From assembly GCA_030248295.1 (NCBI GenBank), contig JASANH010000499.1, positions 248,001 through 312,000 on the forward strand: a DNA stretch of 64,000 nucleotides, written 5' to 3'. The notes below the pieces were generated by a model. The model had not been told where the DNA came from. It worked only from the letters and a program-made list of their open reading frames with translations, and ran no database searches. The DNA is from Mesodorylaimus sp. YZB2_4 (lineage: Eukaryota; Nematoda; Enoplea; Dorylaimida; Dorylaimidae). Within the stretch, counting starts at the first letter, position 1, and every line of letters starts with the position of its first letter. Made by a program: the position numbers and the translations under genes. Positions 1-64,000 of this stretch are shown here, piece after piece.

Positions 1-745
1 TTAAAAATATGGGGAAAAGTTGTGGGAAAAGTTTGTGGAGGCTTTTACAAAATAGAAATCCGCTCCATAAATCAAAAAACAATTTGTCTTCGAAGGAGAT
101 GGCATCTTGTGGAGCTCGAGAAAGCATACGACGAAACATTTCACAAAACTGCGTTTGGAAGGGGGAGGGGGTATGGCTAAAGTGGTTGACCATTTTTGAG
201 GGGGGTTCGCGAGAAGTGGTCGGCATGCGGTCGGGGGGGAGGGGGTCAAAAAATCGAGATTCTGTGCGGTCGACCTTTATGGATGGCCCCCATGGATTCA
301 TCTGCTGGAAAATTCAAATTATCGATTATTGATCAGGAGGATTTTTTATCGATTTGTGATTTTTTAACGAGTAGCAATAAATCAAGCTTTTTTCTTTTCT
401 GTAGCGCAAAAGTCATAAGCCCTATCGAATTGTGTCACTGAAAGAGAGCAAGAGAAATAATAGCCTTCTCGAGAATGGGTTATTCTAAAAATTATTTAGA
501 AATTAGCCCCATGCGCACGGCTGTTAACTTAATTATGAAACGTACTGTAGATCTAAAATTTAATTGACGCATCTCATGCATTCACATATCTGAAGCAAAA
601 ACACAGTGCCTGATAACCAACTTGTTATAATAAAATAAGCACCAGCATTGTACTGCTTCTCACGCTAAAAACCAAAAACACCAAGAAAAGGCTCTGTAGT
701 GTAAGAACTACCAAAAGAACACTATTCATGTTTGCACTGTTGCAA
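1..745. other. No gene seen; 3' flank of the SLC19 gene
   Basis: I see no exon, transposon or RNA gene here. There are short G-rich runs near 160-245. The stretch lies just downstream of the stop codon of the minus-strand transporter, so part of it may be 3' UTR. Confidence 0.5.
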
Positions 746-3700
746 CTAACACGATACTTTGGCGGGTTCAATTTCTTCACTGAATGGCCTGGCGGAAGTT
801 TGAGCAGCGTGACTTTCGCGAAAATAAACCACTAAAGTGTGAATTCCAATGCAGAGAAATGCGATTGATATGAGACCATGGTAGACTCCATAGACGATGA
901 ACTGAAATGCACAAAGTGCTGACTTTAGTGGTCTGTTGCTGCACATAATACCATGAAAAGCCTGTCCAATGTTTTCACGATCGACATATTTGCCCGTACA
1001 CTGACCAGTGTCCTGATGCTCGTAGACTAGAGCGTTGTCTGTATAAGACTCTGTTCTCCTTCTTAGATGAGTTGAAGTTGCATATATCTACGGCATAAAG
1101 AATATAACTGGACCATGGTCCTGCTGCCGTGAGTACAGCGTAGTGGTCTGCAGGAGTGCCACAACGCTACTTGAACTGCGTGATGCATTCGAGCAATCTT
1201 CACCATAGCACAGCACTGACAGATTAGTGTCCAGCCAGGGCACGAGACATGACGGTTCCACCACTGAAGTCACACTCATGAATGGACACAGCCAGTAGAA
1301 AAAGGGTTAGCTCTGGCCCAAACAGCTTAAAGTTTGTAGAGGGTCCTCTCATTGAACAGTATGGTGTCTGCTATGCAATATCCATAAAATTTATTCGCAG
1401 TTTGTAATCAGCCAAACGATAAGAACACTCAGATTTGACACAAACGCTACAAGAATCTCAAAGATTGATTAAACTTACGACTGGAAACACTAGTTTGAAA
1501 ATGCGAATATGACAAATTCACCAAATTTCCTTTCTGTTTTCCTGTTTTCCAATTTATTTAACAAATGACTAAGAAGACTAAGCTCGAACTCATGCACCAG
1601 AACTGAACATGCATACTTCCTGAGTCGTCACATTGTCTAGGCGCTATATGGACTATTGAACCCATAAACATTCAGTTGCTTGGTCTAATCTGCATGTTGT
1701 GAGCATTTTATACCAAACAAGCAGGCTGCGGGTAAGCAAAATTTTTCAGCACTTGGTTTCTCAGTAATTCTCAATAAGCCGCGAGAAATACCGCGCTTTT
1801 GGTCCAATTCTTATGATATTTCTCAAGATGATCAAAAACTAACATCATCTTAAATTTTTAGATGAAACTCTTAAACTTTAAATTGGAAAACTCTAACAAA
1901 GCCTGGCGGAAAAAAGTGCTCTTTGCAACAGACTATTGGGGAAATCCTGTCGAAACAGACGAAAGATGACACCCTACCTGGTGTCTGATGTCCAGAGCGA
2001 AGCCGCGCTCATCAGCAACTGATATTGTTAAAATCGTTTGCAACACCAATGCCACAAAGGTATTGAATCCAAATACTAAACCAAAGCTTTCTGTCGACAA
2101 GTTCTTGGCAATGTTGTACCTGAAAAATTGTGATTGTGATTCTTCGCGACCTATCTGAATGTGCTACGTATTTACATTGCGATTGTGAACATTGTTTCAT
2201 ATAGCACCCGGAAAATGATATATAAAATGTAGATGACAACCAAGTTGTAGATTTGGCTAATAATAATGAGTAGTGCGCAGTCGATAATCGAGATGACAGC
2301 CAGAGCACATTCGCCCCATATTTCCCAGTGAGTGGTCAGAAATTGTAGGCACACAACAATGACAGCGGCTGAAAATGCAAAAAACGATTAAAGCAAGTTT
2401 TGAAAATCAAATCGAAAGATTGTCAGGATTCACAAACAGAAAATGTGAAAAGAGGATAGCAGCCTATCGTTCATCAAGCACGGAAGCTGAAACTGAATCA
2501 GGGCACTCTCAGGGGGTCTGGGCAGAGGAGGCTGTCCATCCCAAATGGTTCCTATTTTGCTACAGTGGCCCTTCAAGTTTTTAAACCAGTGGCATGTAGG
2601 GCCTTACTCACAATCAGTTTTTCAAATTACTGGGTAGAAATCTGGTGCCCATATGTTGAAGCCGCGATGTCCTGTTGGCAGGATAACGCGGTACGGGTAC
2701 CGTTAGAAGGGCATACATACTGTAAGCAGCTGCGCTTAGGTAGGAGCAGCATCCGACCATAAGATGCTTAGGTGGGCATCGGTCGATGCCGGGTATCGAA
2801 GTCGCTTGAAAGTAGCCACTCTGAGTGGCCAGCAAATATAGAGCCAAAAAACATCTACATGTGCGGATAATTTTTAATACAGTATTAATCATTGCATTCA
2901 AAATCAGGCGAGCAAAAAAGCGAAGAGCACGCAGCAATTAGCGAAAAGAGTTCCTTGCTTCCTCTCCATCAGTTCACTCATCCGCCAAATTTTCTCAGCT
3001 CCCTTCCGAAACATCTGCGCCATTTGGTCCTGACCATTTTTTATCAGGATGTGAATCAGGTTTGGGAGGGGTATCGTTTAGGATCAGGATTTCGAACGGG
3101 CGCTAGCTCCTGCGACGATGCAAGAACGAGTGGATTATCATTGGCAGGTGACATTTTCGCGCTTTTGTAGAACAAGCAGCTAAATACGTCTTTGCACCAC
3201 TAAATTAAATTTAAGCCACGAATGAGCGATAAAATTTAAAATTTGCGCATCTGCAAATTACCTACCTGTAACCAAGCCTGGCAGGCCTGGAGGGAGGTAG
3301 CCGACCAAGGTCAGCGGGGCAAAAGCAAGCAAGTAACTGGAGCAAGTAAATCTTGCGACTACACCTACGGCTGAAATATCAACCCGAGGGGTTGACGTCT
3401 CCCAGCGAGGGAGAATGTCTATCAATATCTCCGACTCGCCATGGCCCACCAGGCACGAGAGTTACACTACCCCACATATACTGTAGGAGTTAAAGAGCAT
3501 TCTTACCCAGAAACGTGTTGATCGCTTCCACAATTCCATTCCAGACGTCGCCCTCCGATGTCTGTACCGTGTCCCACAACGTCTGTATATAATTGGTCAC
3601 TTGTAACATGCCGCACGTGGCCAATGCACACCACAGGGACCATTTCCACATGAACGTAGTGGAGTGAATCTTCTTGAATGTTATCCATAAATTATTTATA

Positions 3701-4452
3701 TAAAACTGCACAAATTGACAATAAGTTTTGACTTGATGCTTCTTTTCCCCCTGCTCTACCGATTCCAATTTCTGATCCGTCATCTCTGTCTTTTTATCTC
3801 TCTGACTTCCACCCTTTAACAGTTCCATTTCCTCCGAACCCAACGCCCGAGTAGGCTCCTTATCCGTGTCCCTAATCCGATCCATGCTTCGTTTCCATGA
3901 TATGCAGGGCAAGCAAAGGGCGATTACCAAAATGAGTATCGATCCAGCCATGGCGATATAATTTAGATCCATGTAAGCTAAGACTTTTGTAGAAATCAAC
4001 GTTTGTCCAAATGTATATGAACAAAATCGACCACATTCCACAACGCATCGCACATAACTCGTTGCTTTCTTATAATGCTCCGAATCGATGGCCGCATACG
4101 CATACGCATAATAGGCGATTTCTGTAGCTGTCGCTAATCCATAAACGAATTGCATAGCTTGCATGTGACCTATTGTGTTTCCATAAATTAACAAAATCCA
4201 TGTGCAACCGTACATCAAAGCTCCGAGAATCAAAATGATATTGTAGCGAAGAAGATCAGTTAGAAGGAAAACGGGAACCAATGCTGCCAAATAGGAATAC
4301 GTCCATACTGGATATACTTGACTGTATAATTGCACATCGGTAAAATTTTTTAAAGCGGAACGAAGATAAGGTGTCAGAAAAGGTTCTAAAGGACGAAATT
4401 CTTTGAAAAATCCGTAAATACATAAAATAGTTACGATTAGCTTCCAATTCAT
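746..4452 (-). CDS. SLC19-family vitamin (thiamine/folate) transporter, complete, 4 exons
   Basis: Plasma-membrane carrier of the reduced-folate/thiamine transporter family, predicted at 478 aa (human SLC19A2/A3 are close to 500). Exons on the minus strand are 4452-3507, 2368-2176, 2119-1978 and 901-746. All junctions are GT/AG and the phases join without a break. Family signatures are visible: FFKEFRPLEPFLTPYL after the first membrane segment, PVWTYSYL, AYYAYAYAAI, VRCVVECGRF, WEIWGECALAVIS, SFGLVFGFNTFVALVLQTI and a last-exon FIVYGVYHG, all colinear with the human proteins. The hydrophilic loop near residues 210-260 matches the variable central loop of the family. The start is the ATG at 4452. 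The upstream in-frame extension to 4515 begins with TTG and contains a possible acceptor (ATTTCCTAG), which suggests cis or trans splicing just before the ATG. Whether thiamine or folate is carried cannot be read from the sequence. Confidence 0.93.
2369..3506. other. Intron 1 of the SLC19 gene (1.1 kb)
   Basis: A large intron with no coding exon that I can support. A GC-richer block at about 3270-3450 looks like a dispersed repeat fragment, but no diagnostic motif was found. Intron 3 (902-1977) is similarly empty. By contrast intron 2 (2120-2175) is only 56 nt. Confidence 0.5.
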
Positions 4453-5201
4453 TTCAATTGTTCTCACTGTCTTGGAACTAGGAAATATATATTTACTGAT
4501 AATTAAACTTTGCAAAGCAAGCTTGATATCTATAGATAGTAAACTCGTATCCGTTCCTACCCTGTAAATCTGGAATTCAGGCGGAGCCGCACAGAGTCCC
4601 GCTGCGAAATCGTCTGGGCTGATCTGAATTCATGCCTCAACTCATCGCAAGCCAGAGCTGCTGAGGGAAATTTAGCGCTTTCTGCAGACAAAACGCGTAG
4701 TGAACTAAGGACTCTGCTTCGTCTGGGACTGCTTAAAGATTTTTGACCAACTACGTTTGTTCTTGCATAGGGACCATCAATATGACATCCACTAAAAATG
4801 TGTCTTTGCTCTACACCTATCCACTCCTCATTATATATCCTGCTAGGTGCAGATTAGTGTGGTGTAATGCGAGAGAGGAAACCAGAACCACCGATCTATG
4901 GGTGCTTTAATCCCAACACTAACACATACAGAGCAGGATGATGCCAGGATGATGGAGGATGCGACAGGCTCGTTTCCCAGAGGAAAAGTATGAGATGGAA
5001 TTAAAAAATCGCCAAATTATGCGACAGTTAGTTGTCCTGAGTTTTTTAGGTAGTCTGATGGACAGTGACTCACAGCAGGATCGAATATCGGATATCCAAT
5101 CAAACCCGATCCGAAAATTCACAGTCTTAGAATTTGGATCGGATCATCGGATCTGACCTATCCGACTCAAAATTCTAAGCCGATGGTGCTTTCAGTGTTA
5201 C
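4453..5201. other. Intergenic; GATC-rich repeat fragment at 5085-5165
   Basis: No gene is visible. The end of this stretch (5085-5165) is rich in GGATCGGATC/GATCCGATCC-type motifs. The same kind of motif recurs at 8155-8190, 19125-19200, 20705-20750 and 27480-27555, so it marks a dispersed repeat family. Confidence 0.4.
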
Positions 5202-5939
5202 CGCCGGTGTCATGACGCAATGTGTCCGCCATCGTAATGTGTCCGGGCGGACACATTATTACGATGTCGAAATGTGGCCGGGGTTATCAAAAAAGACATT
5301 GTTTCTCCTCCATGACGACACGTTTGCGTTTTGCAAGCTTTTTATTGGTTATGTCTATCTACCTAGTTATGCCACTACACTGTAGTTACTGTAGCTTGTC
5401 TCGGGTTTCCAAATTCATCTCTGTGTTTGATAAAGATCACACTTATAAATAATCAGCAATCAGGTCAGAACTAATTGATATACGAGTATATGCTACTGAA
5501 TAACTCATTAGTATCAGTACTAGTTCACATTTTGCTGTAGCATATACTGCGCTCTACCACACTATACAAAAAAGAAAAAACTTATTCCAGCGTTCTGGTG
5601 TTACAGCATTCTTGTTTTTAAAATGCCTAACAAGCCTTTTGAATGAAGAGCTCGTCAAACGGGGCGATGTATCACAGATTGTCAGTACAGATATTCCGTT
5701 AGTAAATAAATTCATTAATAAGTACTCATTCCAGGTTCAGTGCAATTTGGCTATGCATTTGCTCTTTTATAATTCGACCTTCTCTGTGAGGCTTTTGGCG
5801 TGTCCTCCGTTTGGTTACCCTAATTTAGCAAGCGGTCACATTTCGATTACCCCAGACTTATTGCGACAGGGGCTGAACCCGTCGTAATGCGTCCGCCGGA
5901 CACATTACGATCCAGATACTTTTTGACGCGACACCGGCG
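5202..5939. mobile_element. 738-bp non-autonomous inverted-repeat element
   Basis: The ends are perfect inverted copies of CGCCGGTGTC (5202-5211 and 5930-5939). Just inside each end lies a near-palindrome built on TAATGTGTCCG (5233-5263 and 5883-5909), so each terminus is itself a small hairpin. The interior has no recognisable transposase; its short open frames show no homology that I can see. I could not identify a convincing target-site duplication. The structure fits a non-autonomous DNA transposon of unknown superfamily. Confidence 0.6.
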
Positions 5940-5984
5940 AACAACTAACTATTGCGCCATTTTTGTCCAACTACTCAAGTGTAA

Positions 5985-6530
5985 GGAATAAGAAGAGATC
6001 AATATTCTGCATTGATGCTTAGTTTTTTCTGCTCATAATAGAGTCACATGTCAACTTCTTCATTTTTTTTTGAGACCAGAGAAAACATGAATGACTGACA
6101 AGGGAACACCAGCAACCGTTTCGACTAAGACTTTGCAAAATCAGAAATTGTAATTTGCTTCTTGAAACTAAAGAAAGCTCTTTTTAAAACAAAAGAGGCG
6201 TCTGAGCAAGTGACCAGCGATGGCGGTGGCTTGAAGTCCTGAGAATTTTCGAATTCTTGCATGATAAGCAGCCCAAGCGGTGAGAAAAACACGCAGGGCT
6301 CTTTCCAAACTCGGTTTTCCGGCTTTTCTCAAAATATTCCGAAACATCCAGAAGAATTTTCAAAGTTCCCAGCAAAACTTAGGCGCTGGCCATCGCGGAT
6401 CAGTTGGCGAGACGCCTCTGCTAATTTGCAGAGAACTTTTGCACCTACAGTACAGAAACATGAATTACAATTTTTGGGTATGAATATGAGCTGTCCGACG
6501 ACAGAAATATTGGAGTAGGAATATTGGGCG
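5985..6530 (+). mobile_element. Foldback (long inverted-repeat) element, copy 1
   Basis: Left arm about 6099-6225 and right arm about 6385-6485 are imperfect inverted repeats around a core carrying CAAACTCGGTTTTCCGG-like sequence. The same arms and core recur at 7280-7935 and 42360-42720, and the right arm alone at about 20375-20510. A shared outer flank (AGATCAATATTCTGC) is present in copies 1 and 2. Non-coding; probably a MITE-like or foldback family. Confidence 0.6.
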
Positions 6531-6736
6531 ACACGAAGTTTTGGCTGGAGTCATTTATTAGAAGCATTAATCTACTTTGCTATGCTTTTTCAGCTTGAAA
6601 AGTGGATCCATGATTCAGTTGAGGTGAAGCTGCTGCTGCAATCAACCAACTCTTTGCTTTTTACTTTAACAGCACCTGTTATGCTGCTCACCTCTCCAAT
6701 CTGAGGCAAGCAGGGATATCAGCTTGAATATGTCAC

Positions 6737-9490
6737 GTGTTTCAATCAGTAAGGAAATCAGTCAACTTTGGCGTTTCATGGCTCCCGGCGGAGACAATTT
6801 TGACTGTTCATATTCTAAAAAATATCTCAGTTTATATTGTGCCAGCATTAGTCGTATTTTTCAATCGAATTATTGATTCCGGGAAACTTCCATCCAACTG
6901 GAAAAATGGGAAAATAGTTCCTGCTCCAAAATCTGGTTCGAAAAAACCAAGTCTCATATTATCGCCCGATACATTGCTGCCAATTTTATCCTAGGTGTTT
7001 GAGAAAAGTGTGGATTCTGCTCTCCGTCGCCTAATCACATTATCACCTATTCAGCATGGGTTCATGCAGCGTCGGGGCACCACTTCTGCTCCGTTTTTGA
7101 CTACCCTGTTCATTTACAATTTAAACTTATCCAAGAGTGATCTTGCTGGTATTTTCCTTGATTTTAAGAAGGCCTTTGATAGTGCCCCACTTCACGGCCG
7201 GAGCATTCTATGCTTTGTGCGATAATCGTGGGTGGACGACGAACCCACCGCGCAATTTTTTCCAATCACTTTATAGTGCAATGAATGAGATAAGATCAAT
7301 ATTCTGCCTTTTTCCAGCTCATAATTAGAGATGCAAATCATCTTCCCATCACTGTTATTTTAGATCAAAGAAAGCCTGGATGACTCACACACAAGGGAGC
7401 ATCGCCAGCCGTCAAGTCGAACTTCACACAGCCAAAAATTGTAATTTTGTTGATTATTCCCAGGTGCAAAGAGTTTTCTGCAAAATATCAGAGACGTCTG
7501 GCCAACTGGTCAGCGATTGCCCAAAGTCCTGAAAATTTTTTACTCCCTATAATAAGGAGCCCCAAGCGTTAAGATCACGCTCGGTTCTTCCCAAACTCGC
7601 TCTTCGGGTTTTGGGCTTAGATGAGCTTACAAGACTCAGGTTTCGGTTTTTCTCTCGGAAAAAAACCCCCAAACATCTAAAGGAAGTTTGACAATTCATG
7701 GACGTTAGGGAGGCACTGGCCGCTGCTGACCAGTTGGCCAGATGCCCTCAATATTTTTCAGAGAGCTTTCTTTTACACCTAGAAGCTAGTTGCGATTTTT
7801 GGTTTTGTCAAGTTCGACGCAAGGGTTAGCAAGATTGCCTTTCCAGGTTTTTGCAAATGTTTGGAGTTGGACGACAGAAATATTAGAGATGGGTGGGAAC
7901 AAAGTGGAAATATCCGTTTTTTTTTAAATTTAAGTTGTGATTGCACTCATATATAAGCAGCATGGATCTTCTTTACATTATCAGCTTGTGGAGTGCAGTA
8001 GATGCATGATGAGCAATGTGGCAAAGCCTTGCGATGGAAGCTGCTTATGCCATGGCACCGTGATAATAAGTACTCTACTGTGTGTTTATCAAGGGAGCAA
8101 CCTCTCGAAGAGAGCTGATGCGTTGAGTGTTGAAAAATTTCAGGTACTTTTTTCACATGATCCGATCCGATCCGATCCCAACCGGTCGTGAGCCCAACTC
8201 AGCTCTCCTGGAACTTGGAAACGAATCACTGAGTTCCAGGAAAGTTGTTGCACATTTTAAACTCATATTTATCAAATCGATCACGGTTTGTGATTGTTCG
8301 CAATTGTTCATCCCTGAGCACCCGAGTCGTATCTGTAGTTCATCAGGGTTCTATTTTGGGTCCAGTTTTGTTCAATAGCTTTGTCGGCCCATGACTTCAA
8401 TTATTCTGCCATCGATTTCCTCAAATGCGTTTGCAGGCTCCTGCCAATGAATTAGCTTTATTTTTTCTTGGTTGAAATTTGGGCAAAGTGTTGAAGCAGC
8501 ATTAATATTTTTCTGATTAACAAAAGTGTTATGTCATGTCATACTGTATCCATAGCCAAAAACTATACAGCGCATTCAAGTGCTAAAGAACACATTTGTA
8601 TTTGACAATCATTCTGTACTGACGCAAGAGTCGGACCCTCCTCTGTAAGTGCGCACCCAGCGTGAAAGGGTGACGCCTTCTATGGGTTTCCGATAAATTC
8701 GTCTAAAACTCAATCGATCATATTTCGATATTGTTAAAAGCCGATTTTATACCTGCCTGTAATTTATTTTTGCGGTCACCGACTTCACTTTACTGAGCAA
8801 TTTCAATATATTGACATCACTTTTTTATCTGATATGAAATTTCAGAACACACAGCAACCATTCGTCATTGCACCCGCTGCATTAAAGGAGCTTTACGAAA
8901 AAAACCTGGCAGATCTGTCCAGCCCGAAGTATTTAGCGCAGTCTGCAAGTCGTGCATTAGATCTGTTATCGATTATGGGTCAATGATCTGGGATCCAAGT
9001 CTGCAAGAGGACATTGAAAATCACTAAAGCTCAATCCTTTGCATGTCGACATTATCTCAACAATTGGAAGATCGGCTACTATTCCGCACTTTTACAGGCC
9101 ACATTGGTCTCCCTGGCAACCAGGCGAAAACGCATGAAGATTATACTGTTTAACAGATTCTTTTATGGAATTCATGTCTATCATGGTCGCCTTCGGGGAA
9201 TGGCCGAGTCAGGCAGGCGTTTTAGTGAGTGGGTAAGCGGCAGTCGCCGCATAATTTCGCTCGCCCTGAAGAACGAATCATTTAGGCAGTGTTTTGAATT
9301 TTCTGCCATTACTCTGTGGAGTAATAATATTCCAGACCTGGCTTGCAAAAAATTGGCTCAGGGATGTGCTGCCGCCTTCATATGTTGACCTATGTTCCAG
9401 CGATATGAACCAGTCTTGCTCCAAACGAGGCGACTATGTACATGTCAAAGCGAGGGGTTTTTCTAATGCTTTGTTGGATGCCTTGTTGTA
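6737..9490 (+). pseudogene. Decayed non-LTR retrotransposon (LINE) reverse transcriptase
   Basis: RT motifs appear in order but in shifting frames with stops: IDSGKLPSNWKNGKIVPAPK near 6870-6930, PIQHGFMQRRGTTSA and IFLDFKKAFDSAP near 7040-7190, VVHQGSILGPVLFNSF near 8335-8385 and SCIRSVIDYGSMIWDPSLQ near 8945-9010. These are followed by the C-terminal SFRQCFEFSAITLW-type segment near 9280-9320. The order matches a Jockey/CR1-like ORF2. The element is split by a foldback composite at about 7240-8195 and carries several frameshifts. The C-terminal part resembles the LINE at 23.4-24.4 kb, so both belong to related families. Confidence 0.75.
7240..8195 (+). mobile_element. Foldback composite inserted into the LINE
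   Basis: This block interrupts the RT between the palm motifs FDFKKAFD and QGSILGP. It contains inverted arms at about 7378-7530 and 7720-7850 (shared core CTGGCCAACTGGTCAGC and its complement). A downstream unit about 7940-8195 follows and ends in GATCCGATCCGATCC. The downstream unit is also present, inverted, at 19.1-19.7 kb and in part at 27.3-27.56 kb. It carries no coding capacity. Its position dates it as younger than the LINE it splits. Confidence 0.6.
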
Positions 9491-11416
9491 AATCGTGGGT
9501 GGGGCTCGGAACTTGTCGCCGAAACAGTTGTTTCCAAACTAGCATCCCCAAAACCACAGAACCATAGCTCTACAAACTAATGAGGTTGCAAGTGAAGATA
9601 TATACCCTGAACTACATAGGTACGAGGTCCGTATATCTACATAAAACCTCAAATTCACTATTTAAAAAACAGATTGATAGCAATCGTCCCGGCGATCCCC
9701 CCCCCCCCCACCAATTCTATCCTCGACCCCTACTCACGATCAGCCTGGTGGTGATATTCATTGTACAGGAAGACCCACTTGTACTCGCTCTTGCATAATT
9801 AATTCAATGATTTGCCGCTTTCTGGCGGCAGTACATAAAGTAAGCTCGAAGTTACTCTGTCGTCACTGTATTTTCTGCGTTCCCCAACCTATAAATGCTA
9901 ACTTTGTCAGCTCGATGCTTTTTTCAGAACTAAAGAATGATCGTTGATAATTGGCCGTCCACTGTAGCTGCATCACTCATGCAAAAAAAACTTTTCATGC
10001 GCTAGAGGCAACAACACATCTCTTCAGAAAGTGGTGCCTGTTGTATGTAAAGTATCCTCATGCATTACTTCTGCACCTCGAACTTAAACCCCCGTGATAA
10101 CTCTAGTAGTTGTATGACCCTTATCATGAGTCGGTATGATTTTCGGCTTGCACGCTGGAGGTACTAGGTTCGAATCCCAGTGGTCGCAATTCTTTACCGA
10201 GAAAAAATACGCGAATAAATACTGAAGCTGAAACATGCAGTTGGTGGTGGAATTTTCTGAATGCACGAGTCTCGGTAAAAGGGGTTCCTGACGGCGCATC
10301 TGCGACGCTCATACTTGCAGTAACCTCGGAGCGGGATGGACTGAACCTACTATCTTCTCCTTAGTCGCATCCGCTCGACTCCTGGGCCATACGAGATCTT
10401 GCATCCTCCCCTGGGCGGCATTGACGATGAGGACATTGCACTCTTCGAATCCTGGCATGCCCACTACAAGTGCGGCTGGCCGTTCCTAGAACCCAGCAGC
10501 AACACTGGATATGGCAGGGCCCGGGTAAGCCAAGAGGAAGACTGTATCCCCAGGCGTGAGGGCGGCCCGGCGGGTCGATGATGGAAGAGAGGCCCATCGT
10601 TTTGTTAGTTGCATGTTTTTCATGGCTGGCAGTGACCCTTCCTCCCCAGCCATGTGTGAATCCAGTGCTGTGATAGTTCAGTACTAGTGGCATCATCTAC
10701 GTCCAAAGCGAACAGTTGAAGGGCAGTTTGGTGGGAGTCGAAAGGTGGAGAGCATATACGACCAATCCGGACTTGGGCATGGTCTAACTGTCAAGCATTG
10801 CACACAGTACATACCACGCGACATGCCGTTCAATAAGCTCATTTGACGGATAGTCAATGCTGAAGAAGGTAGACTTTAGCGTATGATCTCGACCACACGA
10901 AGAACGGATGACATGTCAGCTTTTTTGTTCCTGTTCCTGTTTCCTGCAAAACTTTGAGACGGCAGCTGACCATGGACCTCTTGGTTTCTAAATAACAATC
11001 TCTCTGCTTCGCCAGAAATAGCAAAATGTTACAGATTTTAGACCACAAAAACTGTGCAACATTCTTTACCAACTGACAGAAGTTATCTCTAAAACAAATG
11101 TCAACTATTGACGTCGAGAAGGTTTTGAGGGAATAATGCATTCCCAGGAAAAAGGCCAATTAATCTGCACACGGCGCAAATGTACACACATCACAGCAGT
11201 TCACCACAAACATGTAGAACAAAAATTGTACTCAAAGTCCTCTCCATATCACCTCTCGTTCTCCTCACCGTACCTCACGCACCTCACGCACGAGTACTTG
11301 GTCATTTGGGCTAGTACAAAACATCTGAAACATTCACCAGGAAAAAGACCATACGTTAGTAGAACTAATCGTAAGGCGGTTAAAACCTAAGTAACGCCAT
11401 AAAACGGCCTAAAATT
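9491..11416. other. Intergenic, no gene seen
   Basis: Contains a 13-base C run (9697-9709), a tRNA-like B-box fragment (listed separately) and a GC-richer block at about 10290-10700 with no coding homology. The 3' end of the asparaginase gene lies at 11417. Confidence 0.45.
10110..10190 (+). repeat. Possible tRNA-derived (SINE-like) fragment
   Basis: A perfect pol III B box, GGTTCGAATCC, sits at 10167-10177, preceded by a weak A-box-like stretch. The flanks do not fold into a tRNA: the putative acceptor strand TGGTCGC has no 5' partner. It is therefore a relic, not a functional tRNA gene. Confidence 0.35.
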
Positions 11417-14400
11417 CTAATGCCCATTAGTTATCAATTCGGGCTTGACAGTTCGTTTCTTTAACAATTCGATCACTTTCAGGTTACCATTGCGAACAGC
11501 ATCGTCCAGGGGCAAGTTTCCGAACCCATCCACAGTAATCGGCGATGCGCCATTGTCCAGCAAGAACTCTACCACCTCTTCAAATCCCCAACTAGAAGCC
11601 TGAAAATAAAAACCCAAATAAAATGTTGCGATAGAATAAAGATCAGACTTAGTACTTACGACATGCAAGGGCGTACGCTTGTCGTAGTCATTCACATTAA
11701 AATCAGCACCAGCCGCTTTCCAAGCTTTCAAAGTTGCCAAATCCCGTTTACTGACCAACCTGAAAACATTCTTTGAATTTCTGGACATTCCGCAATTCCA
11801 AAACAAGCTGACCATCTGAACGCTAATTAGATGCAATGATAAACTGATTGATCGATGACCTAGTACCGATGAACAGATAGATCGATGGATCAGTTCATCG
11901 CTGACCTAACCGACCGATGCAGTGATCGATAATCCGATTCTACACATTCATGAGGAGTCCCAACGAATGATTCGAACTCGTACTGTACTTACAAGCACAA
12001 TTCGACAGCCAGCGCGAACGAAGATACGGTCAAATGGGCTCCAGCTTCGACCAAGACCCGCACAATATCCATATGGCCGCGTCTAGCTGCCGCCAACAAC
12101 GGTGTCTCTTCGTTGCAATCTCTGAAAAGATGAAACTTATTTAAAAACCATCTGCTGAATCAGAAAAAAACCAGAAAAACTTACTTTTTATGCACAGATA
12201 CGCCCTCTGAGAGCAAAAATTTTACTGCTTCAACATTGCCAGCAGTAGCCGCCACATGCAATGCTGTGCGTTTATCATAGTCAGCCCACGTCAAAACGGC
12301 ACCCTAAAAATGTTTTTAAACTTTGATAATATCCCTCATGGCAACAAATCTGAGATCTTTCTTGGATCTCCACTGCTACAAGAAAAAGCCAAGTCACTTA
12401 CACAATCTCGCAGATGTTGCAACAGCTGCACATCATTCTTGTTGGCAGCAGCGCACACCAAGGGCGGGTAGAGAGCTTCACGCAACGAGGTCATCTCGTC
12501 CGATGAAGAAATGTGCAAAAATTTTGCCAAGCGATAAATAACATCGTCGTCGCGAAAGGATATTTTTCGATTATGCGACAAAGTAAGCTCTCCTCGCAGA
12601 TTTGCCCGCATCCACTAAAATAAGAAAAGATGTCAAAACGATAACTATGATCGAGATAGAAACGCCTTATTTATTTACTGACAGTCGCATGCGAGCAAGA
12701 GTTTGTGTACTTAAGCTAGTGCCAGGCGATACGCACAAAACTGATAAAACTTCGATGGACTAGTTTTACACTGCATAGCACTGGCAAAATTGCGGATGAA
12801 CCAGCTGGCTTGCGGTGCGAAGATGACGCTGCAGAACAGCCAGTTCGCATTAGATAGGCAAATGCGAAAGTTGGAATGCACTTGCATCGAGAAGTTGCAG
12901 TACCAATGATGCAAGGTACAGGTGAATATGCAGAAGTGCTGCATGGCACGTAGCATTGCGCTGATCTAACCGTGCATGTACCTTTAGAAGCGCCAATATG
13001 GGCATACTTGGCAAAGCTGCAAGTGCAGAAGTAGCACTAGCCATGCACTGCATTCATGCAGCAGCTTCAGTGCCAGCTGCTGTGCAACTAGTGCACCTGC
13101 ACATTGGACTGAAGAAGCGCGATTGAAATGCACTGCACACCTGGCACGCGCTGAACTGATGTAGCAAACGAGCCAGCCAGTAAGCACTTTGGTGATAAGA
13201 CTAGACCGATCATGCAAAGACACCCCTGACATTCCAGCGAGGGAGTTAGCATCAGGGAGCATCACTCAGCCACCAACTCAGAAGGAAGACAACAGCTGCC
13301 CTGGCTCGCTGGCAAAGCGCATAAGCTCTACTGGTCCACAAAGCCAAACCGTGGCTCCATGCATTCCCATGCATAAACCCCAGACCTATCAGTAAAACTC
13401 TGCAACATGTAGAGAGCGATACGCTGGCTTATTACAGAACCTAGCCCCACCACTCATCTGCATTCATCCACAGCCCATACCTTCTTCTTGCGCTCCAAAT
13501 CCAGATCGTCTTTCCCCAACACATACGCCAACTTGGTCAATGCCGCTTCGGGCGTCATATCTGAGCCGGGTACAACCCCAATATCGTACAGAATCTGAAA
13601 TCGTCATCACATTATTCAAGCACAAAAAAATGACAAAAAGCATACCTTTCCAGTATGGTAATTTGCATCTACCTGGCCCCGCGTGCACTGCGAACAGTTG
13701 ACAACAATAACACCTCGATCCACAGCCTTCCTCAATTCGTCCACAATGTCCTTGCGAGTACTTGGTATGTTTCCCGAACCAAATGTCTGCAATATGACAC
13801 CCTCCATGGGTGGTTGCAAGAATGCCCGAATCTAAAATAAAAAACCGTGTACATCATAATTCCGATAGTATAATATATAAACAGCATAATCTTGCCTGCT
13901 CCTGAAAAGTATTGCCCTTAAAAATTCTCAATTAACAAAAACCCAATCCAGAAACTTACACATTCCAGCGTCACTGAAGGGAATATGCGCAACAAGCCAA
14001 CGTGTCGATTCAGTTTAGTATGCAAACGGACTTTCTTCGGTTCCGGGCTTCGATAAACAGCATCCCAGTCAACTGAAAAATGAAAAGTATGTAATAAACC
14101 ATGAACAGGATTGGGATCGCCTGAAAGTATGCATACCATGGATGTTTATTTCAGTGGTCGCCAAAGGGGGGACATTCGGGCTGTTAAATGCGTCCAATGC
14201 GCTGTTGTCAACTTTTGATGTACGATTTCCGCGGAATAATTTATTGTTGAAATAAACGGTTACCTAAGAAAAAACCAGTGTTTAGGATAATACGTCGAAT
14301 ACCTTATGCGGTCCAGAAGTGAAGATTTACGGCTGTTCACATTTTAAGCAAGCCTAAAATTATTGCAGGGGACAACTGCACAATCGGATTATACGCCCAT

Positions 14401-17180
14401 TTTAAAAGTAAGACATCATGATGTGCCAGAAGTTACAGCACATTGCAAAACATGCTGATGGCGACATGTCGACTACAAAGATGCTTCTTTAGGTTCCCTC
14501 GCGGAGTCTACAGTAAATATCGCAGATACGAATGTTTTATCAGCTACACAAAACTATTTTGTCAGAAAATGCTATCAGTTGTCACATATACAGCGCAGCA
14601 GTGGCACAGCAACAGCACGAGACGGGGGGGGGGGGGGTGGAAGGGCCTGCGTAAACAGGTGGATGGGAAAAAGACAATTGATGTTTACATAGAGCGCTAC
14701 CCTAGCTCCCGCAGCGAATCATTAACAGGTGATGTATTACACTGAGAACTGCACGTAGGCACTTTGCAGATAAAAAATGCCGCCTGCTCGAGAATGTGTG
14801 AATGCAGAGAGCCTCTGTCCGCTTCCGCCTCAAATCGAAAATTGTACAATGGTGAACGGCTGGTGGCTTGCCAAAGGATGGCAGCAGATTCAAGTACAGC
14901 ACCTCACAGCTGCAGTTTTCAGCCCTTCCCACCCATTATTGGTATTTGAGGCACAAGCCAAGGCTGTCTCATCCTGCTCTGTGGCCCAGTGCGAAAGGGC
15001 AACGGTCACTCCTTAGCCCACTCTTGGCTTCCAGGATGGTGAGCTGCAAGTTCTGAAGCACCACAGCATAGTGCACCTTGTAGTAGAGGCACAGTTCGCG
15101 AGATATTTACAGCATCTGACTCGTGCAAAAGAGATAGACCCAGGCCTTACCTCAGGAATATCGTAATTTGCCGCGATGATCAAAGCGCCGATAAAATTTT
15201 CGCGTCCATCACTTCGCACTTCGGCCACCGGAATTTGAGCTCCAGTCAATACAATACCTTTTCCCAGATTCTCGAACATGAAACTCAGCGCACTGGCCGT
15301 ATAGCACAGCGTATCCGTGCCGTGCAGTATGACAAACCCATCATACTGCTCGTATGCTTTCTGAAAGAAGCTCAGATTATAAAGTGCACTTGCACTAAGG
15401 ACGAAAAAGATATTACGTAGACGTCATTGGCAATCCGAATCCAGTCATCGAATGTCATGTCAGACGAGTCCAACAAGGGCTCATATTCGAAAACCCAGTA
15501 TAGAACACGACGATCCTCGCCTTTGACGGGTCTGAAAAAAGAATTCTTGAAAACTGTGTCTCCAAAAAGCCTACAGATACGGCCATTTTGAAAAGTGTGC
15601 CTCTAAAAATGCTAAAAGATCTGCCCGTTTTTAAAACATCTACAATACCAGCTTACAATGAGCTCTGGGTCGTTTCAATAAGCCAGGAAGCATGAGGGAA
15701 GCCCGTGGTCTTACAATCAGAAGCCAAAGTTAAGACTCGTACTTCGCCTTTTCGAAATTCATACGGCTTCATTTAGAAATTTTCCATTCAGAAACTTCCT
15801 GCTCACTTCTGCACTTCGTCATAGCGTACTTGACACCTTAAACATACAGGCACTTACGGCAGGACGTAGGGCGGCACAGCCACTCCGCTGAAATGTGCGT
15901 CCACATAGGCCTGATCATTCAAATGCGGCAATTGTCGCATGGCTTTTGGCAAATAATTCGGTTCCGGGGCATAAGCTAAAACATTGCAACATTTGATACT
16001 CGAACACCCAAAACAGATATGAACTCTTACCTCCATCCTTATACTTCATGCCGATCGTTCCACCAGTGTACAACACCATGACACGACTCTCAGCTTCCCT
16101 GGGCGGTATGTTGACTGCATTGGTCTTGACCGGGGACACGATTGCCGTGTCCACACTGACACTGGCCTCACGCAGTAACTAAAACGAAACGAATCTACTT
16201 TTCGATAATTTGCAAAGTTTCAATTAGCCAGGTACTTTTTCAATCCAAACCATCTTTTCCTTGTCTTTAAACTTTCAAACAGCCAAGCGGACAGAGTGTA
16301 TAGACTTGATCGGGATAGTCAGCCCAACGACCAGCCGAACACTGCGCCCTCGTTGACTCGAACTGATCAGAACAGACTGGGAGGAAGGCTTTTATTGCAT
16401 CATACACCCTCGGCTGGTTGCAAACTTGTAGAGACGACAACAGGATTAGACTATTGCCAATCCCGTGGCATTCCTGTCTGACACTGAGCCCGTGTCATAT
16501 ATTCCCTCGTCAACAAACTAAAAGACAGACCTAAGCAAACGCATCCTGTTCTAAAATCCCTCGTGCCGACTAAAGTAGTTACATCAAATAGCCAAGAATC
16601 GTCAATTTGACGCGCGCATCAATTTCAAATCGAGATCAACGGAGATGTATCCAGTTTTATCCAGTTATCGCCCGTTACGCAAGTCTTTTCTGAATTTATT
16701 ATCTACGCGCAGAAACTTTCCGTTGAGCCGACAAGGGATTATAAATCACCAGAGGAATGCATCACTTGGCCGCAAACCGTGACATGGCGACTCGTGAGAA
16801 GGAAAGAAAAAAGATCTTCGACTTACATTTTGTGATACGCGTTGAACACTGCCGCCCTCAACTTCGCATTTGATTACTTTCGGTTGATAAGCTCGATCGA
16901 TAACTGGCGACGATAATGCTAATTCGATAGATTTACTCGTTTCAATATCCTGCGATGTTATCAAATTCTCATCGCTACTATCCTCGTCGTCGTTGCCCGC
17001 ATTTTCGATGACATGAACCGCGTTTCCGATATCTTTGATCAGTTGCGATGCTTCCAACGGCGAAATGGAAGTTGGTTCACTTAAAAATCTTGTACGCTTT
17101 GGCAGGGGAGATGGAACGAATCCTGTCGCTTTCGCATCTCTGATTTTTAAATTTTCCTCTTTTGTTGGTCGTTTCGACAT
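11417..17180 (-). CDS. ASPG: Cytosolic-type L-asparaginase with ankyrin repeats, complete, 14 exons
   Basis: Hydrolyses L-asparagine to aspartate and ammonia; the mammalian homologue is the 60-kDa lysophospholipase/asparaginase. Predicted 742 aa. Exons: 17180-16827, 16178-16031, 15975-15858, 15531-15417, 15360-15151, 14263-14137, 14072-13960, 13831-13646, 13594-13481, 12614-12402, 12303-12185, 12121-11993, 11759-11660 and 11599-11417. Every junction is GT/AG and all phases close. Catalytic motifs are present: [10 protein letters not shown] (about 153-162), HGTDT (258-262), TGAQIP, SDGREN (295-300) and RGNRTSKVD with the active-site-type Lys near 332. ETFGSGN-like QTFGSGN follows. Ankyrin repeats run from about 540 to the end ([41 protein letters not shown]). 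Oddity: a 118-residue acidic, low-complexity N-terminal exon with a basic PKRTRF patch, absent from the human protein. Confidence 0.94.
12700..13180. repeat. TGCA-rich degenerate sequence in asparaginase intron 9
   Basis: Intron 9 (12615-13480) holds about 450 bp densely populated with GCACTTGC, GTGCAC and TGCATGGC-type words, some in inverted orientation. It resembles a degenerate short-period satellite. Open frames across it are by-products of the composition. The other large intron (14264-15150) contains a 12-base G run near 14627 and nothing I can name. Confidence 0.35.
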
Positions 17181-17210
17181 TTTTCAACAAAATCACCTGG
17201 AAAAGATAAA
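17181..17210 (-). promoter_or_regulatory. Splice acceptor just upstream of the asparaginase ATG
   Basis: Reading the minus strand, TATCTTTTCCAG ends at 17197, only 16 nt before the ATG at 17180. This is a strong acceptor in a place where no coding exon is needed. It fits either a spliced-leader trans-splice site or the end of a 5'-UTR intron. Confidence 0.5.
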
Positions 17211-19090
17211 ACTGGACGCAAGCAAGGAGCGATCGCGAGTTGGCCTGCGGGTTTGGGGTCAACTAAGGTGAGGATATTGCTGTACATGGCAACGAGGAAG
17301 TTAATGTGGGTGTCAATAATAAGCTGGTGCTTTCACACCAGAAAATGACCGTCAGCTTGTTACTGTAGATGACCGCGGGAAATTTGAAATCTATGGGTCT
17401 TAGGTCATCATTGACTGGGCAACATGAGGGAAAGATGGAAAAATCTGTGACCTCGAAAAACACCTTTTTGTACACGGCACGGCAAGATCAGAAAAGCTCG
17501 TACAAGCCTGGTACACGTTGTAAAAATAAAACAGCACTCGCGCGAGTTAGTGCTCGCACAAACTGCCGCTTTATTTTCGACATCAGTTCATCTTGCGGAG
17601 ATTTCCTGCACTCCTGGTGCTTTCCATTACGTTTTGACATAATCGGGCTCTGCTTACTTGTTTTGTTATATGCGAAATATTTTCGTAAACCTAAGACTTA
17701 CGTGAGCGTGCAGCAAACTTGATTTGGCGACGAAGTATTTGTGGCCTTGAAAGCCTGTTTCTCGGGAGGTCTATTTTATGGCTTTGCAAGCGAGCCTTCA
17801 AAAATCCTGTGGTATTGAGCTTGGCTTTTTCCGAATCACTGTCTGCCCAATTGCGCCCTCGTGAGCAGTTTTGCAAACAAGCCAACGAGACAAGGTTTTG
17901 GAAAGCCAAGGTAAACTAACGTTAGGTTAGCTTATTTAAAAGCATCAGTGGTTTTATTGGAGCTGATATTACACGTATCTGTGAGACATGCGAGACATAA
18001 AATGAATAAGTCTTTGGCTTTTAGCAAAAAACGGTCTTTTCAAGGTTCAGTCTTCTTGAATTTCTAAATCCCATAAAACGGTATTTAACTGTAGCCTGGC
18101 ATGACTGACTAAAGCGAGACGGATATAGAAAATGGAAGATGGCTGAGGTTTATAATTAGCCACAGGCCACGGCTTTAGTGGCAAAAGTTTTTTGTGCATG
18201 CAATGTTGTGTATGCGTTTGATCACATCACCACACGCATTCATTCACGTTCACATTACAGGTGATAAATTGAGCACGGCACGGTCAGGAAAGTTACAATA
18301 ATTTTTCACCAGCCGCGCAAGCCTGACTGCGTCAACAACACGAGCTGCAAGTGACTGTATGTAAACAGGCGCACGGGCTGCATCAGTCAAAGGGTTATGA
18401 TGAAACGGAGTTTCGAATGGCGGCTCGGTTGGGCTATGCTTCTAATGTCTAGATGCTACTGACTTTGTATTTAGCTGCTGCGAAACCTTCTTTTCTTGAT
18501 TTTGGATCGACACCACTGACGATAAGGTCACGAGACTATTGTACAGCAGATTAGTGGCGCCATACAGAAGACCTAGAAACCGGAGGCGACCACAGGAGAA
18601 GGTTCGACTCCCGCCCCGGTACAGAATGATTCTCAAAAATGTGTTCCTTAGCCCTCGAGTGCGCTGTCAAGTGCATAGATTAGGTATGACAACACGCATC
18701 TCACTCAATCGAAACCCAAGCCTCGATCCAAAAGTCCAACTATTCAACAGTTTTGGATTCAGTAAACTGATATGTACTGTACGTGCGCAGCGCTTGATAG
18801 CTTGACCACGCCTATGGTTACTTTGGATTGGTCGTCTTTGCTCCACCTAACGCGCATTTTGCCTTTATATTCTGTATGCCCGCATGATTTTGCGCACTTG
18901 CTTTGCATTCCGACTAGTAGTTTGGTGTTTGGTAAGATCGATTAGAACTCCGTACCCTCTGACTAAACCACCATACATAACATAAACTGCAGGTCCTTTT
19001 CAGTTACTGCGACAACTTTCGCAGTTCTTTCCTGAAAAATCGCTTCCTAACAATTACCCAGATTAAAAAAAGAAATCATCAGATTTTTGG
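17211..19090. other. Intergenic, no gene seen
   Basis: Open frames up to about 117 codons (for example 17369-17722 on the plus strand) have no recognisable domain, no splice-consistent partners and no composition bias, so I do not call them. A tRNA-like fragment lies at 18540-18640. Confidence 0.4.
18540..18640 (+). repeat. Possible tRNA-derived (SINE-like) fragment
   Basis: The B box GGTTCGACTCC is at 18601-18611, with an A-box-like TTAGTGGCG about 45 bp upstream. The T-stem flanks do not pair, so a functional tRNA is unlikely. Confidence 0.35.
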
Positions 19091-19099
19091 CTTATCACG

Positions 19100-20520
19100 A
19101 CTGGGTATCACGACCGGATCAGATGGGGCTTTGTCGGATCGGATCGAATGGGAAAAATTTCGGATCTGATCGAATGAGTTTCAGATCGGATCATGTAAAA
19201 AAGTTCTTGAAACTTTTTTCCAACAATCAATAACTCATGAACTTTTTTTGAAATGTTGCTCCCCATGATAACCACACAGTATTTATTATCACGGTGCCTT
19301 GGCACAAGCAGCATCTCTCACAGCTTTGCCAAACTGCTCATCATGAGCCTATCAGGTGATTCCAAGAAAACTTGATTTTTTTAAATCAGATACATATCTC
19401 GATAACTACTGGACAGAATTTGGTATTATTTAGATATTTGGTTTCAGATCAGGTTAATTGAAAATTGTAGAGTTACAATTGTTTTCCAGTAATTAATTTG
19501 GCCGAGCATTCCGATCACAAATATCCAAAAATTATTAAATTCTGTCCAGTAGCTATCGAGATATTAATTTCAAAATAATCAAGTTTTCTTGTAATCACCC
19601 GATACTTTACAAGCTGATGATATAAAGAAGTCCCATACTGCTCATGAGTGACTGCAACTACAACTTCAATTTTTTTCATAAAAAACGGATATTTCCACTT
19701 CGTTTCTCATCACCACTAATATCTCTGTCGTCCAACTCCAAATATTTGCAAAATCTGGAGGAGCAACCTTGCGAATTTTTGCGTCGAACAAGAGAACCGG
19801 ATTGTGATTTGCTCTCAGGCCAGCATCGACCGTTCCACCAATCCAAAGGGTTGATCGGTTCCCGATTTGATCCCGATGGATTGGCAACTCATATTTTCCG
19901 CGCTTTATCTTCTGTGAAATCAGCTGACCAATTGGGCCTGCTAGGCGACTTTATCTTCCAACAAGATAATGACCCCGAGCTCGTCCAAATAATGCCTCGA
20001 TGCCACGGCGTCTGCAAGCTGTGATCAAGCCAAAAAGTGGCCCCACTAAATACTGATTGATCAGAATCGGGTGATTTTCTGACTGAAAGTGCGACTGCGT
20101 GATTATTTTAGACCCAGGCATTTTGCGATTAACTGCTAAAAAACGAATCTTTGAGCTTAAAGAAAAATTCTTTTTTCCAATGTTGTTTAGCATTAAAAAT
20201 ACAACTAGAAAATGCTATTTCAAGATTATATGCTTCACGCTCTGGGTAAATGAAGGGCAAATACTGCAGTAACCTTCCTTTCTCTCAGGTGTGATTTATT
20301 TTGTCCACCATTGTATCTCAACGCTCGGACCCCTTATTAATGAGAATTTCAAAAATTTCAATGACATCATGCCATCAGTGATCAGTTAGCCAGACGTCTC
20401 TAATATTTTGCAGAAAGCTCCCTTTTGCACCTGGAAACAATCAACAAATAAGGATTTTCTGTCTCGTAAGTTCGACTTGACCAGTTTGCGATGTCCCTTT
20501 GTGAGGAACTTCTCTGGTCT
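19100..20520 (-). mobile_element. Inverted copy of the foldback/GATCCG composite repeat
   Basis: On the minus strand, 19760-19640 and 19340-19110 repeat the sequence of 7800-8195 in order (for example GTTTGGAGTTGGACGACAGA-like and CACCGTGATAATAA), ending in GATCCGATC-rich DNA. The element is split by a 255-bp MITE at 19350-19604. A detached right arm of the foldback family lies at about 20375-20510 in plus orientation, so the block has been rearranged. Confidence 0.55.
19350..19604. mobile_element. Tc1/mariner-like MITE with TA target site
   Basis: The two ends are inverted copies (TCAGGTGATTCCAAGAAAAC against TCGGGTGATTACAAGAAAAC), each preceded by TA. The 251-bp interior is largely palindromic, with an internal CTGTCCAGTAG motif mirrored on both sides. 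It interrupts the older repeat at 19.1-19.76 kb; the 7.3-8.2 kb copy of that repeat lacks it. TA duplication and terminal repeats fit a non-autonomous Tc1/mariner element. Confidence 0.7.
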
Positions 20521-20855
20521 CAAATAACAGTAATGAGACGACGGCTTGTAAGTCTAAATATGAACAAAACGAGGAAGCATCAATGCAGGATCTTGATCTC
20601 GTCTCACTCATCACACTATAGAGTGAGTGGAGAAAAATTGCGCGCTAGTTCGTTGTTTGCCCTATGGTTATTGCAGAAACCATAGAATTTTTTGAATGGT
20701 GAGTTTTCGGATCAGATCCGATGGAGTCCCATCTGATCCGGCCGTTACCTATGTGGATATGAATATGAGATTTTGTGAGCTGTGAAGCAAAAAGTAGAAA
20801 TCATTATTTTTCACGAAGGAGCCATATAATCCCGGTGCACATCATGGTGTACAAG

Positions 20856-21816
20856 AATGTAAGCGTTGGTAAGGCCGACTGTGTGCAATAGCTAACCATG
20901 TAAGCTAACTGTGCGCGCGAAGTCCAAAGTGCTCATTCAAGTGCTGTAAACTACTAGCTCACATCTCGTTGCATTCACATCACTCGCCAGCCAATGTTAA
21001 TCTGACCAAGCGAATGCAGCCTGGTGACAAGAAAACAGAAATCCAGAATTGAAAACCCAGAAATATAGTCCATGTCAGCACTGTGGGAGACAAAACCATA
21101 AGTCGTCGGAATGCCGTTTCAAGAATGCTACTTTTAACAAATGTCAGAAACAAGGGTATCACGACCATTTGTCGGTAAGGCGACAAGAGCAAGTTCCAAT
21201 CGATGAATATCAAATTTTGTTCGAAAGCAACTGACATGAAATCAGGTGCCAAAGCTGTTGAGTGCGAATACGCCGCCAGTGAAGAGTCATTTGATGAAGA
21301 GGAAGAAGTTGCTTGCGTAAGTGGCATCGACGCAGTCAGCTCGAAGTCCACTCCAAATTTGACGGCAAATGCGCAATTGAATGACCGCCATGTGCAGATG
21401 GAGATTGATACAGGAGCAGCAGTAAGCATAATTTCGCAAGAAGCTCGGAAAGAGATTGGAAAACCAGTTTTACTGCCAGCAAAATTGACATTGCGAGCGT
21501 ACAGTGGCACCAAATTGGGAGTCTTGGGAGAGGCGTCCGTCACGGGTCAAGCATATGGTCGAACTAAGACCTTGCCAGATCGTCATAGCAGGAACGCGAC
21601 CAGCACTTTTGGGCCGAAACTGATTGGAAGAAATTCGAGTTAGTTGGAATGAACTTCGTTATTGACGTTTCATGTTAGGGTGGAGCAGTGATGCGAATGC
21701 AACGAAATGTGTGCTGGTAGTTTACAGCACTTAAATGAGCACTTTGGACTTGGCGCGCACACTTAGCTTACATGGTCAGCACGCTTACTGCACTCAGTTG
21801 GCCTTAGCAACGTTTA
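20856..21816. mobile_element. Foldback element enclosing a retrotransposon fragment
   Basis: Two arms of about 129 bp (20856-20984 and 21687-21816) are inverted repeats sharing blocks such as AAGTCCAAAGTGCTCATT and AAGTGCTGTAAACTAC. Between them lies a gag/protease segment of an LTR retrotransposon, but no direct LTRs. The arrangement suggests that a DNA foldback captured retroelement sequence, or that two copies of one repeat flank it in opposite orientation. Confidence 0.65.
20990..21660 (+). pseudogene. LTR-retrotransposon gag zinc knuckle and aspartic protease fragment
   Basis: One frame carries a CCHC zinc knuckle of spacing CX2CX4HX4C (CQHCGRQNHKSSEC, about 21070-21115) with a degenerate second knuckle after it. 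A second frame (21203-21643) carries a retropepsin core with the catalytic DTGA motif (about 21408-21420), flanked as in Ty3/Gypsy proteases. The protease C-terminus changes frame and meets a stop just after an LLGRN motif. No RT, RNase H, integrase or LTR is present, so this is a dead fragment. Confidence 0.7.
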
Positions 21817-21829
21817 TATTCCTCGACTG

Positions 21830-23450
21830 TCTGGCACCAAAAGTGAAGCCTTATCCCGACATGCATTCATTCACTGGACATTTTATTTATGTGAAGAAAT
21901 AATAAGCTAGTAATTGATACCTATTCAGTGTATCCTGAACTTAGGGTTTTATGCATAATCTTGTTTTGTACTTTCCGGAGATCTGGGTTTTCTTACTACG
22001 TTGGATTCAATCTGGAATAATAATTTGCACCTGAAACGGGGTTGGAGTCTTGCGCAATCCAGTAGCCATAATTAAAGCGGGAATTTAACAAAGCTTTTAT
22101 TAGTGCACACAAACGCTGTGACTTCTCAGTGACAAAGAATGGTCCCGCTGAATATGTAATATGCGAGATACACAGCCACACAAATACATTTTTTTTCAAA
22201 AACTAGCCTGGATACGCTGCATGTCATTCGGGTCATATTGATTGGTTGAAATTTTCTGGCTAAAAACCAAACTAGATTGAGTGAGTCAAGCTTGAGAGTA
22301 TATCCTTACTGAGAAGAAAAAAGCGGTACTATCCAGGGCCAGACTAGGCTTTCCTGTGCTATGACAAAGGGCAAGCCTGGGCCTGATTTCTCGAAAGCAC
22401 TTACAATATATAAAGCTGGCTTAGGAGATAAGTTCACTTTAATCGAGATAAGAACATTAGATAAAGGGTCCATTAGAGCAAGTTAAGGTCTTTTTTTTTC
22501 GAAAGACCTTATGTTTGGCATTATCTAATGCGGCATTACCGGCATAAGTTCCACATTAAACCTAACTTAACTTAACTCTGATCGAAATTCGCCACTGGTC
22601 GATGCTTTTCTGTGTGCAAAGTGGCTGAGAATCAATTTTTTCAGTTGATTATTTGGTGCATACTCAATTTATTCGATCACATGAGTGCGCATTTGATCAC
22701 GTCAGCTTTCCAGGCGGCTGCCAGGCTTGCTTACACCCTCCTCTTCTCCCAAGTCATCCACTTGCTTTTGCAAGCTTTCAACCGGATAGCTTGACTATGC
22801 TTCCCAAACCGCGAAGGCATGGCTCAACCCTGGGACCCCGCTTGGAAGGCAGACGCGCGTACCACCACGAGCCAGACGGCCTTCGATAGCACCAACAACG
22901 TCTAGCATGCTACTGAACTGTAAAACTATCGAGGCTTGATCAGATTGAGAACAGAAAAAAGTCTTCTCCCTCCCCCAACCTAAGAGACAGCAAAAAAAGG
23001 TCATCAACGACTTCCAAGGAAATGCCACAGGCATGATGGTACGACCAGGGCCAGGTTTCACCAACTTACAAGCAAACCAAGTCAAAGTTCACACGTTACA
23101 AGCTCACAAGTTACAAGTCCAAAGGCGACTCGCGTTTCACCAAAGTGAATGATTTATTGACAGCTCCTAGAGTTACAAGCAGTTAAGTCTGACAAGAAAT
23201 CAGTGGCAATAGTTTTTTCTCGCGACTCACGATCATAGGAAACACTGGCAAAGGAGGGTGATACTTTTGGCTGCGTTTTCTCGCCTTCACTGGCCGACAC
23301 TGATGCATTTTCTGTCGCTGCGGCAGGAAGATCAGGATCAGTCTGCGCTTCAGTCATTGCTTCAAACGCATTTGGTTGATGAGCCCACAGATGGCGAAGA
23401 TTCAAAAGCGTTGCTTTCCAAGGAAAGGCTTGTTGGAATTGTCTGCGTTG
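21830..23450. other. Intergenic repeats, no gene seen
   Basis: Contains a short hairpin near 22485-22515 (AAGGTCTTT and its complement) and a tRNA-like fragment at 22795-22890. An open frame at 23154-23546 (minus) spans the LINE tail and a trinucleotide run and has no recognisable domain. Confidence 0.4.
22795..22890 (-). repeat. tRNA-like (SINE-like) fragment
   Basis: On the minus strand a TCTGGCTCGTGGTGG A-box-like start (22875-22861) is followed by a pairing anticodon arm with loop CTTCCAA and by a GGGTTGAGCC B-box-like element (22830-22821). The T-arm does not pair well. It looks like a tRNA-Gly-derived repeat head, not an active tRNA. Confidence 0.35.
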
Positions 23451-23454
23451 TAGT

Positions 23455-24406
23455 TCATCATCATCATCATCATCATATTTTATTCTTGTGCAAACGCATA
23501 TGCGCACTAGGAGCACAAGAAACATAAAACACAGCACACATGACACTAAAATGTGAAAGTGCGAAAAAGAAAAACGACATCAAGTCTCCCACTCATCAAA
23601 TCTCAAAATAGAACACAAAACGTGATACTAAAACGCAAAATATGCCTGAAAGAAATTGCGCAAATTTAGTTAAAAAAAATCCTGGAACGATACTGTGCAA
23701 AATTTAAGAAAGCAATATCATTGGGCAAATTATTCCAAAGTGTAATCGCAGAAAACACAAAGCTCTGTCGAAAGGATTCAAAAAAAAGCCTTGGCACAAT
23801 AAGATGATGGGCCTCACATGTCCTTGCACTGGCACGATTTGCAGACCTATGAACAAATCGACTCGTAGAAAAATCATGCAAGCCATGATAATACTTATAA
23901 AATTTACATAGCTTCAGACGCTTTCTCCTATCACTAAGTGACGACCAGCTAGCTCTGTTTAAGGCATCCTCATAAGTGCACGTAAAATCATTTAGATACA
24001 GCCTAAGCGCATAAAACTGCGAACGTTCCAATTCAGAAATATCAGCTTTTAAAACCGGATCCCAGCATACCGAGCCATATTCCAAAACAGAACGGACACA
24101 TGCATTATAAACTGATCCTAAGACTGAAGGATGCCTGTGCCTTCCAAGTTTACGTCTAAGCGCACCCATCATGACATTCGACTTCTTAACGATCTCAGCC
24201 ACATGCTCAGTGAACTTCAAGTCTGGACTAAAAATAACGCCAAGATATTTTACCTCATTAAAAAAAGTGATCCTATGACCGCGCAAAAAAAAAGATGGTT
24301 CTGATGCAATTTTCCCATGTTCGTAACGAAATATAATTCCTTGGGTTCTATTCGCATTGAAATCCAAGCCGGCACTTTCCACCCGGGCCGCGAAAAAATC
24401 GATCAT
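23455..24406 (-). mobile_element. 5'-truncated LINE, C-terminal RT region and 3' tail
   Basis: A single 246-codon frame (24406-23666) covers the region after the RT catalytic site: GLDFNANRTQGIIF, VKYLGVIFSPDLKFTEHV, SVYNACVRSVLEYGSVCWDP and SFVFSAITLWNNLPNDI. This order is typical of Jockey/CR1-like elements. After the stop come about 180 bp of 3' UTR, an AATAAA (23483-23478) and a short ATG/GAT trinucleotide tail (23476-23455), which together mark the true 3' end. The 5' end is truncated, as expected for target-primed reverse transcription. The open frame suggests a fairly recent insertion. It sits next to channel pseudogene A. Confidence 0.85.
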
Positions 24407-24480
24407 GAGCAGACCTATCGATCATAAAATCGATCATGAGCAGACCTATCGATCATAAAATCGATCATGAGCAGACCTAT
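24396..24480. repeat. 31-bp tandem repeat, 2.7 copies
   Basis: The unit contains CGATCATGAGCAGACCTAT, starting at 24400, 24431 and 24462. It abuts the 5' truncation point of the LINE, so it may have formed during insertion. Confidence 0.8.
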
Positions 24481-24606
24481 GTAGTTGTTTTTGCCAATGA
24501 TAGGGAGGTCTGCTGAGAGTCGGACGATGTCGATTGATCTGTAGTTTTTAGCCCTGCAACTGTGACTGTCTTCTGTGATTCTGATTGATTAAAAGTCGTT
24601 GTTTCT

Positions 24607-26257
24607 AATTGACTAAGCGATTGTGATTGAATACTTCTCAGTTTGACCTAACGAGGACATTTGATTTGTGTTCGATGAGTACTGGACTCTCTGGTCTCCT
24701 ACGTTTATTGCAGCTGTGGCAATGGTTTGGGTGGATGTCGACGTATACTTTTCTCTGATTGTTTGAGTTTGTGTATCAGTTGAATGAGACGACAATGACA
24801 CAGCGCTCTGCGCTTCGTCTGTACTTACAAGTAAACTATCAGTGGTTAATAAATCTCGTCCTGATCTTCGTTATTAATCAATGATATTATTGTTGCCTGA
24901 GTTCTTTGACTTTTCGCAGCACGCTTGAGAGCTCTTCCGCTGCAGGCTCAATTGAGTTGGTGCACAACAGCAGCATCGACGCAGAAGAACTAAAACCCGT
25001 TGTTGCGCCACTCGGAGTCATGTTTTTCGAGGTGGGTGTCGTAAGGATTTTAGAGGATGGCAACTTTGAGAGTGTGAGATGTGATTCTAGTGCTGTGGTA
25101 TTTCCTTGAGAAGCGGTCGTTTCACCTGTTAATGTCTCTTCCTCTGACGCGACATCAATCAGAGTGCTATCGGCTGCGGAGGACAGCTCCGACTCTCCAG
25201 GGAATGTCATCAAAGATGATGAATATGGAGATGCTGAAGTGGGTTCTGCAGATATTAGACTTGATTTAGGAGGGTAAGACTGAATTGTGGTTGGCAAATT
25301 ATTAGCTTGGATTGCTGATACTGAATGATCAGGATTACTTGATATGGTTAGAAATGTTGTCAGCTGAGTTCCAGAAGCGGTTTCGGCTTGTGAGCTGCTG
25401 ATTGCTGTGGAGGCAGTTAGTTGAACGATAAAATATGCTTGTTTTACTATCTGCCTGCTTGTGTATTGACAGAGCCGATATGAATTTAAAGACAGGAGGT
25501 GTTTCGAAAACATAGTGTGTTGTAGTGGCAGGGGTCAAGTGCTCAGACTCTTGTTGGCTAATAGTCACTACTGTGCTTTCACGTATGTCTTGATAAGTAC
25601 TCGGTATTACAGTAGTTTTCTCTATCGTGGAGGTGCTTGAGGGTAAAAGAAGCTTTGATGAGGGCGAAGCTGATACGATCAGTAACAGCGGTCTCAGCTG
25701 ATTGCGCGGCTGAGCCCAGCTGATCATATCTAACGAAAGTCGATGACGACACACTGGCGTTGTAGGCTAATTGCGTTGTAGCAGCATTGCAAGTGCACGA
25801 CGATAAGGAAGGATTACTGCGCTTTGCTCTCGATTTGCTTATTATTGATTGCATTTCGGTTTTATTCTGTGCTGTGCGGTTGATTTTTGGAAGATACAGA
25901 GCCATATGCGTTGACCAATCCGTCTACGCTAGGAAGTGAGGCCACTGCAGACCTTTTGTATGGATTCGTTTGCAAAATGTGACAGTTGGGAAGGGCAGGC
26001 AAGCTATCTTCAACTAAAAGCAGACTACTGTCAAAAGAGTGTTAAAAGCGCTTCAAGATGTTTCTTACTTTGATATTGGAAGTCGTCGATCTTTTTTGGT
26101 ATTCGATCACTAGCTCGCTCACAGAGAATAGGATAGCCACAGCGGATACAAGGATTATGAACCACCACAAAATTCGAGTTTTCAGGCCTCTATTAGTCAA
26201 AGCGAGTTTCATGCCACCAATAGATGATATGTCATCGGGATGTTCCCTCTGAATCAT
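24607..26257 (-). pseudogene. Copy A: decayed DEG/ENaC-mucin channel gene
   Basis: Exon 1 (26257-26069) is intact and encodes a short cytoplasmic N-terminus and TM1 (ILWWFIILVSAVAILFSVSE). Exon 2 starts at 26013 with LPFPTVTFCK and then shifts frame within the DEG/ENaC motif; the shifted frame reads TNPYKRSAVASLP. Further on, a third frame carries RAKRSNPSLSSCTC and STFVRY, homologous to copy C. The lectin-like domain is missing, and the frame passes directly into Ser/Thr-rich sequence containing PSTYQDIREST, which is also present in copy C. The mucin part is broken into several frames. Exons 4-13 (Cys-rich ectodomain, TM2) are absent; a LINE and tandem repeats occupy the position. Clearly non-functional as a channel. 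Confidence 0.85.
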
Positions 26258-27962
26258 CGCTCACTATATGATGTATGTAGCGAATGTAATGCGGGTCTAA
26301 GCCATAAAATTTGAGTTTTTAAAAATCCCACCTGCATTTTAGCATAAGGATATTAAACTTATTGCTAGCCCTCCAGCATACTGTATTGCGGCAGCCCACG
26401 AAGAAAGATTTTTCAGGCAGCTAAGGCCCCATCCGAATAACCTTCCTCACCTAGTCGTGTATCTTTCAAGACAAGGTATGGCGATCGGACATCTTCCCAT
26501 AGTAAAGCACTGCTTGTGAGCAGGAATCAAGAAGACATGTACGTTTCTTTCTCTGGTATACTCGTCTTCTATCTGCAAGGGTAGTGAGTATTGTACTGGC
26601 TGAAATCAATGAGTGACTTCTGACATTGATCGGCACTGGAACGGGGGCGTACTGAGCTGTAAAAATCGATTTATTTCGAGCAAATTCTTAACCCCTCGAG
26701 CTCTCTTGATTAAATTTTTATTTTTCGTGCACCCAACACCTTTGTGCACCGTCCTTCGCTCCCGCTACTGTAAGTTTTATCTAATTCGATTACTCACAAT
26801 AAGTTCTGAACTTCAAAAGCGCCTATTTTTAGATCTTACTGACAAAGCTTCTCGGTCTTTCAAGTCGGAACTCATTGTCAGCTTTGAACATAAGGTCCTA
26901 TATTGTATTGTCAGTTGTCGGCGATGATCTCTGGCTGATAACAATAGGCTCTGGCAGAAAAGGGCTCTTGGACTGACACAGGCGTACAATATGTCGAATT
27001 CCGAAAGCCCAAGAAAAGCTGAGTGATGACAAGATGGCATGGACTTGTAGTCTTTGCGGCATGTCGTAGAATACGCGATCGTTACGACGGGGCAAAGACT
27101 TGGTTTCTTCATGGCTTAACTCTGCGGCCTAGTTGATCGCTTGTTCTGGTAACTACCGTGAAACAAAACAGAGTGGATCTCACAAGGAATGCTTCCGGCA
27201 GTTAAGGTTTCCAAGGATCAAGACCTGGATAAAAATTTAAGCAGTGCCGAAGGGAAACGATGAAAAAATTCTGACGGCTGGACGAGGGCTGCCTAATTCG
27301 CTTGCGCAAACTTCTCTGCCAGCTAACAACATGTAATTTAGACAGCTCGTGTGGCAAAGCCTTCAGAGGGGCCCTGCTAGTGCCATTGCGCCATGATAAT
27401 AAATAGTGTATGTTTATCATGGGGCCATCAAAAAAACTGTTGCGTTATTGATTTTTCAAAAAAAATTCCGAGTGTTTGACATGATCCGATCCGATCCTAA
27501 TTTTTCCCGTCAGATCCGATCTGATCCGATAAACCCCAATTCGATCCGGGTGTGACCGCCGTCAAAAGTCACATGGTGGCACCATCTGTTGGACTCCTTT
27601 GCCAACAAGCATTAGGAAACCAAAACACAGCGCAGTAAAACAAAGGATTATGTTTGATGCCCGGCCATTGATCGCTCTCCTTACAGAGCATTCGATAAAT
27701 AAATAAATAAATAAAAATGGTGAGCTAATTTCAAAATATGCCACAAAAAATCTGCGCATGAAAGTTTACTTATAAACAGCACTCAGTGGTGAGAAAAAGT
27801 AGTGAAATCCAAAAAAGCAGCAAACATATTTTATCTTCAGTGCAATATATTCTGTGGATGGTTTTGCTGCATTTATTTCTCATGCTTCTACTGTAACTGA
27901 TACAAATGGTCGGTAAAATTTTCATTCGCTTCTCATGCTTCCTTCTAGTGATAAGAACACGC
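26258..27962. other. Intergenic between copies A and B
   Basis: No gene. The part at about 27340-27560 repeats the CCATGATAATAAATA ... GATCCGATCCGATCC unit seen at 8.0-8.2 and 19.1-19.3 kb. A short AAATAAATAAATA run is at about 27700. Confidence 0.45.
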
Positions 27963-30900
27963 TCAAGCAAAGGTGTTACTCATCAAAAACCCATGATTGA
28001 CCCCTTTGGGCTTCATATCAGCTGTATCGAATCGATGAAATGAACGCAATCTCTTTAATAATTGCTGAACAATATTGACGACTTCAAAGATGCTAAGGAC
28101 GGACATTCCAGAATATAATCCAACAACTGACGATATATCCCACAGAAGTTCAGATATCTGCAAAACATTTTTGCTTGCTTGGATTTTAACTCTGACAGAA
28201 AACTTTTTTCTGACCCCATATATAGGAGCTTCTTCATATTCCACTGTCATTAAATCATTATAAAATATATCAAGCTTTGACAGATGCCTCAACCTAAAAT
28301 GCAGTTTAGGTCAGCCAAGTTTTAAATTTCAAAGCGGGAGTAATCAGCACTTTTCTTTAAAAGCGAAGCCTGAACCATCCGTCGAGTAAACCTGTAAATA
28401 TTTGTCGTTACGCCCGCAAGAGGGGCTGGGAAAAAAGAAGAGTACCTGCTGACGGCGAGACCACTTTGTAATACTTAGGACCCCATCATGAATGCCGGTA
28501 CTGTAAGGAGAGGGAAAAGTATGGAGATGCCAAAAGACTTTAGAGTATGTAGCCTACTTGCATGCCATGGGGCAAGAGCAGCTCGTTTCATTCTTCTCAA
28601 CGGCGTAAAAATGGTTGACACAGTCACCTGAAAAAATTTTTTTGGGGAACTACTGTAGGGTAGCTGGAAAAAGTGTGCACTACGCTGTGTCAAGTCGCAA
28701 TATTTAAGTTTCGAATCTCGCGGCAAAGGAACGCGAGGATCTCCGCACTGGCACTTATCCATAATACTTTTTTGAAAGCAGCTTCTCAAACATGCCTGTA
28801 AAATAATATACTAGGTTATCCATGTATAATCGAGTTATTACCATCAAAACTTTTACTCAATGAGTTAACTACCCAAATTTTCAAGAACGCTTTTTCGAAA
28901 GAAAATGAATCTTGGCTTGAAAAAAAATTACCTCTGATGAATATGAAACGTTTTCGTAGTAAAAAACTGGCACCTCATCCACAATAGTCGCGCAAGGTTT
29001 CTCATCAGTTGCATAGCTGCTAACATGCTCCTTGATAGCAAAGCAGAAAAGAAGTTTTTTTTAAACCGGTGATGTGAGAAAAATCTCTCATACCATTCGC
29101 ATAGCATAGGTGCCTGTGAATCCGCTTGGGAAGCTAAATCCACTTGTATCGGGGAACACAACTTCGTTTGGCGCGTGTACCACAACCCGAATTCCCGAAG
29201 ATTGGACAAAGTCGAGGTACTCTTCTTGTCTCGGAGAGAACGTTATTGATAGTCCTACAATAAAAACTGACACTTTTAGTTAGGGAATAGGTTATTCAAT
29301 GATTTTGCGACGATACAGTCTCAGAAACGGTTTTGGTTGCATACTATGATTAAATTAACGCATGGTTTTTGATTTTTCACGATACACTAGATATGCTTCC
29401 TTGCACACACAAGTTGGCAATATAGTGGTGTGTTATGTGTCCCAAAGAAACAAGATTCAGATCACCTGATTCTAGCCAGCTAAAGGGCTCTCAGTAATTC
29501 GGCTCTCAGATATATTATCTCTATAACTTACCATATACAGCTCCAGCTCGATCAGCTTCCCTCTCATCGCCCATTGCATTGAATGTGTAGCAATTTCCAA
29601 AATTCGAGTCGATGCGCAGTGTGAATTGACTGAAATCAACTTTCCAATTAGATCATTCCAAACAAGCTTTCGTCAAGATTACCGAATCCTGTCAGCAATT
29701 ACCAATCGCCTTACCTATCCTCGCACTTCTCGCCATAATATGTGCAGCTGAGAACCAGCTCGGACAGAAGGTAACCAGCTTTCTCCACTAATTCCGTAGG
29801 CAATGAAGAGACCAAGTAAGCTAGGAGTTCTGAGCTTGCTGTGCTCAATGCAGTAGCGTCTGATGTGGCCTGAAACCTTAATTTCTCAATTTTTTCATTC
29901 CTTGCAATATGCAATTTCGTACGTTTTCCAGAATGGCCGTAATATATTGTTCTTTTTGGTCCGACACCTGAATTGACTCTAACATTTGAGTCGAGGCTGG
30001 GGCGAGGCTCGAACGATCTGCAAATTCTGATTGACGAGTAATTCCAGATGTGGATGTATGTTGTTCCGTTGCTGGGGGCTTGACTGGTTGACTTAAACCT
30101 TGCTTTTCTGTAGGAAACGGCAATGGGGATGTTTCTGCGTCTGCAGTAACTGAAGGCACTTCCTGGAACTTTTCAGTTTCTGAAGATTTATCCAATGCAT
30201 CATTATTTAGAGCCAGTGCCGTAAAACTTCGCTCCGTGACTCTGAGGCCTACTATTGTTTCAGAAAGTGGCGACATTAAAGATAATGGAAAAGAAAAAGG
30301 TGGCTGAACTTCGTCAGGCATCAAACTTTGTTCTTCAGTTATATCTGTCGTTGGGCTAGTGACAGAAAGAGTGTTATGGAATTTAGCTTGTTCATTCATA
30401 TCAGGTAATGCAGGCCATAATGCAGGCGCTTCAACTATCGCCTTTTCTGTTGTTAGGGGCCAGCCACTATTTGTTTTTGTTTCTGTTTCAAAAAAAGAAT
30501 CAATTTCTGTTGAGCTACCCTCTGCTGACAATGTAGGAACAGCATCTGTTATAAGTGGTCCACTCACAATCAGTGAAGTTGAGTCAAGGGTCGTTTCCAC
30601 AAGGACAGGGCCTTGTTCAGTCGTTGTCAACTGTGACCCACTGACAGCGACAACTGGCTCTTGGCTGTCCTCGAGGTCATTTCTGTCAATGTCTGCTGCG
30701 GAAGTTATCGGGACTGAGCTCATATTACTTAGTGAATTCATTTCCGATAATCCTGATATGGTGGTAAAGGGTGATTCTGAGGTTAGGTGCTGTGAGACAA
30801 GTGGTTCGATGCTTGATTCGCGTGGATTTCCCACAACTGTCCCTTCTTCAGTTGGAAGCGTAGAAGACTCGCCAGCACTTTTAAAAGGATGGTCTGGAAA

Positions 30901-33900
30901 TACCGCTGACGGGATTGAAGTCGATGATGTGAAGTCTTGCTCATCACTATGAAATTGTGGATCAAGTAATGACGAGCCTTGGATTGAAAAGGTGGTTGTT
31001 GCCGCTGGCTCTAAAACAGAGCTTCCAAAAAGTTGTGCTGCCGAACGGCTACTTGTTCTTAATTTTGTAATGGTTTTTGAGGTATAAAACTCGGCATTTG
31101 CTTGTGCTTTGACTGTAGCTTCAAGAGTATTAAGCAAGATGCTTGATGGGCTCACAGATACAAAGGTTTTAAGATTTAAAGAATATGTTGGGGTAATGTC
31201 ATCAGCAAACATCGCCATTTCTGTGGTCAGTTTTGCTAATGATGAGGAAGTGTGCTGCGAATCAGATATTGAGGACCTTTCTGTATTTCTCATCGTAAAT
31301 GCACTGCTGTGTGTCATCTGGAGTATAGAAGAGTAAGGAGTCACATGAGTGCTAATCGAAGAATCGAGTACGCTGCTCAATTGTGGCGCAGAACTGCCTG
31401 ATAGAAAAAGAGATGATGGCAATTGATTTGTGGAAGATGATTGCATTTCATTTGCGGCAACTTTGTCCAGAGTTGAAGCGACAGGTGTTGCTACAGGTGA
31501 GAGTGATGACATTTGGTTCTCTTGTTCTGTTGTTGTCTGCATCTGATTGTGAGTCATGTGAGGCGATAATAGCGAAATACTCTGCGCTCCAAAAGAGCTC
31601 ATTTCAGGATCACTGATAGTGGCTGTGGGAACTGTATCAACCATTGATGTGTGAATACCTGGCGTAGATGTTGTCTGGCTTACTGAAATTTGTGTTCCAA
31701 TTAGAGGAGCCTGTGTTTTAGTCCTTGTTGCAGTTGTGCAGGCCGAGGGAATGAATGTAGAAGAATCATAGCTTGTTGTCGTGAAACGTGAGGAGAAGCT
31801 GCTAAAGACATGCGTAGACAGAAAAATGGGCGTTAAAGTTTCTTGGTGTGATATGCGCTCCATATCTGACACAGTGGTGCGCGAAAGCGAGATGCTGTCA
31901 CCTAGTAATAGAGGTTCCACTGTTGTCACGCTAAGATGGGTGCTCCCTTCTACTGATTTCAGTGCGGTGGGGATTGATGTTGAAATGGTCGAAAGATCGA
32001 CTGTTTCAGGTGGATAAGTTGTTGTGGTCAGTTCGTCAGGTAAAGTTGATCTAGTTGATGAATCTAGGACATACGCGGATGTTGCTTGCGATCCACTATC
32101 TCTAGCGATATCATAATGACTCGATGTAATGATTTGGGCTAGTTCAAAAACAGAACTGCTTGGAGTCTGTAAGCTAAAGACTCCTGGATATGCAGATGAT
32201 TGTTTTGGGAAACTGGTTTTAGGAATCTTTCGCGTTCGGTGAGAAGTGGAGGAAGTCGAGATGACTTTGAAGGGAAAAGAGGGCTGCTTAAAGGTTGTCT
32301 TTGCTACAGTTGAAGCACTGGCCTCCTCGGCTGCTTGTGATGTTGTTGGCTGTGATTCCGTTGTTATCACTGGGTATGTCGCTAAAGTTGGCTGCGATGT
32401 CGACGTTGCTTCTAGGGTGGTTAGCTCTAATGACATTGGTACATGCGAGACCATATGGATTGTCTTTGAGGTCGATTTTGCTGGTGTTGACTGTGATGTC
32501 ACTGTTGTTGACTGTGATGTGACGGTTGCTGGCTCTGATGTCAATATTGTTGGCTGAAATGCCGATAGTTTTGACTGAGATGTGGAGGTAGTTGGCTCTA
32601 AAGTGGTTGTTGGTTTTGAGGTCGACTTTGTCGACAGTGGTGTGGAGGTTGTAAACTTCGATGTCCCCATTGTTGGTTGAGAGGTTGCAGTTGTTGACTG
32701 TGATGTGAAGGTTGTCGGCTTTGATGTCGCTGTTGTCAGCTGTGATGCCAGTTTTGTTGACTCTGATGGAGAGGTTGTCAGCATCGATGTAGCGTTTGTA
32801 AAGGAAGTTGGCTCTAATGTCGCCATTGTAAGCTGGGATGGCAATTTTGCTTGCCTCATTGTGGAGGTTATTGACTCTGATGTCGCTGTTGCTGGCTGTG
32901 ATGTCACATGTTTGGACTGTAATGTAGAGGTAGTTGGCTGCGAGGTCAGTATTGCTGGTTTTGAGGTCAATGTTATTGGCTGTGAGGTCGCTGCTATTGA
33001 CTGTGATGTGGAGGTTGTTGCCTTCATTGTCACTGTTGTCATTTGTAATGTCGCTTTTGTTAACTGTGATGTGGAGGTAGTTGGCTTCAAAGTCGATGTT
33101 GTTGGTTTTGAGGTCAATGTTGTTGGCTCTGATATCGACCTTGTTGACTGTGATGTGGAGGTTGTTTGCTTCGACGTGGCTGTTGCTGTCTGTGATGTGG
33201 ATTTTGTTGGCTGTGATGTGGAGAAAGGTGGCTTCAAAGTTGGGGCTGTTGGTTTTGAGGTTAAGGTTATTGGTGGGGAGGTCAACTTTGTTGACTGAGA
33301 TGTGGAGGTACTTGGCTTTAAAGTCGACGTTGTTGGTTTTGAGGTCAATGTTATTGGCTGGGAGGCTGCTCTTGTTGACTGTGATGTGGAGGTATTTGGC
33401 TTCGATGTTGCTGTTGCTGGCTGTGATGTCGTTTTTGTTGACTGTGATGTGGAGAAAGTTGGCTTCAAAGTTAAGGTTGTTGGTTTTGAGGTAAAGGTTA
33501 TTGGTTGGGAGGTCAACTTTGTTGACTGTGATGTAGAGGTACTTGGCTCCAAAGTCGGTGTTGTTGGTTTTGAGGTCAACGTTATTGGCTGTGATGTCGA
33601 CCTTGTTGACTGTGATGTGGAGGTAGTTGGCTTCGATGTCCCGGTTGTTGGCTGTGATGTCATTTTTGTTGACTGTGATGTGGCTGTAGTTGGCTTGGAT
33701 GTCACCATTGTTAGGTTTGTAGTCATTTTCGTTGACTGTGATGTTGAGGTTGTTGGCTTCGATGTCACTGTAGTTGGTTGGGAGGTCGACTTTGTTAATG
33801 GTGATGTGGCTGTAGTTGGCTTCGGTGTCACCATTGTTAGGTTTGTAGTTATTTTCGTTAACTGTGATGTGGAGGTTGTTGGCTTCGATGTTGTTGTTGT

Positions 33901-36900
33901 TGGCTGTGATGTTGTTCTTGAAGACTGTGATGTGAAGGTGGTTGGCTTCAGTGTCGCTGTAGTTGGTTGGGAGGTCGACTTTGTAGGCAGTGATGTGGCT
34001 GTTGTTGGCTTTGTAGTCATTCTCGTTGACTGTGATGTGGAGGTTGTTGGCTTCGATGTTGCTGTTGTTGGCTGTGACGTCGTTTTTGTTGGCTGTGATG
34101 TCGCTGTTGTCGGCTTCGATGTCACGGTTGTGGGTTGGGAGGTCGACTTAGTTGGTGTTGATGTGGCTGTTGTTGGTTCTCTTGTTGCTGTTGTCAACTG
34201 TGATGTTGCTTTTTTTGAGTGTGCTGTGGAGGTCAGCTTCGATGTTGCTGTTGTTGGTTGGGAGATCAATATTGATGGTGTCGATGTGGCTGATGTTGGA
34301 CTCAATGTCACAGTTGTTGGTTTTGTTGTTGCTGTTGTTAGCCGTGATGCTGCTTTTGTTGAGTGTGCTGTGGTGGCAGTCGGCTTTGATGTGACTGTTG
34401 TTGGCTGTAATATCGTTTTCGTTGACTGGGATGTGTAGGTGGTTGGCTTCGATGTCGCTGTAGTTGGTTGGGAGATCAATTTCGATGGTGTCGATGTGGC
34501 TGTTGCTGGACTCGATTTCACAGTTGCTGGTTTTGTTGTTGCCGTTGTCAGCTGTGATGCTGCTTTTGTTGAGTATGCTGTGGAGGTGGTTGGCTTCGAT
34601 GTCGCTGTAGTTGGTTGGGGGGGTGATTTTGATGGTGTTAATGTAGCTGTTGTTGGCTGTGATGTCGATACCATTGGCTGTGATGTGGAAGTTGTCGGCT
34701 TTGATATCGCCATTGTTTGTAGGGGTGTCGCTATTGTTGACTGTGATGTGGAGGTTGTTGGCTCTGAGGTGGACATTGTTGGCTGTGATGTGGAAGTTGT
34801 TGACTCCGATGTCGACTGTGTCACTGCTGAGGTGATTGTCGTCGAATGTGAGACTGAAGATGTTGCATGGTTTGTTGTTTGGAGGGACGTTTCAGAACTA
34901 TTGGTCGCGCTCGAATAGCTTATTGCAGATAAACTTGTCGCAAACGATGTCAGAGAAAATGTGCTCACAGTTGTTTGGAAGGAGTTTGGGAAACAAGCGG
35001 AGGTAAATTGCAGAAGGGTTAAAGATGATGTTGAATTCGTCAGTTGTGTGATCGATGTTGTTGCCACTGATGTTATTTGTGTGATATTCGAAGCTTCTAA
35101 AAATGGGGAATTGGGCATTTGTGGTACATGACATAGGTTAAAAAATGTATTCAAACAATTTCATCCAAGTATTGGTTCAGGTTTCTCATGTTCCAGCTTT
35201 TGTAAGAAGTCGACTTAATCAGCTATAAACTTTCAGAAGCAAATTTGGATGAGTCATATAAAAACCTAGAATAAGCACAGCTTGTGCACTATGTATGGTG
35301 GCTCTGCATAGCATCTCTACAGGTCCCTACGCCTTTTTATGTTTTTTATTATGAAATTGTGTAATATTTATTGGGTGATGGCTTTGTGATGAGTTTGAAA
35401 CATCCATTGCTTGTACTTCTAACCCCAAACCTTCCACAGTTCAAGAGTGACTTTGCCAATTTTTCACAGTTTTATCATCGATTCGCGAATACGAATACAA
35501 TCGCTTTTTTTAATAGCCCATTCGAAAGAGCTATTTAGTGCGTAAAATATCTCTATGCACATTGTGAAGTCTTAAGAGGCTGTGTCAGAATCATGTGTCG
35601 AAACTGGTATCACTCCCTACTGGGGGAACATTGAACTTGTCTGAAAGTATGAGAATCATTCATGGTACTTCGATAAGTGTGACAGCAACCTCGACATTTG
35701 CTAAGCATATAAAAAGCAAATGATTTACAGCCTAAAGAGATCAGCCGTCCATTATGTGGGATGTCAGATACTCCATCAACTTATCTAAGCCCTCGTGCAG
35801 TTGCCGCAAAGCCGATTTCATACAGCAATTGCAAAGCCGCTCACTGTATGAAGAGAATATAAAATTTTAATGCTCATCGGAATAGGTAAACTTGTGCAGG
35901 TGTATACTAACTTGTACATCATATCACATAAAAATTACATGCTGAATAAAATTGTCTTAGTCGAGATAACAAAGAATTACGAAAAGTAGATATTGCAACA
36001 TTTAGAGTAGCTGTATATACTGTACAGCGTCTGAAATCCTTAATGCTGCAGTCTTATGACACCATGTACAAATTCTTGCAACAAAAGCGATATCTGGCAA
36101 CATCTCAGGTTTTACAGTACACTGTATATCACCAAAAGATTCCTTTGGTTCTCGAGCAAGAGCTTTTTATAGAAAGGATTGGGTTTTGACTTTACCCAGT
36201 CGATACTACTGCTCAATGACAGCTCGAAAGTGACATGAGAGCACTGCTGCAAGTAGTGGAAAGGCCATCATCCAGGAAGTTTCTTATCGTCAGTAAACTC
36301 CTTAGAAAACCTTAATTTGAAGACTCGTCAGGCTACGTAAAGCATTTGTCATGATTGCTGAGATTGAAGAAGAAAGAGTTGGACGAAGCGAATTCCCTAT
36401 AATGAAATAAGAAGCAAAGCTCGGGTGCATCATGCCACATAAGCAAACAATCCCAAAGTGGCATAAAACTCGTTTTAATTAAAGGAGCTGGCATAATTTG
36501 AGTAGTCTCATTCGATTCCCCGCCTAAAATAGGGTAGGACTGATTGCTAAACAAGCGATCATAATCTTGCAGGGGTCGGCTGGTAAGATGATAAAAAGTC
36601 AGCTCGTCGAAAGGAATATTTGAATGAAAATTTAACCATCCTTTACTCAAACGGCCATTGTAGTCGACTAATGCAGTTGAAACCTAAATCGAAGGTTGTC
36701 CAATGTTTAAAAGAAGATACTGTTTTGAATGGGCTAATCAAAAGAGCGCTTGCAGAACTTTTGTTTTTGCGAGTCGACAAGAAATCTTTCAAAAACTTTC
36801 CAAAGTTGCCGAAGTCTTTTTCAATGCAGCAGCCCTGTCTCGACGTTGCTAGGCACAAACTGAAGAATATTATTTTTGCTCGATCGATCGTTTATCTGGC

Positions 36901-39900
36901 ACTTATACTAGGAGCTTTACGGTAGGTCCGTGTTATAGTTGCGGGCTTACAAAAAAAGAGTATAAAAAGTTTAGAAAAGGGTATTACCACGCTTCTTTCG
37001 TTGTTCGGCTTTTTCTTCTGGTCGTTGGGTCGCTATTTCAAGTGACAATTGATCTCTCGAAGACAAGTTGTTGTATACATTGACCATCTTTGCAACATCG
37101 GGTATAATTCCAAATGCCGATTTTTTATATGGATTCATATTGCAAAATGTGACGGCTGGAAAGGGCAGGCGACTTGCCTTCAGCTAAAAATGGAGTAATT
37201 GTGTGCATTAACTTGGGTAAACACTTAACAATCGACTGTGCGACGCTTCCTTCCTGGTCCAACCACCGCCCCCTCTAAAATGAGAAGGCTTTGCTCCTAC
37301 TGCAGCTACGAGTTCCGCCTGATATGCGGAAATAACTAAAAAGATTTATTTTGCGGTAAAAGGCAATAATAAGATCGATAAGTACTAACGACAGCTGTGT
37401 GCTAGAACTACTGTAAGTAAGTCGTTTTTTGCTGAGATTGTTGAAGCATGGTGCATAATCTAACTTCAGTCTTCTATCTATAATTGGCAGTAAAAATAAA
37501 AAATTACACGAACTTGTCAGCATCACAGAAGCTTGGATGCCGACTCATTAAATTTGCCAGTTTTTGGAGCAGGTTTCAGCAAATCATCTTTTTAATCGAA
37601 GAAAAATTTAATAGCTCAGATTACTAATTTACACAGCGGCGCAGCTGTATGAAGATTCGCAGCGCGGCGGATGTGTCTGATTAACACAGCACTTTGAAAC
37701 ACAGGCAACATCGGCAGTGTGCGATTTTCACCTTTTTTTTTAATGGCCAAAGAGGGCTCATCATGCAATCATTGTCTAATCAGGCAAGTACAGAAGTGTT
37801 ATACCTTTTTATGTGAAGCCTATGATCATCCCTAGCTCTACAGCTATTCGATACTTTAGTCAGCTAGCAATGGATGCGCAGCCGCAAGGACTACGAGCCG
37901 TTGCATTAGCCAGGACAAAACAACTCATGCAAGCAAACTTTTAGGACGGTTTCGTTCAGGACAACTATGTACAGCGGTTTTCGGGTGTTGGGGCAAATAA
38001 CTGCGCATACAGTTACACAGGTATCGTGGGAGCAGGCGCGAAAGCGAAAAGTTTTCCTAAAAGTGGATAAAGACAGGAAAACATTCAAGCAAGGTCGCGG
38101 TGATTTAGCGCCTATGTATTTTTATGAAAAGGTCGGTCAAGTTTGATCTTGCCGCTCAAGTTTATAGGAAGTTCTTACTGGTGCGGATGGAGAAATCAAT
38201 GCATTAGGTGCCTGCCACAGTAATTCTCCTGCCTTTTTGTCAGTTGTCTGATCATTCTTTTGTTATCCTCGCGCTGAGTAGTTTTTACTCGATACATTAG
38301 CATTTTGCTACGAGTCAAGTGTTTTTAATATTCTGGCGCATTCAAACGACGACAGCGACGGCGACGAGCACCTTGGCGAGCCTCCTCGTCGTCGCGGTCG
38401 AATTTCAAGCCGAGAATACAAGAAAAGCCAAGAATTTTCTGCCACCATCCGGCAGTCAATGTCGAGTACGTTTGACTGATGCTCACGTGGATATTGACAC
38501 CAATCGATTGGTCCCTGCATCCAGCATGATACGGAGAGAAATTTCGCTCTGACGATTCCTTTAGCAGAACAACACGAAGATAGTCACCTCGGCACTTGGC
38601 TACAGGCGACAATTTTTGAAAAGTGAGTTAACTTGACTCAGCGGCGCTAACTTTAGTTGGGTTTTGATTTACATCACTCTCTTGCTAATTTTTAGGAGAT
38701 AAGAGGACTTATTGATAGGTTTTCTGGATTCGAACACTCTATCCTATTCTTTAGTAATATTCTCAATACACGATCTGAATTCAAACATGACTCTCTTCAA
38801 GTCATTTCATCTCATCCATTCGCTGAATCAAATATCACTTGAATCACTTGCTTTGTTCTCACTTTATTGATGTTGTCAGGGCGATTGGTAGGCGAGTGCG
38901 AGAAGCTCGGCTCATTCGCTGATCTCATGAAACGGGACGAGACGTGGGCGACCGACTGGACGCCGACGACTGGACTTGCGATAAGAAGATCGGTTTTTAA
39001 GGGTTGGGGCGACATCGTTGGCGACGATACACGCGATGATGAAGCTCGCCTGTAAAGAAAACAGCGCTGTGTGCATGGATCATCAAGCAATTGTCAAAGC
39101 AACCTCACCCTAACGTCCTGCTCCTCAATATTCTTGCATCACGATTGTCGTCACACTGGTCCTTCACTAGCAAGTCTTTGAGAGCGGCAGAATCGGGTCT
39201 TAAAACTAGCAAGACCTTTTCTTCCAGTTGCCCAAGCATCCTTGGGGCCCTGATCGAATGTATGTCGCGTTTCGTGGTCGTTCCCTCTTCATGTTTCCCC
39301 TTGCAGATGCTCAAAGCTCTCACCGGGCTAAACTAAAATCAACAGTATCAGCGTATCAATATCAGTATCAATCAAGTATTATCAGCGCGCAAAAAGTGGC
39401 CGTAAAATATCTTCGATTCAAGGCAGCATGTTGACGCACATTGCTGAATGAACCCCAACCCATAACCTGCATAGTCTTCGCCCCTATTTGTACAGAGAAG
39501 TTCACTCTGGCTTAAGGCCTTTACCCACGAAAAAAAAGGGAAGGGTGGATTTCAAAGGCCAGCTAGGTGATCGATCCATTGCAAGCAACCCCATAGTCAC
39601 CACTTCTACCTATACTGTAAGAAAAACTGAAACTCACCAGCGTAAGTATTCCGGCATTCTTCGATCATCTCTGTCCAATCTTGTTCTTCGCTGCTGCATT
39701 GATGCCTTCAGCGAAAGAAAATTGTCTGAATTTCGGCGTCTTTCCGTTTCTTGAGTAACCAATAGATACTGAATGACCTTTTGAGAGTCAGAGAATCGAC
39801 GTTGAACAATTTTATCTCTTCTCACATGCCACGGTGGCAATTTTCGAAGCACGCTCAGATCGCATTCTAAACGAGCCTTCTCTGACCACATCGAAAACAT

Positions 39901-40525
39901 CGACTACCATCCCACCACGTCGGAAACTGGTTCTAGGGTAGGGTTCTGGACGACTCAGGGAGTTGGCCTGCGGAGTTGCACCCGTACTAGAAGTTGTCTT
40001 CCGCGAACGCGAGCACACACAAGGCATATAGTCATCATAAATGAGTTGGCTCGACCTGGCTTTTATGCGATGTGGCCCTGGTTCAATCGAGACGTCGATG
40101 AAAAGACGAGCGCGACATCTTTTTTTACAGCATAATTTAAACATGGCAATGAAATCACGATTCCCGAAATAGGCATATTTTATACTTTTCGTTATGATTG
40201 CTGGCGATTTCCTTGCGTTTTTGTTCAGAAACGGAGGCCCGTTTCGCGAAGTTCAAGCTTTTTTTAAGCCGCACTTCTTTAATATAGGTGGTTCATAGAA
40301 GGCAATGATCAGAGAGGGGAAGGGGCGACTCAAAACAAAAATATTTCTTACCTTGACAATCGTGGTCGTTGTTCTCTCGTGATATTTTATCACCAATTCG
40401 CTGACGGAGAATAATATAATCACTGCGAACGTTAAAGTGAGTAACCAATACAAAATTCGACTTTTGAGGCTTTTTGGAGTTAGGGCATCAACAAATGAAG
40501 ACTTCGCCAGCTTTTCGTTGGGCAT
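27963..40525 (-). CDS. Copy B: DEG/ENaC channel with giant mucin-like domain, 13 exons, open throughout
   Basis: Predicted 2,202 aa sodium-channel subunit of the degenerin/ENaC/ASIC family. Exons: 40525-40352, 37183-36988, 35096-29923, 29869-29715, 29629-29532, 29254-29094, 29030-28932, 28795-28684, 28627-28558, 28500-28446, 28391-28351, 28293-28215 and 28157-27963; all phases match. In order: TM1 (about 24-46), LPFPAVTFCNMNPYKKS, a furin-type RKKR (120-123), and about 1,725 residues rich in Ser/Thr/Pro including some 115 seven-residue TSxPTTx repeats. Then SCTYYGEKC, FGNCYTFN, GLSITFSPRQEEYLDF, ACLRSCFQKS...KCQCGDP, a CSCPMAC module, and TM2 with G-M-S (2155-2157). It lacks the lectin domain of copy C, and exon 2 ends where that domain would begin. 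Intron 1 is 3.2 kb (57 nt in C) and contains another candidate gene. The usual His-Gly gating motif before TM1 is not seen. The two smallest 3' introns (57 nt, weak donors) rest on matching copy C. Confidence 0.85.
32350..34810 (-). repeat. 21-bp (7-residue) mucin repeat array of copy B
   Basis: The exon reads mostly as units such as TSKPTTS-TSQSTKA-TSQPTTA, an approximately 21-bp period with about 115 degenerate units. The sense strand is A/C-rich and the plus strand G/T-rich. Dense Ser/Thr next to Pro is the expected substrate for mucin-type O-glycosylation. The array also leaves long antisense frames open by chance of the period. Confidence 0.85.
35097..36987. other. Intron 2 of copy B
   Basis: In copy C the corresponding genomic position holds the lectin-like domain within exon 2. 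I searched this intron on the minus strand for the LARIDSQ, MWIGM and ICE signatures and found none. A 105-codon open frame at 36333-36650 has no lectin features. Confidence 0.55.
38812..39900 (-). CDS. Hypothetical three-exon gene nested in intron 1 of copy B
   Basis: Exons 39900-39638, 39327-39109 and 39049-38812 join in phase with GT/AG borders and acceptors TTTAGTTTAG and TTTCTTTACAG, giving a 239-aa protein from ATG to a stop. The product is very basic in exon 1 (ETERRRNSDNF, MQQRRTRLDRDDRRMP), leucine-rich in exon 2 (QLEEKVLLVLRP) and Ser-rich in exon 3 (RASSSRVSSPTMSPQ). I do not recognise the family. It sits on the same strand as, and inside, a channel intron that is only 57 nt long in copy C, so the insertion is derived. 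An overlapping frame upstream to 40144 could add an exon. Equally, this could be chance open sequence; three consistent phases are the only support. Confidence 0.4.
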
Positions 40526-41394
40526 CTTTGTACGAGCAATTTAAGACCTTACCCCGAGATTCTATGAAGGTAATAGGACCTGAAAATAAATATATTCACT
40601 GAAAACGCTGTCACCAGAAAGGATGGCCTGAGTAGAGCCAGGCAGCTGTGAAAGAATTATTACTTGAGCCCCGCCCACCAAAGTAACCTTCCAAGCTACG
40701 GTAGTGTCTACTGTATGTCTGAAGAAAGACATACAGCTGTTAAAGATATCTGCTGGATGGTACATTTACTTGGAAAGAGTCCTACGTACCGAGGAAAAGA
40801 AAGAACCCAACATGTCTATTGTATTTTTACAAGTCTTTTATAAAGTTTTGTCGTTATTCAAGAGAAGGTGATGATTCTTTTGACAGGAAATTTTTCAATT
40901 GGCTTGAATTCAACTGACGAAGAGTTTTGTCATTTAATAAGCTCCGACAGATGTATCACATTTTAAAGGCGTTGTTTTGGAGACCAGATAGTTCTTGAAC
41001 TTTCAAGTTCTATATAGCTTATTGTTCGCTAGTCTCCGCCACCCTTGAAGGAAAACGCCCCCGCTTCCATCAGGCCTCCTGGCTTGGGAACACCTGTTAG
41101 AAATGTATTGCCAGAGCTCAATAGGCAGTGTCCGACAGGATATGAATTGTTACCGTTTAATCGAATGGAAACCAATCGTCATCTTCTAATAAATTCTTCT
41201 GTGTGATGGCACACGTGCTTGAAAAAGGAAGTCGGGTGCAAACGGAAGAAACAAGAGATGGAGCATGCTATCTAGAACGTGCCATATTAAGAATGATGTT
41301 TCAACATCCTGAAGTCATGAGGGGCCGAAATTCCGTTTCTTGGTGTAACATTATACTTTATTAGGTTCAAAAATGTTTTATTTTCCGAAATCTT

Positions 41395-41712
41395 CGAAAC
41401 AGATTTCTGGCTTGTCCTTAGAGACGTATCGTTAGAATATTGTTAAGCCTGTCAGGTCTGTAAAGGTTAGAAATTTTTGTCATTTTTATTGAACGCTAGC
41501 ATCTGTCACCTACCAGTTGTCAATAAGTGGACCTTGGAACACGACACAACTATTCAAGTCGGGCGATGAACACAACAAAAGAAATGAAAGGTCAAGTCTG
41601 TTAAAAATTAATCCTAGTGCAGGTGGGTGCTTAGCAGGCGCGCGAAAACGCCTTCGAGTAGCATTGAAATTTCTGATGGAAATCACTTGCTCGGATTTCT
41701 TTTGTTCCTAGT
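41395..41712. repeat. Duplicated upstream flank shared with copy C
   Basis: Colinear matches to 53825-54186 include CTTAGAGACGTAT/CTTAGAGACATAT, TTTATTGAACGC and TTTCTGATGGAAAT...TCTTTTGTTCC. Both blocks lie about 0.5-1.2 kb upstream of the respective ATG and in the same orientation. The duplication unit therefore included 5' flanking, possibly regulatory, DNA. Confidence 0.7.
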
Positions 41713-42359
41713 CAAGATAGCATACTGTATATACGTACATCTAGCCAATGCAACTAGGGCCCTGCAATAAGATACGCCGGCGTTATTGTTCCTAAAGAAC
41801 CAAGAAAAAAGTCGTCCAGTTCGTTCTATTCCTTCGGTCATTGTCAAAGAAAATGTTGCTTTCTATTGACTCAGTGAACGTAAAGGTCAGTGATCACCAT
41901 TGTCTACAAAGTCCGCCAAGCACCGTTTAAGTATTGATCTCATCGACGCTTTTGCATCAGCATACCCATGTTCCGAAAACTTATAGCTCCCCAGGATTAG
42001 ACCCTAAACCCTGTTTCGGCATTTTCCCAGGAACTAAAGACTCCCAGTTTTTCGAGGGAATCCTAGTAAAATTCCTTTTTTCTAATGAGGGCCCCACAAA
42101 TACGCCAGGGGAGAGGGGGAAAAGTTGGGTTCGTCTTGAAAAACCATCTTGTGCGACAGGGAGAGAAGGGAGGGGGTCGGGATAGTTTTTCACCAGATAT
42201 TCTAAGGTCATACTGCCGCCTGTGCACACTGCAAACTGCTCATAGCCAGCCCAGGTCCTGAGGTCGCAAACCTTAACTCACTCACAAGAAAAAAAAATCG
42301 CCTGGGGTAAAGTTAACCTCTGCGAAATCAAATATCGTAATTTGTTCCTAGGTGGTCTG

Positions 42360-42720
42360 GCCAAAGGCCAGCCATGGTCCGCGCCCAAAGCCCAAAGCCC
42401 TGCGGATTTTTGAATGTTTGAGGGGTAAGGAAGCCGAGCGTTGAGAAAAACACGCAGGGTCCTTTACAAACTCTGTTTTAGGCTATAAGTCTTCGTGTTT
42501 GAGCCTCCAACACTTAAACCAGAAACCTCAAAAACCAAAAAAACCAGAAGAATTCAATTAATTCGCTGAACTTTGAGCGCTGGCCATGGTCGGCCAGTTG
42601 GCCAGACGGCTCTATAGTATTTCGCAAGGCGCTTCCTTTCGCACCTACATAAGGAACATCCAACTTTTGGTTTTATCAAGTTTGACTTAACGGTTGGCGA
42701 TGTTCCCTTGTCAGGTTCTT
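42360..42720 (+). mobile_element. Foldback element, copy 3
   Basis: Shares the core (GTTGAGAAAAACACGCAGGG, matching the core of copy 1) and right arm (GGCCAGTTGGCCAGACGGC) with the copies at 6 and 7.3 kb. Non-coding. Confidence 0.65.
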
Positions 42721-43540
42721 TCTTTCCAAGTGCGAAAGTGCGCAGATCCATTCAGCCTATTTTAAATATGAAACCCAGTGACAAGAAACCCAGTAAGACC
42801 CTGCAATACATCATGGAACTCCAGATTTTAGGAATCTGAGGATCTCCAAGTCTGTAATATGTTATCGTGGCATTGATTGGGACTTCCCTCAAGTGTCCAG
42901 GGCTCCACTGCTGAAGTTTCGAGGTCACTCTCTGTCGTCCCATATACATGCGGTTCGGAATTACTTTACATTTGTGAAAAACGTCAGACATTTTATCAAC
43001 CACTGTGATTATAAAACGGAAAAAGGACCTAGGAATTTATCGAAGCACTTACAAAAACGTTTGCGCAAAGAGCACAGTTTGCATTGAACTTTTTCCTTTC
43101 TGATACTTTAAAGGTTTTTAGGTCAAGCTTTATGGCTATGCTATATTGTTGTATTATTGATGAAAACCTTGCATGTATGAATTCTTATTTGTTTTTCAAT
43201 GCGAAACAGAAAAGTATACAATATACAAAAAATCTCAATACTTCGTGATACATAAAATGTGTATTTGCACAACATACACACACGGTCTAAAAGTTTGTGT
43301 ATATTTGTGCACAATATGCATATACAGTCAAATCGAACATTTTTACCAACCGTGAAACGGTTGGTTGGTTCAAACCTCAGGGTCGACCGCACCACCGTAC
43401 CGGGGGGTGGTACGGTTCGGTACGGGTAGCATTTTTGCAGATCACTGGAACCCCGCACCTAGCAGACAAATCTTTTAGCAGACATCTCGGCGCGCCCACG
43501 CGCGAAAAGGACAAGTAAACGGACGCCCACGCGTGCCATG

Positions 43541-43673
43541 AAGGCGCATTTATAGTCGACAAAATTTCTACACCTACCCCTCGGGTAGGAGTGATAGCAC
43601 ACGCTTAAGTATATGGCCATTACACCTACCCTAGGGGTAGGAGTAGAAATTTTGTCGACTATAAATGCGCCTT
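43541..43673. mobile_element. 133-bp near-perfect hairpin element
   Basis: The first 31 bases from 43541 (AAGGCGCATTTATAGTCGAC and on) are repeated exactly in inverse at 43643-43673, and the imperfect pairing continues inward through CCTACCCC. A loop of about 40 bp remains. No target duplication is obvious. It could be a tiny MITE or a hairpin-forming transcribed element. Confidence 0.75.
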
Positions 43674-44435
43674 GAGAGCGACCGTCATCTGGCCTGGCGT
43701 GGCGTGGCGTGGCGTCATTTTTGGCCTATAAAGCCTGAATTTGTGCAGCTTTAAACTAAATATGAACTGCAATAGCAAAAGACTCACAATCAGCAGGAGC
43801 CAGTTTCACAATGTGGTCCTAATTTGGGACAGATACGAATTCTGGACGTGTCACAATTGCTGTCCTAGAGATGCCTTATCCGTAGATTACAGGCGCGTGG
43901 AAATCTTCGTTTCATACACAAATCTGTCATGTTAGTAAGCGACTGTGTGAACCACATCATTTGGTTATTCCAAGTCAAAATTTTGAGTCCTACAAACGGA
44001 GTTTTGTGGTTTTTGCGACTCTTTTGCGTAATTCTGTATATGAGGTTCATGCTTGGTAGTAACTTGATCAAGCGTGCGAGTTTTTGACAAAACTCGCCAC
44101 CAGCCGTAGCTGGCTGGTGGCGAGTGTGACGAGGGATAAGGCAAATTCAATCTGACTGGAACCTGGTGGACTGTGGAAAGGAAACTACCCTCTGATACGG
44201 CAGTTCGTTTTCCGCCTATCAACTGTCGACTCGATTACTGGTTGGTGCCAGCATATCTTCTTGGCCAAGTAACGAACAATCATATTTCACGTGCTACGTT
44301 CACTGATCATAAAAGTGTAATGTTCCACCTTCAGGGTCCAAGATTTCATTCTTGTGGCCCAGGATTCTGGCGACTGAACTTCAGTACGAACCCAGATAAA
44401 GCCAACTTTTTTAAAATTCCATCAAATCACGCCTC

Positions 44436-45432
44436 CTGGGCCCGGTTCCTGAATCGCGATTAATTTTAACCGGGCAGTCAAGATTAGCTGGCTGGTTGAG
44501 TGCCTTAACCGGGCAATTCAAAAACTGGGCAGTTAAGGCAGATTTAACTGGCGTTCCTGAAATCTAGTCAACCAGGCGGTTAACTAACTGGCCCGCTAAA
44601 TCACTAATTGGGCAGTCAAGTGCCTAGCCAACTCATATTTCTGTACTGTAAGACTTCCTCAGTTTCAAGTTGTTTTGAGAACTGTATCAGAAGGCAATCT
44701 GTTTGAAATCTGCTTATTTTGACTGTGAGAAAAAGTCAAAAAAGAGTGACTCATACTGACCCTAAAACTATGGATGACGGAAATTAACATTAAAAAGCGC
44801 TACCAAACCGCCTCAAGTGCCCTCATGATCGCTAATACCCCAACCAAACATTGATTGAGTGGTTGCTTGCGATTGAAGTACATGTGTCTTTGATCACCCT
44901 GCCCATGACCATGATGTATCCTGATGCCAAAATCTTTATGCGAGCAATCTATGGCGCCAATAACGCAAGGAACATTCCGAATATCAAAGAATCCTTTTGT
45001 AATTTGCCTTTTTCTCTTTTGGCAACTTGACAAACTTATTCAGCTTACGACATATAGCTAACGGAACAGCATGAACCACTTGGCTAACCCTCTATTTTGA
45101 CACTGCCATTAAAAATGTCCCCAATCAATTTAAAGACAGGGCTTCTGTAAGGGTCGAGTTATCCTAATCCCAAATAAGGGACGATCAGCATGTGCGGAAG
45201 CAAAGTCATGATGGTTTTTACATTAAAAGCTGCGCCGCAGTGCAAAAGATGGGATAACCGGCTAGTTAATCTACCTCTCGAGGCAGGTTAGATTTGGGCG
45301 GTCAAGTCGCCCGGTTAAACTTTCCAGTTAACTTCAAGTGCGACTCAGGAACGCCAGTTAAAGTTGAGTGCCCAGTGATGCTAGATTCAACTGCCCAGTT
45401 AAAGTTAATCGCGATTCAGGAACCGGGCCCAG
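44436..45432. mobile_element. PIF/Harbinger DNA transposon with long complex terminal repeats
   Basis: The outermost 28 bp, beginning CTGGGCCCGGTTCCTGAATC, are identical in inverse at the right end. Inside both ends, motifs of the type AACTGGGCAGTTAA are repeated many times over about 180 bp. The interior carries a degraded HARBI1-type transposase on the minus strand. I could not define the usual 3-bp target duplication. Confidence 0.8.
44800..45085 (-). pseudogene. PIF/Harbinger (HARBI1-like) transposase fragment
   Basis: One frame reads VSQVVHAVPLAICRKLNKFV with a following KLPKEKK. A shifted frame reads FFDIRNVPCVIGAIDCSHKD and later MYFNRKQPLNQC. These match the order of the HARBI1 DDE domain, in which the GxIDGTH motif holds the first catalytic Asp and NRK lies downstream. 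The frameshift and short length make it non-functional. Confidence 0.75.
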
Positions 45433-45886
45433 ACCAGATATTTTATGTGCACAGTCAATCTCAAGTCGAATGGCAGAGAATATTTTTGTAGATGCAATGG
45501 CTTAGTGGTCATACTTTTGATATCCTCTGTTCCACAAGCTAATACCAGAGACGACACTGGCCTGAGTGGGAAAAACCAAAACAGTACTGTAAATTATGCT
45601 ACACGTTTACATGCCAAAACTCGATTTCCCTGCAAAGGGACTTCAAAACTAAACGCATAATTCTTCCCGATGTTCCCTCAAAAATAAATGTAATCAGGCT
45701 TTAAATACTACCATTAATTTTATTCACACTCCTTATTGCCAAGCAAGTCCTTCCCTCACGACAGTTCTTCTGGAAAAATTGTATCATCAAAAACTAATAC
45801 TGCACAGGCGTGAACATTGTGGGGTCTTACTGACAAAGAATGGCTCTACTAGAAGACTTCCTGATAACGAAACACGCCCCGAATTT

Positions 45887-48800
45887 TTAAAAGCTAGCTT
45901 CAATGCGCTGTATTTCGTTTTCGTCATATCGACTAAATGGGCGCAAATTTCGTGGAAAATACCAAACTAAATTGACCATTTCGAAGATACTTAGGACGGA
46001 CATGCCGGAATATAATCCAATAACGGATGATATATCCCACAACACTTGATTTATCTGAAACAAAAGCCGTCTTTATAGAGTAGGTCAAGATGCCAAAAGA
46101 TTTCCAATGACCCCATAGATACGAGTTTCCGCGTATTCCACTATTATCAGATGTTCGAAAAAAATATCAATTTTTGAAAGTTGTTGTGCCCTGAAAAAGA
46201 AGCTGAAAATGGATCATGTTTGGGATGCGATATTCAGCAACACACCCTCCTTTGTAGGAAGAGCCGGATCCATCGGTTGAACCACCGATCGAACGGAGCT
46301 AAACTTAAAAATTGATGCATGCAAGACTGAGGAAGGGAAAAGTCATACCTGGCGATTCCGTGACCATTCTGTGATGGTGAGAACTCCATCAAAAATGCTG
46401 TTCCTGGGTGAAAAAAAAAAGAGAAGCTATATTTGTCCGGTTTGTAGGTTTTCAACGCAGCTTACTGGCACGCCACAGGGCAAAAACACTGCGAGTCATT
46501 CTTATTAACAGTGTAAAAATTATTCACACAGCCACCTAAAAAAGAAGTGTTTCTTTGCGGGTGTAATGTAAAAATGAAAAATATAACGCCTCACGTTGTG
46601 TCAAATCGCAATACTTTAGTTTCGAATCTTGTGGCAGAGGTACTCTGGGATCTCCGCATTGGCACTTTTCGATAACACTTTTTTGGTAACAACTTCTCAA
46701 GCAGGCCTGCAAACAGTGAAGTTTATCGAAGCGCCCGAGAAAAAAAAATCAAAAAACCACGTGTCGCGCAGGAATCAAACTACTGGATTTTGTTGAAAAG
46801 TGTTACCTCTGAAGAATAAGAAATATTTTTGTAGTTGAAGACTGGAACTTCATTCACAGAAGCTGCACACGGTCTCTCGTTAGTTGACAATTTGCTCTCA
46901 TGAATCTAAGAAAACAGCGAGTTTTATCTGCTTCCGTTCTTCTCAGTCAAATTGTATCGTTTAATTACCAGTCGCATGGCATATGTGCCTTTGTAGCCGC
47001 TTGGAAAGCTGAAGCCAGCTGTGTCAGGAAATACAGCCTCATTCTGGCCATGCACAACTACTCGAAGTCCAGAGGACTGAACGAAGTCAAGGTATTCGTT
47101 TTGTTTTGGCGAAAGAGTTATTGATAGTCCTAAATTTTAAAAATCATTGGAGCAAGAACCGGAAAGATATTTCACAAAAAGAAAGAGGTTAAATCACTCT
47201 GTTTTGAATAGAGCGAGATCAACAAAGTTGACTCGACCTCAATGGCAAGTGGTAACTCACCGTGTCCTGCTCCAGCTCGATCGGCTGTCATCTGATCACC
47301 CTGTGCATTGAATGTGTAGCAGTTTCCATAGTTTGGGTCGATGCGCAGTGTAAATGCACTAAAAGCATGTATGTTTAGTGCTTCGAAAACAATAATCCCG
47401 CTGGTTTGAGGGCCTTACCTATCCTTGCACTTCACACCATGGTACGTGCAACTCACGACCAATTCTGGAAATGAATAACCAGCTTTTTCAGTCATTTCTG
47501 GTGGCAACGACGAGACTAAATAGGCGAGAATGTCTTCGCTCGCTGAGCTGAGAGCGCTTGGGTCTGATGTAACCTGAAAAAAGAATAACTGCATTTTTCG
47601 AGCGAAGAGAGGGACAAAAGATTTTTTACATTCTCCAAAACTGTTGTCATGTACTCTTCCTCAGACTTTCGCTTGTCGATTGGAGACGCCAAAGGGCTAA
47701 TTGAAAAAGTGCTTGATGCCAGATAATTTGAATGAGACTTTTCATTTGCCATCACTGGTGAAAACGCAAGTAGAGAGGTTGTCTGTGATGCTATAGTTGC
47801 TTTCACGGGTAATTCAAGTGGTGCAACAGAATCTTGATAGGCTAGTTGCTCTTTTGTGGATAGCAACACAGGTATAGTTACTGATGCTAAAGACATCGAG
47901 GACGATTCTCGCAGTGTTGAGGGTTCCTCAGATTTTCCAGGTGCATAGTCACTTGAAGCATATGTTTCAACGCTGCTCTGTGCCTGATCTGGAAAAGCGA
48001 CTACTGTAGACAGTGGTGGAGGACCAGAGAAAATTGACCGCATTTTATTGAAAATAGCTGCTGTCGTCTTCTTGCTACTCGTAGCATAAAAAGATTTAGG
48101 GAGGTCAGTTATTGAATTCGTTTTTGATCTAGATTCTGATGCAAAACCTGGTACACCAGGTTTTGTGGTAAAATAGAGCGACTCAAAGCTCATCTCTGTT
48201 GATGTAGGAGAATGGAGCTTTGCGGTTCTTGGCACGGGTGGAATAGTTGTCAAAAATGGTGTTTTACCAAAATTTCTGTCTGCGGGGACGAAGCTTGTAG
48301 CAGCTAATTCAGTCTGGTCTAGATTTGTGCTGCTAGCAGCATAAAAAGATGATTGCTGGGGATGCCTATTAATGTTTTCTGTCAAGCTTTCTGGAGGAAA
48401 ACTTGAAGTTGGCTTCACAATGAGATTGCTTCTTGAGCCGGGTGCTGATAAGACCTGGGCTGTTAACGTGGCTTTCCGAGTAACGAAACTGACTGTTGGG
48501 GGAATTATCGTTGTCGAAATGAGTCCTTCTGGCCTATCTGTAGTCAGCGCAGCAGTATATATATGCGGAAGCGGTGTTGCAGCCATAGGGGATAATGTAT
48601 CTGTGGTTGGGCGCTCTAATATGTATGATAAAGTGTGTTGAGATAGATCAGGTGTATTGCCATCAGTTGCTTCTGCTGTCAAAAATGAATCAGGTAGGTT
48701 TGATGTTGGTGGAGTAAGCTCTGCGGTATCCAGTTTTGGAGTTGCAGCCTCGTCGTAGTCAACAAGAGTGCTGTGGCTCTGATTCTGAGAGAATAAAGAA

Positions 48801-51800
48801 TTTTGGCCAGGGCCTTGAATTATGTTAGTAGTTGGGTTGGTGTTCGCGTCAAGAGTAAAAGTTGATGGAGAGGAAGATATTTCCTGTAGAGTCTTCTGTG
48901 CAGGCTCAGTTCCATTCGCACAGGTCGTGGGCACTGATGTTGAAGATCCAAACTCTGTTGTCTTTTCACTGATAAAAGTGATATTCGACAAATTCGTGGA
49001 GTGAATCTGAGGCGATGAAGTCGCTGAAAATGTCGTGAATTTTTCTTCAGCTTCTGTGGTCTGTTTTAGTATAGCGCTCTCAATTGTTGATGCAGGTGCT
49101 ATTATCACTTCTTCAGTCAGTGAGCTATCGCTTGCGATGGATGGTGCGGATGAACTGGATAATGAAGTCACTATTGGTTCTAAACCTTGTGGGTCAGTTG
49201 AGGATATCATGGTGGTTTGAGAGGCAAGCACAGATGATGAACTAGGGTGGGAGAGTGTTGGGCTTTGAGAACCGCTTGCTTGGTCAAGTAGAAAAGACAT
49301 TTCTGGAGGACTTGATAAAGCAAAAGAGGTTATATGGTGAGAGGTGCTCCGAGACTGTGAGCTGCTTATTTCTGAGCTGGGAGCTGGCTGCGAACTAGTA
49401 GGAGTAACTGTTTTGTGCGCAATGAATGGCGTCGATAGGTACTGAGAAGCAGGAGATGTTGCAGTAACACTGCTTGCTGCACTGGCAGAGCCTAATTCTT
49501 GCTGGCCAAGAGTTACTATGGTGCTTTCACGAATGTCTTGATAGGTACTTGGATTTAGGGCAGTTTCCTGTGCTGCAGAGGAAATCAAGGGAGAAACATG
49601 CGTCGATGAAGCAAAGCTATTGCGGCTAGTCGTAATGCTAGTCATGGTTTTTGCGGTCACAACATGCGGTGAAGTTGATGTGCTCAAGGAAGTACCTTCA
49701 TTTGAAGTCGCATCTGTTTCGAAAAAATATGCTGAGGTGGAAAGATGGTGTGAAGAAACTAGTGATGGTGTGACTTCAGCTTCAGAGGTCATCGCTGTAA
49801 CTGTACTATCCGTAGCTAAGGATGGAATTGAAATAGTAATGCTCGGTTTAAAAGTAGAAAAGAAAGTTTCTGTAGTTGATGAGTGGGTATTTGCTCCTAC
49901 TGACGAGCTTGAAATGACTGGCGCTGAATTGAAAATGCTTTGAGGTGTCAGTGAATCACTTTCGCCTGCTGTAGGACTACTGATGACATAGAAGTCGTTG
50001 GAGCTAATGCTTGCAGCTTTTGTAGTTGTTGTCTTTGTTAAGTCACTTATGACAGACGCCGTTGTCACTGGCGGAAATAGGGTGATGGTTGCTGGCGGAT
50101 GAGGTTCAACAGTTGTTGTCGTCACAGTTGAATAACTTCCCACCATTGAAACAAAAACATCAGAGGCAGTCGAGGTTGAGGAATCTGATTGAGAAATGGC
50201 AATGCTCGGAAAAGATGTCACGTAGGGTTGGGCTAATGGACCAACTTGAGCTGTGGATATCGCTTTTGAGGGGCTGATGTATGTTGGCGACTGAGAAATC
50301 AAGTTCGCTGAAGGTGAAGTCACTACTGTTGACTGAGAGGTCGAGGCTGTTAAAGGTGCCGTCATGGCTGCTGGAGGGGAGATCGATGGGGAGGTCAAGG
50401 TTGTTGAAATTGATGTCAAGGTTCTTGTCGATGAGCCCAGCGTTGTTGAAGGTGGGGTTGATGCTAAAGACTGAACAGCCAAGCTTGCTGAAAGTGTCAA
50501 AGGTGAGGTCAGTGATGTCGACTGGGAGGTCAGGGTTTGTAAAGGTGACATTGCGGATGCTGGTGATGACTTCGAGGATGTTGAAAGTGAGTTTGTAGTT
50601 GATGATTGGACAGTTAAGGTTTTTGAAGTCGCGGTCGACTGAGAATTTGCTGAGAGTGAGGTCAAGATTGTTGAAGCTGATGTCATGGTTGTAGAAGGTG
50701 AGGCCATAATTGTCGATGGCAAGGTCATAGTTGGTGAAGGTGATATCGAAGTTGAGAACTGAACAGTCAAGCTTGCTGTTGGTGCAGACGACTTGGAGGT
50801 GGTCGAGCTTGTTGAAAGTGAGGTCATGGCTGCAGAAGGTGAGGCCATAATTGTTGAAGGTGATGTCGAAGTTGAGGACTGAGCATTCAAGCTTGCTGTT
50901 GGTGTAGTCGGCTGGGAGGTCAAGCTTGTTGAAAATGAGGTCAAGTTCACTGAAAGTGAGGTCATGGCTGTTGAAGGTAAGGTCATGGCTGCAGAAGGTG
51001 AGGACATAATTGTTGAAGGTGATGTCGAAGTTGAGGAGTGAGCAGTCAAGCTTGCTGATGATGTAGTCGACTGAGAGGTTAATCTCGTTGGAAGTAAGGT
51101 CAAGTTTAATGAAAGTGAGGTCACGGTTGTAGAAGGTGAGCTGATGGTTGTTGAAGGCGAGTCCATGATTGTTGATGGTGGGGTCACGATTGTTGATGGT
51201 GAGTCCATGATTGTTGATGGTGGGGTCACGATTGTTGATGGTGAGGTCATGGTTGTTGAAGGTGATGTCATAGTTGTAGAAGGTGAGGTCATGGTTGTAA
51301 AAGGTGAGGCCATGATTGTTTGTGGTGAGGTTATGGTAGTTGCTGGTGAGGTCATGGTTGTTAAAGGTGATGTCGAAGTTAAGGAGTGAGCAGTCAAGCT
51401 TGCTGATGATGTAGTCGACTGAGAGGTTAATCTCGTTGGAAGTAAGGTCAAGTTTATTGAAAGTGAGGTCATGGTTGTAGAAGGTGAGCTGATGGTTGTT
51501 GAAGGTGAGTCCATGATTGTTGATGGTGGGGTCACGATTGTTGATTGGGAGATCATGGTTGTTGGAGGTCAGGCCATAATTGTCGATGGTGAGATCAATT
51601 TTGGTGAAGATGATGTTGAAGTCAATGGCTGAGCAGCCAGGCTCGCTGTTGGTGTAGTCGACTGGGAGGTCGAGCTCGTTAAATTTGAGGTCAAATTCAT
51701 GGAAAAGGAGGTCATAGTTGTTGAAGGTGAAGCCATGAATGTTGAAGCTGTGGTCACAGTTGTTGAAGTTGAGGCCATGATTGTTGAAGGTGAGGTCAAG

Positions 51801-53291
51801 TTTTTCAGAGTTGAAATTACGGTTGAGGGTGTTGAAGGCGAACTCGAAATTGAGGACTGAGAATTCAAGTCTGCCGCAGAGTGAGAGATGAAGTTTGTTG
51901 ATGGTGAGACCAATGATGTCGACTGGGAGTTGAAGGCTGAAAGAGGTGTTGTGACTCCTGGTGAAGGTGAGACTATGGCCGTCAAAGTTGAGGTTGCGAT
52001 TGCCATTTTTGGGGTTAACGATGTTGATTTTGAGGTTGTAGATGTTAATCTTGATGTTGAAGTTGTTAATTTTGTTGTCGTAGTTGTTAATTTTGATGTT
52101 GAGGTTGAAGATGTTAATCTTGATGTTGAAGTTGTTAATTTTGTTGTCGTAGTTGTTAATTTTGATGTTGAGGTTGAAGATGTTAATCTTGATGTTGAAG
52201 TTGTTAATTTTGTTGTCGTAGTTGTTAATTTTGATGTTGATGTTGTTAAAATGGGAATATCTGAAAACTCAAAAATGTTCTACATACACTGCACAAAAAT
52301 TTTTGTGTATTTCCTCCTGGCTCAGTTATTTGACTAGCTAATTAAAAAAACTCGATTAGATAATGATTTAGATAAAAGCATGCATCACACACTCACATTC
52401 GCAAATAGTTCCATCAGGCAAGCTTTTATCATTCCAGTTTGTAAAATGAACATTAGTGCTGTTAAAAGCGATCGCCACCGCTCCAGCGACATTCCAAGGA
52501 CTCCCTCCACCATATCGCGAGGCTAAACATTTTGTGCATATTCCTTGAACATTTACTGGGCCCCCTGATCGAGTTGTCGAATCTTCATGCCAATAAAAAC
52601 CGTTGGAATCGCCTGCCATTCCAATCCACATGTCATTGCTATTAATAAGCTTCTTAGCCACAAGCATGTCGGCGACGCCTTGACTGTCGATTCTGGCTAA
52701 GCGACTTTTCATTCCAGCAGGCGCTGCTTTGGCGCAGCAGGTGAAACAGCATGCCCAGCCGCAACCCAGAGATTTTTCATACCTGACGAAAGTCGACGGC
52801 GACACACTGGGGTTATAAGCTGTAATGTTAGCTGCGGGCTTGCATGAACATGATGATAAAGGAGGATTACTGCGCTTCTCTCTTGGTTTGGTGATTTCAT
52901 TTGTTGGTTGTGTTATATTCTGGGCAGGCGGCCGATTTCTGGAAGCCATAGTGTTGTACGCGTTGACTAATCGTCCCACGCCAGGTAGGGAGGTCAAAGC
53001 AGACTTTTTGTATGGATTCATATTGCAAAACGTGACTGCTGGGAATGGCAAGCGACTTGCTTTCAGCTAAAAAAGCGAATTATCTTGTTAATTTTGAATA
53101 TAACATCGCAAAATGATCCTCACTTTGACAATTGAAGTGGTATCTTTTTTGTTATATTCTATCACTAGCTCGCTGATTGAAATTATTATGACCATGGCGG
53201 ATACGGCGGTGATAACACACCATAAAATACGACTTTTAACGCTGTGATGAGCCATGCCAAATTTCAGAGCATCAGTGGGTGATGGTCCCAT
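45887..53291 (-). CDS. Copy C: DEG/ENaC channel with C-type-lectin-like and mucin domains, 13 exons, one in-frame stop
   Basis: Exons: 53291-53124, 53066-52397, 52260-47630, 47573-47419, 47358-47261, 47129-46969, 46905-46807, 46706-46595, 46535-46466, 46403-46349, 46298-46246, 46190-46112 and 46054-45887; phases all close, 2,172 codons. In order: TM1 (about 21-46), LPFPAVTFCNMNPYKKS, REKR (118-121), the Cys cluster CGWACCFTCC, a C-type-lectin-like domain (177-279), a Ser/Thr/Pro region of 1,544 codons, SCTYHGVKC, YGNCYTFN, GLSITLSPKQNEYLDF, ACLRSCYQKS with KCQCGDP, CFCPVAC, then TM2 (DISSVIGLYSGMSVLSIFEM). Exons 4-10 and 12 have exactly the same lengths as in copy B. Codon 510 is TGA (51571-51569) within the mucin exon; the frame is otherwise open on both sides. 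It could be a nonsense allele, a sequencing error, a readthrough site or early pseudogenisation. Confidence 0.82.
50300..51990 (-). repeat. Short-period mucin repeats of copy C
   Basis: Units like TMTSPST and TIVTPPSTIMDSP recur with a 21-bp base period and higher-order blocks; for example the block beginning at 51550 repeats near 51170. The repeat unit differs from that of copy B although the heptad length is the same, so the arrays have been replaced or homogenised independently. Confidence 0.75.
51569..51571 (-). other. In-frame TGA in copy C mucin exon
   Basis: The codon sits between GCC and CCT in a repeat where sister units have TCA, so a single C-to-G change explains it. The downstream base is C (TGA-C), a context known to be leaky in animals. 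Nothing nearby suggests an intron. Confidence 0.85.
52041..52247 (-). repeat. 69-bp (23-residue) tandem repeat, 3 copies
   Basis: Units start at 52041, 52110 and 52179 and are practically identical. They encode a Thr/Ser/Leu/Lys-rich sequence at the very start of the mucin exon. The high identity implies recent expansion and probable length polymorphism. Confidence 0.9.
52397..52706 (-). other. C-type-lectin-like domain of copy C
   Basis: Residues 177-279 show the fold's landmarks in order: SRLARIDSQ (the LA-I-S strand), MWIGM (the WIG motif), FYWHEDST, then VAIAF, NWNDKSLPDGTICE ending in the canonical ICE. The Cys cluster just before it (CGWACCFTCC) probably provides the N-terminal disulfide partners. 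The Cys usually found between WND and ICE is missing, and no EPN/QPD sugar-binding triplet is visible, so carbohydrate binding is uncertain. The exon ends exactly after ICE. Confidence 0.75.
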
Positions 53292-53824
53292 TGGATCGAT
53301 CGTTTTGATTAATCTTCGCTAACCTCAATCGTCTTTTCGATTTCACCAAGCCTTAGTTTTTCGAAAGCCTAAAAATCAGTATTTCTCGTTTTCGGTCCAG
53401 CGTTACGTTGTCAGTAACTCTCAAACACCAACAAGAGATTTTTCAAGTTAGGCGCAAGGCCTCGTAAAAACTTTTCAAGCGACTGTTTGGGATATGGCGA
53501 AGGGAAGGCTCTCATATAAAGGAGCGTTACAGTATGCTGCGAAATACGAACTAAGAAAGGCAATACATACATTTTTCCCAGTTCTATTGTCATCTGCCCC
53601 TTCAAGGTTATTGTCTGACACGATTCTCTTCCAGTCTTTCAGACTAACTAGATTTCACAGACAGTCAGATGAGATTGAATAGGCTTTAAAGGGGGGGGGG
53701 GGGTAATAATTTGTAAGACTTTATTGTTTCCAACAGGAGACCGTTCTCGAACGTGCGAGTCGAGATTATTAGTACCCGACTACCTGCACCCCCACGCGAC
53801 CTTTCAACTACAAGAATTCATAAT

Positions 53825-54186
53825 CAGCAAACACTTCTGGCTGGACCTTAGAGACATATTGTTAAAATTTATGAACCTTGTCAGGCCTGTCAGTAAAATC
53901 TTCCGCCAATTTTATTGAACGCCAGAATTCATCGTAGTTACCTATGAGTCGGGCTTCGAATGATGACAATATGCCGGGCGATGTTGGAAGAACTAGTTCC
54001 TTCTAGTGAGGCTCATCGTCAGTAAAGAAGGACCTCTAAGGCCCAAGATCTATAAATCTGTTAAAAATGTATGCTAGTCTAGGTGGCTTACTTCGCCCAC
54101 GTGAAAGCGCCTTTGAATAGCATTGTCATTTGAATTTCATTGCCATTTCTGATGGAAATAATTTGCTCCCGTCTCTTTTGTTCCTT
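53825..54186. repeat. Duplicated upstream flank shared with copy B
   Basis: Partner of 41395-41712 (same orientation, same relative position to the downstream gene). The intervening intergenic DNA from 53292 has a 13-base G run near 53690 and nothing else that I can name. Confidence 0.65.
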
Positions 54187-54584
54187 CGGTCCAGTAGTCA
54201 GCATTAATAAATACAACTAGCCAATTCGTCAAGGGCCTAACAATATGAATCTTCGGCTTTATTGTGTCTAGATTTTGGCTTCGTGACTGGCATTCAGATT
54301 CCAAGAAGTCGATTTCCAATGTGAAGCATACATGGGTTCCCGTCAGAAACGTACGGCTCCACATAATCTCTGCTATGGAATGTGGAATCCATACTACAGT
54401 AGAAATGGAGACTTAGAATCCCACATTGCTTCGCACATACCCATCCTCGAAAGATTAGAAGAGGGATCTGGGGTGTGCTCGTCAGGGGACTTCTGTTTAT
54501 CACCGTCCAAAGAGCTCGCGACCACGGATCTCTCTGTGCGGGGAGGGCTAATTTTATTGGAGTCCACAAATATTCCAGTTCACG

Positions 54585-54685
54585 GGCTGATCGGTTCGGT
54601 TTTCGGGTTAACGGAACCAAACCGAAAGAGGTGGAACCGAACTTTTGGTTCGGTGCACCGAATCGAAATTGTTTCGGTTGCATGG
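54585..54685. repeat. GGTTCGG-rich degenerate repeat
   Basis: About 100 bp contain repeated GGTTCGG and its complement in both orientations, allowing multiple alternative hairpins. No coding meaning is apparent. Confidence 0.5.
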
Positions 54686-54974
54686 CGGACGGCAAGCCTG
54701 TCACTATTGCAACTTGTCGGACAAGAGTATTTTTATTGGTTTACTAGTGATCGGTTGCACCACTTGTTAGGAGAAGCAGGTTACTTGTCAGAACGTTAAA
54801 AAATTTCGACAACCCTCAATCAGCCTTGTCAGAGCATAGAATACTCGCTCACTCGCTTGTAAAATCGCCTGACCACGTTTTCTTTAAAAAAATGATGCAA
54901 TTATCATAAGTAGTTGTAGCGGAAGCCATGATGATTACGAAGATATAATTACTGTTTGCATAAAAAAGATTACC

Positions 54975-55690
54975 GTCCAAGAATCAATTTTGAAATCGGC
55001 GACTATTGCTTGTTTTCGGCTTAGCCGAGGCGCTGTGCAACAGATTTTAATGGACATCGGACAACGATTCCAACACAACACAAATATGAATATGGCTTTG
55101 TCGCCAACTCAGCAGCTTCTTTGCTTTCCGAAATGTTGCCGGTGCAGGATTTATGCTTACACTCGGCGATGCTCATGGCTCTGCAAAATCGACAGTATCT
55201 TGTGCTCTACGCAAAGTTATGAGTGCAGTCAACTATTTTAATTTCAACACTTAAGTGAAATGGCCCGAAAATGTGGAGTCAGTGGTCGCTGGATTTCACA
55301 AATTGGGCAGAATACCTTCTTGTGTCGAGGCAATCATCATCATCATCGTTTACTCCGTACCCAAGCAAATACTTGCACTTGACGGGAGGGAGACACACAA
55401 AATTAATCAAAACTCATCGTTGATGGCTCAAAACTCATCAAAACAGGCAATTGATAGATATCACGTGAACATCAGGGCACCAAATATCGATGAAAACCAA
55501 TACGTTAACCGTCAATAAAATCACTCCATCAATACCATGACGGTTGCTGATCCACACTTTCGATCTTATTATGTCAGCACAAAACGATTAGGATCATTGA
55601 ACAATGCGCGGGTTCTTCGTCTAAGCACATTAGCAGAACGACTAGCAAACTCATTAGCATACTTCTATCGCACTTGTATCGCTTTTCTTT
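54975..55690 (+). pseudogene. PIF/Harbinger (HARBI1-like) transposase pseudogene
   Basis: Motifs in order across three frames: CFRLSRGAVQQILMDIGQRF, ALSPTQQLL, GAGFMLTLGDAHGSAKSTVS, FHKLGRIPSCVEAI, NIRAPNIDENQYVNRQ, then RLGSLNNARVLRLSTL. These match the helix-turn-helix and DDE order of HARBI1 proteins. Between CVEAI and ID (the GAID site) about 120 bp are inserted, starting with an ATC trinucleotide run. The element is dead. Terminal repeats were not found around it. Confidence 0.8.
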
Positions 55691-56219
55691 TTTTTTGTCG
55701 TAGCCAGAGCCGTTTTCTTCGACGTACTCATGCTGAAAGCCAACTTCGCAAAACGATTTACGTACTGTAGCACACAACTGATTGCAGCTTTTTTGACAAC
55801 TATTATTCCGACAAGTGATTCACTGACAAGCAACGTTACTGTACGGTTTTTTGTTAACCTCACGAGAAAGCATTCCCGACTGTCTTTCGCAAATCAAAAC
55901 AAAACTTTGCGTGAAAGCAGTACACAGGCAGGGATGAATTTTGATGCTGATAATTTTTCCCAGTGGCCCCTGGTCGACAAGAAAATGACCACATGTATCA
56001 GCACTTGCTTCAGCTACCGAACGACCCTATCTTGCCATCGACTAGGGTCAATCCAGGATGCATGTTGGGCAAGGGTGCGTGTTAGTCGCTACCCCGCGAT
56101 GTCGGCGGTTACCCCATTGGGCAACCATTGCCAGCCCGTGCCCCGTGAGGGGACCCAGATTCGAGAGCCTCCCGCCCCATAAGGCCTCTCCTCGTTTATC
56201 GACCCCGGAGGGATGAAGG
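55691..56219. other. Intergenic, no gene seen
   Basis: Sequence between the Harbinger pseudogene and the SINE-like repeat. A 150-codon open frame (55730-56182, plus) has no recognisable domain. GC-richer DNA at 56080-56215 is probably repeat-derived. Confidence 0.4.
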
Positions 56220-56400
56220 GTGAATCACCCACCAAGTCTGTGTGCAAGACGCAGAAAGTACTTCAGCAAGTTCTCAGACGGCCAGAGTTGAACTCAGGGC
56301 CGACGTGTTTTCAGCCTTGCCAAGCAAACTGTGACGCACGCCTTTCACCGCTACACCACCCAGACGGCTCCGAGCATATGTTACAAAGGAGTACAGTAGA
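56220..56400 (-). repeat. tRNA-derived SINE-like element
   Basis: On the minus strand, the A box TGGTGTAGCGG (56358-56348) and B box GAGTTCAACTC (56295-56285) are spaced 52 bp apart, as in a tRNA-type pol III promoter. The region is GC-richer than its surroundings and directly replaces the 3' part of channel pseudogene D. Confidence 0.55.
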
Positions 56401-56441
56401 GTAAAAAGTATTTATCCCAGATTTAAATCGCCATATTTTAC

Positions 56442-59400
56442 CTCTTTGAAAATAGGAAATATTCAGGTAGTCGAAGAATTGTACTTGATTTCCAGCAGTA
56501 GCGCATGGTTCTGCGCTCGTTGCTAGACTATTCACGTTTGTCTGAGGAAATAATAAGATACCATAAAGTCTGTGTTTTTTAAAGCACCGATTCATTACCA
56601 GTTGCATAGCATAGGTGGCTTCAAATCCATCAGGCAAGCTGCATGCGGCTGTGTCAGGAAATGCGGCGTCGTCCTGGTCATGAGCAACTACTCGAATGCC
56701 AGCGGATTGAATAAAGTCGAGATGTTGCTCTTGTTTTGGGGTAAGTGTTACCGATAGTCCTGAGTTGAAAAAAAAGATGCGGGTGAATAGTTTTCTTTTA
56801 AATTTGTCATTTTCGTTGAATTTTCGAGTATCCCTGGCCTTTCAAGTATTTATCGCCTTAAATTTGCATGGTAGATGCAACAGTCCATGGCTGTGAACAA
56901 AAAATAGGATAGAATGGTGCTTTTTCTATTCAACGAGTACAGTAACTGTTACCACCATTTGTAATCACATGGCGCACGGATAACTAAGCTGGATGCGCGA
57001 AGAAACGAGCACAGCGAGACCAACCAGGGGCACATAGATCAACCCCACTCACCAAATTCTGGTCCTGCTCGATTTGCTGTCATTTTATCGCCCCGCGCAT
57101 TAAACGTGTAGCAGTTTCCATAATTTGGATCCATGTGCAATGTGATTTTACTGGAAGCGAAACCTAGTATACTGTATCATGTCAAAAGACTGAATTATTG
57201 GCAGGTCTTTCACACCGCAAACTATACATGTGTAAATTTCCATGGCTAAAATTTGGAAGTGGATTATCTGATACATTTCGGTTCCAGAGAGACGTTTTAA
57301 GTATGTCCCTATTAGGCGCGCAGGTTCTACAGTAAGTACACGCATGTACGCGACAAAATGGCCATATATCTTTACCTTTTTATCTAATTCTAGGAGCCAT
57401 AAGTATACAGCAGATGCACATAGGAAGAGAAAAAAGTTAGAGATCAAAAAACCCTTTACAACCCGCATAAAAAATTTCCGTTGTCATCTTGATGATCCAG
57501 CCTGGTGAAATAATAGCTTCAAATTTTGAAAGACTCTGGTGCGCAAATTGGCTAATATCGGTCAATAGTTCCTGTCTTTTTAACAGTTATCATACGTTTT
57601 CCCTTCTTCGGTGCTGCTCAAAAATATGTTTGGGCACTGCGATTAGTGATATTAGTATTATGGTCGAGGGTACTTCATAGGCGCCATGTAACATTTGTAC
57701 ATCAAACTATCCGCATGTACGCCCACTGGCCTTTATTTAAAATGGCGGGATATTCAAAACTTGTATTTTGACTTTTAGACATGTACAGTATTCACCATGA
57801 TTAGCTTCTCCTCAAGTCGAATTAAATTGATAGTATAGTTCTTGCATTCTTTCAGCCCTCGCATGTCTTACCTTTCCGTGCAGGGTTCGCCATGATAAGT
57901 GCAGCTTATGATTAACTCAGAGAGAGAAGATAGCCAGCTTTTTCCGCAATTGCTGACGGTATTGACGCCACTATGTATGCCACCATATCCTCGCCTACTG
58001 TGCTAATCGCTGTCGCATGTGATATAGCCTATTAAAAAAATGGGCATTGTCGTCATTGTAGAAGTCTACTGTGAGAGTACTCACATCCTGTAGAGCTTCT
58101 GAAATCAACTGTTTTACTGACATTTTTTACAATTCTTGCGCTTGAACTGATCCAGGGAATGCTGAAGTTTTCGCTGACAATGTGGTTATGAATGAAGCAG
58201 TTGACTTTAGTGTCATTGGGAATGCGAGCATAGATGCAGATGTTTGTAATTCCAATTGTGATTTGAATAGCAGAGTTGAATTTCGCCAAGCATGTGGTCG
58301 CTCTTTCGTTATCTACTTTGAGTATAGTTGACCCAAAAGTGACTTCTCGGGTTTTCAGGCGTACTGTAAGGGGTGTAGTGTTTACCCTTCCATCTAGTTC
58401 TAGCAAGTCAATGCCGGTTACCGGTTATCAAGGTACGATGCCAGCAGCATGCCAGGTCGTCCGATCAAAGTACAGTCGAAGGCTCGAAGACCAGTCCTTG
58501 TGATATACGGGTGATCTGTGACATATGCGAAGTGATCCACTGGGGAGGTATACAAGGGGGATGTCTGCCTTGTTCTGGGTGAGTGTGTGCCGTGTCTCCG
58601 TCGGGTGCGTGGTTCAGTAAACTTAGTGATTACACTACCGCCCTCATGAATTCCTTTGATACCTGATGAATCTCTTTTGCAGATGTTTCAAACATGACAA
58701 GGACGGGTACTGGGGTGCTACTGCTGAAGGGGGTGCGGAGATTAGGGGGTAAAGGAAAGACAGGCTGTGTGACATAAGGTGAACGATTTATTCTGATTGG
58801 CTGTGGGTAGCTTGTTCATATGCTGACGTGGTGTCTGACAATGTGAGACTGGTGTAATCTATATCTGATTAGTGGCAGCCGCGTTTGTAAGCAGACTCTG
58901 TGTGTCCGCATCTATAACATGTCCAATACGAGTTTGTGTTTCCGTTATTGCTTCTGCCGGCTTAGCTAATTAAGTGTGTGCCAGCTCTGTTTCTCTTGTT
59001 GTCATTGTCTCGACTGTCCCAGTAACAATAGATGCATGGAAGCCAGGCCTCGCTGTTTTTCCCACCCCTTTGCTAATACCAGGCTGATTAGATGATTGCT
59101 GTGAATAAATGGGCAAGCTGTTAGTGCTGAAGGCATGATTTTTTACATTGCCGGATAATTTGACGTCGACACTTAATTTTGCCTTGATTGTAGAAGCAAA
59201 ATTAACTAGGCTAAACTTTTTATTAGGTGGCCTAGTCGTTCCACTAGAAGCAGAATCCTTCAAAGAAGAGGTTTGAAAAAAAGCGGATGCAGGCGAAGGA
59301 GTTGCCGAAATCATGGAGGGAGTTTTTGGCCCAAAGGAAGATGTCATAAGGGTTAAAGGTTTAGAGGAAGGTGCAGATGTTACATGCATATTTTCTTGGG

Positions 59401-61864
59401 TGGCTGACAAAAGAAGCGCCGTTGTAGAGTGCATAAAAGTATCTATCACGTCTGTACTGGTTTCGCGTGGCTCGGTTGTTTCGCGGGTCTGAAAAAACCA
59501 CTTGTAGTTGTTGTGCCATCTTACTTGTCTCAAGTTGGGGGGAGCAAATATGAGAATAAATCGCTGGTTCCTAGATGTGTGTCTGGAGTATCTGTCCATA
59601 TAGGCCCTGTTGTTGATGCCTCAGATTGTAAAGTTACGCTGTCGAATGAGGATGGTTCTTGTTGCAAGTCGGACATTGTTCCGCTTTCAGTTGTTTCTGG
59701 AGCACTGGTAATCAGATTCAGCGGTTTCGAAAATTCAGGGGCCATGCTCGTTTGTGCATTGGTCATGATTTCTGATGTGAGGGGCGATGCATTTGAGGGT
59801 AGCATAGTAGTTGTTGAAGAGTGATGATGAAAAGAATTAGTCAATGTCTGTTGAGTGGAAGGTATGTTGGTCATTGGAGGCGTGCCAGATGTGGAAAGAA
59901 CTTCTTGTTGGGTAGCAGAGAATTTTGTGGCGGCTGTCGTCAGAGATGGTTTAGATGTCCCTTGGGAGACAGAAATCGCCTCTTCAGTTTCAAGTGGTGC
60001 CGTGTAAGTGCCAAATGCGGTTGGTGTTGGACTTTGATAAATGGCGAAATCTTCTAATGTGTGTTGGAGGGCTCTCCCAGTGTTGGCTAGGGTGTTTCCA
60101 AGAGAGTACCGTGTTTTTGTGTCGCTGGATCCCCAGCTCGCCGTTTCTAACTCCGCCGAAGTGCTCAGTTGCCATATGGGAATTTCAGAAGTGGGTGCGA
60201 CGATGGTTTCTGTTTCCCTTGCCATCATTAGATTACTGTAGCTACTTGATAGGAATGCGAGAGACGAGGTATCAGAAGTGCTTGATGCTGGCTGAACTGC
60301 AGCGCTGATCGATGTCGGGTGTTGTGCGCTATTTGTTATCGATTCCTGCGTCGCTGTAGTTAGAAGTGGCCACGCTGTAAAATGGTGATCCATCTTTTAG
60401 AATCACGTGCGTGGCGGCTTGCGTCGTTTGAGCAAGTCTGCTGGTTGAAGGGGCCTTCCATGTAGTTTCTACTGTAGTGGTGCGTATGAAGTGTCTTGAA
60501 GGCATGATACTAGAATCTGAGGTCAAGTGTGTCAGCAGTGTGCTGCTGATGGTTGAAGTGTCTGTGGCTAGGTCTGCGTCCATCAAGGAAGAAATGTCAG
60601 TGATAATCATAGGATTTTTGCTTTTCGAAGCACGAGTAGCTTTGGCTTTAGAAGTGGTGCTTAAGGGTCTTGTGAGTGAGCTCGTCGACATCAAAACTGT
60701 GGCTGTTTCAACGCTATCCTTGCTGATCGATGATACCTCTGTGCTGTACATAACTGTCGAGCTTGACGTTGCTGCTAGGGGCTCTGTCGCGGTTACCGAA
60801 ATTGGCATTGCCGATATTTCAGGAGTAACTGACGCCCTAGTTGTGGTGGGAATCGGGTCGCCATTTGTATGCGTCGTTTCAGTAAATCCACCTCCAGTAC
60901 GTAGTGAGGTAGCTGATGGCGCTGTTGGTCTTTTGATGTGTTTTGAGATTCCGGGTTTGTGGGAGCATGAACTAGAGTGGATGGATTAGCTGAAGTCCAC
61001 GCACTCACGTGTAGCTGATTGATGGATGCAGTCTTGATTATATGGGTTAGAGGGTTGCTGCCGGATAGCTGTTTTGAAGTTGTGCATTGCGTGCATATCT
61101 CTGTGACATTGACTGGGCCGCTGGACTTGGTAGTTGAATCATCGTTCCAAGAATACTTGCTACTACCGCCCGCCATTCCAATCCACATGTCGTTTGCATC
61201 AATAAGCTTCTTGGCCAAAAGCAAATCGACGATGGCCTGACTGTCGATCCTGGCCAAACGACTTTTCGTTCCAGCGGGAGCGATATTGGCGCAGCAGGTA
61301 TAACAACATGCCCAGCTGCAACCTAGTGACGAGTCATATCTGACGAATGTTGACGGCGATACGCTGCTGTTGTAGGATGTTTTAGACGAGGCTGATTTGC
61401 AACTACACGAAGACATTGGAAGACGCTGCGTTTTTCTCATGTTGGGTGGTGGCTCTGGCTCCCTGTTTGCAGAAGACGCTTGATAATTCGAATTGGTCAA
61501 ATTATTGTAGACTTTGATCGATTCAGAAACACCAGGTAGCAATGCCAAAGCAGGCTTTCTGTAGGGATTCATTTTGCAGAATGTTTTTGCTGGGAATGGC
61601 AAGCCATTAGGTTTTAGCTGAAAACAAATCTACTGTCGGTATGACTTATTTTCATCACTGCTGCTTACTCTGATAATCGAAGTAGTCAATTCTCATGTTA
61701 TATTTCGTCACCAACAGGCCCACAGAGCATACAGTATCATTGCTATTGTTGACACTGCAGCAACGAACCACCACCAAAGCCGAGTTTTTGGCGTTTTTCG
61801 AGATCAAAGCGAGCTTCAGGGCATCAATGGACGATGTGTACGCTGGATGGTTACTTTGAATCAT
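56442..61864 (-). pseudogene. Copy D: decayed DEG/ENaC-lectin-mucin channel gene
   Basis: Exon 1 (61864-61670) starts MIQSNHP like copy A but shifts frame before TM1 and then has two stops. Exon 2 (61618 to about 61009) is open and keeps LPFPAKTFCKMNPYRK, CSWACCYTCC and a lectin-like SRLARIDSQ...MWIGM segment, which is truncated: the WND-ICE end is gone and a fused intron remnant GTGAGTGCG...TTCAG of 19 nt follows. The RxKR site is degraded to KTQR. The mucin region (about 60990-58100) lies in at least three frames. Exon 4 (58028-57872) has 2 extra bases and exon 7 (56541-56442) has 1; exons 5 (57150-57053) and 6 (56759-56599) keep the B/C lengths. Exons 8-13 with TM2 are missing. Non-functional as a channel. 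Confidence 0.87.
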
Positions 61865-64000
61865 CGTCAGTCGTATACTGTCGCAATATAAGAATCGCAT
61901 TTGACTCTTTGTGCTGGGAAAGTTGAGAAGTAACTGCCACGTGGATAGCAAGCCTTTATGTTTTACTCTTATTCTAAATTGATTTAGCCGAATGCGCCTT
62001 AAATTATTCATCAAATCGCTTCACAGGGCATCAATATTAAAGCGTTGGAAGCCATTCTCAAATTATCTAGCCTATGTAATTGCTTTTGTGATTTAAAAAA
62101 TCCTCCGAAGTGCTTTCCTGTTGTTGAATGTTTGACCGCACAGTCGAATAATTTTTCAAAGATTCAAATCTTTTCAACGGTAAATTCGAAATCGATCAGG
62201 GGCGTTTGTTGTCATAATCAAAAATTTCGACCTGCCTTTACTGGATGTCATTATGTCAATATAATATGCAAACAATGCTGTACTGACACCGAGCGATTGC
62301 GGTATGAGTGTATGGCGTCTTCTTGATCACATGGGCTGTGTCCTGCGCTTTGAAGGATTTTAGGTTGGCAAACACCGCTACTAGCACTTAGGCTGCTGAA
62401 AACATGAGCTTCAGGGCAACCGCGAGTCTACATACCTGTATAGTCAGTCGCCAAAACTGTACACTACAAACCGCTCGTGGCTGCTAGGTTAGGTGTCTAT
62501 AGAGCGCAGAGATACGACATGCAACCGGGCTACCGCATAATGCTGCCAATTTTCGAGTCATGCCAACATCGTGAGTACTTCAGTACTAGTCAAAGCGGGA
62601 TTTTAAGTAGGGATATGTCATTTGATCATGCTGATAACTTCTACGGTGGACGAACAGTATTTCAGTAAGAAGCCACCTTTCTCTGTCGCTGATACACTAT
62701 AGGACGCGCAGGAAATAAATTCCGCGACAATGCCTGAATTGCCACTCTTCGTTCTACCAAAAGCAAGCTGTACACTCATATTGTGGCTGAAAGACAGAAG
62801 CTCTACTGCTGCTATCTCCCGGATCCAAAACGTAGCGCACTGTTATGGACACTCAATCGTTCGATTTCCTCAAGCATATCTGACACCGCAGTCTTGACGC
62901 GCGGTAAAGTTGAAGTAGCTTTCCGAAGAGTCTGCATTTAATTCGGATGATTGAAGATTATTCTCAGTCAGCAGGTCGGCCATCAACTGCAACTACAGCA
63001 GTAACTTGTGAGAAGCCCAACCTTGTCACCTAACTGAGAACAGTAACTAGTCACCCAGCCTTGTCGCCGAAAAATCAAAGATGATCATCGAAAATCCTCG
63101 CAAAGGGAATTTTGAAGATACTAGCAGACATCGTCACAATGGATATTTATGCGACCACGCGGCAGCTGGTTTTTCTATTTCCCTTTCGATGGTCCATGGC
63201 GCTCTCACGCCTGGCGCTCTCAGGCGGACTAAGGCGATGCAAATATGACGTATTCGTCGATTCATCAATCAGTCGCTGGTTGATGACTCGACGGATACTT
63301 CATCTTGTCAAAAACATAAGAAACGGGCTTGCTCATTATCAGACTGGTGGAATTTTATGCATAATAGCTGCAACCAGGATCGATCAACAAAACGTGTTTC
63401 TAGTAGTGTTGGTTAGTGTGCTGTATGTGACATGTAATATCTATCCGAAGACCAACCACACCTACAGTAGAAATCATTTATTGTCAAATATGTCCCTCCA
63501 CCTCGAGAGCGCATGTCAGCGTCTGACAGTGATACGACATGAACATTTTGGTTGCGGGCGATTGTTCTGCTCCTGGAAATAATAAGCATTTTTCCTCTTT
63601 AGGAAAATATAGTATACTCAGGCATGGCGACTAGTGAATACAGTATGCACTGCACTGCTCCTGGGCGTTGCTTTAAGAAAGTGCAGGATTCTCGATCATT
63701 GTTTCGCTGGTTTGGTTCGAAGTTCAGTGACAGTAAACATACTGATCTACCAAATACAGAAGTCCAATGTGAACTACAGCATATTTCCATTTACATAACA
63801 ACAAATATCGAGAGACCAAAAACACACCATAATCAAGGTTGATTTCGATTTGTGGCACCAATTAAGACGACTGAATTCTGTTTCCATTTTATCAAAACTA
63901 GAAAACATTCACGAAATTTCTTATTTCTAGCAAATAGTGCAATTCCTTCGACCATAGCACTAGCATTCTTCAAAATCGTGCCAAAAGTAACCAAGAAGAA
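61865..64000. other. Upstream of copy D; no gene seen
   Basis: The longest open frame (63112-63582, plus, 156 codons) shows no domain, signal or splice-consistent partner. I find no transposon terminal repeats or RNA genes. It may contain the 5' end of the cluster's duplicated unit, but I could not align it to the 41.4 or 53.8 kb flank blocks. Confidence 0.4.

Follow-up and report, generated by a model that had tools for sequence, protein, structure and literature searches.

Nematode channels of the DEG/ENaC family with an extra extracellular module are known from C. elegans, where EGAS-1 to EGAS-4 combine EGF with an ASC domain, a combination that explains their name (PMC10424705). The degenerins MEC-4 and UNC-8 have variable fingertip blocks described as lacking an ASIC1 counterpart, the block of UNC-8 being 209 residues long (PMC2943245). 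ENaC is proteolytically processed: activation requires two cuts, gamma-ENaC has a furin site at 138 (human ENaC gamma is cut at RKRR138) and a prostasin site at 181, and one account describes the protease-activation sites as having developed in vertebrates (PMC8791634), while another describes GRIP domains as not found in ASIC (PMC7413742). Extracellular tethers have been proposed for DEG/ENaC channels, their nature being little known (PMC7958617, PMC10148893); N-glycans have been put forward in this role, in a source that calls tether knowledge scarce (PMC7958617). We found no description of a lectin-bearing DEG/ENaC in the open-licence literature, and none joining degenerin, C-type lectin, nematode and ENaC.

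The window analysed here is a stretch of 64,000 nucleotides from the nematode Mesodorylaimus sp. YZB2_4. An earlier note on it proposed a channel with a lectin-like module and giant mucin region inserted after the post-TM1 motif, ahead of the conserved ectodomain, and this arrangement is supported both in the window and at other loci of the genome.

Four copies in the window

The features found are listed in Table 1. Copy C (minus strand, 53291-45887) has all parts present, with 12 exons and 11 GT-AG introns giving a single frame of 2,149 codons, yet this frame is interrupted by one internal stop, an in-frame TGA in the mucin exon. The acceptor of that exon was picked by eye, and the script picked a different one; its stop-free model of copy C arises only from this alternative acceptor, which lies past the TGA. 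In copy B (minus strand, 40525-27963) all exons found are open.

Table 1. Features of the four gene copies in the window
Copy	Feature	Position	Strand
A	TM2 exon relic	22199..22287	-
A	TM1, frameshifted PFP exon with RAKR, start of CTLD only, mucin remnant	24607..26260	-
B	Exons E4 to TM2, open	27963..29869	-
B	Mucin ORF, 1,746 codons, stop-free; exon start not fixed	29923..35160	-
B	Exon 2 (enclosing open frame): PFP motif and RKKR, without lectin module	36974..37183	-
B	Exon 1: TM1	40352..40525	-
C	Exon 12: TM2, Trp at Deg position, G-M-S filter, up to stop codon	45887..46054	-
C	Exons 4-11: Cys-rich DEG/ENaC ectodomain	46112..47573	-
C	Exon 3, mucin exon, about 1,543 codons, one in-frame TGA	47630..52260	-
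C	In-frame TGA stop within mucin exon	51569..51571	-
C	Exon 2: PFPAVTFCNMNPYKKS motif, furin-type site REKR, lectin-like module with terminal ICE	52397..53066	-
C	Lectin-like (CTLD-like) module	52398..52871	-
C	Exon 1: short cytosolic N-terminus and TM1	53124..53291	-
D	Broken TM1, PFP and truncated CTLD, mucin, E4 (split) to E7	about 56452..61850	-
The TM2 relic is assigned to copy A as its probable displaced 3′ end.

The other two copies are read as pseudogenes. In copy D the TM1 frame is disrupted, the CTLD is truncated, a frameshift splits E4, and a search for E8 to TM2 gave nothing at E below 0.05. Copy A, where no ectodomain exon was found, has a reverse-transcriptase-like ORF (23666-24421) beside it. 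The earlier note had counted four minus-strand DEG/ENaC copies with TM2 in B and C; all four exist and both TM2 regions are present in open exons, but two of the copies, A and D, appear to be decayed. That note did not mention the TGA of copy C, how large the family is, the furin-type site or the Trp at the Deg position.

A family of DEG/ENaC genes with a mucin-like region

The Pfam model PF00858 (ASC), suggested earlier as a check on copy C, matched its assembled protein, most of the mucin omitted, at E 4.5e-62 (211 bits; cut-off 23.6), and matched the paralogue L040, with the mucin kept in the query, in three stretches at E 4e-59 (201 bits; same cut-off). The nearest solved structures were ENaC gamma (E 5.6e-37), ENaC alpha (2.1e-31) and ASIC1 (5.9e-30). 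An FPxxTxC motif after TM1 and a Cys-rich ectodomain are present between two membrane helices, which were called from sequence and alignment, and the post-TM1 segment of these genes carries FPAVTFCNMNPYKKS. The selectivity filter in TM2 is G-M-S in B and C and G-x-S in 18 of 19 TM2 rows (N-A-S in L033a). Judged by TM1, the post-TM1 FPAVTFCNMNPYKKS, the Cys-rich ectodomain and TM2 with its G-x-S filter, the genes encode DEG/ENaC subunits. The N-terminal HG gating motif is a feature of DEG/ENaC channels; it could not be seen ahead of TM1 in any of the twelve TM1 rows inspected, which may have an undetected upstream exon, and it is dispensable for the PF00858 match.

At the Deg position the 19 TM2 rows have Trp (13), Tyr (1), Ser (4) or Ala (1). 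A small residue here is a usual DEG/ENaC feature, though not a defining one, and 14 of the rows depart from it. In MEC-4, the channel is constitutively open with Val at this position but tolerates Gly and Ser, and one model leaves space for Val (PMC2943245). Since the position normally holds small residues, the bulky Trp suggests a channel that leans toward the open state, with the head holding or releasing it; the Ser or Ala in five of the 19 rows speaks against this reading.

Genome-wide, the post-TM1 exon was found at 47 places, of which 36, counting pseudogenes, also have the lectin-like module, and the same order of exons is repeated across the other loci examined. TM1-to-TM2 models free of stops and missing junctions were obtained for 12 of 21 loci, copy C not counted. 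These models are approximate: E10 was unused, some lack E7 (L032) or E9 (L039, L035), and in that of L029 the E7|E8 join is doubtful and the mucin|E4 intron taken is one of 345 bases rather than the 57-base one. In L033b a stop interrupts TM1 and the TM1|PFP junction is lacking, L033a has no E7|E8 junction, and both, like L036, have a short mucin or none. The lectin-like module was sought in copy B and not found, nor was it found in L021-L023 or L033b. Separate searches of the genome gave 133 matches to Col_cuticle_N, in keeping with a nematode origin, no match to Chitin_bind_4, which had no match in the control genomes either, and no match to the 22-mer of SL1, a weak argument against a chromadorean.

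Exon junctions are in frame in the 21 loci compared. TM1|PFP is in phase 0 in all 11 junctions found (12 loci tried), CTLD|mucin in phase 1 in 15 of 16 (exception, L039) and mucin|E4 in phase 0 in 20 of 21 (exception, L031), a result partly built in, since the script offered only donor-acceptor pairs that preserve the frame of both conserved cores, so that constant phase mainly reflects a constant position of the acceptor (E4, PFP) or donor (CTLD). In about half of the loci the mucin exon ends alike (YMTTVLEN|, YITAILEN|, YIMAVLQN|, AIESALSK|, AIETILEQ|) with a short intron to E4. The channel motif (PFP) and mucin are within one ORF in L021, L022 and L023, as are the lectin module and mucin in L024.

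These joins bear on whether TM1-lectin-mucin and the Cys-rich ectodomain with TM2 could be separate transcripts or neighbouring genes. Introns reach 3.2 kb (TM1|PFP of copy B) and the best-scoring mucin|E4 intron exceeds 200 bases in eight of 21 loci, as such a division would allow, whereas the other side has short in-frame mucin|E4 introns in 13 of 21 loci, an identical exon order recurring at other loci, and the point that neither half is by itself a DEG/ENaC subunit. Because of the in-frame junctions, the similar mucin-exon ends and the shared ORFs, we consider separate transcripts extremely improbable and treat the parts as one gene.

The giant Ser/Thr-rich region reported earlier was recovered in copies B and C, with Ser plus Thr at 42% and 40%, respectively; the range is 30-54% in 18 loci with ORFs of at least 561 codons, and the mucin regions of the window contain period-21 (21-base) repeats. 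By its length and composition the region appears mucin-like and would be O-glycosylated. Over five pairs of loci, omega is 0.12-0.23 for the CTLD and 0.10-0.16 for E4-E8; for the mucin it is 0.52-0.71 in three close pairs. With A and D broken and a stop in C, one might suppose that the window has decayed genes only and that the giant heads are functionless degenerate sequence, but mucin-bearing ORFs of 1,100-1,939 codons are open in 15 loci besides C, the mucin omega stays below 1 and the furin-type site described below is conserved, and we rate decay as very improbable.

The lectin-like module and the furin-type site

The lectin-like domain that had been placed in C and partly in D is present in C and truncated in D, while its expected match to the Pfam Lectin_C model (PF00059) failed: Pfam reported no lectin domain in any of 10 single modules at E up to 10. 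When a profile of 17 module sequences (A1) was compared with the PDB, C-type lectin-like chains were the top 8 of 10 hits (E 0.0022 to 0.66), only the best of them below E 0.01; the eight include echicetin and 1wk1, which we take to be CTLDs. Used alone, the copy C module had CLEC2D as its best hit (E 0.68) and the L039 module had plant seed lectins (E 0.29). The modules resemble CTLDs (CLEC2D, CLEC1B, CD23 and C. elegans 1wk1) in a profile match across the mid-domain, and presumably also in the terminal ICE, which recalls CTLD ends. They differ in falling below Pfam Lectin_C detection, in being housed in a channel and in the absence of EPN/QPD motifs from all 17 modules (WND occurs in copy C only), which makes classical sugar binding unlikely. 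The lectin reading is thus supported, not proven. None of the modules is among the 90 Lectin_C matches listed for the genome, and the pattern FPxxTxCN, searched with a second channel family in mind, had no site on C21, C441 and C206, contigs with large canonical Lectin_C clusters.

In each of the three close pairs the CTLD shows higher synonymous divergence (dS) than the PFP segment and the mucin, and in L029/L030 its dS reaches 2.13 against 0.015 in E4-E8. Together with the presence of PFP-CTLD exons at 36 places of a single genome (counting pseudogenes), this would fit a chemosensory or immune receptor set, in which varied lectin-like modules would bind ligands, soluble or microbial, and act on the pore allosterically, without force. 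We find this unlikely: allosteric coupling would be poor across the stalk of more than 1,000 residues that separates the binding module from the pore, no lectin could be found in several members that have a mucin (L021-L023, B), and in L031/L032 dS is higher in E4-E8 (0.525) than in the CTLD (0.453).

Just before the head, a furin-type site (R-x-K/R-R) is present in 16 of 20 loci, against 0.43 expected by shuffling, although the loci are related and do not count as 20 independent cases. The strict site is missing in four loci, three of which have other basic runs. Across the family, the interval from the post-TM1 segment up to the residues preceding the first conserved ectodomain Cys has this furin-type site, in most cases a divergent C-type-lectin-like module, and in most cases a Ser/Thr-rich mucin whose ORF is 1,100-1,900 codons long. 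Apart from this site, the mucin-bearing ORFs of 21 loci have no second R-x-K/R-R, a search restricted to the furin-type pattern, so that cuts by other proteases are possible.

A cleavage site immediately before a mucin-like, fast-evolving head might also mean that the head serves mainly as glycocalyx, the lectin-mucin part being shed after furin and a later cut or forming a surface coat, with the channel part as an anchor or trafficking device only. The lack of a second furin-type site (other proteases aside) and purifying selection on the pore exons as strong as that on the lectin argue against this, and we think it quite unlikely. The reading we prefer keeps the head attached to a working pore.

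A proposed self-tethered channel compared with known systems

In the preferred reading, furin would free the lectin end of a mucin stalk that stays fixed at the finger, the result being a sensor channel that is self-tethered; we put forward this model tentatively, its likelihood falling a little short of even. A proprotein convertase would cut the furin-type site in the secretory pathway, after which TM1 and its segment would remain bound through the palm. This would leave the lectin-like module at the free tip of a long O-glycosylated stalk, anchored by its other end in the finger. When this tip bound a ligand (matrix, cuticle, mucus, microbe or host surface), or when the stalk experienced drag, the resulting pull on the finger would gate the pore. 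Extended mucins measure about 0.25 nm per residue, and the rod could be up to several hundred nanometres long if extended. Matrix, shear or microbe sensing is a putative function of these channels. The variety and duplication of the heads, on pores that are conserved, suggest that the genes differ in the surfaces they recognise.

A broader version of the self-tethered model, which as a whole we hold to be rather unlikely, is that these channels bring their own gating tether: the furin cut would leave a free lectin-tipped mucin rod on the finger of a channel whose Deg residue is permanently bulky, and convertase processing like that of ENaC would have evolved independently in a nematode, arming surface-specific force sensors with lectin tips diversified over some 40 loci. 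A subunit that unites binding module, stalk and pore on one chain would let the question of DEG/ENaC tethering be tested directly. The family also shows how far the finger region of the channel fold can extend.

The EGAS proteins are likewise nematode DEG/ENaC proteins with an extra extracellular module, but the modules here are lectin-like and mucin rather than EGF, and Pfam reported no EGF family in two proteins, assembled C and L040. Compared with the UNC-8 block, the insert of copy C is roughly eight times longer and includes a furin-type site and a lectin-like module; most members also have Trp at the Deg position, where degenerins of the MEC-4/UNC-8 type have Ala, Gly or Ser. A parallel also exists with the GRIP domains of ENaC alpha and gamma, members of the same family and its nearest PDB matches, in which a furin-type site is found in the same stretch, from the post-TM1 segment to the first conserved ectodomain Cys; the head insertion maps between gamma-ENaC residues 111 and 237. 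That stretch is about 125 residues in ENaC gamma, whereas here it accommodates a mucin ORF as long as 1,900 codons as well as the lectin-like module. We do not claim common descent for the ENaC and nematode sites. Activation of ENaC takes two cuts, whereas the nematode genes have only one conserved furin-type site, a point against the model; the site is a candidate for convertase processing outside ENaC.

Copies in the window and their surroundings

The four minus-strand DEG/ENaC copies (A to D) claimed in the earlier note were all recovered by minus-strand translation and ORF comparison, followed by a search with the copy C exons, but A and D are broken and C has an internal stop. All 11 copy C introns are GT-AG. 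Its frame of 2,149 codons is interrupted once, in the mucin, by a TGA (51571-51569), which could mark a genuine null allele or come from a mistake in the assembly. Exon searches gave no lectin module in copy B; since its clade mates in the tree (C and the loci L025 and L026 elsewhere in the genome; support 100/99) each have one, the module was probably lost in B.

Exon coordinates of copies B and C in the window
Feature	Position	Strand	Remark
Copy C exon 1	53291-53124	minus	TM1
Copy C exon 2	53066-52397	minus	post-TM1 motif (PFP) and lectin-like module (CTLD)
Copy C exon 3	52260-47630	minus	mucin
Copy C exon 4	47573-47419	minus	
Copy C exon 5	47358-47261	minus	
Copy C exon 6	47129-46969	minus	
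Copy C exon 7	46905-46807	minus	
Copy C exon 8	46706-46595	minus	
Copy C exon 9	46535-46466	minus	
Copy C exon 10	46403-46365	minus	
Copy C exon 11	46190-46112	minus	
Copy C exon 12	46054-45887	minus	TM2, including stop codon
Copy B TM1	40525-40352	minus	
Copy B PFP exon	start 37183	minus	
Copy B mucin ORF	35160-29923	minus	1,746 codons, stop-free
Copy B E4-TM2	29869-27963	minus	open frame

Elsewhere in the window lie a minus-strand reduced folate carrier ORF (3493-4629; PF01770, E 3.1e-95) and minus-strand ankyrin-repeat ORFs (11420-12303) that we take to resemble a glutaminase tail. A plus-strand gag-type aspartyl protease fragment (21179-21640; PF13975 weak, E 5.2e-5, under its cut-off), with a zinc-knuckle-like stretch seen by eye upstream, is classed as a retroelement remnant. 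An ORF at 23669-24421, adjoining the truncated end of copy A, has no Pfam match and resembles the last part of a LINE reverse transcriptase; a 31-base tandem repeat (24395-24480) lies by it.

The surrounding assembly (145 Mb, 1,067 contigs), in which the window is C51:248001-312000, is nematode by content: Col_cuticle_N, a domain of cuticle collagens, is matched 133 times in it and never in the 14 control genomes. The SL1 22-mer had no match, so the organism is perhaps not chromadorean.

Channel identity and family size

Assembled with most of its mucin left out, copy C was matched by the DEG/ENaC family PF00858 (ASC) at E 4.5e-62, which bears out its reading as a channel; the best solved relatives of its channel parts are ENaC gamma (5.6e-37), ENaC alpha (2.1e-31) and ASIC1 (5.9e-30). 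The paralogue L040, mucin included, was matched by PF00858 in three stretches at E 4e-59 (model of 1,092 residues, first codons ahead of TM1 omitted).

A genome search with copy C exon 2 gave at least 64 matches in at least 50 places, at least 47 with the post-TM1 part, 39 with the CTLD part and 36 with both; these are lower bounds, since only the best candidates were scored, and they count window copies and pseudogenes, intact or not. The degenerate pattern FPxxTxCN, which catches DEG/ENaC genes generally and not only lectin-mucin members, had 74 sites genome-wide and none in a reversed control. Other DEG/ENaC-like genes (L001-L003; ORFs of 454-496 codons, largely one exon) are without the lectin-mucin head.

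We compared 21 loci from this one genome: B, C and 19 others from 20 sampled regions and four small completions, with L033 counted as two and copies A and D and the window flanks L037 and L038 left out. The order of parts is TM1, PFP, CTLD, mucin and E4-TM2, with single exons missing in several. L033 consists of two tandem members whose mucins are short, their ORFs having 258 and 219 codons; TM1 of the second, L033b, contains a stop. By sequence the family belongs to the DEG/ENaC channels. EGAS channels combine EGF and ASC domains (PMC10424705). The open-licence literature searched yielded no description of a lectin-bearing DEG/ENaC.

Reading frame from TM1 to TM2

The splice model was trained on 124 junctions joining the conserved exons of the channel part, among which phase was constant at E4|E5 (21/21), E5|E6 (21/21), E6|E7 (20/20), E8|E9 (17/17) and E11|TM2 (19/19), and agreed in 16 of 18 at E7|E8. 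The TM1|PFP junction was found in 11 of 12 loci tried, always in phase 0; the model did not find it in L033b. CTLD|mucin is in phase 1 in 15/16 loci and mucin|E4 in phase 0 in 20/21 (19/20 without L036, whose tested ORF is the CTLD exon itself), a constancy in the head that is weaker evidence than it appears because the script only joins cores on either side in frame.

At mucin|E4 the intron with the best score has 53-92 bases in 13 of 21 loci and 206-748 in the rest; in L029 a 57-base intron ranked second. By eye, at the top-ranked junction, the mucin exon ends alike in B, C, L024-L028, L030, L033a, L035 and L040 (YITAILEN, YMTTVLEN, ATVEEIQKALAE, YIMAVLQN, YISEALKN, AIARTITETLDDPS, AVAKTITETLDDPT, AIETILEQ, AIYDTLFDPN, AIESALSK), the mucins themselves being dissimilar; no similar end was seen at that junction in the remaining ten. 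A single ORF of 1,665-1,868 codons holds the PFP motif and mucin in L021, L022 and L023. L024 has a second CTLD inside its mucin ORF, with a short phase-1 intron predicted after it.

The script gave stop-free models over the exons found in 20 of 21 loci (C only via an alternative acceptor, L033a with one junction missing), and the L033b model contains a stop. Thirteen models, or 12 without C, run from TM1 to TM2 with no junction missing, an inner exon being absent in some. We regard the predicted architecture and its in-frame junctions as established.

The head, its cleavage site and the pore

The lectin-like domain claimed earlier stands as a profile match to C-type lectins in PDB but not as a Pfam one: Lectin_C (PF00059) matched 0 of 10 modules tested. 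Aligned, 17 modules share an invariant W, CC, C and C, and their profile drew ten PDB hits at E 10 or below, of which ranks one to eight are C-type lectin-like: CLEC2D (0.0022), CLEC1B (0.022), CD23 (0.036), KLRB1A (0.11 and 0.19), CLEC2A (0.11), and echicetin (0.15) and 1wk1 (0.66), which we take to be of this class; the last two were phospholipase C (1.4). Alone, the copy C module hit CLEC2D first (E 0.68) and that of L039 plant seed lectins (E 0.29). None of the 17 has an EPN/QPD motif. Because of these matches and this absence, a divergent CTLD fold is likely and classical sugar binding is not. Exon searches found no module in B, L021-L023 or L033b; L024 and L035 have two each. Big clusters of canonical Lectin_C domains lie at C21:899552-951506, C441:11732-48960 and C206:11344-17976, on contigs that also weakly matched a DEG/ENaC exon and have no FPxxTxCN site.

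Sixteen of the 21 loci have an S/T/P-rich ORF of 1,100-1,939 codons, which in L021-L024 and some others includes PFP or CTLD codons; two have one of 561-644 codons, and in three (L033a, L033b, L036) it is short. S+T content is 30-54% in the 18 loci with at least 561 codons. Pairwise omega in five pairs was 0.12-0.23 for the CTLD and 0.10-0.16 for E4-E8, and we regard constraint on the predicted lectin and pore as established. For the mucin it was 0.71, 0.52 and 0.60 in three close pairs, two distant pairs being too divergent to read. In these close pairs (L027/L028, L029/L030, L031/L032) dS was 0.504, 2.133 and 0.453 in the CTLD, 0.233, 0.356 and 0.281 in the mucin, 0.184, 0.158 and 0.071 in the PFP segment and 0.210, 0.015 and 0.525 in E4-E8. 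CTLD dS thus exceeds mucin and PFP dS in all three, which fits gene conversion of gene parts or lectin-module exchange. L029 and L030, neighbours on contig C290, have near-identical E4-E8 and strongly diverged lectin modules, as if pores had been homogenised or lectin modules exchanged.

Sixteen of 20 loci carry R-x-K/R-R between the post-TM1 segment NPYKKS and the head (0.43 expected under per-segment residue shuffling; the loci are related, not 20 independent cases, and L036, with no PFP exon in the sequence covered, is omitted). Of the others, L026 reads RKTR, L034 LRKR and L040 KRRR, while L033b shows no clear site. The sequence in copy A is RAKR; no strict site was found in copy D. Conservation of this putative furin-type site we regard as established. 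One cut there would free the lectin end and leave the mucin attached to the finger. Cleavage, O-glycosylation, a tether function and a ligand are what we infer from these sequences, and a tether-type sensor channel is our tentative preference, at somewhat under an even chance. A ligand receptor gating without force is unlikely, and a shed head or surface-coat function slightly more so.

The copy C residue before the D of DISSVIGLYSGMS, which we take to be the Deg position, aligns to A in the FMRFamide-gated channel (7yvb), G in ASIC2 and A in Pickpocket 26; among 19 TM2 rows it is Trp in 13, Ser in four, and Tyr and Ala in one each. In MEC-4, A713V at this position gives a constitutively open channel, Gly and Ser are without effect, and a model with Val showed no steric clash (PMC2943245).

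By alignment the head insertion maps between residues 111 and 237 of human gamma ENaC. GRIP domains are described as absent from ASIC (PMC7413742). In human gamma ENaC, furin cuts at RKRR138 and prostasin after RKRK181; activation requires two cuts (PMC8791634), whereas the nematode family has a single conserved furin-type site.
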